A stretch of 64,000 nucleotides of DNA from Tragulus kanchil (Eukaryota; Chordata; Mammalia; Artiodactyla; Tragulidae): the NCBI GenBank assembly GCA_022376925.1, contig JAIOJX010000031.1, forward strand, positions 140,820,854 through 140,884,853, given 5' to 3'. Shown here piece after piece: positions 1 through 64,000 of the stretch (position 1 is the first letter of the stretch; every line of letters starts with the position of its first letter). Under the pieces are notes generated by a model. That model saw nothing but the letters and a program-made list of their open reading frames with translations, ran no database searches and was not told the DNA's origin. The position numbers and the translations under genes are program-made.

Positions 1-439
1 AAGAAGATGTGGTACATATACAAAGGATTTATTACTCAGCCATGAAAAAGAATGGATCTGGTTGGATGTAGTGAGTTGGAGAACCTAGAGCCTATTATGC
101 AGAGTGAAATAAGTCAGAAAGAGAGAAACAAGTTTGTATATTAATGCATATATATGGAATCTAGAAAAATGGTAATGATGAACCTATTTGCAGAGCGGGA
201 ATGGAGACACAGACATAGAGAATGGACTTGTGGTCACAGTGAAAGAAGGAGAGGTTAGGACAGACTGAGAAAGTAGCATTGACAAATACGGATATAGCTC
301 ACTATCACGTATAAAAGAGGCAGTGGAAAGCGGCTGTGTAACTCAGGGAGCCCAGCCTGGTGCTCTGTGACAACCTAGAGAGGTGGGATTGGAAGGGGGA
401 GAGGGAGGCTCCAGAGGGAGGGAAGAGATATATATAAAA

Positions 440-521
440 TGTGTATGTATCTATGTGTGTATTGTGTATATATATATTATGTGTATATATCTATGTATGT
501 ATGTTGTGTATACATATATAT
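440..521 (+). repeat. TG/TA-rich simple repeat
   Basis: Alternating TGTATGTATC and TATATA tract following the L1 fragment; the duplicate copy is at 1556-1637. Confidence 0.8.
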
Positions 522-685
522 GGGCTTCCTGGTAGCTCAGCTAGAATGGAGCAAGTGAGAAGCCCAGCGCTCCCAGTGTGTCAGCTAACCCTGGCCCTGC
601 ACCCACGCCTGCCACGGTGTGAACGGCTCTGCATGCTCCAGCCCTGTCTTCATCTGCGGGCAGCCAGGAGAGATTCAGATAAGAC

Positions 686-1530
686 GAGCAGACTTCTCCA
701 CAGATGGCCCGTAAACCCTCGAAAAGATGCCAACACCACTCATTATTAGAGAAATGCAAATCAGAAGTCCACTGAGGTATCACCTCACACCAGTCAGAAT
801 GGCCATCATCAAAAAGTCTACAAGCAATACATGCTGGAGAGGGTGTGGAGAGAAGGGAACCCTCCTACACTGTTGGGAGGGATTGTAATGATCCATTCAC
901 AGAATGTTTGTGATACAGCTACCATGGAGAACAAGGTGGACATTCCTTGAAAAACTGGGAATAAAATCACCGTATGACTCAGCAGTCCCCTACTGGGCGT
1001 AAACCCTGGAAAACCACAATTGAAAAGGACACATGGACCCCAGGGTTCATTGCAGCACTATTTACAATAGCTGGGACATGGAAGCAACCTAGATGTCCAT
1101 CGACAGATAAACAGATAAAGAAGATGTGGTACATATACAAAGGATTTATTACTCAGCCATGAAAAAGAATGGATCTGGTTGGATGTAGTGAGTTGGAGAA
1201 CCTAGAGCCTATTATGCAGAGTGAAATAAGTCAGAAAGAGAGAAACAAGTTTGTATATTAATGCATATATATGGAATCTAGAAAAATGGTAATGATGAAC
1301 CTATTTGCAGAGCGGGAATGGAGACACAGACATAGAGAATGGACTTGTGGTCACAGTGAAAGAAGGAGAGGTTAGGACAGACTGAGAAAGTAGCATTGAC
1401 AAATACGGATATAGCTCACTATCACGTATAAAAGAGGCAGTGGAAAGCGGCTGTGTAACTCAGGGAGCCCAGCCTGGTGCTCTGTGACAACCTAGAGAGG
1501 TGGGATTGGAAGGGGGAGAGGGAGGCTCCA
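686..1530 (+). mobile_element. 5'-truncated L1 LINE fragment (ORF2 3' part)
   Basis: The sense strand resembles the end of L1 ORF2 and its 3' region: GAAAAGATGCCAACACCACT, CACCAGTCAGAATGGCC, then GATGTCCATCGACAGATAAA and TACTCAGCCATGAAAAAGAA. Reading frames are broken (a 62-codon fragment at 974-1162). The last 420 bp are also seen at 1-430 in the upstream duplicate copy. Confidence 0.85.
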
Positions 1531-1638
1531 GAGGGAGGGAAGAGATATATATAAAATGTGTATGTATCTATGTGTGTATTGTGTATATATATATTATGTG
1601 TATATATCTATGTATGTATGTTGTGTATACATATATAT

Positions 1639-1950
1639 GGGCTTCCCTGGTAGCTCAGCTGGTAGAGAATCCGCCTGCAATGCAGGAGACCCCATTTTGA
1701 TTCCTGGGTTGGAAAGATCCCTTGGAAAAAGGATAGGCTTACCCACTCCGGTATTCTTGGGCTTCCCTGGTGGATCAGTTGGTAAAGAATCTGCCTGCAG
1801 TACAGGAGATCTGGGTTCGATCCCTGGGTTCAGAAGATCCCCTGGAGAAGGGATAGGCTGCCCAGTCCAGTGTTCTTGCCTGGAGAATTCCATGACTTGT
1901 CCATGGGGTGGCCAAGAGTCAGACACGACTGAGCGACTTTCACTTCTCTT
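1639..1950 (+). mobile_element. Bov-tA SINEs, truncated head plus full copy
   Basis: A head-to-tail pair: a first SINE of about 120 bp (1639-1758) runs directly into a second complete Bov-tA (1759-1950) ending at GACACGACTGAGCGACTTTC. Both have the tRNA-like box (GGTTCGATCCCTGGGT type). Confidence 0.9.
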
Positions 1951-2595
1951 CACAATATATATTTGTGAGTTATTGCTGTGTAACAAATCACGCTAAGACT
2001 TAGGGACACCACCTGTAGTTATTCCTTAAGCACCTATGGATTGGTTGGAGCAATTGTATTGATCTGGGCTGGGCTAGGCTAGGCTGATGTGGGCAGGGCT
2101 TCCTCATGCTTCTGAGGACCATTGGCCAGAAGATGAGTCTAATGCCTATGGCATGACGCTGGGTTTAGGGAAGAACTCTCTGGGACACGCTGACCACCCT
2201 GCAAGTGCATGTCGCATTCCTCCAGCCAGCAAGACCAAACCTTTGTGCTACAGTAATTGGCCTCTAAGAGAGGAAGTGGAAACCCCATGTGCCTTCTCCA
2301 GTTTCCTGATGCCTCCCATTTTCGGCAGTCCGATTGGCCAGAGCAAGTCCCATGGCTCAGCTCAGTGTTGGTGTAGATGGACATTGCCAGACGGGGTTTC
2401 TGTGGCGGGGTGTGAACCTGGTGTCGCCACTTTCTAAATGTGTGTGTAACCTTTGTCGTCATTCAGCCTGCGTCCATTTTCTCATCCGTAAAATGGACAT
2501 AATCGTCGAAGGGATGTGGCAAGGGTTTTGAAAGAAGATCAGTCTAACGCCTACAGCATAACACATGGCACACAGGGTAAGCGCTCAGGAAGGTC
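1951..2595 (+). repeat. Ancient interspersed repeat remnants, MIR-like at the end
   Basis: From 1960 the TTGCTGTGTAACAAATCACG motif resembles an old mammalian repeat whose family I cannot name. The stretch at about 2400-2595 reads like a sense MIR (CATTTTCTCATCCGTAAAATGGACATAAT followed by a GGCACACAGGGTAAGCGCTC end). Confidence 0.5.
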
Positions 2596-4775
2596 AGCAA
2601 TGATGGTGATTAGAAGTGACCCTGGATCACAGGTACCCAGTCATGGATAGTGACCGGCGCGGGGGGCGTTCTCGCCTTTGGCTTCCGCGAATGAGCGCGT
2701 CGTCTCATCCGTCTAGGACGGCCCCCGCCGAGGTTGTCTGTCCCAGACTGTGGATGGCAGAGACCTCGTGATGCCACAGCCCCGCCCTGCAGCCGCCGTG
2801 CCCCCGAGGGCTCTGGGCGGTCATCTGTAGATGGTAGAAAGTCCCGGACACCCAGACAGAGGTCCCAGGTGTGGGCGTGGGCGTGGGGGCACACGAGCCT
2901 CTGGATGAAAGAACCTGCAGTGCACCAGGCGGCGATCGTGTCCCTGGCTCCCTGGAAGAGTTGTGGACAGTGCTGGATGCACGATCGTGCGAGAGAACAG
3001 AGAGGGTCCTTTTGCCTTTCTTTTTCCTTCACACTTGGCCTTTCATGGAATTTTGTTCCGGAGTGGGGAAATCTGCCTTTAGAGGCCGATGTTGATCACG
3101 CAGTGTCTGCCGCTGTAGACAGGCACCGAAGGGCCCGCAGGGGCGGCCAAGGCCCCTCGCTGGCATTTGTACCAAACACGTGACTGAAGCGGAGTCAGGG
3201 GACACGGGCCGTTCCAGCTGGTCCACTCGGGAGCTGGCGGGACCTCGGTGGGAGTGCAGGGGAAGGCGCCCCAGCAGCTGGGCCGTGTCAGCCGCGCGGA
3301 GATGAAGTCCCTGCTGGCCAAGGAATGCTGGGCCTAAGTCTGCGATGAGGCTGCTTTGGAAGCACGTCCTGGGCCTGGAAGAATCTGAGTGCCCTGGGCA
3401 GCTGGCCCGAGAGGGGACTTGGGGCCGGAATGCCGGGAACTGAGAGCTGGCCTGACTTCTGAGGCCCGAGGAGCTGGCTCCGCGGAGGCGTCGCTGCCTC
3501 CAAGACCCGGCCGCCCAGGGCTTGCCCAGGCAGGGCCTTCCTCCTCCCGATGCCCTCCTCAGCCGCCAGGGTCTCCTGTCCTTCCTCTCTGTCTCCCAGA
3601 CCCTGTGGTCTGTGTCCGAGTTTTTCCGTTCTCCTCTTAGAAGATGGAAATAGTGAGAAAAATGATAGCGGGAGAATCCACAGGGCTAACAGCAATGATG
3701 GTGATTAGAAGTGACCCTGGATCACAGGTACCCAGTCATGAGCGTGGGGCGTTCTCGCCTTTGGCTTCCGCGAATGAGCGTCGTCTCATCCGTCAGGACG
3801 GCCCCCGCCGAGGTTGTCTGTCCCAGACTGTGGATGGCAGAGACCTCGTGATGCCACAGCCCCGCCCTGCAGCCGCCGTGCCCCCGAGGGCTCTGGGCGG
3901 TCATCTGTAGATGGTAGAAAGTCCCGGACACCCAGACAGAGGTCCCAGGTGTGGGCGTGGGCGTGGGGGCACACGAGCCTCTGGATGAAAGAACCTGCAG
4001 TGCACCAGGCGGCGATCGTGTCCCTGGCTCCCTGGAAGAGTTGTGGACAGTGCTGGATGCACGATCGTGCGAGAGAACAGAGAGGGTCCTTTTGCCTTTC
4101 TTTTTCCTTCACACTTGGCCTTTCATGGAATTTTGTTCCGGAGTGGGGAAATCTGCCTTTAGAGGCCGATGTTGATCACGCAGTGTCTGCCGCTGTAGAC
4201 AGGCACCGAAGGGCCCGCAGGGGCGGCCAAGGCCCCTCGCTGGCATTTGTACCAAACACGTGACTGAAGCGGAGTCAGGGGACACGGGCCGTTCCAGCTG
4301 GTCCACTCGGGAGCTGGCGGGACCTCGGTGGGAGTGCAGGGGAAGGCGCCCCAGCAGCTGGGCCGTGTCAGCCGCGCGGAGATGAAGTCCCTGCTGGCCA
4401 AGGAATGCTGGGCCTAAGTCTGCGATGAGGCTGCTTTGGAAGCACGTCCTGGGCCTGGAAGAATCTGAGTGCCCTGGGCAGCTGGCCCGAGAGGGGACTT
4501 GGGGCCGGAATGCCGGGAACTGAGAGCTGGCCTGACTTCTGAGGCCCGAGGAGCTGGCTCCGCGGAGGCGTCGCTGCCTCCAAGACCCGGCCGCCCAGGG
4601 CTTGCCCAGGCAGGGCCTTCCCCTCCTCCCGATGCCCTCCTCAGCCGCCAGGGTCTCCTGTCCTTCCTCTCTGTCTCCCAGACCCTGTGGTCTGTGTCCG
4701 AGTTTTTCCGTTCTCCTCTTAGAAGATGGAAATAGTGAGAAAAATGATAGCGGGAGAATCCACAGGGCTAACAGC
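2596..4775 (+). repeat. Tandem duplication B, offset about 1080
   Basis: Copy 1 is 2596-3693 and copy 2 is 3691-4775, sharing AGC at the joint. Differences are a cluster of indels at 2646-2715 against 3740-3795, close to the start of copy 2, and a 2-bp insertion near 4621. About 800 bp between these are identical. The content is non-repetitive, moderately CpG-containing intron. Confidence 0.92.
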
Positions 4776-5587
4776 CACTGTTTATCCAGAGGTTTCCGTG
4801 GGCCTGAGATGCCAGGTGTTTCTGTTCATTCTTTCATTGCGTGAGCTACTTCCGGAGCATATCAGCAAGGCTTTTGTGTGTCAAGGGTGTTTTGGTCCAC
4901 TTCGTCTGTGTTTCAGTGTGTGGCTTGCTGCACTGGCACGGTTCTGAGAGTGTTTCATGAGATGGAGTCTGTTACTCTCCTCTTGCTCCAGACAAGAATC
5001 TGAGGCCCAGACTGGTCCCTTCTCCCGGGGAGCTGTGTCTCCAGCTCCCCCCGTCAGGCTCCGAGTCTCGGCTGAGCTGCCTCCAGGCCAGCTCTGCGTC
5101 CCTCGGAAAGAGCTCCATGGGCCCATATTTTAGAAGACAAGTTCTCATCAGGGTTTAGCGTTTTCCCCGTATTCGATGAGCTAAGCCCAAACTGCAAGTA
5201 CTTGAGGATGCCGGCAGGTGAACTCTGCTTAGCCACAACCCTGGCCCACGGGCGAGCGACAGGGAACTTCCTTCCTGTGTGACACCTCACATCACCGAGC
5301 CACAGAGGTATGGCCTTGCTTCGGAACCGGGGAGGAGAGTCTCCCCACATCCTTCCCCATCCCCAGTCGGGGGTCAGTTAGTTGTACCGACTGTCTGAGG
5401 ACCACCCGTCTGGGATCCAGGATGAGCAAGGTGCTTGGGCCAGAGGAATAGCAAAAGCCTCCATCATCTGTTTGGACTCATGAGGCCACAGAGACCTCCT
5501 AGGCGCCCGTGGACCATCATTATTCCCCCAGCTCAGTCACGTCTCTTTTTTCTTCTTCTTTTTGCCTCTAAGTCATCGTGGTTTTTT
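4776..5587. other. Intron DNA without recognised features
   Basis: No exon, SINE or simple repeat was recognised; frames here are short and overlap on both strands. Confidence 0.5.
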
Positions 5588-5794
5588 TTGGCCTGTGTGG
5601 GCCTCCCATTGCAGTGGCCTCTCTCATTGCAGAGCATCGGCTCTGGGCGCATGCATTCCAGAACGCTGGCTCATAACTGGACACACCAGTCCAGCCGTTC
5701 CGCGGCACATGGGATCTTCCTGGGCCAGGGATTGAACCAGCGCCCCTTGCAGTGCAAGGCGGACTCTTTACCCACTGGACCACCAGGGAAGCCC
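5588..5794 (-). mobile_element. tRNA-derived ruminant SINE (CHR/SINE2 type)
   Basis: The reverse strand reads GGGCTTCCCTGGTGGTCCAG, a tRNA-like box, then the TGTGTCCAGTTATGAGCCAG body and GGCCCACACAGGCC end. Confidence 0.88.
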
Positions 5795-5795
5795 A

Positions 5796-5930
5796 CGTCC
5801 AACTCTTTGAGAGCTCATGGATGGCAGCACGCCAGGCTTCCCTGTCCTTCACCATCTCCCAGAGCTTGCTCAGACTCATGCCCATTGACTCAGGGATGCC
5901 ATCCAACCATCTCGTCCTCTGTCACCCCCT
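5796..5930 (-). mobile_element. BovB LINE 3' fragment
   Basis: Reverse complement of the BovB 3' end: GAGATGGTTGGATGGCATCC, then a GACATGAGT-type motif, then GTGAAGGACAGGGAAGCCTG. It abuts the SINE at 5794. Confidence 0.8.
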
Positions 5931-6359
5931 TCTCATTATTCCCAGGAAGCCCTTGGTGGGGAAGGAGGGCATTCTTACCTTCCACCCTTCTAGCAGATGT
6001 AGGAAACATCTTCCTGGCTTTGGGATTAAACAGGAAAGTCCAAGTCACCAAAGTTGACTCCTTCATGAAGTAATAATCCTCTCCTGTACATTTTATATAG
6101 AAGGCTGCCCAGCTTTTGCTTGAGTGCTTTCCTGTGACGGGGAGCTCACCACCTTGAGAAGCCTCTTTTCTTTACTGGATGGCTCCAGCTCCTATAAGGA
6201 CAGACTGAGCCCTTTCTGCCACGAGTTCTGCTCTGCCTTCAAGAGGCCCCCAGAACTGACTTTCTCAGCTGAAGGGAGGAAGCCAGCCGGTCCCACCCTT
6301 TCCTACAGGTCATCTGGCGTCTTCGGTTGGAGTTTCTACCGCTTCACCATGGTGTTGTC
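5931..6359. other. Intron DNA with an old repeat-like stretch
   Basis: The GACGGGGAGCTCACCACCTT motif near 6137 resembles an ancient mammalian repeat; nothing else was recognised. Confidence 0.4.
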
Positions 6360-6389
6360 TGCTCCTCCGCTCTGAAGCTGTGTGCTCGG

Positions 6390-6545
6390 CAGTAGCTTCC
6401 TTAGTCTTTCTGAATCTTAGTGTCTTTATCTGTAAAACAGTGGATTGCGATAGTCCACACCTCAATTTCTTGCAAGGCTTACATGAGTCAATGTGTGTAA
6501 AGTATTTAAGACAGGGTTTGGTACCTGCTAAGTAAATACATATCG
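6390..6545 (+). repeat. MIR-like element (second copy 7470-7625)
   Basis: CTTTATCTGTAAAACAGTGGA followed by GTAAAGTATTTAAGACAGGG and GGTACCTGCTAAGTAAATA has the order of a sense MIR. The downstream copy is due to duplication C. Confidence 0.7.
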
Positions 6546-6620
6546 ACTCTCCCTCTGAAGTCATCTTTCTGGTTATCATGAGATGAGGGCTTTCTGAACT
6601 TGAATGTGCGTATGAATTAG

Positions 6621-6865
6621 GACCGATGCTGAAGCTGACGCTCCAGTGTCTTGGTCTTCAGATGCAAACGGCCGACTCATTGGAACAGTCCCTGATGCTG
6701 GGACAGACTGAGGGCAGAAGGAGCAGAGGGTGTCAGGGCGAGATGGCTAGACAGCATCGCTCATGCAATGGGTATGAACTTGCAAACGCTGGGAGATGGT
6801 GAGGGACAGGGAGGCCTGCCGTGCTGCCGTCCATGGGGTCGCAAACGTTGGACATGACTGGGTGG
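6621..6865 (+). mobile_element. BovB LINE 3' end
   Basis: ACCGATGCTGAAGCTGACGC, CTGATGCTGGGACAGACTGA, then CCATGGGGTCGCAAACGTTGGACATGACTG in order, the usual BovB 3' end. Diverged from the consensus. Confidence 0.85.
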
Positions 6866-7699
6866 ATGAACAGTGAAGAATCCTTGAAACGTGGAGATAC
6901 TGATTTAGTAAGTGAGGTGGGACCTGAGACTCTGTGCGTCTGGCAGCTTCCCAGACCATAGAGAGACTGCGGCCCCTCAGGCCACGCTCTGAACAGCAAG
7001 GCAAGTGGACCCACTTGTTTATAGATGAACATCGTTTTCCAAGTGGGGCCTGTCCTATTCCGGTGATAGTAGAATCATCGCCTCCAATGATATAGACGTA
7101 GTGCTTCTGTGAATGCAGCCTAAGATTAACGTAGGAGGGAGAAGTATCACCTTGACTATCAAGGTAGCTTTCACCCTCTGGCTTCGGAATCTGAACTAGG
7201 GACTTACTGAACAGTTGTCCTGAGGTCTGCATGTATCCTGATGGATCTGAGCGAACCGGAGGATCTCTGCAGTATGACATGCTTCCAGGCGTCCATCAGC
7301 TCCTGAGATGTGTCACTGAAGCAGAAGAGGGAGCCCCACGGGGTCCGACAGAGCGGCTTTGCCCGGGGCAGCGGTGGCTCACTCAGATGGGTAGCGGGAG
7401 AAGCCGGCCCGGGTCGGGACAGGTCAGCGCCCTGGTGCTGCTCCTCCGCTCTGAAGCTGTGTGCTCGGCAGTAGCTTCCTTAGTCTTTCTGAATCTTAGT
7501 GTCTTTATCTGTAAAACAGTGGATTGCGATAGTCCACACCTCAATTTCTTGCAAGGCTTACATGAGTCAATGTGTGTAAAGTATTTAAGACAGGGTTTGG
7601 TACCTGCTAAGTAAATACATATCGACTCTCCCTCTGAAGTCATCTTTCTGGTTATCATGAGATGAGGGCTTTCTGAACTTGAATGTGCGTATGAATTAG

Positions 7700-7945
7700 G
7701 ACCGATGCTGAAGCTGACGCTCCAGTGTCTTGGTCTTCAGATGCAAACGGCCGACTCATTGGAACAGTCCCTGATGCTGGGACAGACTGAGGGCAGAAGG
7801 AGCAGAGGGTGTCAGGGCGAGATGGCTAGACAGCATCGCTCATGCAATGGGTATGAACTTGCAAACGCTGGGAGATGGTGAGGGACAGGGAGGCCTGCCG
7901 TGCTGCCGTCCATGGGGTCGCAAACGTTGGACATGACTGGGTGGA
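7700..7945 (+). mobile_element. BovB LINE 3' end, duplicate of 6621-6865
   Basis: Identical to the preceding copy at offset 1079, with the same diverged positions, so it is a copy made by duplication C and not a second insertion. Confidence 0.85.
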
Positions 7946-8867
7946 TGAACAGTGAAGAATCCTTGAAACGTGGAGATACTGATTTAGTAAGTGAGGTGGG
8001 ACCTGAGACTCTGTGCGTCTGGCAGCTTCCCAGACCATAGAGAGACTGCGGCCCCTCAGGCCACGCTCTGAACAGCAAGGCAAGTGGACCCACTTGTTTA
8101 TAGATGAACATCGTTTTCCAAGTGGGGCCTGTCCTATTCCGGTGATAGTAGAATCATCGCCTCCAATGATATAGACGTAGTGCTTCTGTGAATGCAGCCT
8201 AAGATTAACGTAGGAGGGAGAAGTATCACCTTGACTATCAAGGTAGCTTTCACCCTCTGGCTTCGGAATCTGAACTAGGGACTTACTGAACAGTTGTCCT
8301 GAGGTCTGCATGTATCCTGATGGATCTGAGCGAACCGGAGGATCTCTGCAGTATGACATGCTTCCAGGCGTCCATCAGCTCCTGAGATGTGTCACTGAAG
8401 CAGAAGAGGGAGCCCCACGGGGTCCGACAGAGCGGCTTTGCCCGGGGCAGCGGTGGCTCACTCAGATGGGTAGCGGGAGAAGCCGGCCCGGGGTCGGGGA
8501 CAGGTCAGCGCCCTGGTGCTGTTGGGAGTCCCTGATGTCCAAGTGATCCCATGCTTGGAGAGGGACATTTGCACCTATGTGTACTTTTCCTGCTCAGTTC
8601 ATTCAGCGTGCCAGTTTTCTATCGGAGGAACCCATTTTTCTTAAAGATTTAAATGCCAATTTCAAGTTGGATTCCCATAAGCAAGTGAGACTGAGAGTGT
8701 ATGTTTAGAACGACAGACCAGATACCCTAGGGGTGGATCCTATAGTTACCAATCTGATCGTGAGACCCATTCCAAAGTTATGGTGAGGCTGCCGCTTTAA
8801 CCTATTGTTTTGTTGTTTTTATATCTGATCCTGCTGGGTCATGCTCTTCTCTGGGCAGACATGGAGT

Positions 8868-9380
8868 ACAGTGCAGTATGGTGGTTGGAGCATAGCCTTG
8901 AGCTTGGCCTGGGTTGGAATCGCATGGCTGACACTTCTTCGCCACTGGGTCAAGTTTCTTCTTTTTAAAAAATTTTGGCCTCTTTTCTTTGTTTTTTTAT
9001 TTATGTATTTTCATTCATCTTTATTCCCTAGCCTGTGTGGGCCTCCCATTATTAGTGGCCTCTCTTGTTGCAGAGCACTGCCTCTGGGCTCACGCACTCC
9101 AGAGCACTGGCTCATAATGGGACACACCAGTCCAACTGCTCCGTGGCACGTGGGATCTTCCCGGGCCAGGGATCAAACCAGTGCCCCTTGTACTGCAAGG
9201 TGGACTCTTTATTCACTGGACCACCAGGGAAGCCCTGGGTCAAGTTTCTTAATCGCTCCAGGCCTCAGTTTCCTCACCGGTAGAATAGGAAGATAGCAAT
9301 GTCAGCTTCATGCTGGTTGTGAGGGTTAAATGAGTTAATCCTCATTAAGCTCCTGGGGAGAGGGCTAGCTCACAGTCAGG
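8868..9380 (+). repeat. MIR element split by a younger SINE
   Basis: The left part (8868-8960) has GGCCTGGGTTGGAATCGCAT and the right part (9251-9380) CAGGCCTCAGTTTCCTCACC followed by GGTTAAATGAGTTAATCC. Together they give a sense MIR interrupted by the SINE at 8961-9234. Confidence 0.75.
8961..9234 (-). mobile_element. CHR/SINE2-type SINE with 16-bp target-site duplication
   Basis: Minus-strand SINE. CTGGGTCAAGTTTCTT occurs at 8945-8960 and again at 9235-9250, a perfect 16-bp target-site duplication showing L1/BovB-type retrotransposition into the MIR. Confidence 0.92.
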
Positions 9381-9764
9381 GCTGCGGCAAGCCCCTCCCG
9401 TTTTGTCCTGATCTCACTGTGCTTAGCAGAAGCCTCGCCTCTTCTCAGAACCTGGTGAACAGGATCTTGGCTGTTGACTAGCGGATACCTGGTGAGCCTT
9501 GGACCTGGCTGCTTCTCCCATGAGGATTCAAAGTCCTGCTGTTAGTCTTCAGGCTCAGCTGCCTTTCCTTCCAACCCTTAACAAGTATTCATTATAGAAA
9601 ATTTCAGTCGTGTACTGAAGTAGAATATGGAAATGGGTCTCCGTGAACCAGTTTCCCAGCCCGACCAACCAGTCAGCTTTAAGTGGTAAACTTTGCATGT
9701 GACTTTTTAAGTCTGTGCTGACCTCATGGGTTTTCCTATTTATTTACTGATTGATGCTTTTTGA

Positions 9765-9976
9765 AAAAATTTAGTTTTATTTATTTATTTGTCTGCACCA
9801 GGTCTTAGTTGCGACACGCAGGTTCTTTAATTACGTTGAGGCATGCGCGATCTTTAACTGCTGTGTGAGAACTCTTAGCTGTAGCGGGTGGGATCTAGTT
9901 CCCTAGCCAGGGGTCAAATCTGGGGCACCTGAACTGGGAGCAAAGAGTTGTAGCCATTGGACCACCAGGGAAGTCC
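9765..9976 (-). mobile_element. tRNA-derived SINE (SINE2/CHR type)
   Basis: The reverse strand begins GGACTTCCCTGGTGGTCCAA, includes GGGAACTAGATCCCACCCGC and ends in an AAATAAATAAAA-like tail (9770-9785 on the + strand). Confidence 0.85.
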
Positions 9977-9984
9977 TTACTTAT

Positions 9985-10470
9985 GTTTAAAGCCTTTATT
10001 TTATGTGATAAGAACATTTAACTGGAGATCGACCCTCTTAACAGATTGTTAAGTGTACAAGGGTGTGTTGGTTGACTCTCGGCACCGTGTGTGCAGCTCT
10101 TCTCTGGAGCTTCTTTGTCTTGCTTTACCGAAGCTTTGCGCCCTTGGTTAGCACCTCCCCATTTCCACCCTTCCCCAGCCTCTAGCAATGCCGTTCCATT
10201 CTTCGAGTCTATGAATCTGCTTATTTTAAGTTCTTCATATAAGTGGAAGCATCCTTTATTTGTCGCATGACGGACTTATTTTACTTAGCTTGACCTTCAT
10301 CTATGCCGCTTGTCTATGTTGTTGCCTCTTGTAGAACTTCCTTCTTTTTAAAGGCTGAATAATATATAATTTGATGTGTATACTGTATTTTCTTTTATCT
10401 AGTCCTCTCCTGAAGGAAACTTAGATTGCTTCTTCATCTGGGCTATTCTGAATAGTCCTACAGCAAACTT
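9985..10470 (-). mobile_element. Old L1 LINE fragment
   Basis: The + strand shows the antisense of old L1: CACCTCCCCATTTCCACCCT, CATATAAGTGGAAGCATCC, and GGCTGAATAATATATAATTTG near the end. Strongly diverged. Confidence 0.65.
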
Positions 10471-10509
10471 GGAAAAACTAATATATCTTTGAAGTCTTGA
10501 TATTTTAAA

Positions 10510-11486
10510 GTACTGAAAGAAAAAAAAAAGGCCTGCCAGTGGAGAATACTATACCTGGCAAACCTGTTCTTCAGAAATGAAAGAGGGAAAATTCTTCCCA
10601 GACACATATTATGGAGGCCAGTAGATCTGCCTTACAAGAAATACTAAAGGGAGTCCATCAACAGTAATGTGATAACATAAGAAAGTATAAAACTTACTGG
10701 TAAAGGTAAATACATAGACAAATATAGAATACCATAATAACAGTGGGTAAATCACTTTTGATTCTAGTACAAAAGTTATACGACCAAGTATTAAAAATAT
10801 CTCTAGGGGCTTCCCTGGTGGTCCAGGGAGTAAAGAGGCTGCCTTGCAGTGCAGGGGTCACCAGTTCGATCCTTGGCCCAGGAAGATCCCATGTGCCACA
10901 GAGCAGCTGGACTGGTGTGTCCAATTACGAGCCAGCACTCTGGAGCACATGTGCCCAGAGCCAGTGCTCTGCCACGAGAGAGGCCACTGTGATGGGAGGC
11001 CCACACAGGCCGAAGAATAAAGATGGATGAAAATAAATAAATTAGAAAACCAATAGCAAAGAGGAAGAAACCTCTGGAAAAGAGTGTTAATAAATGAACA
11101 CTATAAACAGATGTGAATTGGGACAACAACAAGGTAAAGTGTGGCGTGGTTGAAGTAAGGGTTAAGTTTTCCTAGGTTTGATTTTTTGAACCTAACTTTT
11201 CAGCAACTTAAAATAGACTCTCATAACTGAGGTAGTCTATGCCAGGCCCATGGGAACCACAAAGAAAATACACAGAGAAGCTACACAAAAGGGGAAGAGA
11301 GGAGTGAAAACATAGCAAGAAAAATCCAATAAAACAGCCAAGTGGACCGCGAGAGGGCAGAGAATTAAAAGACGGACAGCGGCATGAGCCAAATGGCTGT
11401 GGTGGATCCTCCCCGTTCCACAGTTCCTTTAAATATAAATGGATTAGAGTCTCCAGTTGAAAGACACAGAGTGGCTGGATAGATTA
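10510..11486 (+). mobile_element. Old L1 LINE 5'-region fragment, interrupted by a SINE
   Basis: GAATACTATACCTGGCAAAC, CCTTACAAGAAATACTAAAGG and, beyond the SINE at 10807-11031, AAATGGATTAGAGTCTCCAG then GACACAGAGTGGCTGGATAG are motifs of old mammalian L1 5' regions. No open frame remains. The 11160-11486 part is repeated at 12347-12673. Confidence 0.6.
10807..11031 (+). mobile_element. CHR/SINE2-type SINE
   Basis: GGGGCTTCCCTGGTGGTCCA head, CCAGTTCGATCCTTGGCCCA box, body ending GATGGGAGGCCCACACAGGC and an A-rich GAAAATAAATAAATT tail. Confidence 0.9.
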
Positions 11487-11521
11487 AAAAAGAAGAAGAA
11501 GAAGAAGAAGAAGAAGAAAAA
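11487..11521 (+). repeat. (GAA)n microsatellite
   Basis: About ten AAG/GAA units after an A run; the duplicate with the same repeat count is at 12674-12708. Confidence 0.95.
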
Positions 11522-12139
11522 ACAACCGCTATGGGCTGTTTGTAGGAAACTCCTGGGGTTTTGTTTGGTTCTGTGTTTCTGTCGTCCAGTCTGCCAAACA
11601 GCCAGCGAGGGACGAGCGCTCACAGCCCACTCCCCTGGCCTCGTGAATGTCAGCCGGCTTTCAGGCCGTATGAGGGTAGGGCTGTGCGTTGCTAGTCGTG
11701 CCCTGTAATTAGTGGGGCCGCCTCGAGGATGCTCTCCCTGGCAAGTAGTGGCTCTAGTCTGGGCCATTCTTGTGCCCCTAGAAAGGAACTGGGCAGGCCG
11801 ATCATGTGGAATCCGTCTTTTGACCTTGGCATTGTACATAACCTCTCTGGCCAGTCCAGCCTTTCTGTTTCTGGAAGAGGTCCAACCTTCTCCAGGTCTG
11901 TTTGGCCCAACCTCAATGCCCTATATTGATCCTTTTGTGCTCATACAGATAATATAAGAACATATCAATACCTCATATGAGATTGGCATACATCCCATGG
12001 AAAAGGCAAAATTCATACCTTCCTATATGTCAAAGACAATGAATGCTAGAGATATTCACAGTCATGCTTTTTGGTGGGGAGGGGAATCATTCTCCTTTTG
12101 TATATGTTTCTTCGTTATGTACTTTACATTAACCTTTAG

Positions 12140-12315
12140 TTTTATTTATTGAACATTTATGTAGAGCGTCCAATGAGCTAGACACTGTCCTAAGCACTGA
12201 ACCATCACAACCGCTCCACGAGGAAGGTATTGTTATTTCCCCGTGATACGAAAGAGGACACAGAGGCACAGAGAAGTTAACAACTGGCCCAGCATCTCAC
12301 AGACGGGGCCAGCAT
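12140..12315 (-). repeat. MIR-like element (also 13327-13505 and 14411-14590)
   Basis: ATTGAACATTTATGTAGAGC, TAGACACTGTCCTAAGCACTG and GAGGCACAGAGAAGTTAACA follow the antisense order of MIR-type repeats. Three copies exist because duplications D and E overlap. Confidence 0.7.
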
Positions 12316-12673
12316 CTGGGCCACTATAAACAGGGGATTTTTGAAGGGTTAAGTTTTCCTAGGTTTGATTTTTTGAACCTAACTTTTCAGCAACTTAAAA
12401 TAGACTCTCATAACTGAGGTAGTCTATGCCAGGCCCATGGGAACCACAAAGAAAATACACAGAGAAGCTACACAAAAGGGGAAGAGAGGAGTGAAAACAT
12501 AGCAAGAAAAATCCAATAAAACAGCCAAGTGGACCGCGAGAGGGCAGAGAATTAAAAGACGGACAGCGGCATGAGCCAAATGGCTGTGGTGGATCCTCCC
12601 CGTTCCACAGTTCCTTTAAATATAAATGGATTAGAGTCTCCAGTTGAAAGACACAGAGTGGCTGGATAGATTA

Positions 12674-12708
12674 AAAAAGAAGAAGAAGAAGAAGAAGAAG
12701 AAGAAAAA
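12674..12708 (+). repeat. (GAA)n microsatellite, duplicate copy
   Basis: Same length as the tract at 11487-11521. Equal repeat number in an unstable trinucleotide argues for a very recent or artificial copy. Confidence 0.95.
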
Positions 12709-13221
12709 ACAACCGCTATGGGCTGTTTGTAGGAAACTCCTGGGGTTTTGTTTGGTTCTGTGTTTCTGTCGTCCAGTCTGCCAAACAGCCAGCGAGGGAC
12801 GAGCGCTCACAGCCCACTCCCCTGGCCTCGTGAATGTCAGCCGGCTTTCAGGCCGTATGAGGGTAGGGCTGTGCGTTGCTAGTCGTGCCCTGTAATTAGT
12901 GGGGCCGCCTCGAGGATGCTCTCCCTGGCAAGTAGTGGCTCTAGTCTGGGCCATTCTTGTGCCCCTAGAAAGGAACTGGGCAGGCCGATCATGTGGAATC
13001 CGTCTTTTGACCTTGGCATTGTACATAACCTCTCTGGCCAGTCCAGCCTTTCTGTTTCTGGAAGAGGTCCAACCTTCTCCAGGTCTGTTTGGCCCAACCT
13101 CAATGCCCTATATTGATCCTTTTGTGCTCATACAGATAATATAAGAACATATCAATACCTCATATGAGATTGGCATACATCCCATGGAAAAGGCAAAATT
13201 CATACCTTCCTATATGTCAAA

Positions 13222-15376
13222 GACAATGAATGCTAGAGATATTCACAGTCATGCTTTTTGGTGGGGAGGGGAATCATTCTCCTTTTGTATATGTTTCTTC
13301 GTTATGTACTTTACATTAACCTTTAGTTTTATTTATTGAACATTTATGTAGAGCGTCCAATGAGCTAGACACTGTCCTAAGCACTGAACCATCACAACCG
13401 CTCCACGAGGAAGGTATTGTTATTTCCCCGTGATACGAAAGAGGACACAGAGGCACAGAGAAGTTAACAACTGGCCCAGCATCTCACAGACGGGGCCAGC
13501 ATCTGGGCCACTATGAAGGGAGGGCTGTGCCTTGCTGCTCATAGTGGCCTGTCGTGAGTGGGGCCACCTCGAGGCCCTTGGCAATGCCTTTGGCCCCGGT
13601 GGCGTCATCCGAGTCCGTGACCCTTAGAGCTCAACCGATCGTGAAATTAACCTAGAGAAGTATTGTTTTCTGAGGTGCACATAGGCTGAGCTTCTGGGGT
13701 CCTGCCTGGGGTGTCTTTGGTGTCTGCTGTTTCTCCGTCTGTGAGTTATGTTTCTCACTCCTGGAGTAGAAAGTGAGGGGCTGGGAGAGCCGCGTGCTAG
13801 GCTGATCCAGAATCTGACGGAGGGAAGCCTTGAGATCCTACACATCTTCCTTGGCCTCAAGGCCCTTTGGCTCCTGAGAGACATGGTCCTGAGAGAGGAC
13901 CAGGGGTTTCGCAGGTGGGCAGTAGCCCTTCAAGGTGGCCTGAAGAACACGGGAAGAACGGAGAGCAGAACCTGGCTGGACTGGTCTTCTCCTGAGCCCT
14001 GGGGGTCATGGACTGTTGGAGCCCTCCCTGTCTCCTTCCTTTGTACAAATGGGGAAAGTGAGGCAGCGTATATGTCTCCCAGGCTAGTATGCCCCCGCCC
14101 CGTGACCACTTGTTTCCTGGTGAGCAGGACTGGGAAGGTAGGGCAAGGCTACAGAGGGATTTGAGTTGATCGGGAATGGGGAGCCGTGGAGAGCTATGGA
14201 GCAGGGGAGGAAGCCTGTGAAAATAAAGAAGTGTTGTGGCAGCTGGATCGGGGTATGTGTCAGGGAGCTGGCCTGGCAGTGTGCTCCCATAGCCCCCTGA
14301 CAGACCCCAGGGACAATGAATGCTAGAGATATCATCGCTTTTTGGTGGGGAGGGGAATCATTCTCCTTTTGTATATGTTTCTTCGTTATGTACTTTACAT
14401 TAACCTTTAGTTTTATTTATTGAACATTTATGTAGAGCGTCCAATGAGCTAGACACTGTCCTAAGCACTGAACCATCACAACCGCTCCACGAGGAAGGTA
14501 TTGTTATTTCCCCGTGATACGAAAGAGGACACAGAGGCACAGAGAAGTTAACAACTGGCCCAGCATCTCACAGACGGGGCCAGCATCTGGGCCACTATGA
14601 AGGGAGGGCTGTGCCTTGCTGCTCATAGTGGCCTGTCGTGAGTGGGGCCACCTCGAGGCCCTTGGCAATGCCTTTGGCCCCGGTGGCGTCATCCGAGTCC
14701 GTGACCCTTAGAGCTCAACCGATCGTGAAATTAACCTAGAGAAGTATTGTTTTCTGAGGTGCACATAGGCTGAGCTTCTGGGGTCCTGCCTGGGGTGTCT
14801 TTGGTGTCTGCTGTTTCTCCGTCTGTGAGTTATGTTTCTCACTCCTGGAGTAGAAAGTGAGGGGCTGGGAGAGCCGCGTGCTAGGCTGATCCAGAATCTG
14901 ACGGAGGGAAGCCTTGAGATCCTACACATCTTCCTTGGCCTCAAGGCCCTTTGGCTCCTGAGAGACATGGTCCTGAGAGAGGACCAGGGGTTTCGCAGGT
15001 GGGCAGTAGCCCTTCAAGGTGGCCTGAAGAACACGGGAAGAACGGAGAGCAGAACCTGGCTGGACTGGTCTTCTCCTGAGCCCTGGGGGTCATGGACTGT
15101 TGGAGCCCTCCCTGTCTCCTTCCTTTGTACAAATGGGGAAAGTGAGGCAGCGTATATGTCTCCCAGGCTAGTATGCCCCCGCCCCGTGACCACTTGTTTC
15201 CTGGTGAGCAGGACTGGGAAGGTAGGGCAAGGCTACAGAGGGATTTGAGTTGATCGGGAATGGGGAGCCGTGGAGAGCTATGGAGCAGGGGAGGAAGCCT
15301 GTGAAAATAAAGAAGTGTTGTGGCAGCTGGATCGGGGTATGTGTCAGGGAGCTGGCCTGGCAGTGTGCTCCCCATA
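13222..15376 (+). repeat. Tandem duplication E, offset 1084-1090
   Basis: Copy 1 is 13222-14292 and copy 2 is 14312-15376. There is about 19 bp of filler at the joint and one 6-bp net deletion at the very start of copy 2 (ATTCACAGTCATGC against ATCATCGC). Because it overlaps duplication D, the segment at 12034-12320 exists three times (again at 13222-13515 and 14312-14600). Confidence 0.92.
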
Positions 15377-15929
15377 GCTGACCGCAGACCAGGAGCCTGG
15401 CTGGACCAAGGTATCACCTGGGCAGCTCTCCCCAGGGTCGGCCAGGTGAGTGGGATGGTCCAGGCTGTGTGGGGGAGGGATGCCATGGCCTCGGTCTCAG
15501 GGTGGAGAGGCCCCATGCACCTGCCTGATGTGCATTCTGGGCAGGGACTTGGCTGCCGCCGCTGCGGACAAAGCTGGCTGGGGCTGTGGGGAGACGCCGG
15601 GCCTATGTTTTGTGCAGGAGCCAGGGCTGGATTCTGGAATAGGCAACCGGCCCAGGTCCCGTCCACGCTGGCCCCACATCAATGAAAGCTGTCGTGGGGC
15701 CAGGGCATTGCTGCCGCTGCCAATGAGAGGGGCAGGGCCTCCTGGGGCTTCTGTCCCCAGAGTCACTGACTCTGTTCTGGCCGGCTGAGGGCACGCTGAA
15801 CCCCTGCCGCACACCCTGCCCACTCTGTGATCCCAGCCCCATTCGGCCCTGCTTGACTTCTCACCCAAGACGGGTTTATCAATACAGAGAAAATACGGGA
15901 TCTACAGAGAGGAGGGATCACCATTTACT

Positions 15930-16035
15930 CTTTTGGCTTCTGTTTTGTATGTTCCAAGCCCTGGGTCAGGTCTGCAGGGCCTTCAGGAATGAAGAAGAAA
16001 GGTACAGTCCCTGTCCTCAATGAGTTTAGCCGTGT
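15930..16035. repeat. L2/MIR-like remnant (copy at 17002-17107)
   Basis: TTCCAAGCCCTGGGTCAGGTC followed by GTACAGTCCCTGTCCTCAATGAG resembles the conserved part of old L2/MIR repeats. Confidence 0.5.
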
Positions 16036-16434
16036 GGGAGACTGGTCTTCCACAAGGAGTAGTCACTAGACCCCTAGGGACAAGGGTGTCACAGATGGCC
16101 AGGGGACAGAGTGGGGACCCTACCGAGTCTGAGGGCCACTGGGGGGCATTTCCAAGAGGGGATGTTAAAGCTAGGATGGAATTAGCTAGAAGGAGAGAGT
16201 AGGGGGAGTGTCTTGGGCAGAGGGGAAGGTGGGCAGGATGGAAAGCATTGACCGTGGGTCAGGTGACGATGGGCAAGGTCAGTTGTAGGTCAGGCTGCCA
16301 CTGGCCCGTTTACCCAGGACAGTTCCCTTCTCTCCTGTTGTCTTAACCTGGTTTTCAAAATTGTCCCCTTTTACTCTCAAAAGTGTCTTGGTTTGGGCAG
16401 TGAAATCATATGGGCACTGCCAGGTCTAGGTATC

Positions 16435-16500
16435 TTTGTTTTACAGATGAGGAAACTGAGGTTCACGAGAATTGGGTTATTCCTGCAAGGTCCGGGCGTG
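16435..16500 (-). repeat. MIR core fragment (copy at 17507-17572)
   Basis: TTTTACAGATGAGGAAACTGAGGTTCACGAG is the familiar antisense MIR core. Confidence 0.65.
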
Positions 16501-17764
16501 AGGATGGGACAGAGCTGGGAGGGGAACTGAGCCTGCTTGACTTGAAAGCCCAGGCTTTCCGTTAATCCCATGCAGCCTTTCACAGTCAGGTATAAGGTTA
16601 CAGACGTATGCAGCTGAAAGGCTCTCTGAGCATGGGCTCTGTGCCCACTGCTGTCCTGGGGTGGGGGGGACAAAGCTGGCTGGGGCTGTGGGAGACGCCG
16701 GGCCTATGTTTTGTGCAACCGGCCCAGGTCCCGTCCACGCTGGCCCCACATCAATGAAAGCTGTCGTGGGGCCAGGGCATTGCTGCCGCTGCCAATGAGA
16801 GGGGCAGGGCCTCCTGGGGCTTCTGTCCCCAGAGTCACTGACTCTGTTCTGGCCGGCTGAGGGCACGCTGAACCCCTGCCGCACACCCTGCCCACTCTGT
16901 GATCCCAGCCCCATTCGGCCCTGCTTGACTTCTCACCCAAGACGGGTTTATCAATACAGAGAAAATACGGGATCTACAGAGAGGAGGGATCACCATTTAC
17001 TCTTTTGGCTTCTGTTTTGTATGTTCCAAGCCCTGGGTCAGGTCTGCAGGGCCTTCAGGAATGAAGAAGAAAGGTACAGTCCCTGTCCTCAATGAGTTTA
17101 GCCGTGTGGGAGACTGGTCTTCCACAAGGAGTAGTCACTAGACCCCTAGGGACAAGGGTGTCACAGATGGCCAGGGGACAGAGTGGGGACCCTACCGAGT
17201 CTGAGGGCCACTGGGGGGCATTTCCAAGAGGGGATGTTAAAGCTAGGATGGAATTAGCTAGAAGGAGAGAGTAGGGGGAGTGTCTTGGGCAGAGGGGAAG
17301 GTGGGCAGGATGGAAAGCATTGACCGTGGGTCAGGTGACGATGGGCAAGGTCAGTTGTAGGTCAGGCTGCCACTGGCCCGTTTACCCAGGACAGTTCCCT
17401 TCTCTCCTGTTGTCTTAACCTGGTTTTCAAAATTGTCCCCTTTTACTCTCAAAAGTGTCTTGGTTTGGGCAGTGAAATCATATGGGCACTGCCAGGTCTA
17501 GGTATCTTTGTTTTACAGATGAGGAAACTGAGGTTCACGAGAATTGGGTTATTCCTGCAAGGTCCGGGCGTGAGGATGGGACAGAGCTGGGAGGGGAACT
17601 GAGCCTGCTTGACTTGAAAGCCCAGGCTTTCCGTTAATCCCATGCAGCCTTTCACAGTCAGGTATAAGGTTACAGACGTATGCAGCTGAAAGGCTCTCTG
17701 AGCATGGGCTCTGTGCCCACTGCTGTCCTGGGGTGGGTGGGGAGCGAGGAGGCTGAATTGAGCA

Positions 17765-18085
17765 GGACTCATTCATGACAGAGAATAAGCTCGAACTGGC
17801 TTAAACCAGAAGGGGAAATTTAGTGGTTCATGTAACTGAGAAGTTTAGGAGAGGCACTAGCTTCAGGCATAGCTTGATCCAGATGCATAGGCAGCATTAT
17901 CAGGGCATACTTTCCATTAGGTTTACCTCCTAGGTCTCTTTCCCTCTGTGATGGGTTTTTTCTCAGACAGATTCTCCCTGTAAGGAGGTAAAATGTATTC
18001 CTCAGGGTCAGATCCCTATCTTTGCATCTCATTCGTGTCACCAGAAAGAGACCAGATGTCCTTGGGATTGCTTCTCTTTGACCTT
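17765..18085. repeat. Ancient interspersed repeat, same family as 61745-62160
   Basis: GGTTCATGTAACTGAGAAGTT, CTTCAGGCATAGCTTGATCCAG and CTCTTTCCCTCTGTGATGGG line up with motifs in the same order at 61745-62160. I do not recognise the family name with confidence. Confidence 0.55.
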
Positions 18086-18097
18086 GGACCATGGGCC

Positions 18098-18285
18098 TGT
18101 GCATGCTCCGTCGTATCTCATTCTTTGTGACTCCATGAATTGTAGCCCGCCAGGCTCCTCTGTCCATTTTTCAGGCAATACTGGAGTGGGCTGCCATTTC
18201 CTTCTCCAGGGGATCATCCCACCCCAGGGATCGAACCTGGGTCTCTGTGACTTCTGCATTGGCAGGCGGGTTCTTCTGCATTGGC
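18098..18285 (-). mobile_element. Bov-tA SINE
   Basis: The + strand shows the antisense: TTTGTGACTCCATGAATTGT, GCCCGCCAGGCTCCTCTGTCC, GGGATCGAACCTGGGTCTC and GCATTGGCAGGCGGGTTCTT. Confidence 0.9.
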
Positions 18286-20924
18286 AGTCAAGGGACCCAG
18301 GGTCCTTGACTTCACTGGCTTGGTCGTGGGGTGGTGCCTTTTTTGAGACTGACGGGCCTGTCTGCTCCCTATGAATTCACCAAATGTGTCAGGATGCCTC
18401 CAACTACCCAGGCAGTTCCGTGGAGAGGGGGCTTAGGTCCACAGGAGCAGACGCACAGCCTGAGACTAGGATAGTGGGCCAGGGGTGCGTGGAGGATGAG
18501 CTCCCAGACCAGACCGGTGTAGACGGGGGGGGGGGTTGGGGGTCAGAGAATGGGAAGGAGCAGGCAAGGTGCAATTTCAGAGAAAGTCCTGGTTTTAGCC
18601 TGACCCTGGGGGCAGTTCTGGACTGTAGTTGTGGCTCAGAGTCAATCCCCACGGGAGACCTGAAAGCTGGGCTTTCATTCGGCTCCGGGCAGACCCTTGC
18701 CCAGGCCACGTGGTGGAGAGACGGCTGGGGAATGTGGGGTTCTCTGATCCTACAAACAAAGCGCTCAGGCTGTTCTATGAAGAAACCTCACTGGTGCGGG
18801 CTGACAGCGGGGAACTGTGCACTGAAGGGAGAGGGGAATGGTAAATGAGACGGAGGGGTGAGCCTGCATCAGAGGGTCTACAGAAGTTGGGAAACCCCCC
18901 ATGTTGTGGGTGCCTTGAGGAGGTTCCTAATGAGAATAGTCTATAAAGGCTTGCGAAGTCCCCCAGCAGAACCCCGGCACTTCTCCAGGCTGCATGGACC
19001 ACAGGTCTGGTCACTGGTCGGAGTGCTTCAGCCCGGGCCTCCGGTGGAGCCGAGAGGCTCTGGCCTTTATTTCGGGCCCTGAGAGGGGCTCATCTTTCGC
19101 TGCCTGCTACGGATGATCTGCATTCTGACCATGGCCCTGCTGCCCTTTGGCTTTTCGACTCGGGACAAGTCCTGTTGCTTTCTGAGGACTCCGTCTCCCT
19201 GTCCTCTGAGAGTACTTGACCTCCACTTCACAACGAGGCTCAACGTGGAATTTGGTCTGTGTGGCCTTTTTCCGGGGGAACGTTCTTAGAGGCGTTTGGA
19301 CCTTTCTGAAGCAGGGTGCCCGTCTAGCCCCCGCACCCGTGGTCTGGGAGGCTGTGTGCATATGTGCTGAAGGCCTGTTTTCCACTGCCGCTGAGGCACG
19401 CCCTCAGGGTTCTCTTCTACTGGGAGCCTTCCTCCTGGGGACCCTGGTCTCTCCCAACTGCACCGTGTTCTAGCCTCCCCTTTCAGAGCCTCAGTCTCTT
19501 CAGCTGTACAAGGGGGTGAGCGCTGACCGTGGTGGCCTCCTGGAGCTGGTGGGTGAGTCGAAGACCCAGGGATGGACCAAAGTGCAGGGGTGGTGGACGG
19601 ACTCGCTGCTGGGGGTGCTTCTGGCTACTGGGCCCACGAACATCCTCAGACCCTGGACGCTGGCCACCCTGAATCTCCCGGACCTCCATGGACTGTTCAA
19701 GGGCCCTCTGGTGACAGGAGTCCTAGATGTGGGTTGCTGGCCAGACCGTCGGGGGCTGCCGTCCTGACCCCCAAACCTGTTTTTTGGTCTCTTCCTCCCT
19801 TCCTTCTTCCCTTCCTGCCTTCCTTGCCTGAGCATGGAAACAGCAGAATTGGGTGGGCCGCCCGTGGGGCAGGAGGGCGGAGCTGCAGCCCTCCCCCTCC
19901 CAGGGACAGCCCAGTTTGACATGCTCAGCTGGCCTCATGCCATTTCTGGAATCAAAGCCTTGTCTGCATTACGCGACCACAAAGAGGGGTCTTGCCGGCC
20001 CGTGGCTTCCTGTGTGCGCGGCCAAAGGCAGTGAGACGCGGTGGTTTCCAGCGGTGGTCTTTTCACGGTCTGTGAGCTCAGCCTGGCCATGGGAGCGGGC
20101 GGTGGGGTCTGAGCTGCAGTGAAGCCCAAGGCTTCCACCCCGCTTCCCAGCAAGGACCAGAAACCACCCCTCGCCCCATGTCCCTGGCGAGTTGTACACC
20201 TCACCACCTGTTGGAGCCTGTGGGCAGTTTACCATGTGCCAGTCCTTCTAGAACCAGCATGGGTGCCCATTTTCATTTTCTTCCAGTTGCCTGACTGTTA
20301 TTAACACCCGTGATTGTAAACACCTTCATGCACGTTCATGACAGGCAACTAAAGACCTTGGATGCAGTGGCAGGAACAAACCTTTGGGAACATTCTGGTG
20401 CTGGTCTCTCCCCAAGGGCCTCTCGGACTACTCTGCGTGGAAACACACACAGATACTTTTTGCCAATGCAGTCAGATTCTGTCTGCTCTTTGGCGATGGT
20501 GTTTCTCTTTCAAGAAAACCTGGATGTGTCTTTCTGAGTCAGTGCATATAGAGCTGCATTCTATATGTATTCCTCAATATGTATCAATATGTATTTGTAG
20601 CTTGCCTCATCTGTCAGGCTCTGCTGTGTGTGACAGACGGTGGTAAGTGCCCCAGAGAAAAGCAAGGCAGGGAGGCAGGGGCAGGAGATGCTGCCGTTTT
20701 AAATGGGGGTGTTTGAAAGACCTCATGCAGGTGATGAAGTGACCAAAACCTGGAGGAGGGGTGAGAGGAGAGAATATTTGAAGGAAGAGTTCCAGGCAGA
20801 GGAAAAAGTCAGTATAAAGGCCCTGAGGTTTGAGCAACAAGCATGTTCAAGCAACAGCAAGGGGGCCAGCTGGGGCAGAGAGACAGAGAAATAGCAGATG
20901 ACAGCAGGGAGGTGACGTTACAGA
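18286..20924. other. Mostly unique intron DNA
   Basis: No exon was recognised. Minor items are a poly-G run at about 18527-18538 and a CCTT-rich tract at about 19793-19827. Overlapping frames on both strands are chance. Confidence 0.5.
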
Positions 20925-20936
20925 CTGGGTGGGGCT

Positions 20937-21276
20937 TTTTAATATAAATTTTATTTATTTATTGTTGGCTATTCTGGGCTTTCACGGCTGCCGCAGGCTT
21001 AGTTGCAGGGAGTGGGGGCTATTCTCCAGGTGAACAGGCTTCTTGCTGCAGTGACTTCTCTTGCTGTGGAACTTGGCTGCAAGGTACACGGGCTTCAGTA
21101 GTTATGGCCCATGGGCTGCAGAGTTGCAGCTCCGAGGCTCTAGAGCACAGGCTCCATCGCTGTGACTCACACGCTCAGTCGCTCCGCAGCCTGTGGGAAC
21201 TTCCCGGATCAGGGATCGAACCTGGGTCTCCTGCATTGGCAGGCGGATTCTTCACCACTGAGCCACCCGGGAAGCC
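20937..21276 (-). mobile_element. Long tRNA-derived ruminant SINE with target-site duplication
   Basis: Minus-strand element ending at GGCTTCCCGGGTGGCTCAGT (reverse complement near 21276), with a T-rich AATATAAATTTTATTTATTT start on the + strand. CTGGGTGGGGCT at 20925-20936 is repeated at 21277-21288, a 12-bp target-site duplication. Confidence 0.88.
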
Positions 21277-21288
21277 CTGGGTGGGGCT

Positions 21289-23870
21289 CTGTGGGGCGCT
21301 AGCGGGACCTTGAGGAAGGGGATGGGAGGTGGGTGCAGAGGGCAGGGGAGGATTGCCTTTGTGCCGGTGCTGGAGCGCACGGTGCAGGCGAGGAGGGAGG
21401 CCGTGGAGTCGGGGTTCCTTGAGGAGGCAGAGCCAGCAGGATGTACTGGAACAGGGGGGCTGAAGACACGTGGTGGGATGACCGCGGGCGCCTGGCCTGA
21501 GCCGCGGGAAGGAGCGCGCTGGCCCGCCGGGACACAGGGAAGGCGTCGGGAGCAGGGCCGGACGTGCAGCCTGAGACGCTGGCTGGGAGGCTGGACGGAG
21601 CCGCCGGGTAGGCAGGGAAGCGGTGCCGTTCTTCTTCGTGGAACAAGTTTAATTTCTTTTTAGTATACAAACACTGCACGTTCGTGGCTTAAAAGAGAGA
21701 AGAGAGATGACAGAGAATCCAGGCAGACGAGAAAGCTGGACAACAGGAGGGATGGCACTTCAGCTCCCAAGAGCAGCTCTGGGGTGACCTTCCGGAAGCA
21801 TTCCGGAGAATGGGCCTGTTTTCTTTATGAACAAATCGGGACCGGCTGTTCCGCACCTGCCTGCCCGCCTGATGGTGCCGTGGATTCTCGGAGCCCTCAC
21901 CCCCCGACAGTGTTCTTTCACGGCCGCCTTGTGTGTGACCCTCAGGGCCCGTCTGGGTCACGGGCCCATGTTGCAGATGTGGATGCTGAGGCTCCAATCA
22001 GGCAACACACCCGCAGCTAAGATCCCGAAGGAACTGAGTCCTTTGGGAGCTTGGAGGGGTGACCCTTGATTCTGCCCCAGTTCCGTGATGGGGTGGGCGT
22101 TGGGCGTCAGCTGCCACACCAGAGCGGGGCAGGGGTAAGACTTCACCCGGCTGTCCAGGGACAAGGGCTCTCGCAGCAGAGGAAAGACCCCCAGGCAGGC
22201 GGTCCAGCCGGGGAGAGTGATGGTGAGAGGTTGTCAGAGCTGGGTTATGGGGGCGGTGAGTCAGGATGGGGGAACCAGGAGAGAGGAGGCAGGCCTGGGG
22301 TCAGCTAGGCTCAGAGGGGCAGGAGAATGGCCCCTGTAGGAGCTTCTGAGCCAGATGGTGCTGGGGTGTCTGTCTGTCTGTCTGTCTGGGTGTGTCTATG
22401 TGCCTAGCAGGAAGGTCTAGAGTCTGGTTCTCTCAGGAAACTGACGAGGATTCTTTCAATATTCAAAACAAGAGGAACTTACTCCCTTTATTTACATTAG
22501 CAGAAACCAGAAGCCGAAACTTCTCTCAAAGCTGAGAGAAATACCATGCTTCCCTGGGTCCCCTGGCCTCTCGGGGCCCCTGGCAGGGCTGGCCTCCACC
22601 CTGGGCAGGGGTGTGCATCCTTTCCACCCAATGAGGTGGCCTGTGATCTGCGAGGCCCCACCCTCTGGTCCACAGATGACAGGGCGTCTACCTTAAGCAA
22701 CCTGGATCACGGCCACCTTGCTCGGCTGGGCACGCGCGCGGGACCCTGGCAGTAGACCTGGGGCCTGTCCCAAGGCCAGGAGCCTCTGGCCATGGCAGCC
22801 CCAGCTGCTGGAAGATCAGAGCCCCCCACCACCACCCTCCCCCACCCCCGGCCCCTCTGGCCTCTCCAGTTATCAGCACCTGGCGGAGGGGCGTGGCCGG
22901 CCCGGGGCATGGCTCGCTGGTCGTGTGGCAGGGTCAGCTGGCGGTGGCGTGGCTGGCCGGGGGCCAGGTGGGAGGCAGAGACGCTGAGAGGTGCTGAGTG
23001 CAGGCAGCTTGCCGGGCACGCTGCTCGAGGCCTCGTGGGGCGGCTGAGGCCCCGCTGGGTCCGGCTTTGATCAGCTGTACGGCGGCCCGAAGACAGCGGG
23101 GGTGGAAGAGAGGCTGGGGAGGTTGGGGGTGGGGGGCAGAGAATGAAAGAGGGGGCCCGGAGAGAGAAGGAACGCCTGCGCTGGTGGGGTGCCGACTGCC
23201 TGGCCAGTGCTGCGTGCCTCCACTGGCCCTCCCGTGTCCTCTCTGCCGCCGCCCCGCCCGGCGGGGACCATTATTTCCACGTTCAGATGAGGAAACTGAG
23301 GCACCGACCAGTGACGTCAATTGTACAGGGTCCCACGGGAGCCAGGGTCAGAATCAGGTGGTCCAGTGAGTCACGTCCCCTCTCTAAGCCGCAGTTTCCT
23401 CAGGGCTGAAATGGGGTGACATCAGCGCCCAACCCATGGGCTGTTCGGAGGGTTCAGCAGTGCACCCAGCGGGCTGAGCAGAGCTCCGGTATAGGCCGGC
23501 CCTTAGCGAAGAAACGCTGGTGCGATGATCACTGAGTCGCTTCTCTTCATGACCTCCGTTACTCCCACGCCCCAACAGCCCATGGGCCCCTGGTTTCCCA
23601 AGGAGAAACTCCTCTGAACACTGAATGGTAGGAAAATTCCAGTCATGCAGCAGCCAGCGCCACGGCCCGCCCGGCCCGGGACCATCTGCACGGGTCGGGT
23701 CCTTTCCTCGGAGGAGCTCTGCAATCCCAGAGGTTGGAGGTTAGGGCCGGTTCTGGGTCATGCTAAACTTTGCCGTTTTCTGGTGGCATCCGCCATGTCT
23801 CCATGTCCAGAAGTCACATTCCAAACGCATGAGCCCTCGAGGGAGGGCCTGGGGCTGGGGCAGAGGAACA
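21289..23870. other. Mostly unique intron DNA, CpG-richer at 22700-23280
   Basis: A (TGTC)n run lies at 22365-22389 and a MIR core (AGATGAGGAAACTGAGGCAC) at 23285-23304. The 22700-23280 stretch has visibly more CpG than its surroundings. No exon was recognised; whether it acts as an internal promoter cannot be judged from sequence. Confidence 0.5.
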
Positions 23871-24179
23871 GCCATGGGCCGTGAGAACGTTGTTTCGTCC
23901 AAACTTACCAGGTGCTCAGCTCGCTCACGGCTTCCCCACTTCCTCCCCCAGCTCCTGTCCACCTGTCAGACCTGGCCTGAGGGCTCAGGCTGGAGCAGAG
24001 GGCCGGGGCTTCAGCCTGGGGCTCCCTCAACCTCGTCCTTCCCAGAGCCCGTTCCACCTTCTACCAGGGATGGCACTTGACGTCACTCGTGTATTTTAAC
24101 AGTTCCGTCTTTGTTCCGTACGCAGTGTATTTTTTTAAACCTTGATTTCAGCCAGGACATCCCACCCATCGTTTTATTG

Positions 24180-24361
24180 ATCTTGCTTACAGCAAGACTA
24201 GGGTTTTTTTCTTTTCAAGATTTTAAAAATACAGTTTTATTGGACTATAGTAGCTTTACAGTATTCGTTTCTACAGTGCAGCCACGTGTATCCCCTCTTT
24301 TTGGGATTTCCTTCCCACTGGGTCACCACAGGACATCGAGGAGAGTGCCTTGTGCGGTATA
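24180..24361 (-). mobile_element. L1 3'-end-like fragment (copy at 25360-25541)
   Basis: ACAGTTTTATTGGACTATAGTAGCTTTACA then CACAGGACATCGAGGAGAGTGCC and TGTGCGGTATACAG follow the antisense order of artiodactyl L1 3' ends. Duplicated by G. Confidence 0.55.
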
Positions 24362-24492
24362 CAGTTGTTTAGTCGCTCAGTCGTGTCTGACTCTTGGTGA
24401 CCCCACGGGCAGTAGCCCGCCAGGCTCCTCTGTCCATGGGATTCTCCAGGCTAGACTACTGGAGTGGGTGGCCACCTCCTTCTCCAGAGGGA
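24362..24492 (-). mobile_element. Bov-tA SINE fragment
   Basis: GTTTAGTCGCTCAGTCGTGTC, then CCCGCCAGGCTCCTCTGTCC and CCTTCTCCAGAG; it lacks the tRNA-like half. Confidence 0.88.
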
Positions 24493-25541
24493 GAGGAGAG
24501 TGAGTCAATTTAAAGAAAGCGAGTTAAGTACTCGTGGTCGTCCACATGGGACCAGGTTCTAGGGGAGGCTGGGATCATGGCTGACGGGTGCCAGTGGGTT
24601 GATGGATTGGCAGCTCAGGACGTGGACTTTGCTCCTTGAGGCCCGTGGCTGGCTGTGTCTTCGGGATGAGACAAGCCCACCTTGGAGGGTGATTTGTACC
24701 CTGTAGGGTCTGGGACCTGGGACTCAGAGGAAACGGATGTGGTGGCCCCAGGGTCGGGCCCCAAGGATTAGAAGTCCTTCCTCACCCTCCCCGCCCACCA
24801 CCCACCTTCTGAGAAGCAATCCAGGAAGCAAGCTCAGGCCGGAGTCCCTGGGACGTGGGTCCAGGGATTACATCCCGAGCAGATTAAAACGAGACAGGGA
24901 GAAATCTGAGGAATTTTAATGACTGCTACAGATCCCCAGAGTCCTGGTCCTCGTAGGGCGAACACGCAGGCCAGTGCTGTAGGCCGCAGCCCTCAGGGCC
25001 CGCCTTCCCTGCCTCCATCCAGCTCGCTGGGCTTCAAGCAGGGGGGGGGGGCCATGGGCCGTGAGAACGTTGTTTCGTCCAAACTTACCAGGTGCTCAGC
25101 TCGCTCACGGCTTCCCCACTTCCTCCCCCAGCTCCTGTCCACCTGTCAGACCTGGCCTGAGGGCTCAGGCTGGAGCAGAGGGCCGGGGCTTCAGCCTGGG
25201 GCTCCCTCAACCTCGTCCTTCCCAGAGCCCGTTCCACCTTCTACCAGGGATGGCACTTGACGTCACTCGTGTATTTTAACAGTTCCGTCTTTGTTCCGTA
25301 CGCAGTGTATTTTTTTAAACCTTGATTTCAGCCAGGACATCCCACCCATCGTTTTATTGATCTTGCTTACAGCAAGACTAGGGTTTTTTTCTTTTCAAGA
25401 TTTTAAAAATACAGTTTTATTGGACTATAGTAGCTTTACAGTATTCGTTTCTACAGTGCAGCCACGTGTATCCCCTCTTTTTGGGATTTCCTTCCCACTG
25501 GGTCACCACAGGACATCGAGGAGAGTGCCTTGTGCGGTATA

Positions 25542-25672
25542 CAGTTGTTTAGTCGCTCAGTCGTGTCTGACTCTTGGTGACCCCACGGGCAGTAGCCCGC
25601 CAGGCTCCTCTGTCCATGGGATTCTCCAGGCTAGACTACTGGAGTGGGTGGCCACCTCCTTCTCCAGAGGGA
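25542..25672 (-). mobile_element. Bov-tA SINE fragment, duplicate of 24362-24492
   Basis: Same sequence and same truncation at offset 1180, so a product of duplication G. Confidence 0.88.
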
Positions 25673-25963
25673 GAGGAGAGTGAGTCAATTTAAAGAAAGC
25701 GAGTTAAGTACTCGTGGTCGTCCACATGGGACCAGGTTCTAGGGGAGGCTGGGATCATGGCTGACGGGTGCCAGTGGGTTGATGGATTGGCAGCTCAGGA
25801 CGTGGACTTTGCTCCTTGAGGCCCGTGGCTGGCTGTGTCTTCGGGATGAGACAAGCCCACCTTGGAGGGTGATTTGTACCCTGTAGGGTCTGGGACCTGG
25901 GACTCAGAGGAAACGGATGTGGTGGCCCCAGGGTCGGGCCCCAAGGATTAGAAGTCCTTCCCT

Positions 25964-28154
25964 CACCCTCCCCGCCCACCACCCACCTTCTGAGAAGCAA
26001 TCCAGGAAGCAAGCTCAGGCCGGAGTCCCTGGGACGTGGGTCCAGGGATTACATCCCGAGCAGATTAAAACGAGACAGGGAGAAATCTGAGGAATTTTAA
26101 TGACTGCTACAGATCCCCAGAGTCCTGGTCCTCGTAGGGCGAACACGCAGGCCAGTGCTGTAGGCCGCAGCCCTCAGGGCCCGCCTTCCCTGCCTCCATC
26201 CAGCTCGCTGGGCTTCTGACGTGGGGCTGGGCTGGGGACCCTCACGGAGGTTTCCTCCCTCTGGCCTCCGGGCGTGGCTGGGAATCTCGGGCTTGGGTTT
26301 TAGGAGACTGTGATTTAGTGTTGGGGCCTTTGGGAGTTGGAATTTTCAGTTGTTAAGGAATCTGAGTTGGTGTGAGCAAGGAGGGTACTTTCGTGGCTTC
26401 TGTCGCTGTTCTGTCCCCAGGAAAGGCCAGCGAGGGTGGGCCTGACTCAGAATCCATCCAACAGATAGTTAATGAGTGTCTGCTACCCATCAAGCCCTGT
26501 CCTAGAGCAAAATGGACCCAGATCCCTGCCCCCAGGGAGCCTGTTGTTAGAGAAGGCTGGACCAGAGGCCGTGGACGAGCACCCTCTTCCGCCTGGGCCT
26601 CTGTCTGTCCCCAGGGGTGGGGGATGCTCTCTTTTGGGTGGACCTTCTCCAGCAGCTGGAGGAAAGGAGGAATAGCCTCGGCACCAGAGAAGACGTCTTT
26701 CCTGCCAGCTCCCGTGAGAAGGATCCTGGTGGACAGCTCCGCTTGGCTTAGCTGCAGCCGGGAGGCACGTGCTGGGCAGGTGGGACCTCTAGCTCCCACG
26801 GGTGGGTGACCTGTGGCCTGTGAGGCTTTGGTGTCCTCAGGGGAGTGGCCGCGGGCTCCGCCCGGTCTTGCTGCCTTGAGAGGAGGTGCCGTTTCTTTTG
26901 GGGTGCTCCCCCTTGAGATCTGGGTTCTGCTGGAATCAGGTCTGGAAGAGGGTGAGTCTGTCTCCCTCCCATCCCTGGGGAGGAGGGAATACCCAGCCCC
27001 TGACCGTGAAGCCTGGGCCCCCGGAAGCCTGCTCTAATATTACTGCCAACACCCACCTTCCCGCACCCTCCCCGCCCACCACCCACCTTCTGAGAAGCAA
27101 TCCAGGAAGCAAGCTCAGGCCGGAGTCCCTGGGACGTGGGTCCAGGGATTACATCCCGAGCAGATTAAAACGAGACAGGGAGAAATCTGAGGAATTTTAA
27201 TGACTGCTACAGATCCCCAGAGTCCTGGTCCTCGTAGGGCGAACACGCAGGCCAGTGCTGTAGGCCGCAGCCCTCAGGGCCCGCCTTCCCTGCCTCCATC
27301 CAGCTCGCTGGGCTTCTGACGTGGGGCTGGGCTGGGGACCCTCACGGAGGTTTCCTCCCTCTGGCCTCCGGGCGTGGCTGGGAATCTCGGGCTTGGGTTT
27401 TAGGAGACTGTGATTTAGTGTTGGGGCCTTTGGGAGTTGGAATTTTCAGTTGTTAAGGAATCTGAGTTGGTGTGAGCAAGGAGGGTACTTTCGTGGCTTC
27501 TGTCGCTGTTCTGTCCCCAGGAAAGGCCAGCGAGGGTGGGCCTGACTCAGAATCCATCCAACAGATAGTTAATGAGTGTCTGCTACCCATCAAGCCCTGT
27601 CCTAGAGCAAAATGGACCCAGATCCCTGCCCCCAGGGAGCCTGTTGTTAGAGAAGGCTGGACCAGAGGCCGTGGACGAGCACCCTCTTCCGCCTGGGCCT
27701 CTGTCTGTCCCCAGGGGTGGGGGATGCTCTCTTTTGGGTGGACCTTCTCCAGCAGCTGGAGGGGAAAGGAGGAATAGCCTCGGCACCAGAGAAGACGTCT
27801 TTCCTGCCAGCTCCCGTGAGAAGGATCCTGGTGGACAGCTCCGCTTGGCTTAGCTGCAGCCGGGAGGCACGTGCTGGGCAGGTGGGACCTCTAGCTCCCA
27901 CGGGTGGGTGACCTGTGGCCTGTGAGGCTTTGGTGTCCTCAGGGGAGTGGCCGCGGGCTCCGCCCGGTCTTGCTGCCTTGAGAGGAGGTGCCGTTTCTTT
28001 TGGGGTGCTCCCCCTTGAGATCTGGGTTCTGCTGGAATCAGGTCTGGAAGAGGGTGAGTCTGTCTCCCTCCCATCCCTGGGGAGGAGGGAATACCCAGCC
28101 CCTGACCGTGAAGCCTGGGCCCCCGGAAGCCTGCTCTAATATTACTGCCAACAA
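25964..28154 (+). repeat. Tandem duplication H, offset 1100-1102
   Basis: Copy 1 is 25964-27052 and copy 2 is 27064-28154, with a 2-bp G insertion near 27763. Its first 250 bp are also the end of duplication G copy 2, so 24783-25037 is present three times. Confidence 0.92.
26455..26560. repeat. L2/MIR-like remnant (copy at 27555-27660)
   Basis: AACAGATAGTTAATGAGTGTCTGC, CAAGCCCTGTCCTAGAGC and TCCCTGCCCCCAGGGAGCCT match the layout of old L2/MIR repeats. Confidence 0.5.
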
Positions 28155-30330
28155 CCTCTATCCTTGTGGGTGGAGCAGATTTGTGAGGCCAGAGAGCGTT
28201 CTGCGGGGGGCAGGGGGACAGAAATAACCAAAGTCCGCAGGTTAGAGGTGAGTGTTGGAGCTGGGGACACGGACGCCCAGAAAGCGGATGACCCTCTCCT
28301 CACTCTTGATTCCTCAGCGGAGCCCCACAGGAGGGGCTCCCCACTGCTGGGCATGGGGGAGCTGGAACCCCGGGAAGTCTGTGCTCGAAGCCCCACGAGC
28401 CCCACGGTGGCCCGGCGCCCCATTCTCCAGATGAGGAGCCCTAGCTCCAGCCTGTCACTTTAGTGACCTCAAGCTGGCCCCTTATCCCCTGGTGGAGTCT
28501 CAGGCTCTCTCCTCTCTTGTCAAGTGGGTTCTGGTGGGTGATTTTGCTAAAGTAGATTTCATGGCCCAAATGACCCCTGGGGATACTTCCTTTAAAAACT
28601 GAAGCAATTTTGTTGCCGTTTGCGGCTCCTCCTTCCCCCTCCCTGGCCTCCCCCTGCTCTCTGGGGTGACCGTGGATATGGCACGCGCGCGTGTGGGGGG
28701 GGGTACACCAGTAGAATCGTACCCTGTGTGTCTTCCACGTGGCGTGGGTTCTGAGGTGTGAGGCTCTCCCGAGTCTCCGCGTGGCCCTCCACGCATAGGT
28801 CCAGCACACTTCCCCGTGTTCGGCGTGTTCCGGACTGTGGGCCCCGTGTGCAGCGGCATCGGCCTCAGCATGGCTGAACTGGAACACGTTCCCTGGTGCG
28901 CACAGAGGCGTGCGGTCCCAGGGTGGCCGCCGAGGCAGCGAATCGCTGGGTATTAGGGGTTTGCAGGGATACAGTGGGAGACTGTTCCAAGCACGTGGCA
29001 GGAACAGGGCGATACAGGAGGAGAGCGGCTCGCACTTGCGTTGCCCTCCTCTGCATCAGACTCCATCCTGGGCATTTGGTCTGTGTGTTCTTCCTAACTC
29101 CTCTTTGACATCAAAATCCACATTTTGTAGAGGAACAGAACGGGGGCCCGAGGGGTGAAGCAGGGCATCTGCTCTCACTCACTCCCGAGGGTGGGCAGAG
29201 GGGTCTATTTTATTAACTGTCTCCTCCCATAAACCAACCGTGAAGCCTGGGCCCCCGGAAGCCTGCTCTAATATTACTGCCAACAACCTCTATCCTTGTG
29301 GGTGGAGCAGATTTGTGAGGCCAGAGAGCGTTCTGCGGGGGGCAGGGGGACAGAAATAACCAAAGTCCGCAGGTTAGAGGTGAGTGTTGGAGCTGGGGAC
29401 ACGGACGCCCAGAAAGCGGATGACCCTCTCCTCACTCTTGATTCCTCAGCGGAGCCCCACAGGAGGGGCTCCCCACTGCTGGGCATGGGGGAGCTGGAAC
29501 CCCGGGAAGTCTGTGCTCGAAGCCCCACGAGCCCCACGGTGGCCCGGCGCCCCATTCTCCAGATGAGGAGCCCTAGCTCCAGCCTGTCACTTTAGTGACC
29601 TCAAGCTGGCCCCTTATCCCCTGGTGGAGTCTCAGGCTCTCTCCTCTCTTGTCAAGTGGGTTCTGGTGGGTGATTTTGCTAAAGTAGATTTCATGGCCCA
29701 AATGACCCCTGGGGATACTTCCTTTAAAAACTGAAGCAATTTTGTTGCCGTTTGCGGCTCCTCCTTCCCCCTCCCTGGCCTCCCCCTGCTCTCTGGGGTG
29801 ACCGTGGATATGGCACGCGTGCGTGTGTGGGGGGGTACACCAGTAGACTCGTACCCTGTGTGTCTTCCACGTGGCGTGGGTTCTGAGGTGTGAGGCTCTC
29901 CCGAGCCTCCGCGTGGCCCTCCACGCATAGGTCTAGCACACTTCCCCGTGTTCGGCGTGTTCCGGACTGTGGGCCCCGTGTGCAGCGGCATCGGCCTCAG
30001 CATGGCTGAACTGGAACACGTTCCCTGGTGCGCACAGAGGCGTGCGGTCCCAGGGTGGCCGCCGAGGCAGCGAATCGCTGGGTATTAGGGGTTTGCAGGG
30101 ATACAGTGGGAGACTGTTCCAAGCACGTGGCAGGAACAGGGCGATACAGGAGGAGAGCGGCTCGCACTTGCGTTGCCCTCCTCTGCATCAGACTCCATCC
30201 TGGGCATTTGGTCTGTGTGTTCTTCCTAACTCCTCTTTGACATCAAAATCCACATTTTGTAGAGGAACAGAACGGGGGCCCGAGGGGTGAAGCAGGGCAT
30301 CTGCTCTCACTCACTCCCGAGGGTGGGCAG
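28104..30330 (+). repeat. Tandem duplication I, offset 1132
   Basis: Copy 1 is 28104-29198 and copy 2 is 29236-30330. A 38-bp filler at 29199-29236 matches neither flank. This pair carries several substitutions (around 28687-28715, 28771 and 28800 against their partners), more than most other pairs. Its first 50 bp overlap duplication H, so that short piece is also triplicated. Confidence 0.9.
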
Positions 30331-31211
30331 GCAGATGCCTGACTCCCAGGTCCAGCTGGGGTCTGGGAGCGGCGCATCCCTGCCCTGCCCGGCCAGGGCT
30401 CGCTGTCCGAGGGGCCTGCCACAGCGGCACCGGTTCCCCAGCAGCGCCCCGAGCAGAGGCACGCCGACTGTTGCAGTGTGCCGGGAGGAGGGAGCACGCC
30501 AGGAATTTCCTGGATGGCCTCCAGGGCAGACGGCTTGGATCTCAGGGTTACGGGGCGGCTGGGTCCTGCCTCCCGCCCTTCCCTTGGCTTGTCCCAGCCC
30601 CGTGCCTTCTTGGAATCTAGACGCTGCGCCGTGTTCTCTGGGCACCAGGAGTTTCCTTTGAAACTTCGTGGCACCGACATCTGTTAGCTCTTAGAGAACA
30701 GAAGGATTGACCAAGAACTGCTGGAGCAGGCGGTGGGGAACGATATTAAGCCCAGGAGTATGTAGTCTCAAAGACAAAGAGGAAAAACCCCAACCGAACT
30801 CCAGCCGGCTCCCCAAGGCCCTGCTTTGATGTGGGTTCCCGTCCCCGGAGGCCTTATAAGGCATTGCGCCTGCAATTCTGGGCTCTGGACTGGTGCTGGC
30901 TGCACACCAGTGACCGGAGGAGCTGGCCCCTTGTCCCGGGGCCCAGCGTGGGGCAGAGGAGGGCAGCGCTTGGACGTGGGGGGAGGCGGGTCTGGGCCCT
31001 GTCGGCCACCAAGCCTGGCACCCGGTTGGGTGGCGTAGGAGGTGTGGGGGTCCAAGAAGGCCTTTGATCAGAACTTGGAGCAGAGGCTGACTCTGACTGT
31101 CCTAGAGGCCAGAAAGAGGTGGACAGAGGCGGGAGTGTGATGGCTGAGTGGGTGAAGAGAGTAGTGAAGGAGGTCATGGCATAACACACCCCTACTCTGG
31201 CTTCTTATACG
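30331..31211. other. Unique GC-rich intron DNA
   Basis: No exon or repeat was recognised. A TCF/LEF-type CTTTGATGT lies at 30824-30832, alone and therefore weak. Confidence 0.45.
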
Positions 31212-31303
31212 GCAGTGGGGAGAAGGAAGTGGCAACCCATTCCAGTACTCTTGCCTGGAAAATTCCATGGACGGAGAAGCCTGGAAAGCTACAGTCCATA
31301 GAT
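31212..31303 (+). mobile_element. Bov-tA SINE 3' half
   Basis: GAAGGAAGTGGCAACCCATTCC, ACTCTTGCCTGGAAAATTCC and GGAGAAGCCTGGAAAGCTAC, ending where the TA tract begins; the tRNA-like half is absent. Confidence 0.85.
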
Positions 31304-31368
31304 TCTCAAATATATATATATATATATATTTATATAAATATAAATATATATATATATTAAATATATAA

Positions 31369-31408
<40 letters not shown>
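31304..31408 (+). repeat. (TA)n microsatellite
   Basis: About 100 bp of TATATA with interspersed AAATATAAA and TTTATA units between two Bov-tA SINEs. Confidence 0.95.
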
Positions 31409-31409
<1 letters not shown>

Positions 31410-31412
31410 TTA

Positions 31413-31622
31413 GGGCTTCCCTGATGGCTCAGGAGTGAGAAATATGCCTGCAATGCAGGAGACCTGGGTTCCATCCCTGGGTTGGGAGGAGCCCCCTGAA
31501 GGAGGGCATGGCAACCTTCCTCTGATCCACTCCAGTATTCTTGCCTGGAGAGTCTCCGTTGACAGAGGAGCCTGGCGGGCTGCAGTCCATGGGGTTGCAC
31601 AGAATCAGACACGACTGAAGGG
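31413..31622 (+). mobile_element. Bov-tA SINE
   Basis: Complete element from GGGCTTCCCTGATGGCTCAG to CAGACACGACTGAAGGGAC. Confidence 0.92.
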
Positions 31623-31624
31623 AC

Positions 31625-31730
31625 GAAGCAGTGGTAGCACAGGGCATGGGTGAGCGGTCTGGGCTCTGGAGCCACACAGCCTGCCTTTATTCCTGGCTCT
31701 GACACTTATTAGCTGTGTGCAAAGCCATCA
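31625..31730 (+). repeat. MIR element
   Basis: GGTCTGGGCTCTGGAGCCACA, then CCTGGCTCTGACACTTATTAGCTGTGTG, the classic sense MIR 5' half. Confidence 0.8.
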
Positions 31731-32339
31731 ACAGCCCCAGTCATGGTGTCGGAGGCAATGCTCAGACTCTCTGTGCAGCGGCTCTCACCTGCCCTGAGAC
31801 CAGATGACCGCTCTCGTCTCTGTGCTCAGCGGAGGAGACGGAGGCACCCTGGAGCTTCGCCTCCTTCGTCTAGAACGCCAGCGTATGTGAAGCAGAGCTG
31901 GGACTGGAATCGAGGTCTGAGCAACGCCCGTTCCGTGCGCTGCACCCTCTCTGCGGGGCTCCCACCGGGGCTCATGGCTCTGAGCCCTGTGTGCGAGGTT
32001 TCGGGTCAGGCCCCAGGCCCATCCTGCAGGAAGGCTCCCAGCCGCGGCCTGGCCCTGTCCCACACCTAGCAGGGAGGAGCTGTGGGGCCTTCTGAGTCCT
32101 GCCGGACAAATGGACGTGTGCAGCCTCTGACCCACTGGAGCTACTAACTGTGATCGTTTCTTACACATCTTTAAGCATGAGTCTTGGTCCCTGGCAAGTG
32201 CCAAGACTCTTGGCCGCCTTCCTCCACATGCCCGTGGGAGCCCCGATTCCAACTGTACCCGTTCAGGCCGGGCACCCCAAGGAGCTGGCTCCAGTCTTGG
32301 CTCTGCACATGATTCCCCATCCCGCAGCCTGGCCTCTTG

Positions 32340-34513
32340 GAGGCTCCTCTTCGTTGAACCCCAGGACTGCTGTGACTCCCGTTCTCTGGAGGTTTGGTGA
32401 CAATTCCAGTCATTCGGTGCCTCATGTATGGTGAGCGCTTGGTGATGCAAGTGACGGTCATTGGCGTTATGTTCCTATCTCAGTCCTTGAGGGCTGAGGC
32501 CCTTTCTCTGTAGGAAAAAATAGTAAACTATGATCCCTTTCACTTGCCAATTTGCAAATCATTTTTATGAGCCTTTGTTCCTTGAGCGTTGGAAAGAGCA
32601 GAGCTGTTATGATGATAAAGGGAGATAATGTAAAGTGTCTGGCACAGCACCCGGCACATAGGAAAGGCCCGGTAAGTGTGGGCTGACTTTTTATTGTTGT
32701 GGTTTTTCACTGTGGGCCCATTTTATAGGTGAGTCGGTTGATGTTTCCCAGAAGGCAGGGTCCGGCCCCACATCCAGGGAAGGGGAGGCCACGGAGGCAG
32801 GATGTGATCCTGGGTCTGATTCAACATTTTATGTGGGCTCTGGCCTGGTGAGTCAAAGCCTGAGGACCGCAGACACCGCACGCCCCAGGCCCCGTGCTAT
32901 CTGGGTCGTGGAGGAAAGGAGCATTTGCCATAGTTGAGCAGCTGCACAGCACGGGGTGTCCGCAGACCATGGTGCTGAGGCGCCGTCGATGTGTTGCACA
33001 GAGCCGGCTGAGGTTTAGTGGGAAGAGACCAAGCCCAGAACTTGCCAGAAGCCTGCTTTCACATGCAGAGACGAATCTTTCGTATGTCAGAGAGCGGGGT
33101 CAGCTCAGCGGACAGCTCTTCTCAGGGAGCCTTGTCACCATCTTCAGAGGGCTGACTCTGGGTGCAGGCATCGTTAGGGGGCTTCCAGAAGGCTGCTTTG
33201 TGGCTGGTGACGTTTGGAGCCTTTAAACGCCTCTGAGCGTGCCAGGGAAATGATGCCAGCTCCCAGAAGGTTTCATCTCATGGGTCCCGTCCGCCCTGCC
33301 AGGAGCGGTCAGGAGGGCGCAGAGGTCAGTGCTGGCCCCCAGCCTCCACCGGGCCTCCGCGCGAGCGGGTCTCTTGCTCCCCTTGAAGCCGGTCCCCCGC
33401 TCCTGTGAGGAACGCTGCCTGCCATGTGAGGCTCCTCTTCGTTGAACCCCAGGACTGCTGTGACTCCCGTTCTCTGGAGGTTTGGTGACAATTCCAGTCA
33501 TTCGGTGCCTCATGTATGGTGAGCGCTTGGTGATGCAAGTGACGGTCATTGGCGTTATGTTCCTATCTCAGTCCTTGAGGGCTGAGGCCCTTTCTCTGTA
33601 GGAAAAAATAGTAAACTATGATCCCTTTCACTTGGCAATTTGCAAATCATTTTTATGAGCCTTTGTTCCTTGAGCGTTGGAAAGAGCAGAGCTGTTATGA
33701 TGATAAAGGGAGATAATGTAAAGTGTCTGGCACAGCACCCGGCACATAGGAAAGGCCCGGTAAGTGTGGGCTGACTTTTTATTGTTGTGGTTTTTCACTG
33801 TGGGCCCATTTTATAGGTGAGTCGGTTGATGTTTCCCAGAAGGCAGGGTCCGGCCCCACATCCAGGGAAGGGGAGGCCACGGAGGCAGGATGTGATCCTG
33901 GGTCTGATTCAACATTTTATGTGGGCTCTGGCCTGGTGAGTCAAAGCCTGAGGACCGCAGACACCGCACGCCCCAGGCCCCGTGCTATCTGGGTCGTGGA
34001 GGAAAGGAGCATTTGCCATAGTTGAGCAGCTGCACAGCACGGGGTGTCCGCAGACCATGGTGCTGAGGCGCCGTCGATGTGTTGCACAGAGCCGGCTGAG
34101 GTTTAGTGGGAAGAGACCAAGCCCAGAACTTGCCAGAAGCCTGCTTTCACATGCAGAGACGAATCTTTCGTATGTCAGAGAGCGGGGTCAGCTCAGCGGA
34201 CAGCTCTTCTCAGGGAGCCTTGTCACCATCTTCAGAGGGCTGACTCTGGGTGCAGGCATCGTTAGGGGGCTTCCAGAAGGCTGCTTTGTGGCTGGTGACG
34301 TTTGGAGCCTTTAAACGCCTCTGAGCGTGCCAGGGAAATGATGCCAGCTCCCAGAAGGTTTCATCTCATGGGTCCCGTCCGCCCTGCCAGGAGCGGTCAG
34401 GAGGGCGCAGAGGTCAGTGCTGGCCCCCAGCCTCCACCGGGCCTCCGCGCGAGCGGGTCTCTTGCTCCCCTTGAAGCCGGTCCCCCGCTCCTGTGAGGAA
34501 GCGCTGCCTGCCA
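32340..34513 (+). repeat. Tandem duplication J, offset 1088
   Basis: Copy 1 is 32340-33424 and copy 2 is 33428-34513. I saw one substitution (CTTGCCAAT against CTTGGCAAT) and a single-base indel near the copy end (GAGGAACGC against GAGGAAGCGC). Each copy holds the same MIR-like fragment. Confidence 0.92.
32590..32695 (+). repeat. MIR 3' part (copy at 33678-33783)
   Basis: GGAGATAATGTAAAGTGTCTGGCACAGCACCCGGCACATAGG is the sense MIR 3' part. Duplicated by J. Confidence 0.75.
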
Positions 34514-35190
34514 GCCTTTCTGGGGACGCGGCATCCGTCTCTCTCCGGCATGAGAGATCGGCGTTAATTGGCTGCCGGGGCGTCCCAGCCATCTAATGAT
34601 GCCAGCCGAGCGCGGCCCTTTCCTGTCACCGTCTCCCGGCTCCCCTGTCAACTTGAGCGCTGTTAACACAAACAGCCCGTTTACAAGCCCGGGAAGGGTT
34701 CCGTGATTATCGTAATTGGTGGAGGAGGAGAGCGAAGACACCCTGACTCTAGGAATAAAGTCGCCTGGTTTTGAAGTCCATGGGACACCAGAAGTCTGAA
34801 TAACCACATTTGAACAACCTCTAAGAAAGGGTGTGTAATGCCCCTGAATGATTTGAAAGAAGAAAGAGAACAGAGACACAAGAGACTTATCTCCAGCTGT
34901 GTCCAATTGATAAGATCAGCTATACAAAGCATTGTTTTCCTTTTGTTAATCGAGGCGCACTCTTGGTTTTTCTTTTCAGCGTTTCCAGTGCAAGATTTTT
35001 TTTTTTCCCTTCTAATTTTTGAAGAGGGTGTTTCTTCTTTTTTTATATACATTTTTTTTTTCCCAAAAGGAGACGTTGCTGAGAGCTGCCGAGTTGAGGC
35101 TTTTTTGTTGCTTGTCTTTTTGTGGTTCAAGAAACACTGCTGTGGCATCGCTGTGAGCATTGAGGGAAAGAAAGCTGTGTGACTCTCCCC
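34514..35190. other. AT/homeobox-motif-rich intron stretch, possible conserved element
   Basis: After duplication J the sequence holds GCGTTAATTGGCTG, CCATCTAATGATGC, TGTTAACACAAACA and GATTATCGTAATTGG within about 170 bp, free of known repeats, then a T-rich stretch at 34980-35070. Enhancer function is inference only. Confidence 0.35.
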
Positions 35191-35353
35191 CGACACCCAG
35201 ACCTCATCTCTCCCCCAAAGAGGAGCATTTCTCAACCTGGGTTCCTCGGAACATAAATCCCGTGTGATGCTTTCAAAGAAAACTTCTGGTCTCAATAGAT
35301 TTCAGGGATGCAGCATAAAGCTACTGCTTAAATCAACCCAGAATATTCATCGG

Positions 35354-35622
35354 GGGGACGGATGCTGAAGCCGAAGCGCCAATCCTTTGGCCACCTGATG
35401 TGAAGAGACGACTCGTTGGAAAAGACCCTGATGCTGGGAAAAATAGAAGGCAGAAGGAGAAGGGGACGACAGAGGATGAGATGGTTGGATGGCACCACTG
35501 AGTCAATGGACATGAGTTTGGGCAAGCTCCAGGAGACGGTGAAGGACAGGCGAGCCTGGCGTGCAGCAGTCTATGGGGTCACAAAGAGTCGGACATGACT
35601 GGGCTTCTGAAGTGAACTGAAC
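35354..35622 (+). mobile_element. BovB LINE 3' end
   Basis: GGATGCTGAAGCCGAAGCGCC, CCCTGATGCTGGGAAAAATAG, GAGATGGTTGGATGGCACCAC and GTCACAAAGAGTCGGACATGAC in order. Confidence 0.9.
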
Positions 35623-35949
35623 TAGATAGGTGCAGTGTCTGTTACCATCCTAAGTCCTGTAGTAAAAAGTCTTGTTCACCTTTGCTTAAAACAAGCTTTT
35701 TCGATTGTGTCGCTCCTCTTGGCAGAATATCAATAAATACAGAAGACCGTTGGACGAGCACTGATCTATCTGGTCTCCCCTGTAACTAGATTTGTCCTAC
35801 CGGGTGGGGTCAGATAGATGGGACCTTTATTGACATCCTGACTGTTTTGCAGTCTGTGGACCTAACAGACTTCCCTTGCCCACCCAGCAGCACCTAGGTG
35901 GCAGCCTGGCCAGGCTGATTGGGAGCAACTCCTACATGGAATGAGATGG

Positions 35950-36051
35950 TGGTTTAGTCACTCAGTCATGTCCACCTCTTGCGGCTGCATGGACTGTAGC
36001 CCATGAGGCTCCTCTGTCCATGGGATTCTCCAGGCAAGAAGACTGGAGTGG
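35950..36051 (-). mobile_element. Bov-tA SINE, left part (interrupted)
   Basis: Antisense Bov-tA (TTTAGTCACTCAGTCATGTCC to GCAAGAAGACTGGAGTGG) stops where a second SINE begins and resumes at 36383. Confidence 0.88.
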
Positions 36052-36052
36052 G

Positions 36053-36379
36053 GCTTCCCCTGGTGGTCCAGTGGGTAAGGACACCACCTTGCAGTGCAAG
36101 GGACGCCGATTCGATCCCTGGCCTGGGAAGATCCCCATGTGCTGTGGAGCGGCTGGACCGATGTGTCCAGTGACCGAGCCAGAGCTCTGGAGCGCAGGCG
36201 CCCAGAGCCGGCGCTCTGCGACAACAGAGGCCACTGCGATGGGAGGCCCACAGGGGCCAAAGAACAAAGACGGATGAAACTAGACAAATGAAAGACCAAT
36301 AGAAGTGGCCTGCCCACCCCCCTCCCTCCCCACCCCACCCACCAAAAGATAAATAAATAAAAAATTAAAAAAAAAAAAA
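36053..36379 (+). mobile_element. CHR/SINE2-type SINE nested in Bov-tA
   Basis: GGCTTCCCCTGGTGGTCCAG head, GATTCGATCCCTGGCCTGGG box, GATGGGAGGCCCACAGGGGC end, then a C-rich and A-rich tail to 36379. AAGAAGACTGGAGTGGG before and AAGAAGATTGAAGGGGG after form an imperfect target-site duplication. Confidence 0.88.
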
Positions 36380-36382
36380 AAG

Positions 36383-36480
36383 AAGATTGAAGGGGGTTGC
36401 TGTTTCCTCCTCCAGGGGATCTTCATGACCCAGGGATCGAACCTGTGACTCCTATACCGCAGGCAGATTGTTATGGAGAT
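36383..36480 (-). mobile_element. Bov-tA SINE, right part
   Basis: GCTGTTTCCTCCTCCAGGGG, CAGGGATCGAACCTGTGACTC and CGCAGGCAGATTGTT complete the element interrupted at 36051. Confidence 0.85.
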
Positions 36481-37116
36481 TTTAGACTCCTGTATGCAGA
36501 CTAAGGCAAAGTGTGTGCAAGGATCAGACCAATTGCTGGAAGGAGGGGACAAGGGAGGCATGATTGAAGGCAGAGCCTACAGGCTCCTAGATGTGCGGAA
36601 GAGTTTGGGTTTATGTTAGGTTTGCGTTTATGCTGAGGGAGCCCTTCCTTCAGCCCACCGGGGACCTCTTTATAAACTCATCCAGATGCCTACCTAGGAC
36701 CTTCACACAGAAGAAGGGTACAAACTGAGGTCTCTCCTTGGGACCCACAGGGGTGGCTGTGGTCTTGAGTCCATCGCGTTGGATCAGAGGAATTAAGGAG
36801 GGACTTTTGCTGACCTTCGCTTTGTCTTTTTTCCCAGATGGAGGGTGGACTTCCTTTCTGAGGGGGAAATGTGGTCCTGTGTGATGTTTCGTGGCAGGCT
36901 GAGGAAAAACTTACTTTCTAAAAAGCAGCACAGGAATGAACGTTTCAAGAGTCGTAGGCTCTGCCTACTTGACCTAAATCCCCATCAGGAGACTCCAAAC
37001 AGCGTCCCTGCTTCTTTGTGACCCGATATACACTGTCACAATGCCACCTTGACCATGACAATGTCAGATGACTGACCCCAATGCTTCTTTAATATTCCTG
37101 TTTTGTCTTTCTCCAG

Positions 37117-37182
37117 GAGCTTGGGGAGAAGTTTTCAGAGAAACGCTCAGCGAGGAGGAAGAGGAAGACTTTCGGCTAGAAG
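37117..37182 (+). pseudogene. NKD1: NKD1 acidic exon, upstream copy with one-base deletion
   Basis: This is the first of two copies of an internal NKD1 coding exon, lying in the duplication at 36744-38901. The acceptor is good (pyrimidine-rich tract then CTCCAG at 37111-37116) and a GT donor follows at 37183. It is 66 nt against 67 nt in the second copy: one base is missing near 37123 (GAGCTTGGGG here, GAGCTTGCGGG in the other). Read in the phase set by the family, the exon shifts after its second codon and meets TAG at 37177-37179, just before the donor. One base later the frame resumes as GEVFRETLSEEEEEDFRLE, so the family match is still clear. If used in an mRNA it would truncate the protein ahead of the EF-hand. 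I infer an error or inferior duplicate in the assembly, not a real pseudogene exon. Confidence 0.85.
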
Positions 37183-37513
37183 GTACCAGAGCTTGTCGGT
37201 TTCTTCCCAAGGGTGAGGAGGTGGGAAGGGCCCTCTGGTCGACCTCATGCCTTGCTTTCCTCCTCTAGAAATTCTGCAGACCAGGTGGAGGAGGACAGGA
37301 CTGTCTCTGAGGGTGCACTCAGGTGAGGGTGAGGAGCCACAGGGAAGTAGAGCACCTTCTAGGTTCTCGTTGGGAGCAGATTCAGCCCACCCAGGGTCAC
37401 ATCCTGGCCCTGCTCTGTGTTAGCCATGGCATCTTGAACAAGTGGTTTGACCTCAGTTTCCCCACTGGGGGTGATCACAGTGACCACTCACAGGCTCCTC
37501 AAGCAGGCGTGTG

Positions 37514-37684
37514 AAGTGAAAGTCGCTCAGTCGTGTCTGACTCTTGGCGACCCGTGGAAGAGCCATGGAATGCTCCAGGCAAGAAGACTAGAGTGGGATG
37601 CCATTCCCTCCTCCAAGGGATCTTCCCAACCCAGGGATCAAACCCAGGTCTCCCATGTTGCAGCAGATTCTATACCCTCTAAGC
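37514..37684 (-). mobile_element. Bov-tA SINE
   Basis: AAAGTCGCTCAGTCGTGTCTG, then GCTCCAGGCAAGAAGACTAG and CAGGGATCAAACCCAGGTCTC. The Bov-tA middle is partly lost. Confidence 0.9.
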
Positions 37685-38194
37685 CACAAGCAGGTTTAGG
37701 CATGTAGCAAGCACTGCACGAAGTAACCGTGTGTTTCTCTGTTCCCATCACACGCCTGGAGCTCAGGTATGTTCGCGCATGAACACCCTCCTCCAGTCCG
37801 TCATCGCTTTCCTCTGTAGCTCCCACAGGGGTGGCTGTGGTCTTGAGTCCATCGCGTTGGATCAGAGGAATTAAGGAGGGACTTTTGCTGACCTTCGCTT
37901 TGTCTTTTTTCCCAGATGGAGGGTGGACTTCCTTTCTGAGGGGGAAATGTGGTCCTGTGTGATGTTTCGTGGCAGGCTGAGGAAAAACTTACTTTCTAAA
38001 AAGCAGCACAGGAATGAACGTTTCAAGAGTCGTAGGCTCTGCCTACTTGACCTAAATCCCCATCAGGAGACTCCAAACAGCGTCCCTGCTTCTTTGTGAC
38101 CCGATATACACTGTCACAATGCCACCTTGACCATGACAATGTCAGATGACTGACCCCAATGCTTCTTTAATATTCCTGTTTTGTCTTTCTCCAG

Positions 38195-38261
38195 GAGCTT
38201 GCGGGAGAAGTTTTCAGAGAAACGCTCAGCGAGGAGGAAGAGGAAGACTTTCGGCTAGAAG
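38195..38261 (+). CDS. NKD1: NKD1 acidic exon, intact copy
   Basis: This is an internal coding exon of NKD1, a cytoplasmic or membrane-tethered Dishevelled-binding inhibitor of canonical Wnt signalling. The acceptor (TTTGTCTTTCTCCAG) ends at 38194 and the donor GT is at 38262. Translation in phase 0 gives ELAGEVFRETLS, then an acidic run of five Glu, then DFRLE, and the exon ends with one base (G) of the next codon. This agrees with the human NKD1 segment as I remember it (ELVGDVLRDTLSEEEEDDFRLE-type), with conservative changes. The split codon is completed by TG at the start of the exon at 54515 to give Val. It lies upstream of the EF-hand, in the region linking the N-terminus to the EFX domain. 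An upstream copy 1,078 bp earlier is frameshifted. Exon number (probably coding exon 4) is inferred. Confidence 0.92.
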
Positions 38262-38592
38262 GTACCAGAGCTTGTCGGTTTCTTCCCAAGGGTGAGGAGG
38301 TGGGAAGGGCCCTCTGGTCGACCTCATGCCTTGCTTTCCTCCTCTAGAAATTCTGCAGACCAGGTGGAGGAGGACAGGACTGTCTCTGAGGGTGCACTCA
38401 GGTGAGGGTGAGGAGCCACAGGGAAGTAGAGCACCTTCTAGGTTCTCGTTGGGAGCAGATTCAGCCCACCCAGGGTCACATCCTGGCCCTGCTCTGTGTT
38501 AGCCATGGCATCTTGAACAAGTGGTTTGACCTCAGTTTCCCCACTGGGGGTGATCACAGTGACCACTCACAGGCTCCTCAAGCAGGCGTGTG

Positions 38593-38763
38593 AAGTGAAA
38601 GTCGCTCAGTCGTGTCTGACTCTTGGCGACCCGTGGAAGAGCCATGGAATGCTCCAGGCAAGAAGACTAGAGTGGGATGCCATTCCCTCCTCCAAGGGAT
38701 CTTCCCAACCCAGGGATCAAACCCAGGTCTCCCATGTTGCAGCAGATTCTATACCCTCTAAGC
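38593..38763 (-). mobile_element. Bov-tA SINE, duplicate of 37514-37684
   Basis: Same element with the same internal loss at offset 1079; a product of duplication K. Confidence 0.9.
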
Positions 38764-38901
38764 CACAAGCAGGTTTAGGCATGTAGCAAGCACTGCACGA
38801 AGTAACCGTGTGTTTCTCTGTTCCCATCACACGCCTGGAGCTCAGGTATGTTCGCGCATGAACACCCTCCTCCAGTCCGTCATCGCTTTCCTCTGTAGCT
38901 C

Positions 38902-39824
38902 TCACTGCTTTCTTTCTTCAAGGGAAGCAGTGCCTTGTAAGAAAGAATTAGGACACTCGAGTAAAGGGCCGGCGGCCACTGGTGTGCTAAATTGACTTGG
39001 GAAGCCGCGTCCCCTTCCTGAGCCTGTATCCATGCTTGTAGAGTGGGAATGAGGGCCTGTCCCTGCTGGATTCGCTGAGCTGGTGCAAGGACCGGAGGGC
39101 ATATGCAAGCATTCGCTAAAAGGGACAGCATTTCCCTTCTTCACTCAGAATCAGCGGAGAGAATTGCTGAACGGGTGCCGCCTTTGGACCGTCAAGCCCT
39201 CTCGGCTGGGGCTAGGACAGGCAGCGGGCAGGGGTCTCTGGGTGGGATCGAGGCCTGGGAGGGGCTGAGAGGAGAGTAGACTGTGCCAGGGAGTTCTGGA
39301 AGGGAGCCTGGGCCAGACCCAAGGACCGCGGCCGCGTCCCACCGGCGAGCTGTGATAGAGGCTGACTCCCCGTCTCCTTCCCGGCTGCTGAATCCGGCGT
39401 GCCCTGGAGTGGGCTCCCCCGACGACGTGTGTGCACTGAGAAGCACTCGTGTGAGAGCGTCACACAGTGACCCAGGATTTGGAGACTGACTGGGGACCCG
39501 GTGTCCCTCAGACATTGCTCCATCAAGCAGGTCCCAGACAGAAGCGGGAAGAGGCGCCTGGACAGACGTCTCTGTTGGGGCTCTAGGGTGCTTCTCTGGA
39601 GCATATTCACCTGCAGATCTGGTGGCTGCCCTCAGGCTCCGCTGCTCAGTGGCTCCCCTGAGCCTCAGCTTCTTCCTTGGCTCCGTGGAAAGATGCCCAG
39701 CCTTGGTGCCTGGCGTTGGTCGCGAGGGTCAGGGGAAGGCCTGCAGGATGTAGGATCTGGGGGCTGAGGGGCCCCCAGACACTGACTGCATGGACGTCAG
39801 CACTCTTCCATTTTGTAGGCCTTG
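38902..39824. other. Unique intron DNA
   Basis: No exon or repeat was recognised; a small CpG cluster lies at 39325-39350. Confidence 0.45.
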
Positions 39825-40235
39825 GGTCATTCATCTGGTACCTTCGCCAGTTCATCCTTTCATGCATTCATTTTCCATCTATTCCGTCTGCCACCTACTT
39901 ACTATCCATACGAGGACCCACCTGTCCCCTCTTCTACCTGTCCGTTCCGCCAGCCCTCCCTCCCTCGTCATCCACCCAGTGATCCATGGCCACCCACCCA
40001 GCACTCGTCCATCCATCTTTAGTTCCACCCCTCAGCCACCCATCCTTCCGTCACCGCCCAGTCATTCATCTGCCTACTCTTTGGTCACGCATCCGTCGAT
40101 GGCTAGCCCTTATCTGTCACCCAGCTACCCACAAGCCCCATCCTCTGCCCGTCTCTTCATCCTCTGTCACTCCTTCCTTAACCCACGAAACCATCCTCCG
40201 GTGATCGTCCATGCATCTCCCCATCTGTCTCTCTG
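39825..40235 (+). repeat. Degenerate CATC/CCAT tetranucleotide-rich tract
   Basis: Many CATCCA, CCACCC, TCATC and GTCATTCATC units over about 400 bp, much diverged. It explains the long Pro/Ser/His-rich chance frame here. Confidence 0.7.
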
Positions 40236-40964
40236 TTCCTCAGGTACTGAGTCCTTGGTCCCTGCCCCAAATGAAGCACTTCTCTGGCCATGAGGCTCAG
40301 CTTGAAGTCATGTAATTAATGAGCCATGAAGCATCCCACGGACCCCACCTCTTCTGAAAGGGAGGGTGCTTTGTTCCACCTCTGTGTTCAGAGGCTGAGC
40401 CCCGTTGTAATGAAGGAGAGAGAGCGCTTAGGCTAGGGGCCCGTAGACCGGGCTCCATGCCCCCCCCCCCTCGCAGCTCCTACTGTGACTTGCTGTGGCT
40501 CTTGGCCAGGTCCCTCCCTCTCTGTGACATGAGGCCTGGGGTTCTGGACTCTGTGGATGTGGGCACCTCGTCCTCATTGGGAGGATGAACCACGGCGAGG
40601 GTAGCACCTACAGACATGGGCTGACAGATGGGGAATAAACAGGAGGTGCCCAAGGCTGCCAGCTCCTATCAGGGAAAGGGTGTGGATGTCAGACCACAGG
40701 GATGCTGGTCTGTCCCTGTGGCCCACCCGCTGCAGGTCGAGATTTGAGAGCAGCCTGGACACCTTGCCAGTCACTGACGGTGTCCAGGCTCATGGGTGTC
40801 GAGGGAGAGGGGAGGGGCTGGGAGCCCACAAGCCTGACTCCGTTTCCCAACTAGGGGTCAGACTAGGTGATTGGTCGTCCAAGTTTCCAGCCCCTTTCCT
40901 CAAACAAAAGCTTATAGAAAGGCACAGAATGGAAGACAGAGCAGGTGGCAGAAACGTGGGGTAT

Positions 40965-41345
40965 GCTATAGATAGTATGCTGATTACTTTTTATGTAAGA
41001 AAGGGTACCGGGCAGTGCTGTGTATTTCCCTGTATGGATGAATGCGGACCGCGTGTGCACGTCCAGATTTGTGTAGCTAGAGGCCTACACAGACGAAAGG
41101 GAAAGTTCCCTTCAGTTGGGAAAGAACCCCTGCAATGCAGGAGACCCCGGTTTGATTCTTGGGTCAGGAAGATGCCCTGGAGAAGGGACAGGCCACGCAC
41201 TCCAGGATTCTTGGGCTTCCTTGGTGGCTCAGATGGTAAAGAATGAAAATCAGACCAGGCTGCATTGGGGTGATGTTACAGATAGTATATTAATTACCTT
41301 ATATGTAAAAAAGGGTACTAGATTTGTTTGCTTACCCAGGCAAAA
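40965..41345 (+). repeat. Diverged local repeat, about 310 bp apart
   Basis: ATAGATAGTATGCTGATTAC with AGAAAGGGTACC near 40970-41010 is echoed by ACAGATAGTATATTAATTAC with AAAAAGGGTACT near 41280-41320. Likewise GAAAGGGAAAGTTCCCTTCA near 41093 is echoed by CAAAAGGGCAGTTCCCTTTT near 41340. Divergence is much greater than in duplications A-M. Confidence 0.65.
41113..41240 (+). mobile_element. Bov-tA SINE fragments, tandem
   Basis: CCTGCAATGCAGGAGACCCC to GCACTCCAGGATTCTTGGG, followed at once by a new SINE head GGCTTCCTTGGTGGCTCAG that breaks off at 41240. Confidence 0.8.
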
Positions 41346-41349
41346 GGGC

Positions 41350-41497
41350 AGTTCCCTTTTCTTGGGTCAGGAAGATGTCCTGGAGAAGGGAAAGACTCCT
41401 CCCTCCAGGATTCTTGCCTGGAGAATTCCGTGGCCTGTCTGTGGGTCGCAAAGAGTTGGGCCCAACTGAGCAACTCTACTTTCACTTTTCACATTTC
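41350..41497 (+). mobile_element. Bov-tA SINE 3' part
   Basis: TGGGTCAGGAAGATGTCCTGG, ATTCTTGCCTGGAGAATTCC, GGGTCGCAAAGAGTTGGGCC and GAGCAACTCTACTTTC. Confidence 0.85.
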
Positions 41498-43320
41498 CCT
41501 CTGGACAGGGGAGGAGGAGACTAAATTTGAAAGCATGGTCAGAGGATTGTCGTATTAACTGTAATTAATGTTTCAACTCTTACAAGAAGATGTGATCATA
41601 TATTCCTTTGAAATGAAAGACTCATCACAGAAGTTAAAAGTGAAAACAATCAGTACCTAAGGCCATAGGGCTAAGCTGCCCTGGGCCTGCCTGTGTTGGC
41701 CCCAGGGACCATCTGTGGGTCTCTGGCCACCGGGTTCGAGGCAGCCCCCAGGATGGAGGACATGGCTGTGGACGGCAGGCCACCCCCTGGCGAGGCTTGG
41801 TGGGTGCTGCCTGAGTCGTGGCCACAGAGAAGCAGCCACCTGGCCCGGCGCTGGGGCCGCGGGCATCCCTCTGTGCCTCGGGCCAAGGGAGAGTGAGCTG
41901 AATCCTGAATCTCTCCTTTGTCTTCCTGTTGGCCAAGTTCATTGCCTCTTGGCCGGCTGGAGGGCTGTTAAGGGAGAAAAAAGGCCATCTGAGGCGTGAA
42001 GATAAAAAGAAGTCTTTTAGCCATCCCAGGAGAGGATGGCTTTAGCTCCTGCGTTGTTATGTAAAGCCGGCCCTAATCCAGCGTCTTAACTGCCTTAACT
42101 GGCCAGCTGGGAGCAAGCGGGACGGGAGATTAAGGCTGGGCCTGGAGCAAGGACTGGGGCTGCGAGCTCCTTTTGAACTGTGCGGAGAACAAAGTAAGCG
42201 TGGAAAGTCCTGCGCTCCAGAGCCGGTCGGGCCCCTCCCTTCTGCTGACCCAGCAGTGTGCTGAGGACCGGGAAGGGTCGCCCCACCCTTCACGCCAGAG
42301 CCCACCTGAGGTCCCCACTCCCCCGTTGGGCCGGACGACAGGTGGTGGCAGCCTGTGGCCTGAGGTGGACGTCGGAGTCAGGGGCTGCGGGAAGCAGTGT
42401 GTTCGGGGCGTCCTCCCGCCCCAGTGCAGACTGAGCCTGAACTCCGTTCCCATCACGAGGGAAAGGCCGTGGGTGGTCACAGGCTCCTTCTCCCTGGGTC
42501 CCCTCTGTCCCCCACAAGTGCGGTCCTCCTGCCTTTCACCCCTGGCCTCTGACCCCTGCCCCTCAGCATCGTGGCTGCTCCTTGTCTTTCTTCCTCTTTG
42601 CTTGGAGGTGAAGGCGGGCAGCGTGCCGTCAGCTTGGCATCTTCCAGAGAAACTTGAGTCCACACAACGCAGTCCGGCCTGCTGGTCAGGCGTTCATTAA
42701 GAACCAAAAGCCCTTGAGTCAGACAGGGCTTCTGGAGCTCCCACAGGGGCTCTAGCCCTCCCTCCAGGCTCCCGGGCTGCTGCCAAGCAGGGCTCCCTTT
42801 GGCCGGCAGAGTGTCACCTGGCAGTGTCGGTGGGGTCTCCGCTCCCCTGGCCTGAGGGCGCAGGTACCTGGAGTCCTGCCAGCAGGGCGGTGGTGCTGGA
42901 GCTGAGGCCGGAGGGCCGAGCAGCCCCACTGTGGGCCTGAAGGGCTCCCGAGAGGCACCCTTCTCCCTTTATTCTGGAGTGAGACCCCATATCCTGCTTG
43001 CTCTTTGGCTGCTGAGCTCCCTTGGGAGGGTCCCTGAGTCTCTGTGCTTCAGGTTCTTGTTGGGGTCAGACATAGCATCTCTTCCTCAGTTCCTGTGGAG
43101 AACAGCGAAGTTATTTCTGTGAGCCTAGAGCACAGTCCTGGCTCAGTATGCCCGCGTCTGGGAGCTGCCCTGACTCTCGTTTCGTGGGTTCTTCTTTCTT
43201 GAAGAGGAGCCAACTGGTGTTTGTAATTATTTACTAGTCCAGATCAAAGAAAGTCTATTTTCAAAGCTTCTTTAATCCTATTAGAATCTCTGAATGTCTC
43301 CTTTCACTCCCAGTGCGTGA
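41498..43320. other. Mostly unique intron DNA
   Basis: No exon or recent repeat was recognised. An AGATCAAAG (TCF/LEF consensus) lies at 43241-43249. The 42000-42110 stretch looks non-repetitive and possibly conserved (TTAACTGCCTTAACTGGCCAG). Confidence 0.45.
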
Positions 43321-43324
43321 CATA

Positions 43325-43790
43325 GTCCGACATGCCGTAAGTGCTCAATAAATACAGATCTTCCTTGACTTCGGATGGGGTCATGTCCCAATAAATCCAT
43401 TGTAAGTTAAAAATATCATTCATGGAAAGTGCATGGCCTACGTCTAACCTACCGAGCTAGCCTTGCCCACCTGACCTTAGCCTACACTTGGGCGAAAGCA
43501 TCGAACACAAAGCCTATGTATAGCTCAGTGTGGAGTAGCGCCTGTCGTCTGTTGAATACGGTGCTGGAGGTACCGTATTCAACCAAGTGCGGCTGTCTGG
43601 GCTCAGGGTGGTGCCCAGTGTGGCAGCTGTGGATCCTCGTGACTGTGGGGCCGACTCGGGGCTGGGACCCACTATGCAACATCGCAAAGGGGTCGTGTCT
43701 CGCCAGCCGGGGAGGGGATCCCGATTTGAAGTTCCAAGTCCAGTTGTGTATCCTTTTTGCACCATTATAAAGTCTCAAATGTGTTAGTCG
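43325..43790. repeat. Old repeat-like segment with a perfect hairpin
   Basis: CTTCGGATGGGGTCATGTCCC, AATCCATTGTAAGTTAAAAAT and CCTACGTCTAACCTACCGAG resemble an old mammalian interspersed repeat whose name I cannot give. It contains a perfect 12-bp inverted repeat at 43551-43583. Confidence 0.5.
43551..43583. repeat. Perfect inverted repeat, 12-bp arms, 9-bp loop
   Basis: GTTGAATACGGT (43551-43562), loop GCTGGAGGT, then ACCGTATTCAAC (43572-43583), the exact reverse complement. Confidence 0.9.
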
Positions 43791-43959
43791 GGGACCAACT
43801 GTGCTCACTAAGAAGAATGAAGCCAGCATCATGAAGTCCCTGGAGTCAGGCTCTCAGGAAAGCCCCGTCCAAGTCCTTCGAGGCTCCCGGGTGTGAGATG
43901 TCCACCATTCACAGAGCAGGGGAGCCCTTGGGAGATCTTGAGTCTCCCTCATGGGAGTA

Positions 43960-44095
43960 AGAAGCCTGAGGCCCAGAGAGGGGCGTGACGTGACTAAGGT
44001 CACACAGCAGACAGGAGAAGAGTCTCTTCCTCACTCAACAAGTATTAATATTTACCGAGCACCTACTGCAGCTGTGGGGCCCTGTTAGGCCCCGG
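43960..44095 (-). repeat. MIR/L2-like remnant
   Basis: AGGCCCAGAGAGGGGCGTGAC, AAGGTCACACAGCAGACAGG and ATTTACCGAGCACCTACTGC are typical of old MIR/L2 copies. Confidence 0.6.
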
Positions 44096-45180
44096 GTTCG
44101 GCCACGGACAAGGTAGGCGGGCCTTGCTGCCAGGGCGTTGGCACGAGGGAGACAGGGAGTGGGCTGATCGTCCGGCTCCCCCAGGGTTCTGGGCGCAGTG
44201 CCCTGTGAAGAGGTGAAGCCCAGGGAAGGTGGAGGGTGACCGGCCTCTCTGAGGAGGTGCCAGGAGGGAGTGGCCATGGGAGGATGAGTGGTTAGAAGGA
44301 GCGAGGGGAGCCCCAGGGCGGGAGGGTCGTGGGGCTTGGGGGAGCACTGAAGGGGGCCCCGAGGGGCAACCAGAGACCTGGAGGTGGGGGGCCCCAGGCT
44401 GGGGTTTCACACGGCTTTTGAAGTCTGAGGTAGGTGAATGCCAGATTCTGTCTTCCACGTACACCAGAGACTTGCGGCTTCTGTGAAGGTTGGGTCATCC
44501 GAAGGAGGGAGAGAGCCATAGACGGGGAGAGGATGGTGATGGCCTCGTGGGGCTGGAGGGCTGCAGCGTCGTGGAGGGGCCTGGGGCATGGCAGGGCTGG
44601 GAGACAGGAGGTGGGGGAAGGGGGCGAAGGAAAGAAAGGGGTCCCAGGTACACCTCAGAGTTTGGGCTTCAGGAACTAAGGGGTCCCTTCTGAGATGGAG
44701 CTTTAGGCAGGCCACGGCAAGGCTTGTTTTTGGAAGTGCGAGTCTCAAGATGCCTGTGTGACGGCAGGTGCGGATGTGGCATGGACACTTGAGTCTGGAG
44801 TTCAAGGAGCTGCCTGGGGAAGAGGGTGAACGGGAGGGGACTTCTGAGGAAGTGGCCACAGGCAGCTCCACGGGAGTCCCCGCGAGGCTCTCCGTCGGTG
44901 GGGCAGCCGGTGGTCTCCGGAAGTGCTGGGAGGAAGGGGAGTTCCCTGCCGCCGGGACCCCCCGATGGAGGGGCAGGTGGGCCCCGCCCCGCCGGGCTCT
45001 CTCCTCCGTCAGTTCAGAGGCCGTCCCGCCGGCGGTGTCAGTCGCCCCGACTCCAGTCCACTGCAGTCCCCCATGAGCCCGGGCTGCAGCCGCGACAGCA
45101 GTTTCTCTCAAGTCTGTTCTTCATAAAAGCTCAGCTTGAACAGTGGAAATTCTGACTTGTGTCAGATCCCGAGGAGGCTT
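44096..45180. other. Unique GC-rich intron DNA
   Basis: No exon or repeat was recognised. A long minus-strand open frame (44407-45111) has no family resemblance and no splice logic with NKD1. Confidence 0.45.
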
Positions 45181-45748
45181 TCATAGTTTCAAGTAGCTTG
45201 GGGTTAGATTTTAAAAGTTGAATTTCATCACATGTTTTAACTTGGGCGGGGATGGGGGGAGAGTGGCAGGGACATGATATTTTTAGCCCAAAGAAGGCTT
45301 TTTTTCCCTTTCCCTCTCCCTCTCCTGGCGTTTTCCCCTCCCTCCCCCAACAGATGTTCCGTCTCAATCCTATTCAGACCTCAAAGCAGAGTGGCCATCA
45401 ACTTTCTGCTCTGATGAGAAAAAAAGGCCAGAATGCTATTTGTTGGGAAGGGTTTTTTTTCCCCCCCTTTCTTCTTTCCCTTCAGTCACAACCGGCCCTT
45501 AAATAAAATCTACTTACAGAAAAATGTAACCAGGGGAAGCAGGCGTGAGGAGAAAACGGCCCTGAAAGGAGCAGACATGCGCTGACCGCACCAACCGGCT
45601 TCGCGAGTACGGTGTTGGGTCCATTCTGTGTTGGTGGTGGTGGTGTTTTTCCTGAAAAGCAAGGGCTCCAAGTGCAGGAGAGTTAAGTCAGGATTCTTTG
45701 GGGTCTTTTGGGTACTCAACCCAAGCTCGCTTAAGATCTAGCTCATAA

Positions 45749-45897
45749 GGACTTCTCTGGTGGTCCAGTGGCTGGGATTCCACGCTCCCAATGCAGGGGG
45801 CCTGGGTTCAATTGCTGGTCAGGGAACTAGATCCCACATACCATAATTTAAGACCCAGTGCAGCCAAATAAATAAATAAATATTTTTTTAAAAAAAG
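45749..45897 (+). mobile_element. tRNA-derived SINE (SINE2/CHR type) with target-site duplication
   Basis: GGACTTCTCTGGTGGTCCAG head, GGGTTCAATTGCTGGTCAGG box and AAATAAATAAATA tail. GATCTAGCTCATA at 45735-45747 recurs as GATCTGGCTCATA at 45898-45910. Confidence 0.92.
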
Positions 45898-45982
45898 GAT
45901 CTGGCTCATAGAATTGAAAAATCTTAGGGTAGATTTTACCAAAGAAGGGCTGACTGATCCAGGAGTTCAAACCATGTTATTA

Positions 45983-46008
45983 ACACACACACACACACAC
46001 ACACACAG
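45983..46008 (+). repeat. (CA)n microsatellite (copy 47017-47038)
   Basis: CA dinucleotide run; the downstream copy is a few bases shorter. Confidence 0.95.
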
Positions 46009-46778
46009 GCATGCATACACACGTTCATTCATTCTCTCTCTGCTCATCATCTCTCCTTCTGCCCTCTTGTCTCTCCCAGTAAGGGGACCAAGATGACTAC
46101 TCAACTCTGGGTCCTTGTATCCTGTGAGCTGAGAGATCACAGGTGAAAGAGAGAACCCAGGTCTGTTATTTCTTGCAAAAGTTTGATTCTTACTATACTG
46201 GCCAGGGTAGGTCATAGTTTCAAGTAGCTTGGGGTTAGATTTTAAAAGTTGAATTTCATCACATGTTTTAACTTGGGCGGGGATGGGGGAAGAGTGGCAG
46301 GGACATGATATTTTTAGCCCAAAGAAGGCTTTTTTTACCTTTCCTTTCCCTCTCCTGGCGTTTTCCCCTCCCTCCCCCAACAGATGTTCCGTCTCAATCC
46401 TATTCAGACCTCAAAGCAGAGTGGCCATCAACTTTCTGCTCTGATGAGAAAAAAAGGCCAGAATGCTATTTGTTGGGAAGGGTTTTTTTTCCCCCCCTTT
46501 CTTCTTTCCCTTCAGTCACAACCGGCCCTTAAATAAAATTTACTTACAGAAAAATGTAACCAGGGGAAGCAGGCGTGAGGAGAAAACGGCCCTGAAAGGA
46601 GCAGACATGCGCTGACCGCACCAACCGGCTTCGCGAGTACGGTGTTGGGTCCATTCTGTGTTGGTGGTGGTGGTGTTTTTCCTGAAAAGCAAGGGCTCCA
46701 AGTGCAGGAGAGTTAAGTCAGGATTCTTTGGGGTCTTTTGGGTACTCAACCCAAGCTCGCTTAAGATCTAGCTCATAA

Positions 46779-46929
46779 GGACTTCTCTGGTGGTCCAGTG
46801 GCTGGGATTCCACGCTCCCAATGCAGGGGGCCTGGGTTCAATTGCTGGTCAGGGAACTAGATCCCACATACCATAATTTAAGACCCATAATTTAAGCCAA
46901 ATAAATAAATAAATATTTTTTTAAAAAAA
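46779..46929 (+). mobile_element. SINE, duplicate of 45749-45897
   Basis: Same SINE in the same target site, made by duplication L. The tail differs: CCCATAATTTAAGCC here against CCCAGTGCAGCC in the first copy. Confidence 0.9.
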
Positions 46930-47246
46930 GGATCTGGCTCATAGAATTGAAAAATCTTAGGGTAGATTTTACCAAAGAAGGGCTGACTGATCCAGGAGTT
47001 CAAACCATGTTATTAACACACACACACACACACACACAGGCATGCATACACACGTTCATTCATTCTCTCTCTGCTCATCATCTCTCCTTCTGCCCTCTTG
47101 TCTCTCCCAGTAAGGGGACCAAGATGACTACTCAACTCTGGGTCCTTGTATCCTGTGAGCTGAGAGATCACAGGTGAAAGAGAGAACCCAGGTCTGTTAT
47201 TTCTTGCAAAAGTTTGATTCTTACTATACTGGCCAGGGTAGGTCAA

Positions 47247-49850
47247 AGCTTATCCAATTTCGGGGGCAATGTCTATTTTAAGAAAAAAGAATACATGATT
47301 CTCTTTCATAATTAGGGACCATTTATATACAAATATATGTATTTATATACTTCTATTTACTATATATTTCCCACTAAAGCTAAATAAATATATTCCCAAT
47401 TCAACCTCCCGTTGGCTCGATTCCAGAAATGCTGGTGTTCGCTCCAATACCCCGTGACACAAGGGGGCTGGTGGGAAGTCAGGATGGGAAGAGACAGCGT
47501 TCTTAACCAATCGAGGATAAAATACCTCATTCTGAGAGCATCACGAAAACAACCAACCACGTCCACACCTTCCATCTTGGGAGCAGCACACGCACGTCAG
47601 AGGCCCAGCAGCTTTAGCCTCATCAGCTTCACGACCAACTATCCTTTGGCACTGAGCGAGGACACAGGGCCACCAGGATGAAATAAGCTGGCTGGGTCTG
47701 GGCACTTCCAGGAAGCCTGGCGTGGGACCTGCCCCCGCCCCTGTAGACCACACGAATTGACCTGGGGGAGGGGCGGCCCACTGGTGAAAACCCGGGTGCT
47801 ATTATCAGAAAGAGGAGAAGGACTGTGGGACAGGCAGGAACAGGTGTGAACCATTGTCCTGTGACTGAGTGGAGAGACCAGAGGCTGGGGAGGCAGGAAA
47901 CAGGGACTGTAGCTCTGTTTCTGCCTCCCCGCTGTTCACATCCTGATTCTGCTGCTTGTTCATCCGTTGCTTCGTTTGGGTGATGATGATGATGACACGC
48001 TTCTCTATACAGGGGGCAGGTGCTGGACTATATCCTGGCGCTGCAACAGGAAGATTCAATGAAGTGAGTTGTGATCATTACAGTGTCATCAGGGATCCCT
48101 GAGCAGGGTAACCTCACCCAGCCCCGAGCGCATGAGGACATGCGTCTCAGAGGTAGGGACGTCCGGAGACCCGAAGGATGAGCAGGAGTTGAGAGACAGG
48201 ACGAAGTGCTCTTGGCAGGGAAAAGTGGCTCCGGGGAGAGACGGGGCTGGGACACCGTTCCATGAAGTTGACTTTTTACGCTGAGTTTCCTCTTGTAAAA
48301 TGCAGACGGCACCACACCCTGAACATCACTGAGGACGGAATGGAATAATGTGTGTACCCAGTAACTTCACCAGCATCCCCGTACAGCTGGGAGCAGGGAC
48401 CCATGGGTTCATGGGCCTCCGGGACCTTTTGCCCCAAGGAGAGCCTCATGCAGATACACAAGAAACCATTTGGTCTGGAATGCACATATGATAGCTTTCT
48501 CTTTTTACTGGCAGCAGCTTTACCCTCCTAATTATATTTGGCATAGGCTAATATTAAAATTCATCTGCGTTCCCTCTAACAGCTGCTCTGGGAGGGCTGT
48601 GGAGTCAGAGACATCCTGGCAAGCCACCCTGAGCCTAAAATATTTGTGGCAGATAATCTGGACATGAACAATTGAGAAAGGCCTGTGGGTACGTTAAGAC
48701 CCGGGTCCAGACTCCAGCCAGGAAGCTCTGGCTTGTGTTAAATCTTAGCTTGTATCAACTGAGGAGAACCTGCCAGGTAACCAGGCTGAGAGGTGTCCGC
48801 CAGGCATTCCGGCATTCGTCCTTTCTGGTCTTTGGTGGGGCTGCCTTCATCATACCGTGTTTCAAATTTGTCTCTTCTTCCAAAGTTTAATACCTACCAG
48901 ACCTTTCTGGCTTGTGTTAAAAATAGGCTGGCATTGGTTGATATCATCCAGGGTTTGGATTCTAGCCGACGTCTGGGATTCAGGAATAGACCTACCCCTT
49001 TAAACCACGCTCTTTGCCTCTCCAGTTCCCAATTGCTCCAGAATTCATGGTTTTTTACGTAGCCCGTGTCCACCTGTGGGGCTTGGTGCAGTGGACCGTG
49101 CCGAGATGGACTATTGGCTCTGTGCATGTATGGTCCACTGTGGGCAGCCCCGGGGCAGTGGTCAGCTGGGCGAGCTCTCCAGAAATGTGTCCTCTGGCTA
49201 CGTGGATGTGTCAGGCTCCATGAAGCCATCAGAAGGTCCCAGAGAGGACTGTACCTGGAATGGATTTAGACAGCCCTCTGTTAGCAACAAATGCATCTGT
49301 GCAAACTGGAAAAAGGGGCCCCTCCTCAAGACACCTTTCTGCCATCTGTCCAAAAACCCTCACGAGCAGTAGACAGATCAGAGCTGTCCGGCGTGGGAAT
49401 GGCTCCCCCTGGAGTTGTACCAGGCACAGCCTGCAGCTCAGGGCCTCTCTCCCAGTGACCCCAAGTGACCCGGACCCCACGCCCTGGGGCACTTATCCTG
49501 CTCGGGAGGGTAGGGTCTCGGGCAGGTGGATCTGTTTCCTTTCACAGCCCTTCTCATGCTGTTTGGGCGGCCCCAGCTGTCAACAGCACGGGCTGGGTGG
49601 GCTGTGCCAGCCTGCTCCCTGGGCCCTGCTGGAAAGTCCTGAGAAAGTGACCGGGGCTCTCGCAGCATGAGGTCCCAAAGGGACCTCAGATGCCTCCCAG
49701 GAGGCCCATGAGTGGATGTGGGGGACCCATGATCAGAGCTGCCCCGCTCAGGTGTTTCCTTCTCTGTCCCGTGCTCAATACTCTCCTCTTTCTCTCTCTC
49801 TTCCTCCCCACCCCTGCCTTTTAAACTGGGGGAGGGGAGAGGGAAGAGAC
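47247..49850. other. Mostly unique intron DNA
   Basis: AT-rich at 47270-47400. The stretch at 48480-48600 (GCAGCAGCTTTACCCTCCTA, TTATATTTGGCATAGGCTAA) is repeat-free and looks like a possible conserved non-coding element. No exon was recognised. Confidence 0.4.
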
Positions 49851-49853
49851 TGT

Positions 49854-50017
49854 CTTTGATCTCAGCGGAGGAAAAAAGTCTGTTCTGTTCAGGCTTTTGG
49901 CTAACACAACAAACAGTGTTTAAAATTTAACTTTGCTTAATTAATTAGTAATTCTGTTTAATGCTGTCTGATCTCCCTCCAAAAGGTATTTTGAAGCTGG
50001 AGAAGGGAACATCAAAG
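49854..50017. promoter_or_regulatory. Candidate TCF/LEF-bearing intronic element
   Basis: CTTTGATCT at 49854-49862 and ACATCAAAG at 50009-50017 both fit the TCF/LEF consensus ASWTCAAAG (one on each strand). They flank an AT-rich core with TTAATTAATTAG near 49938. NKD1 is an established Wnt feedback target, so an intronic Wnt-responsive element is plausible. By chance about two such sites are expected per 64 kb, so this is only suggestive. Confidence 0.3.
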
Positions 50018-50417
50018 GGAACCGGGTGAAGATGGTCAAGTAATGCATTTAATCTGGCAGTTGCTGGGGGTGGAGAGATGCCAGCTTGGAGCTAATGTGG
50101 GACAGAGCCGTCATCTGGTAAACACAGCCGGCCGGCCGGCACCTCGTGGCCCTGGCCGTAGTGAGAGGAGGGACGGGGAACCACTTCCACAGAGAAGTTG
50201 CTCCACACGTTGCCCCGGACTCATTTGGGCTGAGACTGGGTTTTAAGGAAGCAGAGCTGGCGTTTGCTTTCTGCTGTGGATGGTGGGGCAGGCTGTGGAC
50301 TGCGCAAGGATTTCCAGTCAAGCAGGTGAATGGCAGGTCAAACAGCCTGCACCCTGCCTATCAAGAGTATATCTCTGTGAGTGCGCAGAGCTGCACTTAG
50401 CTAAGGCGTAATCCACA
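50018..50417. other. Unique intron DNA
   Basis: A short (GGCC)-rich piece (GCCGGCCGGCCGGC) lies near 50129; nothing else was recognised. Confidence 0.4.
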
Positions 50418-50630
50418 TGCTGTGCTGCGAAGGGCCAGGAAAGTACATAATTTAGGCTTTGTGGGCGTAAGAATTGCCGTTGCAGCTACTCCGCTCTCTT
50501 TCACCATGGACAATGGTTGTGGGTGTTTCTTTGTCCCAGTAGAACGTTCTTTACAAAAGCAGGCGGTGGGCTGGCTTTGGCTCATGGGCTGTCGTTGGCC
50601 AGCCCCTGCTCTGGGTCACCCGAGGGTACT
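50418..50630. mobile_element. hAT-type DNA transposon remnant
   Basis: TTTAGGCTTTGTGGGC, TTGCAGCTACTCCGCTCT, CTTTACAAAAGCAGGCGGTGG and GGCTTTGGCTCATGGGCTGTCGTTGGCC match the order of non-autonomous hAT (MER/Charlie-like) elements. No coding capacity. Confidence 0.55.
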
Positions 50631-52440
50631 TCGCGGTAAGTGAAAGCATTCCCTTCCTCCTCACTCGGTCCCTTCCCTTCCTTCTCCTCCTCCCCCTCCT
50701 CCTTCCACTGCTCTGCCATGGGTAGTGTTGTAACGGTTACTACGGAAGAGGGATTAGAGTCCCCTAAACCTGTGCCCCACCAAGTATCACCTTATCGGTG
50801 GGTTGAACAGGAGTGAGAGATGAGAAATGAATGGGCTCAGGCTCCAGTACGAAAACCCATCATGACAAAAATACTGTTCGTCTCTGGTTGGTCGGACCTG
50901 GGCAACCTGCCTTGAGCCCCTTTCAGCCTTCTCCTGCCTGCCCGTGAGCCCGAGGATGGACGGCTGGAGGGAGGGCCGTCTGCTCTGCACAGGGGTGGCT
51001 GGGGCAGGTGATGGTCTGACGTCATTTCGTTTCGGGGGTTTATATGGAGATGCAGAAGCAGGGCTCCTGAGTCCCAGCCTGGGCTCTGGCTCTGGGGTCT
51101 GCATGGCTTGCTGATTATCTTCCCCCTCTCCTGGCCATGGGACAGTGAAAGGGAGAAAGGCTCTCTTTGATAGGCACAGAGGGAAGCGGACTGTCCTCAT
51201 TCCTGGTCCCCAGGCCCCTGGGCAAATGGCTTCCAGTAATACTAACCACCTGTGCCTGTCTCCATACTGGGAAGGGGCCTCCTGGTGGTGTCCAGGTGGT
51301 CTTCTAGATGGGCTAGGATGGGCTGAGGGGTGGGACCCACTGGTGAAAAAAAGGCAAAGCTCTGGTCTTTGGAGAAGACGGAGTAAGAGGGTAAGGGATT
51401 GAGGGGGAGGCTCTCCTCCTCCCGGGGAGAGAAGAGAGGGTGGCAGGCAGGCAGGGGAGGGCCTGAGGGAGGAGGGGCTGTCTGGGTGTCAGGGGGAGGG
51501 GTGCTCCGAAGAAGGAGAGAGCAGGGACAGAGGTTTCTTTTCTTTGGGTTTTATCAAGTGGAACTCAAAAGGCAACATTGAACCTGAAGGTGGTTTTCTG
51601 ATAACTTCCCTTTGAACTTGAAGTTTGGTTTCGATAAGCCTTGCCGGCTTGCATCTCCAGCCAGGACCTCGGCAGAGGGAGGCAGCGGCTTTGAAGAGGG
51701 AGCTGCCCTTTGTTTTCTCTTTCTTCTGTTCCTTTTTCTTCTTCTCCAGATGGCAGCAGCTCTGGCCCAGCAGTGCCCTGATAGATGTGAGATGGAGGGG
51801 TCAGGGTGGCGCAGGCTACAGGCTTGACTGTCCTTGGGTCACTGGCCCGTCTCCACCTGGCTTCCCCCGGGGCTGGGAATCACACCGGACGCCTCCTGGC
51901 CATTGAGGTGTTTGCTTGGGAGGAGCAGGGAGGGCCGGCCTTGGTTTCACCCACTTCCCCCGGAGCGGCCTGCATCAGACTTTCCCCTGTCAATCACCCC
52001 AGCCACAGGGGTGCCAGGCGCCCCCACCTGGAGGGAGGAGCTGGGGTCTGTAAGTGAGACAGGGTCTCCAGCCGGAGCCCTTGACCGCTGTAGGGAGCCG
52101 ATGCCTTGCTGGGGAGGCATGGAGAGCTGGGGGCTCCCTGAATCCCGCTGGGTGTGAAGAGAAGGAACAAGACACCTCAGCTTGGCTGCCCCGACCCCCA
52201 GGCTCAGCCAGGAGGGGTGCCGTGATGGAACCAGGACAGTTACTGACCATGAAGGCCTTCCTGTCCCCACCTGTCTGGCCTGGTGATTGGTACATCCTTA
52301 TCTTTTTCTCCTCCCTCGCTGTCCTGCTTCCACATGGGCTGACATGATGCATTTGTGTCTGTTTGCATCCAAATATCTCCGTTTTTAGAAACCTTAGCTA
52401 CTCACTTCCTGATTCCTAAAAGATGAAATGTGCAGGGACA
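50631..52440. other. Mostly unique intron DNA
   Basis: A CCTCCTCC-rich tract lies at 50650-50710 and a GAGGGAG-rich tract at 51395-51530. No exon was recognised. Confidence 0.45.
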
Positions 52441-52442
52441 TC

Positions 52443-52467
52443 GTGTGTGTGTGTGTGTGTGTGTGTG
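52443..52467 (+). repeat. (GT)n microsatellite
   Basis: GTGTGT run directly abutting the next SINE. Confidence 0.95.
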
Positions 52468-52679
52468 CACTCAGTTGCTTCAGTCGTGTCTGATTCTTTG
52501 CGACCTTATGGGCTGTAGCCCACTAGGCTCCTCTGTCCGTGGGATTCTCCAGGGAGGAATGCTGGAGCAGGTTGCCATGTCCTCCTCCGGGGGATCTTCT
52601 CCACCCAGGGATCGAACCCGGGTCTTCTGCGGCTCCTGCCTTTCAGGCAGTCTTTACCACTGAACCACCAGGAAAGCCC
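52468..52679 (-). mobile_element. Bov-tA SINE
   Basis: CACTCAGTTGCTTCAGTCGTG through GGGATCGAACCCGGGTCTTC to CCACCAGGAAAGCCC. Confidence 0.92.
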
Positions 52680-52949
52680 AGGGACACCATCCCCCAGAAA
52701 ATTACTTCTAATGGCTGGGCCCCATGTGCTGACCCGAGGCTCTCGGCCCTTTCTGTTGTGACTCCTAGAACCCACACAGGGATCTTCTGGGGAAAGGACT
52801 TATCATCTCCACTGCATGGCTGGAGAAACAGGCACCCAGAGAAGTTATGCGGCCTGCCGGGGCCCACACACAGGGTAGGGAGAGTCAGAACAGCGAAGAA
52901 CCTCTTCCCGGGCTGGGTCCAGATCTCCTGAACCAAGCCAGGAACCGCA
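52680..52949. other. Unique intron DNA
   Basis: Part of it (GAGAAACAGGCACCCAGAGAAG near 52820) is MIR-like; otherwise nothing was recognised. Confidence 0.4.
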
Positions 52950-53097
52950 CGGCATGGTCGAGAGCACGAGTCAGGCCGCTTAGGTTCAAATCCCGGCCCT
53001 GCCATTTACTAGTTAAGCATCAAGCCTCTCTGTGCCTCAGTTTTCTCATCTGGAAAGTGGAGCTGATCCTGGTAACTGCCTCACAGGGTGGCCATGA
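52950..53097 (+). repeat. MIR element
   Basis: GGTTCAAATCCCGGCCCTGCC, TGCCTCAGTTTTCTCATCTGG and GGTAACTGCCTCACAGGGTGG in sense order; one of the clearest MIRs in the window. Confidence 0.85.
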
Positions 53098-54514
53098 GGA
53101 CCAGTGTCGTTTCACTGTTAATGAACAGTGTCGTCAGCACCGTGGGAGGTCACTGCCTTGTCTGCGTCCACAGGGGTCACCGAGCTGTGAGGGCTCCCGC
53201 GGGAAGTGCTTCTGATAACTGCCGGGCCCACAGGGCAAGGGCGAAGCCGGAGAGCTGGGACATTGCCCGGCAGCGACTCCCCCATCCTGGTCTGTAAAGC
53301 TGGGATGTGTGAGTGTTGTGGGGGATAGGGGACCGGAGAGAGGCAAGGCCCCCACCGGGTTTCCTGGCCTGGTAGCCATATTTCTTCAGGCTCCTGGCGT
53401 CCCAAGAAAGTTCATCCATGACTGGGGCCACTGCCCAGGCATCTCCGCTGTTCACACGGCCCTCCTGGGCCACCCCTACTTGGACAAAGGAGGACAGTTC
53501 CTCAGGTGAGAGCCAGGCTCCATCTGCTCCCCTGTAAAATAGGGCAACAGAGCATTGCTCCAAGGCAACCGAGGGAATTCAGAGAGAAGAGCTCTGAGGG
53601 TGTTCTAGAAAACACATTCTTGAGCAAACTCGAGTCCCCTTCATCAGGCAGAGACAGAAGGGGCTGAAGGGGTCTCATGAGACATTCAAAATCGGATGAA
53701 GCCGTGGGCTAAGCGATGATGGCTGCTCCCAGCGCTGGCCCCTGGCACCCTTGGGGGTATTCATGGGAAAATGGCGTCCACCAGCTATGGCTGCCCACCT
53801 TCCCGCTGTTCCTGGGAGGGCACGCAAGGACCAGAGAGCCCTCTGCTCAACAGGCTGGCAGAGGGAGGACCCTGTAGGTGAGCAGAGGTGGAGTGAAAGG
53901 TCCAGGGTGAGCTGCCTCCTGAAGATACCGAGGGGCGCATGCGTGTGTGTTTGTGCACACGTGTGTGCTCATGTGTGTGCCCTTCCTGCCTCAGTGAACT
54001 CCATTTCTGTCCCTCTCCCTGACCACCCACCAGTGCGCCACATGCTGTGGCCCAGGCGGATGGCATCTTTGAGGACACCCCAGTGTCCTCAGAAAAGGCA
54101 GGCAGATGCAGAAAGCGGCCGTGGTCCAGGGCTCCCTGTGTGTGTGTGGACGGAGCTCCCAACGCCCCTCTTTGCCCTCATCCACCTGCTCTTTGGCCCA
54201 AAGATGCTGGGTGACCTCAGGCTGCTCATCAGGGCTGCAGAGGACCGAGGCCTGAGGGGTCCACTGGGTGACCTGGGGAGCTGGCAAGGAGGCTCCCTGG
54301 GAAGAGGGTCTCCCCTCGGACAGCCCTGGGCATTAAGCTGGTCGGAGGACAGAGGGATTTGACTCTGGCTAGTGGAACGGGCCCCTCACCATGGTGAGGA
54401 CAGCCTCTGGACAGAGCCACGGTGAGTGCGGCAGCTCCGCTGCCCAGGGTCTGGGCCGGGGGAGCTCGGGGCCTTTTCCTCCTCACGCCTTCTCCCTCGC
54501 CCCTCTCCCCACAG
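53098..54514. other. Unique intron DNA upstream of the linker exon
   Basis: A TG-rich tract lies at 53941-53980. No further exon was recognised. Confidence 0.45.
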
Positions 54515-54621
54515 TGGCCCTGCCTCCCGAGAAGACAGATGGACTGGCCAGCGGAGATGAGAAGAAGATGGAGAAGACAGGCGAGCCCTGCCCAGGCTCC
54601 AAGAAGCAGCTGAAATTCGAA
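54515..54621 (+). CDS. NKD1: NKD1 internal exon (linker before EF-hand)
   Basis: This is a 107-nt internal exon. The acceptor has a long pyrimidine tract and CCCCACAG ending at 54514; the donor GTAAGT begins at 54622 and matches the consensus well. The first two bases complete a Val codon begun at 38261, followed by 35 codons starting ALPPEKTDGLASGDEKKMEK and ending PCPGSKKQLKFE on a codon boundary. This is the Lys/Glu-rich linker directly N-terminal to the EF-hand in NKD1; the CPGSKKQLKFE end is highly characteristic of the family. No second copy was seen, unlike the exons on either side. The 16.3 kb intron before it and the 3.7 kb intron after it contain no other coding match that I could find. 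Confidence 0.95.
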
Positions 54622-55123
54622 GTAAGTTTCCTTTCCTGGTGCGGGACCCTTGACGGAAAGGTTTTCTCTTGGCGGGCGCCGCGTTCCTGAGAAGGGAAGC
54701 TCAGGCCCATCCAGATGGGAAGGCCTCTCCCCTCCTGCATGAACAGCTGCCCCGGGGAGAGGTTCCTCCCCAAGGTGAACGTCTGGGGCTGCGCAGCTTT
54801 GGACGCAGACCCTGGGACTCACCATGGCCCTCCCCTCTCAGCTCAGGGCCCTGGCCTCTTACCTTGGGGCAGAGGCCCGAGGATGCCTCTGGGCTGTGGC
54901 CTGGTGGAAGGACAGGAGAGTGGACAGGGGAGAGGGCGCTCTGGCCGCGGTGCTGCTGAGATTGTCTGCACGGTCTCGCTGGGCCTCAGTTGCCTCCTTG
55001 GTGAAGGAAATCTTTGCTGCCAGCTCCGTCCCAAGGCTGTCCAGGGAACACCAGGGGGTTCTCAGGTAGGGTGGATGACCAGGAGGCTTTGAGCAGGTCC
55101 CTGGCTCTGTCTGGGACTCAGGT

Positions 55124-55329
55124 GTGTGTGCCAAGTTGCTTCAGTCCTGTCCGACTCTTTGCCGCCCCGTGGACTGCAGCCCGCCAGGCTCTCTGTCCAT
55201 GGGATTTCTCAGGCAAGAATACTGGAGTGGGCTGCCATGCCCTCCTCCAGGGCTCTTCCTGACCCAGGGATCAAACCCCGCCCCTCTTATGTCTCCTGCA
55301 TTTGCAGGCAGGTTCTTTACTAGCAGCAC
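55124..55329 (-). mobile_element. Bov-tA SINE
   Basis: CAAGTTGCTTCAGTCCTGTCC, GCCCGCCAGGCTCTCTGTCC, GCAAGAATACTGGAGTGGGC and CCAGGGATCAAACCCCGCCC; 3' part altered. Confidence 0.9.
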
Positions 55330-55644
55330 TCAGGTGGGACTCGGGTGGTCCACGCCAAAAGAGATATGTCTGCCTAGAGCCCACGGTCTGTCTGTCTGTC
55401 CCTCCTCCCTAGCAGTGTATTAAGCTCCTCATAATAAGCATAGGGTCAGGTGCTGAGCGGGAGACCCTCTGGCACCCTCCCCCTGCCCTCCTGGCACCCT
55501 CCCTCCGTCCTGCTCTGTTGTTTCCTCCTCAAGGTTGCTGGGGCAGAGCCCCGGAGCCAGCAGATGGGGGTGTGGTCCCCACCTTTACCACAGCCTCACT
55601 CGCCTCCCTTGTAAAATGGGGATAGTCATGATATCTGGGGGGTC

Positions 55645-55840
55645 CCAACCTCCGGGTTCTAATGCTAAATGCTCTGAGATGGAGCTGATGTGGTAAGCAA
55701 AGAAATGAAGTGCACAATAAATTCAATGCATTTGAATCATCTTGAAACCATTCCCAACCCCTGCTCTTCCCCGCCCCATCTATGGAAAAATTATCTTCCG
55801 TGAAACTGGTCGCTGGTCCCAAGAAGACTGGGGACCACTG
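55645..55840. mobile_element. DNA transposon remnant with GGTCCC termini
   Basis: Begins GGGGTCCCAACCTCCGGGTT and ends CTGGTCCCAAGAAGACTGGGGACCACTG, with CTATGGAAAAATTATCTTCCGTGAAACTGG inside. This is a known old mammalian DNA-element layout; the family name is uncertain. Confidence 0.55.
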
Positions 55841-57640
55841 ACGATATCTATTCTATTGGCATGTCAGAAGCATGATGAGACATCTCAAGTGCTTAAAAGG
55901 GTGTCTAGTGCAGAATAAGTACTTTCCTTCTTCCTTCTAAGCAATGGGGATGGACACCCGCAGGTAGCAGGGAAGCCGGCAGTGAACCGGGCACGCTTCC
56001 TGCCTCACGGAGCACGTCCTGGCGAGGGGGACAGAGGAGTGACCCAGACCCAGTCGCTGCAGGGTCCGTGATGTGATGGGGATCTGGGAGCATGGCGGGG
56101 TGGGGGGCAACGAGGCCCCCTGAGTCGGCCCTGGGTGCTGGGGAGTGATGGGCATGTTGGCCACCCCAGACTCTGTGTGGCACCCCAAGGATGGAGCTGT
56201 GGTGGCAGGCGGAGGTTGTGGAGGACAAGTGTGTGCGTTGCACCTCTGGGCATCGAAGCAGGGGCTGGGAGAGGTGATGCCCGGGGGAGCCTTGGGATCA
56301 GGAGGACACTCCCCGCGGAGGGGAGAGCAGAAGCAAAGACCTGGAGGCCCCGAGGCACTGGCTGGCTGGAACAGCAGAGGAGATGAGGCAGGAGCAGGGC
56401 TGAGGCAGGTCACCAGGGGCCCTGAATGCCGGAGCTGAGGGAGCAGGCAGCATCTGGTTGAGGAGGTAGCCGGGGTCCCTGCAGGTCTTCTGGGGTGCTT
56501 GGCAAAGCCAGCACCAAGCCCCAGGACAGAGGGATGAGCCCAGGCCCGGCTCTCTGTCCAGGAAGCGCAAGTGGGTCTGCTTCTAGACGGGGCCCAGCAG
56601 ATACCCGTGACTGCTCTGTGGTCCCCAGCGGGGACTCACCTGAGAGGTCGGGGCCAGGGGGACAAGAAGACACATGTGACAGAGGTCACCGAGGATGGGG
56701 GCAGTTATTTACTGAACTGCTAACCTGAGCGTTCTCTGGAGCTGAGCGGAGGGGCTGGGAGAGGGAATCCTGTGTGCATGCATGTGGATGGAGACGTGTG
56801 TGTGGATGTGTCTATGTCAGTGTGTGTGGATGTCTGTGTGTCCATACGTGTAAGTGTGTGCCCACAAGCGCTCCCTCGTGTACAGGCACGCGTGTGCGGT
56901 GAGTGCTGCAGGACGTGGTGCCGCGGAGAGCAGAGCAGGCCCTTGGCGGGTGTCAGCCGGGTGTGTCCCAGCCGAGGGAAGGCTGACTTTGAACTCAGCG
57001 AGGGCTGCCCAAGAACTGCTGGAGGGAGCTGGCTGGGAGCCGCCGAGGCCTGGGGCAGGGCGGCCATGCTGGGCTCACTCCGCCAGCCTTGGGAGGCCGG
57101 GAGCCGCCCCTCTCTGGCGGGGGGCTGAGTCTGCCCTCGTGCAGAAGGAGAAGGGGGCCATGGCAAGACGAGGAACAGGACGCTCAGGGGGAGTCTTTGC
57201 TTGTCGTCATAGAGCTCGTGGATCTAAAAGGCTGTTTGTGGATTCTGTTTCCCCGAGTGGCCCTCCTTCTGTCTGGGGTTCAGCCAGCCCCTGCATGCGT
57301 GCGCCGGTGACGGGGCTCCCCTCCGCCCTCAGCTCCCAGTCCCTGCGGCCGGACAGCTCGCGCTGTGGGAGCGAGGGTGATGACGATGTTGTTGTGTGAG
57401 TCATTCCAGCAGAGACAATAGCGGCCACCACCGTTAACTGGGCTCTTCTCTGTGCCAAGCTGCTTACGCACTTGTTTCCTGTTCTCTCGAAGAAGGCCCC
57501 ACGGCAGGACTTGGGAGGGGGTCCCAGGGCTCGGGGAAGGAGGGATGCCTGTCACGGGGGCATGGGGGCTGGTGGATGAGCAGGTCTCAGGCAGCTGGGC
57601 TCTGTCTGCTGGGGCCCCCCGAGAACTCATGCTAGATGTG
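55841..57640. other. Unique GC-rich intron DNA
   Basis: Holds a degenerate TG/GTGGATGT tract at about 56765-56900. No exon was recognised. Confidence 0.45.
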
Positions 57641-57844
57641 CTCAGATGTGTTCCCCGCTTGACCCCGTCCTTATTCAGGTTCCCCTAGATCTACAGTCCC
57701 TGACTCACTGCGGCTGCCCTCAGACAGGGAAGCCAGGTGCTTGAGGTGGGACGTGGGCAGCTGTCCACCACGGCTACAGGGGAGCGCCGAGGGGGCCGGG
57801 GAGACATGGGTTGGGGTGGCTCATGCTCCCAACCACCTTCTGAG

Positions 57845-57930
57845 GTCAATACCATCACTGTCCATAGTTTGTACAAGGGGAAACTGAGGTAGAGAGAAGA
57901 GCCAGGCCGTGTCCAAGGTCGCACAGCTGC
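57845..57930 (-). repeat. MIR-like core (copy at 58945-59030)
   Basis: CAAGGGGAAACTGAGGTAGAG then CCAAGGTCGCACAGCTGCAG is the antisense MIR layout. In the copy GAAACTGAGG has become GACCTGAGG-like. Confidence 0.65.
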
Positions 57931-58354
57931 AGAGGGCCAAGCCCAGGCTGGCACTCATCAGCTCCTAATGCTCCTCCCGTCCTGCCTTCCAGGGCAGGTG
58001 GTTCCACTGGGAGTCCCGCCATGGCTCTCCAGGTATCCCTGTGTCTTCCAGTAGCTTCTGCCCCCAGGTCCAAGCGCCTTCTTCCGGAGAAGAAGAAGTT
58101 CCTCCTCTCAGAACCCTCCCTTGTGTTTCCTTCGCCTTTGAAGACCCGAGAGTGTCTGGCCCCTCTCCCCAGGCCCAAGCTGCCCTGCCCGGCTTGGCCT
58201 CTCTCCTGGGCCTGTCGTGTCTTGGTCATCACGCGCTTCCTCACACAGGGCCCGGGGAGGGCAGCGGGGAGAGGCTGGCGGCCCCGTGACCAGCCTCCGG
58301 TATTCCAGCCGCCGGGGAACTGGCTGCACTCGCCTGTTGTCTGTTTGCGTCCAG

Positions 58355-58450
58355 GAGCTGCAGTGTGACGTGTCTGTGGAGGAAGACAGCCGGCAGGAGT
58401 GGACCTTCACGCTGTATGACTTTGACAACAACGGCAAGGTCACCCGAGAG
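58355..58450 (+). CDS. NKD1: NKD1 EF-hand exon, first copy
   Basis: This is a 96-nt (32-codon) exon with acceptor CGTCCAG ending at 58354 and donor GTGAGC from 58451. It reads ELQCDVSVEEDSRQEWTF and continues TLYDFDNNGKVTRE. The EF-hand loop begins at the Asp of YDFD: D-F-D-N-N-G-K-V-T-R-E fills loop positions 1-11, with acidic or Asn ligands at 1, 3 and 5 and Gly at 6; position 12 must come from the next exon, which is not in the window. In NKD proteins this EFX region is what contacts Dishevelled, which is how they restrain Wnt signalling. The exon is symmetric (phase 0-0), so skipping or repeating it keeps the frame. It lies in the duplication at 57641-59835, and an identical copy sits exactly 1,100 bp downstream. 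Confidence 0.95.
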
Positions 58451-59454
58451 GTGAGCGCCCCCGCCCGGCCCCTCTCCGGCCCTTCATGGTGCTGCCCACC
58501 ACTGCTGCCTCTTCCCCTTCTCCTCAGGGCAGGCGGGGAGGGCAGGAGCCGGGCTGCTGGGAGCTTCTTGGAAACCTGTGAGTAGGAAGAGGCGACAGAG
58601 AGGAAGGGCCGCCAGAGAGGAAGGGCCGCCAGGCTGCTCTTGGGCGGGAGGGGCAAGAGGCAGGCGCAGAGCCCCAGACCTCCCTAGAGGACCTGCTCCC
58701 CAGCAGAGGCCCGTCCTGCCTCCTTCTCTCTCTGGTCCTGAGCTCAGATGTGTTCCCGCTTGACCCGTCCTTATTCAGGTTCCCCTAGATCTACAGTCCC
58801 TGACTCACTGGGGCTGCCCTCAGACAGGGAAGCCAGGTGCTTGAGGTGGGACGTGGGCAGCTGTCCACCACGGCTACAGGGGAGCGCCGAGGGGGCCGGG
58901 GAGACATGGGTTGGGGTGGCTCATGCTCCCAACCACCTTCTGAGGTCAATACCATCACTGTCCATAGTTTGTACAAGGGGGACCTGAGGTAGAGAGAAGA
59001 GCCAGGCCGTGTCCAAGGTCGCACAGCTGCAGAGGGCCAAGCCCAGGCTGGCACTCATCAGCTCCTAATGCTCCTCCCGTCCTGCCTTCCAGGGCAGGTG
59101 GTTCCACTGGGAGTCCCGCCATGGCTCTCCAGGTATCCCTGTGTCTTCCAGTAGCTTCTGCCCCCAGGTCCAAGCGCCTTCTTCCGGAGAAGAAGAAGTT
59201 CCTCCTCTCAGAACCCTCCCTTGTGTTTCCTTCGCCTTTGAAGACCCGAGAGTGTCTGGCCCCTCTCCCCAGGCCCAAGCTGCCCTGCCCGGCTTGGCCT
59301 CTCTCCTGGGCCTGTCGTGTCTTGGTCATCACGCGCTTCCTCACACAGGGCCCGGGGAGGGCAGCGGGGAGAGGCTGGCGGCCCCGTGACCAGCCTCCGG
59401 TATTCCAGCCGCCGGGGAACTGGCTGCACTCGCCTGTTGTCTGTTTGCGTCCAG

Positions 59455-59550
59455 GAGCTGCAGTGTGACGTGTCTGTGGAGGAAGACAGCCGGCAGGAGT
59501 GGACCTTCACGCTGTATGACTTTGACAACAACGGCAAGGTCACCCGAGAG
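59455..59550 (+). CDS. NKD1: NKD1 EF-hand exon, second copy
   Basis: This is a second, base-for-base identical copy of the EF-hand exon, with the same acceptor (GCGTCCAG to 59454) and donor (GTGAGC from 59551). If both copies were real and spliced in, the protein would gain an in-frame repeat of 32 residues with two incomplete EF-hand loops, because the twelfth loop residue of the first copy would become the Glu that starts the second. I know of no NKD family member with such a repeat. The surrounding 1.1 kb of intron is duplicated with it, so I infer a false duplication in the assembly; only one of the two exons is likely to exist in the animal. Which copy carries the true flanks cannot be told from the sequence. 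Confidence 0.8.
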
Positions 59551-59999
59551 GTGAGCGCCCCCGCCCGGCCCCTCTCCGGCCCTTCATGGTGCTGCCCACC
59601 ACTGCTGCCTCTTCCCCTTCTCCTAAGAGCAGGCGGGGAGGGCAGTAGCCGGGCTGCTGGGAGCTTCTTGGAAACCTGTGAGTAGGAAGAGGCGACAGAG
59701 AGGAAGGGCCGCCAGGCTGCTCTTGGGCGGGAGGGGCAAGAGGCAGGCGCAGAGCCCCAGACCTCCCTAGAGGACCTGCTCCCCAGCAGAGGCCCGTCCT
59801 GCCTCCTTCTCTCTCTGGTCCTGGAGCTCTGAGCTCACCCCCGGCCACTTCCCACCTCGGCCAGTCTGCCCAGGAGCTGGGGTGGGCTGGGCACGCAGAG
59901 GCCCCCATGCCTCTCCCCACCGATGCGGGAGTGAGCAGCCCAGCCCCAGGGCCCTGCTTGTGGCTCTGGGAAGCAGAGCCCGAACGTCACAGGATTGTT

Positions 60000-60583
60000 G
60001 TAAGCTGTGATCTGTTCAGTGACGGTGAAAGTGTTCTGCCTCAGATTGGGACTTAAACCCAAAACCCAGTTTGGAACTCGAACCCACGTGGCTGGGGCTT
60101 GAACCCAGCCAAAACCCACCATACCTGGTTTTAGAACCTAATGGAGCTCTGGTTCTTCATGCAGAGAAGAATTCAGTGAGAGACAAAGTGATAGGTAAGA
60201 AATGGATTTATTCACGTTCAGAGAAAAGCACACTCCACAGATAGAGTGTGGGCCATCGCAGAGTGAATCCAGTCGTAGCCCTGGAACCATGGTATTCTTA
60301 GCTTTTATGGGCTGGGTAATTCCACATGCTAATGAGTGGCAGGATTATTCCAGCTCTTTTAGGGAAGGGGCAGAACTGTCATGGCGCCTCTGGGTGTGTC
60401 ATTTAGCTTGCTGACTGAGGATCAAGGTCTAGTCTGCCATCTTGGACCCAATTGATTCTAATGGGTTTATGTTGTGTCCTTGGGCTATGTTTGTTCTTTC
60501 AAAAATTGTGCCCTGCCCCTTTCCCTAACCCTTACCATGGTGTGACTGATGTGATGTGTAAGCTGTGACTTGTTCAGTGATGG
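60000..60583 (-). mobile_element. Endogenous retrovirus LTR-like element (tentative)
   Basis: AGAGAAGAATTCAGTGAGAGACAAAGTGATAGGTAAGAAATGGATTTATTCACG near 60164-60217 resembles the antisense of a bovid ERV LTR; the reverse strand has an AATAAA signal there. No gag, pol or env frames are nearby, so at most a solo LTR fragment. A 26-bp sequence (GTAAGCTGTG...) occurs at 60000-60025 and, with three mismatches, at 60558-60583; this is too long for a retroviral target-site duplication. Confidence 0.4.
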
Positions 60584-60850
60584 AAATAACCAGACTGTTG
60601 TGACCCAGATGGGCGGGTGAATCCAGGGAGGCCTCCTGGAGGAGGTGCCGTGGGTGCTGAGCCATGCAGGTGCCAAGCTAGTGGGGAGCCCTGGGGAGAG
60701 CGCAAGTGCCAGGGTGTTTAAGGAACCAGAGGAGGTTGGTGCCGTGGCTGCTTATCTGGAGAGACAGGGCTGCGGCCAGGACAGGCCGTGCAGGGTCTTG
60801 GAGGCTGCAGCTGGCAACCTGACTTTGATTCAGGTGTTAAGGGAAGTCAG

Positions 60851-61060
60851 GAGAGGCCAAGGGCTTCCCTGGTGGCTCAGACAGTAAAGAATCCGCCTGC
60901 AATGCGGGAGACCTGGGTTTGATCCCTGGGTGGGGAAGATCTCCTGGAGGCAGGCACAGCAACCCCCTCCAGTATTCTTGCCTGGAGAATCCCATGGACA
61001 GAGGAGCCTGGCGGGCTACAGTCCATAGGGTCAGACACGACTGAATGACTAAGCACACAG
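60851..61060 (+). mobile_element. Bov-tA SINE
   Basis: GGGCTTCCCTGGTGGCTCAG to GGGTCAGACACGACTGAATG, close to consensus and so relatively young. Confidence 0.93.
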
Positions 61061-61477
61061 CACAGGGACGGCTAGTTCAGGCTGGCAAGTGATCTCATCG
61101 GAATTACTGCTGATGACCGCAGCCTCTCTTATGCCTGGGCCTTGGTATCATCCCTTCCTTCTGCCTCCGTATTCCCTTTTCTGTCCTGTTTTTCTCTGAC
61201 ATCCGCTCCCTCCCCAGGCGGCCCTGGTCCTCGAGGATGTGACTTGTAAGAGATCCTCAGATGAGATCTGAGATGAGCATTGCTGGCTCCATGCCCAGCA
61301 CAGGAGGGCCTCAGGGTGCTCCCAGGGTGAACTGAAATTCTTGCTATCTTATCTTCCTGTCCCAGTTCAGGGCTTAGTGTTTTCTTCTCTGAAGACAGTG
61401 CAGGAGACACTGCCAGAGGGGAGGCCTGGGTGAAAAAAGGTCCTGTCACTCAGTCAAAGCGAAAAAGGTCCCCTCTT
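61061..61477. other. Unique intron DNA
   Basis: No exon or repeat was recognised. Confidence 0.4.
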
Positions 61478-61690
61478 CCTCAGGCTACCCACGTGGCACT
61501 AGTGATAAAGAACTCATCTGTCAGTGCGGAAGACGTAAGAGACACAGGCTTGATCGCTGGGTTGGGAAGATCCTCTGGAGAAGGAAATGCAACCCACTCC
61601 AGTAGTCATGCGTAGAGAATCCCATGGACAGAGGAGCCCGGAGAGCTACAGTCCATGGGGTCACAAAGAGTCGGACACGACTGAAGCTAT
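61478..61690 (+). mobile_element. Bov-tA SINE, diverged head
   Basis: CAGGCTACCCACGTGGCACT head variant, then GGCTTGATCGCTGGGTTGGG and GGGGTCACAAAGAGTCGGAC. Confidence 0.88.
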
Positions 61691-61744
61691 TTAGCAGGTG
61701 TCCTCAGGCTGTGGTTTAGGGACTGTCAGATTGGAGGAAGAAGC

Positions 61745-62160
61745 TGTGAGTGAATTTTAACCATTCAGGACTGTTTGGGTGTCGGTGAAAGAATCCCAGC
61801 TTACTCCAAGTTTGAAAAGAGAGAGAGAACGATATTGGCTCATGTAAGTGAAAATTCAGCCCATGCGCACTGACTTCAGGCATGACTGGATCCAGAGGCT
61901 CCGCGTCTTCAGGACGACTGGTCTTCATGGTTCTTTCCTCTGTGTTCCTTCATTGCTTTCCTCCGTGTTCCTTTGTTATCAGGCAGGCCCTCTCGTTGGC
62001 AGTAGCGAGATAACAGCTGATTGTTTCCATCGATAGCCCATCCTCTTTGCAAGCCTCCCAAATTTAGAAGCTTACCTGGAGTTCCAGAACTGAACTGGCT
62101 TCGACTGAGTGGCATGTCTAATCCAGAACTGGCCATTTGGGCCATAAGTCTGTGATGCTT
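61745..62160. repeat. Ancient interspersed repeat, same family as 17765-18085
   Basis: TTGGCTCATGTAAGTGAAAAT, CTTCAGGCATGACTGGATCCAG and CAGAACTGAACTGGCTTCGAC. Longer than the copy at 17765. Confidence 0.55.
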
Positions 62161-62552
62161 TTAATGGCTGATGCTGAGTCCATGTGCTCCTTTGGGAGTC
62201 AGGGGAAAGTTATTTTGACATGAGTCACATAGACTGAAAATGAGATGGATTTGGCTCACAAAATAACATCAAAATTAGGGGAAGGAAATGGATTCTGGGC
62301 AGGCAAAGCCCCCAGAGAGACCTGGGTCTTTGAGAAGCAGCAGAGACCCTTTGTGGTTTGGGACCTTGGGAAGGTAGAGGATGGTTTAGGTGAGAACCCC
62401 TCCCCAAGTGCCCTCCCCCAGGGGGTGTTGCTTTCTGTGTGGGGTTATTGTTTTTCCAGAGTGAGAAGCCCCTGTTTCCCAACCCTTTTTAGGAATAGAG
62501 TCATTATCTTCGCAGAGGAATACATCACAGGCTTAAAGCCTGGGTAACAGAA

Positions 62553-62731
62553 TTGAGAAGTGAAAAACTCACACAGTCGTGTGTGACTCTTTGCGACCCA
62601 TGGAATTCTTCAGACAAGAATACTGGAGTGGCTAGCCTTCCCTTCTCCAGGGGATCTTCCCAACCCAGGAGTCGAACCAGGGTCTCCTGCATTGCAGGCA
62701 GAGTCTTTACCAGCTGAGCTACCAGGGAAGA
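62553..62731 (-). mobile_element. Bov-tA SINE
   Basis: AGTGAAAAACTCACACAGTCG, then GACAAGAATACTGGAGTGGC and GGAGTCGAACCAGGGTCTCC to AGCTACCAGGGAAG. Confidence 0.9.
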
Positions 62732-63759
62732 ACTGAATGGAGGTGGCAGTTTGCAAGGCTCCTCAGGGGCGTGGTGGCGTGTGCCCTCTCCTAACACGCG
62801 TGGTGGGCAGGACGACACAGCCTCGGCAGACACCCTCTTCCTTTCTGGTTCTGAAGAGCCTCAGTCTCAGGAGCTGACCATAAAAGGGCTTGCCCCCTCC
62901 TCGGAGGCCTTAGGAAATCTTGCAAGCAGACAGTGCTTGCTGAATCTTCATTCCAGCTCTCCTTCACCTCCTGCTAACATGAGGAATAGTAAGGGCGTGA
63001 GGATTTCCAAGGACGGTGACCCAGCAAGGCCCCGGGGAGAGCCTTCCTTGGTGTCTTTCTCCTGCCAAGCAGCAAGGAGGTTGGCTCCCAGTCCAGGGAA
63101 GACCCAGCCTGGTGTTTCCCCCGGTCTATTTTTAGCCCCAAAGCCACTCCGCACGTCTGGCTATAAATACCGTGTCCCTCCATGCGCTCGGCCAGCAGCA
63201 GGCGTGTTTCTGTGCACTGGGGCATTCAGACGCCCGCCTCACTGCACCCTCAGTCTACTGCTGGCATCTGGGCCAGCTTCCCACCTCAGAAGGAAGTCCC
63301 TGCTCATCCTTCAGGTGTCCATTTGTACGAGAGTCCCGGGCACCCACTCCTCTGTGCCAGACTGCGTCCAGTCAACGGGGCTGATTTCCCAGCTGGGACT
63401 GCCAAAGCGTTCGTTCTTAGACCTCGAGTCAGCTGGGACCCTTGGAGATCACATCCCAGGGCCCCAGGCCTGTTGTGATGTGTAGGCGATGGTGTTGGTG
63501 GACCTCGCTTTCCTCATCTGTAGAACAGAGATAAAGGATGCCGCCTTCTTGGGCTTTCTAAGATGATGAGAGAGAGTGGGCCGTCGTGGAGGGGCAGAGC
63601 AGCTCAAGGGAAAGGAAGAAAGAGGGGTCTTCTGTGGGCCTCGCCAGAATGGCTGAGATCCCCAGTGAGCCAGCAAGTGCGAGGCTGGAGCCCAGGCCTC
63701 AGATGGGCAGTCCCCAGCAGCCCCAGTCTAGCCTTCAGGTATCCCAGCCCAGCACAGGC
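62732..63759. other. Unique intron DNA
   Basis: The open frame at 62751-63485 has no recognised family and overlaps other frames, so it is treated as chance. Its middle contains CTATTTTTAGCCCCAAAGCC and GGCTATAAATACCGTG (63125-63175), a TATA-like and MEF2-like cluster noted without a gene to attach it to. Confidence 0.4.
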
Positions 63760-63955
63760 ACAAAAGCAAAAATAGATGACCTGGATGGCATCAAAATTAA
63801 ATGCTTTTATGCATCACAGGACACAATCAGCAAAGGGAAAGGCAATCTACAGAACAGGGTACAAATCAAGTGTCTGAGAAGAGATTATTATCCAGAAAAT
63901 ATAAAGAACTCCTACAATTCAACAATAAACAACTCCACTAGAAAACGGGGGCAGA
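63760..63955 (+). mobile_element. L1 LINE ORF2 fragment
   Basis: GACCTGGATGGCATCAAAATT, CATCACAGGACACAATCAGCAAAG, CAATCTACAGAACAGGG and ATAAAGAACTCCTACAATTCAACAATAAA follow L1 ORF2 order. Interrupted at its 3' end by the next SINE. Confidence 0.8.
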
Positions 63956-64000
63956 GGGGCTTCCCTGGTGGTCCATTGGGTAAGGACACCACCTTGTAGC
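63956..64000 (+). mobile_element. CHR/SINE2-type SINE, cut by window end
   Basis: GGGGCTTCCCTGGTGGTCCA then ACCACCTTGTAGC; only the head is in view. Confidence 0.85.

Follow-up and report, generated by a model that had tools for sequence, protein, structure and literature searches.

Homotype false duplications, as outlined by the Vertebrate Genomes Project (PMC8081667), are tandem copies of one locus with a gap between them, which arise where overlapping ends stay unmerged; their size, about read length in that study, depends on the data given to the assembler. Overlapping neighbouring contigs laid side by side were described by Kelley and Salzberg in 2010 (PMC2864568), who ascribe them to divergence between haplotypes. 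In wtdbg2, according to PMC10989838, reads are chopped into 1024-bp segments, which are merged into the vertices of a fuzzy Bruijn graph.

The stretch of DNA analysed here, 64,000 bases long and called the window below, belongs to an assembly of 3.167 Gb in 32 contigs, at least 16 of which are longer than 60 Mb. It carries thirteen direct pairs that, judged from the sequence, are very probably false duplications from genome assembly, a reading to which we assign a probability of about 0.93. In its working the artefact matches an assembly error of a known type, here unusually dense, fixed in length and gapless. As in the homotype cases of PMC8081667, the locus is doubled in tandem (13 pairs in the window; 15 further stretches hold 31 complete ones), overlapping ends would be left unmerged, and the assembler's data would set the size. 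Unlike those cases, the pairs measure 1.1 kb, recur about every 4–5 kb rather than just at contig ends, and have gapless joints, with no N at any joint or anywhere else in the window. The cases in PMC2864568 likewise consist of overlapping neighbours placed side by side, whereas the pairs described here have a nearly fixed length and mostly little or no divergence.

Comparison of the window with itself by blastn (cut-off above 90% identity) returned 13 long direct pairs in head-to-tail order, 12 whole and one cut, together with a few short pieces (Table 1). Offsets range from 1031 to 1187 bp and identities from 97.6 to 100%, so the thirteen fixed-size direct duplications, A to M, of the original prediction were all recovered; the roughly 14 kb of redundancy that it claimed agrees with second copies totalling 13,633 of 64,000 bases (21%). 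Among the 12 complete pairs, copy 1 has a mean length of 1100 bp (sd 37, range 1034–1171) and the offset a mean of 1103 bp (sd 44). For pair F, permitting a gap close to the start lengthens the match past the main blast piece. The remaining direct repeats in the window of at least 200 bp at 94% identity or more are two secondary matches with offsets of 2277 and 2280 bp, which join members that are not neighbours within the D-E and G-H chains; inverted repeats at these thresholds are absent from the window. A chance origin of the pairs is excluded, because all except the cut pair A are 1.0–1.2 kb long at the above identities.

Table 1. Doubled pairs, chain units and exon-like segments, in window positions
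Feature	Copy 1 / copy 2	Span	Strand	Offset (bp)	Details
Pair A	end 542 / end 1660	1..1660	+	1117	start precedes window
Pair B	2595-3693 / 3690-4775	2595..4775	+	1095	blastn
Pair C	6359-7440 / 7438-8521	6359..8521	+	1079	blastn
Pair D	11157-12327 / 12344-13514	11157..13514	+	1187	100% identical over 1171 bp
Pair E	13222-14293 / 14312-15378	13222..15378	+	1090	chained with D
D-E unit		12344-14293	+		1950 bp; overlaps both neighbours
Pair F	15566-16670 / 16668-17743	15566..17743	+	1072	blastn, gap permitted
Pair G	23871-25035 / 25051-26216	23871..26216	+	1180	blastn
Pair H	25956-27051 / 27056-28153	25956..28153	+	1100	chained with G
G-H unit		25051-27051	+		2001 bp; 261 bp of it occurs three times
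Pair I	28105-29198 / 29237-30330	28105..30330	+	1132	chained with H
H-I unit		27056-29198	+		2143 bp
Pair J	32340-33424 / 33428-34513	32340..34513	+	1088	blastn
Pair K	36744-37826 / 37822-38905	36744..38905	+	1078	blastn
Pair L	45181-46214 / 46212-47245	45181..47245	+	1031	blastn
Pair M	57637-58745 / 58739-59829	57637..59829	+	1102	blastn
Exon-like segment, pair M copy 1		58355..58450	+		96 nt; CAG before, GTGAGC after
Exon-like segment, pair M copy 2		59455..59550	+		identical 96 nt; from sequence

The almost equal unit lengths could suggest a dispersed tandem repeat or transposon family with a 1.1-kb unit, an idea that is barely credible here. The contents of the pairs were claimed to be unrelated, and this holds: long matches across different pairs connect chain neighbours only. 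When pair D was searched against the whole genome, 41 matches were scored, and only its own two copies matched at full length; the third match is its chain neighbour and the others are short, at 90% identity or less. Of the 16 same-strand distances below 20 kb in this search, 14 lie at 1070–1187 bp. A shared repeat family was dropped as an explanation on the mutual dissimilarity of the pairs. Two 3-kb loci from the same search (L006 and L007), both short, are without a pair.

The 1.1-kb length is not peculiar to the window locus. Fifteen other 10-kb stretches on 14 contigs were picked by round coordinates (20 requested, 15 existing), and all 15 contain at least one pair of such length. Together they hold 31 complete pairs with a mean offset of 1114 bp (sd 40, range 1022–1209), and over 44 pairs the offsets span 1022–1209 bp with a mean of 1112. 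Among the sample's direct-repeat rows of at least 200 bp and 94% identity, 38 of 44 fall at 1.0–1.25 kb; the other six comprise one at 717 bp, three chain members at 2244–2284 bp, and two rows, at 1481 and 2556 bp, from one repeat of 265 bp. Pair density is 13 per 64 kb in the window and 37 distinct pairs per 148 kb. Second copies make up about 21–26% of the bases looked at, and subtracting that share from 3.167 Gb gives a calculated 2.35–2.49 Gb.

Homeobox sequences are doubled at the same distance. Among 150 scored matches of 439 candidates, 85 belong to a pair 1.0–1.25 kb apart, and 44 same-strand distances on 16 contigs fall within that range, a count in which multi-homeobox genes enter repeatedly. 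Eleven of these 44 pairs lie inside four dense homeobox clusters. Other distances number 13 below 1 kb, 8 at 1.25–2 kb, 6 at 2–3.5 kb and none at 3.5–6 kb.

These counts bear on the biological alternative, a fixed-length duplication process as raised in the original prediction. Extended to the whole assembly, it would mean a ruminant genome in which DNA is copied at a constant step near 1.1 kb, giving hundreds of thousands of recent tandem doublings, exons and homeobox clusters included. The pairs do exist in the deposited sequence, and many of their joints have a few shared bases or a short insert, as expected from end joining. Biological tandem duplication is expected at particular loci and with a spread of lengths, whereas all 15 stretches are doubled and the lengths form one narrow peak. 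A real process would extrapolate to about 0.6–0.8 million near-identical duplications, running through homeobox clusters as well; the copies are nearly identical, and the duplications would therefore have been nearly simultaneous. It also leaves the surplus of differences at copy ends unexplained. With every sampled stretch doubled and the differences biased to the edges, we grade this alternative as very unlikely, and the doubled feature is very likely not real biology.

Differences between copies are concentrated at their ends. Taking 50 bp at each copy end as edge in 43 pairs, we counted 67 differences in 4,300 edge bases, while the 43,086 bases inside the edges had 98, which gives an odds ratio of 6.9. 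The excess declines inward, with 19 differences in 2,150 bases at 25–50 bp, 17 in 4,300 at 50–100 bp and 81 in 38,786 deeper. This 6.9-fold density near the ends may be the counterpart here of the error excess in homotype duplications. Of the window's indels, 15 lie no more than 50 bp from a copy end, and in every one the bases are missing from the copy that meets the joint with that end. This one-sided base loss is not fully replicated in the 31 sample pairs: it recurs at the start edge, where copy 2 has the loss in 18 of the 21 indels up to 50 bp in, and fails at the end edge, where copy 1 has the loss in 1 of 9 indels up to 25 bp from the end, in 5 of 14 up to 50 bp and in 13 of 22 up to 100 bp.

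Substitutions in the interior of pairs I, L and M resemble allelic differences, and haplotype divergence is among the causes of false duplication that have been described (PMC2864568). Variants of the kind expected if the assembler had set two parental haplotypes side by side (heterotype false duplication) are thus possible in I, L and M; they are absent from D, whose copies are identical throughout, and several other pairs differ by just one or two indels. Nor does divergence offer any ground for a single 1.1-kb length in 43 pairs. Haplotype duplication was dropped as a general cause, the identity being too high and the length near constant, and we regard it as improbable.

Many joints of the window pairs have a few shared bases or a short insert. 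When the linkers at some joints were read as noisy continuations of the pieces, those of E, F and J closed once noise was allowed, G and H left 2 bases each, and D and I left 8 and 38 unexplained bases. The 27 units between visible joints are at least 1808 bp long; in 10 of them, at 1808–2143 bp, the two shared ends overlap in the fashion of a tiling path. From this tiling, the joints appear to be borders of assembled pieces. They recur about every 4–5 kb, and their spacings, from 1.8 to 12.5 kb, follow no constant chunk length. A gap-filling or chunked-polishing error, in which fixed-overlap pieces were concatenated untrimmed, would naturally produce a fixed overlap length and a similar symptom of single-length shared ends with noisy edges. 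It has only a slim chance, since a cut overlap is expected to be exact whereas the shared length has an sd of about 40 bp, and fixed-chunk processing was judged less likely on the irregular joint spacing. The false-duplication artefact that had been preferred at the outset is thus strengthened by the doubling of 15 of 15 stretches and of homeobox segments, by the edge-biased differences and by the tiling short pieces.

Under the reading as assembly overlaps, adjacent consensus units of a long-read assembly, with a common end of about 1.1 kb, would have been output consecutively and unmerged. The joints in the window lack N, so the units look like consensus pieces joined inside a contig rather than contigs joined by a scaffolder. 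The assembler, which may have been wtdbg2, is inferred to use anchors about 1 kb long (a 1024-bp vertex in wtdbg2), and these would fix the length: each unit would span one anchor to the next, both included, one anchor would be common to neighbouring units, and failure of the end alignment, perhaps due to more errors at unit ends, would leave both anchor copies in place. The real animal would carry each pair as a single copy. To account for the inner substitutions in I, L and M, either the reads would have to come from two haplotypes or the consensus errors would have to be specific to single units.

Units that share one vertex of the fuzzy Bruijn graph described in PMC10989838 would fit the smallest offsets (1022 and 1025 bp) and the unit floor near two vertices (1808–2143 bp); pieces of at least two, possibly overlapping, vertices are what the 27 units present. 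Although the floor fits, the mean shared offset is 9% longer than a 1024-bp vertex (1112 bp over 44 pairs). A mean of about 1.11 kb against 1.024 kb requires a further assumption, either that the reads lack bases or that the borders of vertices are fuzzy. Among the papers returned by the literature searches, none is known to report exactly such a wtdbg2 failure.

A chromosome-scale public assembly thus seems to hold roughly a fifth to a quarter false second copies. Copy numbers taken from it would be unreliable, and users would meet false exon duplications, gene copies and tandem-duplication polymorphisms as well as an inflated genome size. A self-alignment peak at an offset of 1.02–1.21 kb offers an easy screen for other long-read assemblies.

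SINE heads are also present in the window and, together with the BovB of the original prediction, suggest a ruminant. The exon-like segment doubled in pair M is NKD-like, with a resemblance to an EF-hand exon from a Naked cuticle gene; ten ORFs of the window, including those around this segment, were scanned against Pfam, and none gave a family.

Self-comparison of the window recovered all 13 direct doublings of about 1.1 kb (pairs A to M) described in the original prediction. The copies lie head to tail at 97.6–100% identity, with offsets (the distance from copy 1 to copy 2) of 1031–1187 bp. Twelve pairs are complete, while pair A is truncated at the window start; in the complete pairs copy 1 averages 1100 bp (sd 37), and the gaps between copies range from −7 to +44 bases. 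Neighboring pairs overlap in two chains, D-E and G-H-I, so that 49–293 bp are present three times, and second copies occupy 13,633 of the 64,000 window bases. At the joints (borders between two copies) of D, E, F, G, and I, linkers of 15–44 bases separate the blast-defined copies; several resemble noisy extension of the adjoining piece, and those of D and I are only partly accounted for in this way.

Coordinates of selected pairs and other features
Feature	Sequence	Position	Remark
Pair D	window	11157-13514	
Pair E	window	13222-15378	
Pair F	window	15566-17743	
Pair G	window	23871-26216	
Pair H	window	25956-28153	
Pair I	window	28105-30330	
Pair M	window	57637-59829	
Exon-like segment	window	58355-58450 and 59455-59550	96 nt, phase 0; one in each copy of pair M
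Direct repeat	sampled locus L009	3882-5558	95.2% identity

The doubling is not local to the window, since all 15 other 10-kb stretches sampled carry at least one pair. These stretches derive from 20 round-coordinate places drawn with their sequence unseen, of which 15 exist, on 14 contigs, in an assembly of 3,167,203,957 bases and 32 contigs (the window lies at 140.82–140.88 Mb of contig C30). The 39 blast rows at offsets of 900–1400 bp represent 37 distinct pairs, as two pairs were judged to be split into two rows each, and 31 of the 37 have a visible joint. Offsets average 1114 bp in these 31 pairs (sd 40, range 1022–1209) and 1103 bp in the window (sd 44). Second copies account for 38,275 of 148,456 known bases in the sample (26%); extrapolating from the 15 stretches and the window only, the whole assembly would contain approximately 0.6–0.8 million pairs, and the true genome size would be near 2.35–2.49 Gb. 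A real process making equal-length tandem duplications of about 1.1 kb genome-wide would thus require hundreds of thousands of them, nearly simultaneous, and we consider it exceedingly improbable.

A search of the assembly with pair D returned 41 matches, and 14 of the 16 same-strand distances below 20 kb were 1070–1187 bp; the remaining two involve a third, partial copy in the window. Among five 3-kb loci outside the window taken from this search, three contain a complete or partial pair, and none was found in L006 and L007. The six other direct-repeat rows in the sample that reach at least 200 bp and at least 94% identity comprise one at an offset of 717 bp, three chain members at 2244–2284 bp, and two rows from a repeat of 265 bp (offsets 1481 and 2556 bp). 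At these thresholds, no inverted repeats were found in the window or sample. The repeat offset by 717 bp, in L009, is unlike the 1.1-kb pairs and is possibly a true local repeat.

Across 43 complete pairs (47,386 aligned bases) the copies differ at 165 places, and a surplus at piece ends is well supported, with 67 differences in the 4,300 terminal bases (50 bp at each copy end) and 98 in the 43,086 bases elsewhere (odds ratio 6.9). This excess is not confined to the outermost bases, which may carry aligner noise, as it persists at 25–50 bp (19 in 2,150 bases) and 50–100 bp (17 in 4,300), relative to 81 in 38,786 bases deeper inside. The data support one-sided loss at one edge only: bases are missing from the joint-touching copy in all 15 window indels that fall in the terminal 50 bp (a set that takes in pair A and the extended form of pair F) and in 18 of 21 indels at the start edge in the sample, but the pattern fails at the end edge there (1/9 within 25 bp, 5/14 within 50 bp, and 13/22 within 100 bp). 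Among 99 indels, 63 are single-base and 54 fall in homopolymers, both typical of noisy long reads. Inner differences include five substitutions within 115 bp in pair I and one of 17 bp in pair M, possibly reflecting two haplotypes that fed neighboring consensus units.

Successive visible joints delimit 27 pieces, the longest of 12,534 bp; ten fall at 1,808–2,143 bp and none is shorter than 1,808 bp. In each of these ten short pieces the shared end on the left runs into the one on the right, as expected from a path in which every piece bears two ~1-kb anchors. Tandem pairs of nearly one length in every 10-kb stretch sampled, differences concentrated at the ends, and a piece floor of about two shared ends form the observed basis for an artefact; the original prediction, which had favored one, was correct in its observation and very likely in its reading. 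We attribute the pairs to unmerged shared anchors of consensus units, with a probability of 0.93. The assembler would build a consensus for units bounded at both ends by ~1-kb anchors, adjoining units would have one anchor in common, and end-to-end merging would fail at about one place per 4–5 kb, leaving both anchor copies in the sequence. In wtdbg2, adjoining units have a vertex in common and are joined through end alignment. Offsets go down to 1022 and 1025 bp, compared to the 1024-bp segments given as wtdbg2 vertices in PMC10989838. This assembler or a close relative is, by a small margin over even odds, the probable source.

Homotype false duplications are characterized in a Vertebrate Genomes Project report (PMC8081667) as approximately read-long tandem copies at contig boundaries with a gap between them, and related errors with effects on exons and genes appear in Ko et al. 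(PMC9516828) and in Kelley and Salzberg (PMC2864568). Relative to these, the present case works similarly, although its pairs are shorter, nearly fixed in length, gapless in the window, and denser. Because the homotype class calls for a gap, the pairs, judged from sequence alone, are not filed as strict members of it. Within the portions of the literature searched on this exact form of error, no report of it was found.

Genes are also affected. A homeobox search of the assembly, with 150 of 439 candidates scored, placed 85 of the 150 matches in a same-strand pair 1.0–1.25 kb apart. Such distances number 44 across 16 contigs, which do not equal 44 independent doublings because multi-homeobox genes are counted repeatedly; other same-strand distances among the 150 number 13 below 1 kb, 8 at 1.25–2 kb, 6 at 2–3.5 kb, 0 at 3.5–6 kb, 4 at 6–10 kb, and 25 at 10–20 kb. 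Four dense clusters chosen by eye from the match table, which we take to be the HOX clusters, hold 11 of the 1.0–1.25 kb pairs among 33 matches, and to our knowledge no constant 1.1-kb doubling of single HOX homeoboxes has been described in mammals. The exon-like segment present in each copy of pair M is presumably EF-hand-like and NKD-like, and gene models built from this assembly could contain a spurious second copy of the exon, in frame. Open frames of approximately 980–1134 aa with several homeobox matches occur on contigs C30 (~165.72 Mb) and C31 (~86.58 Mb), where three matches step by about 1.1–1.2 kb, as if chained pieces lay inside one large exon.
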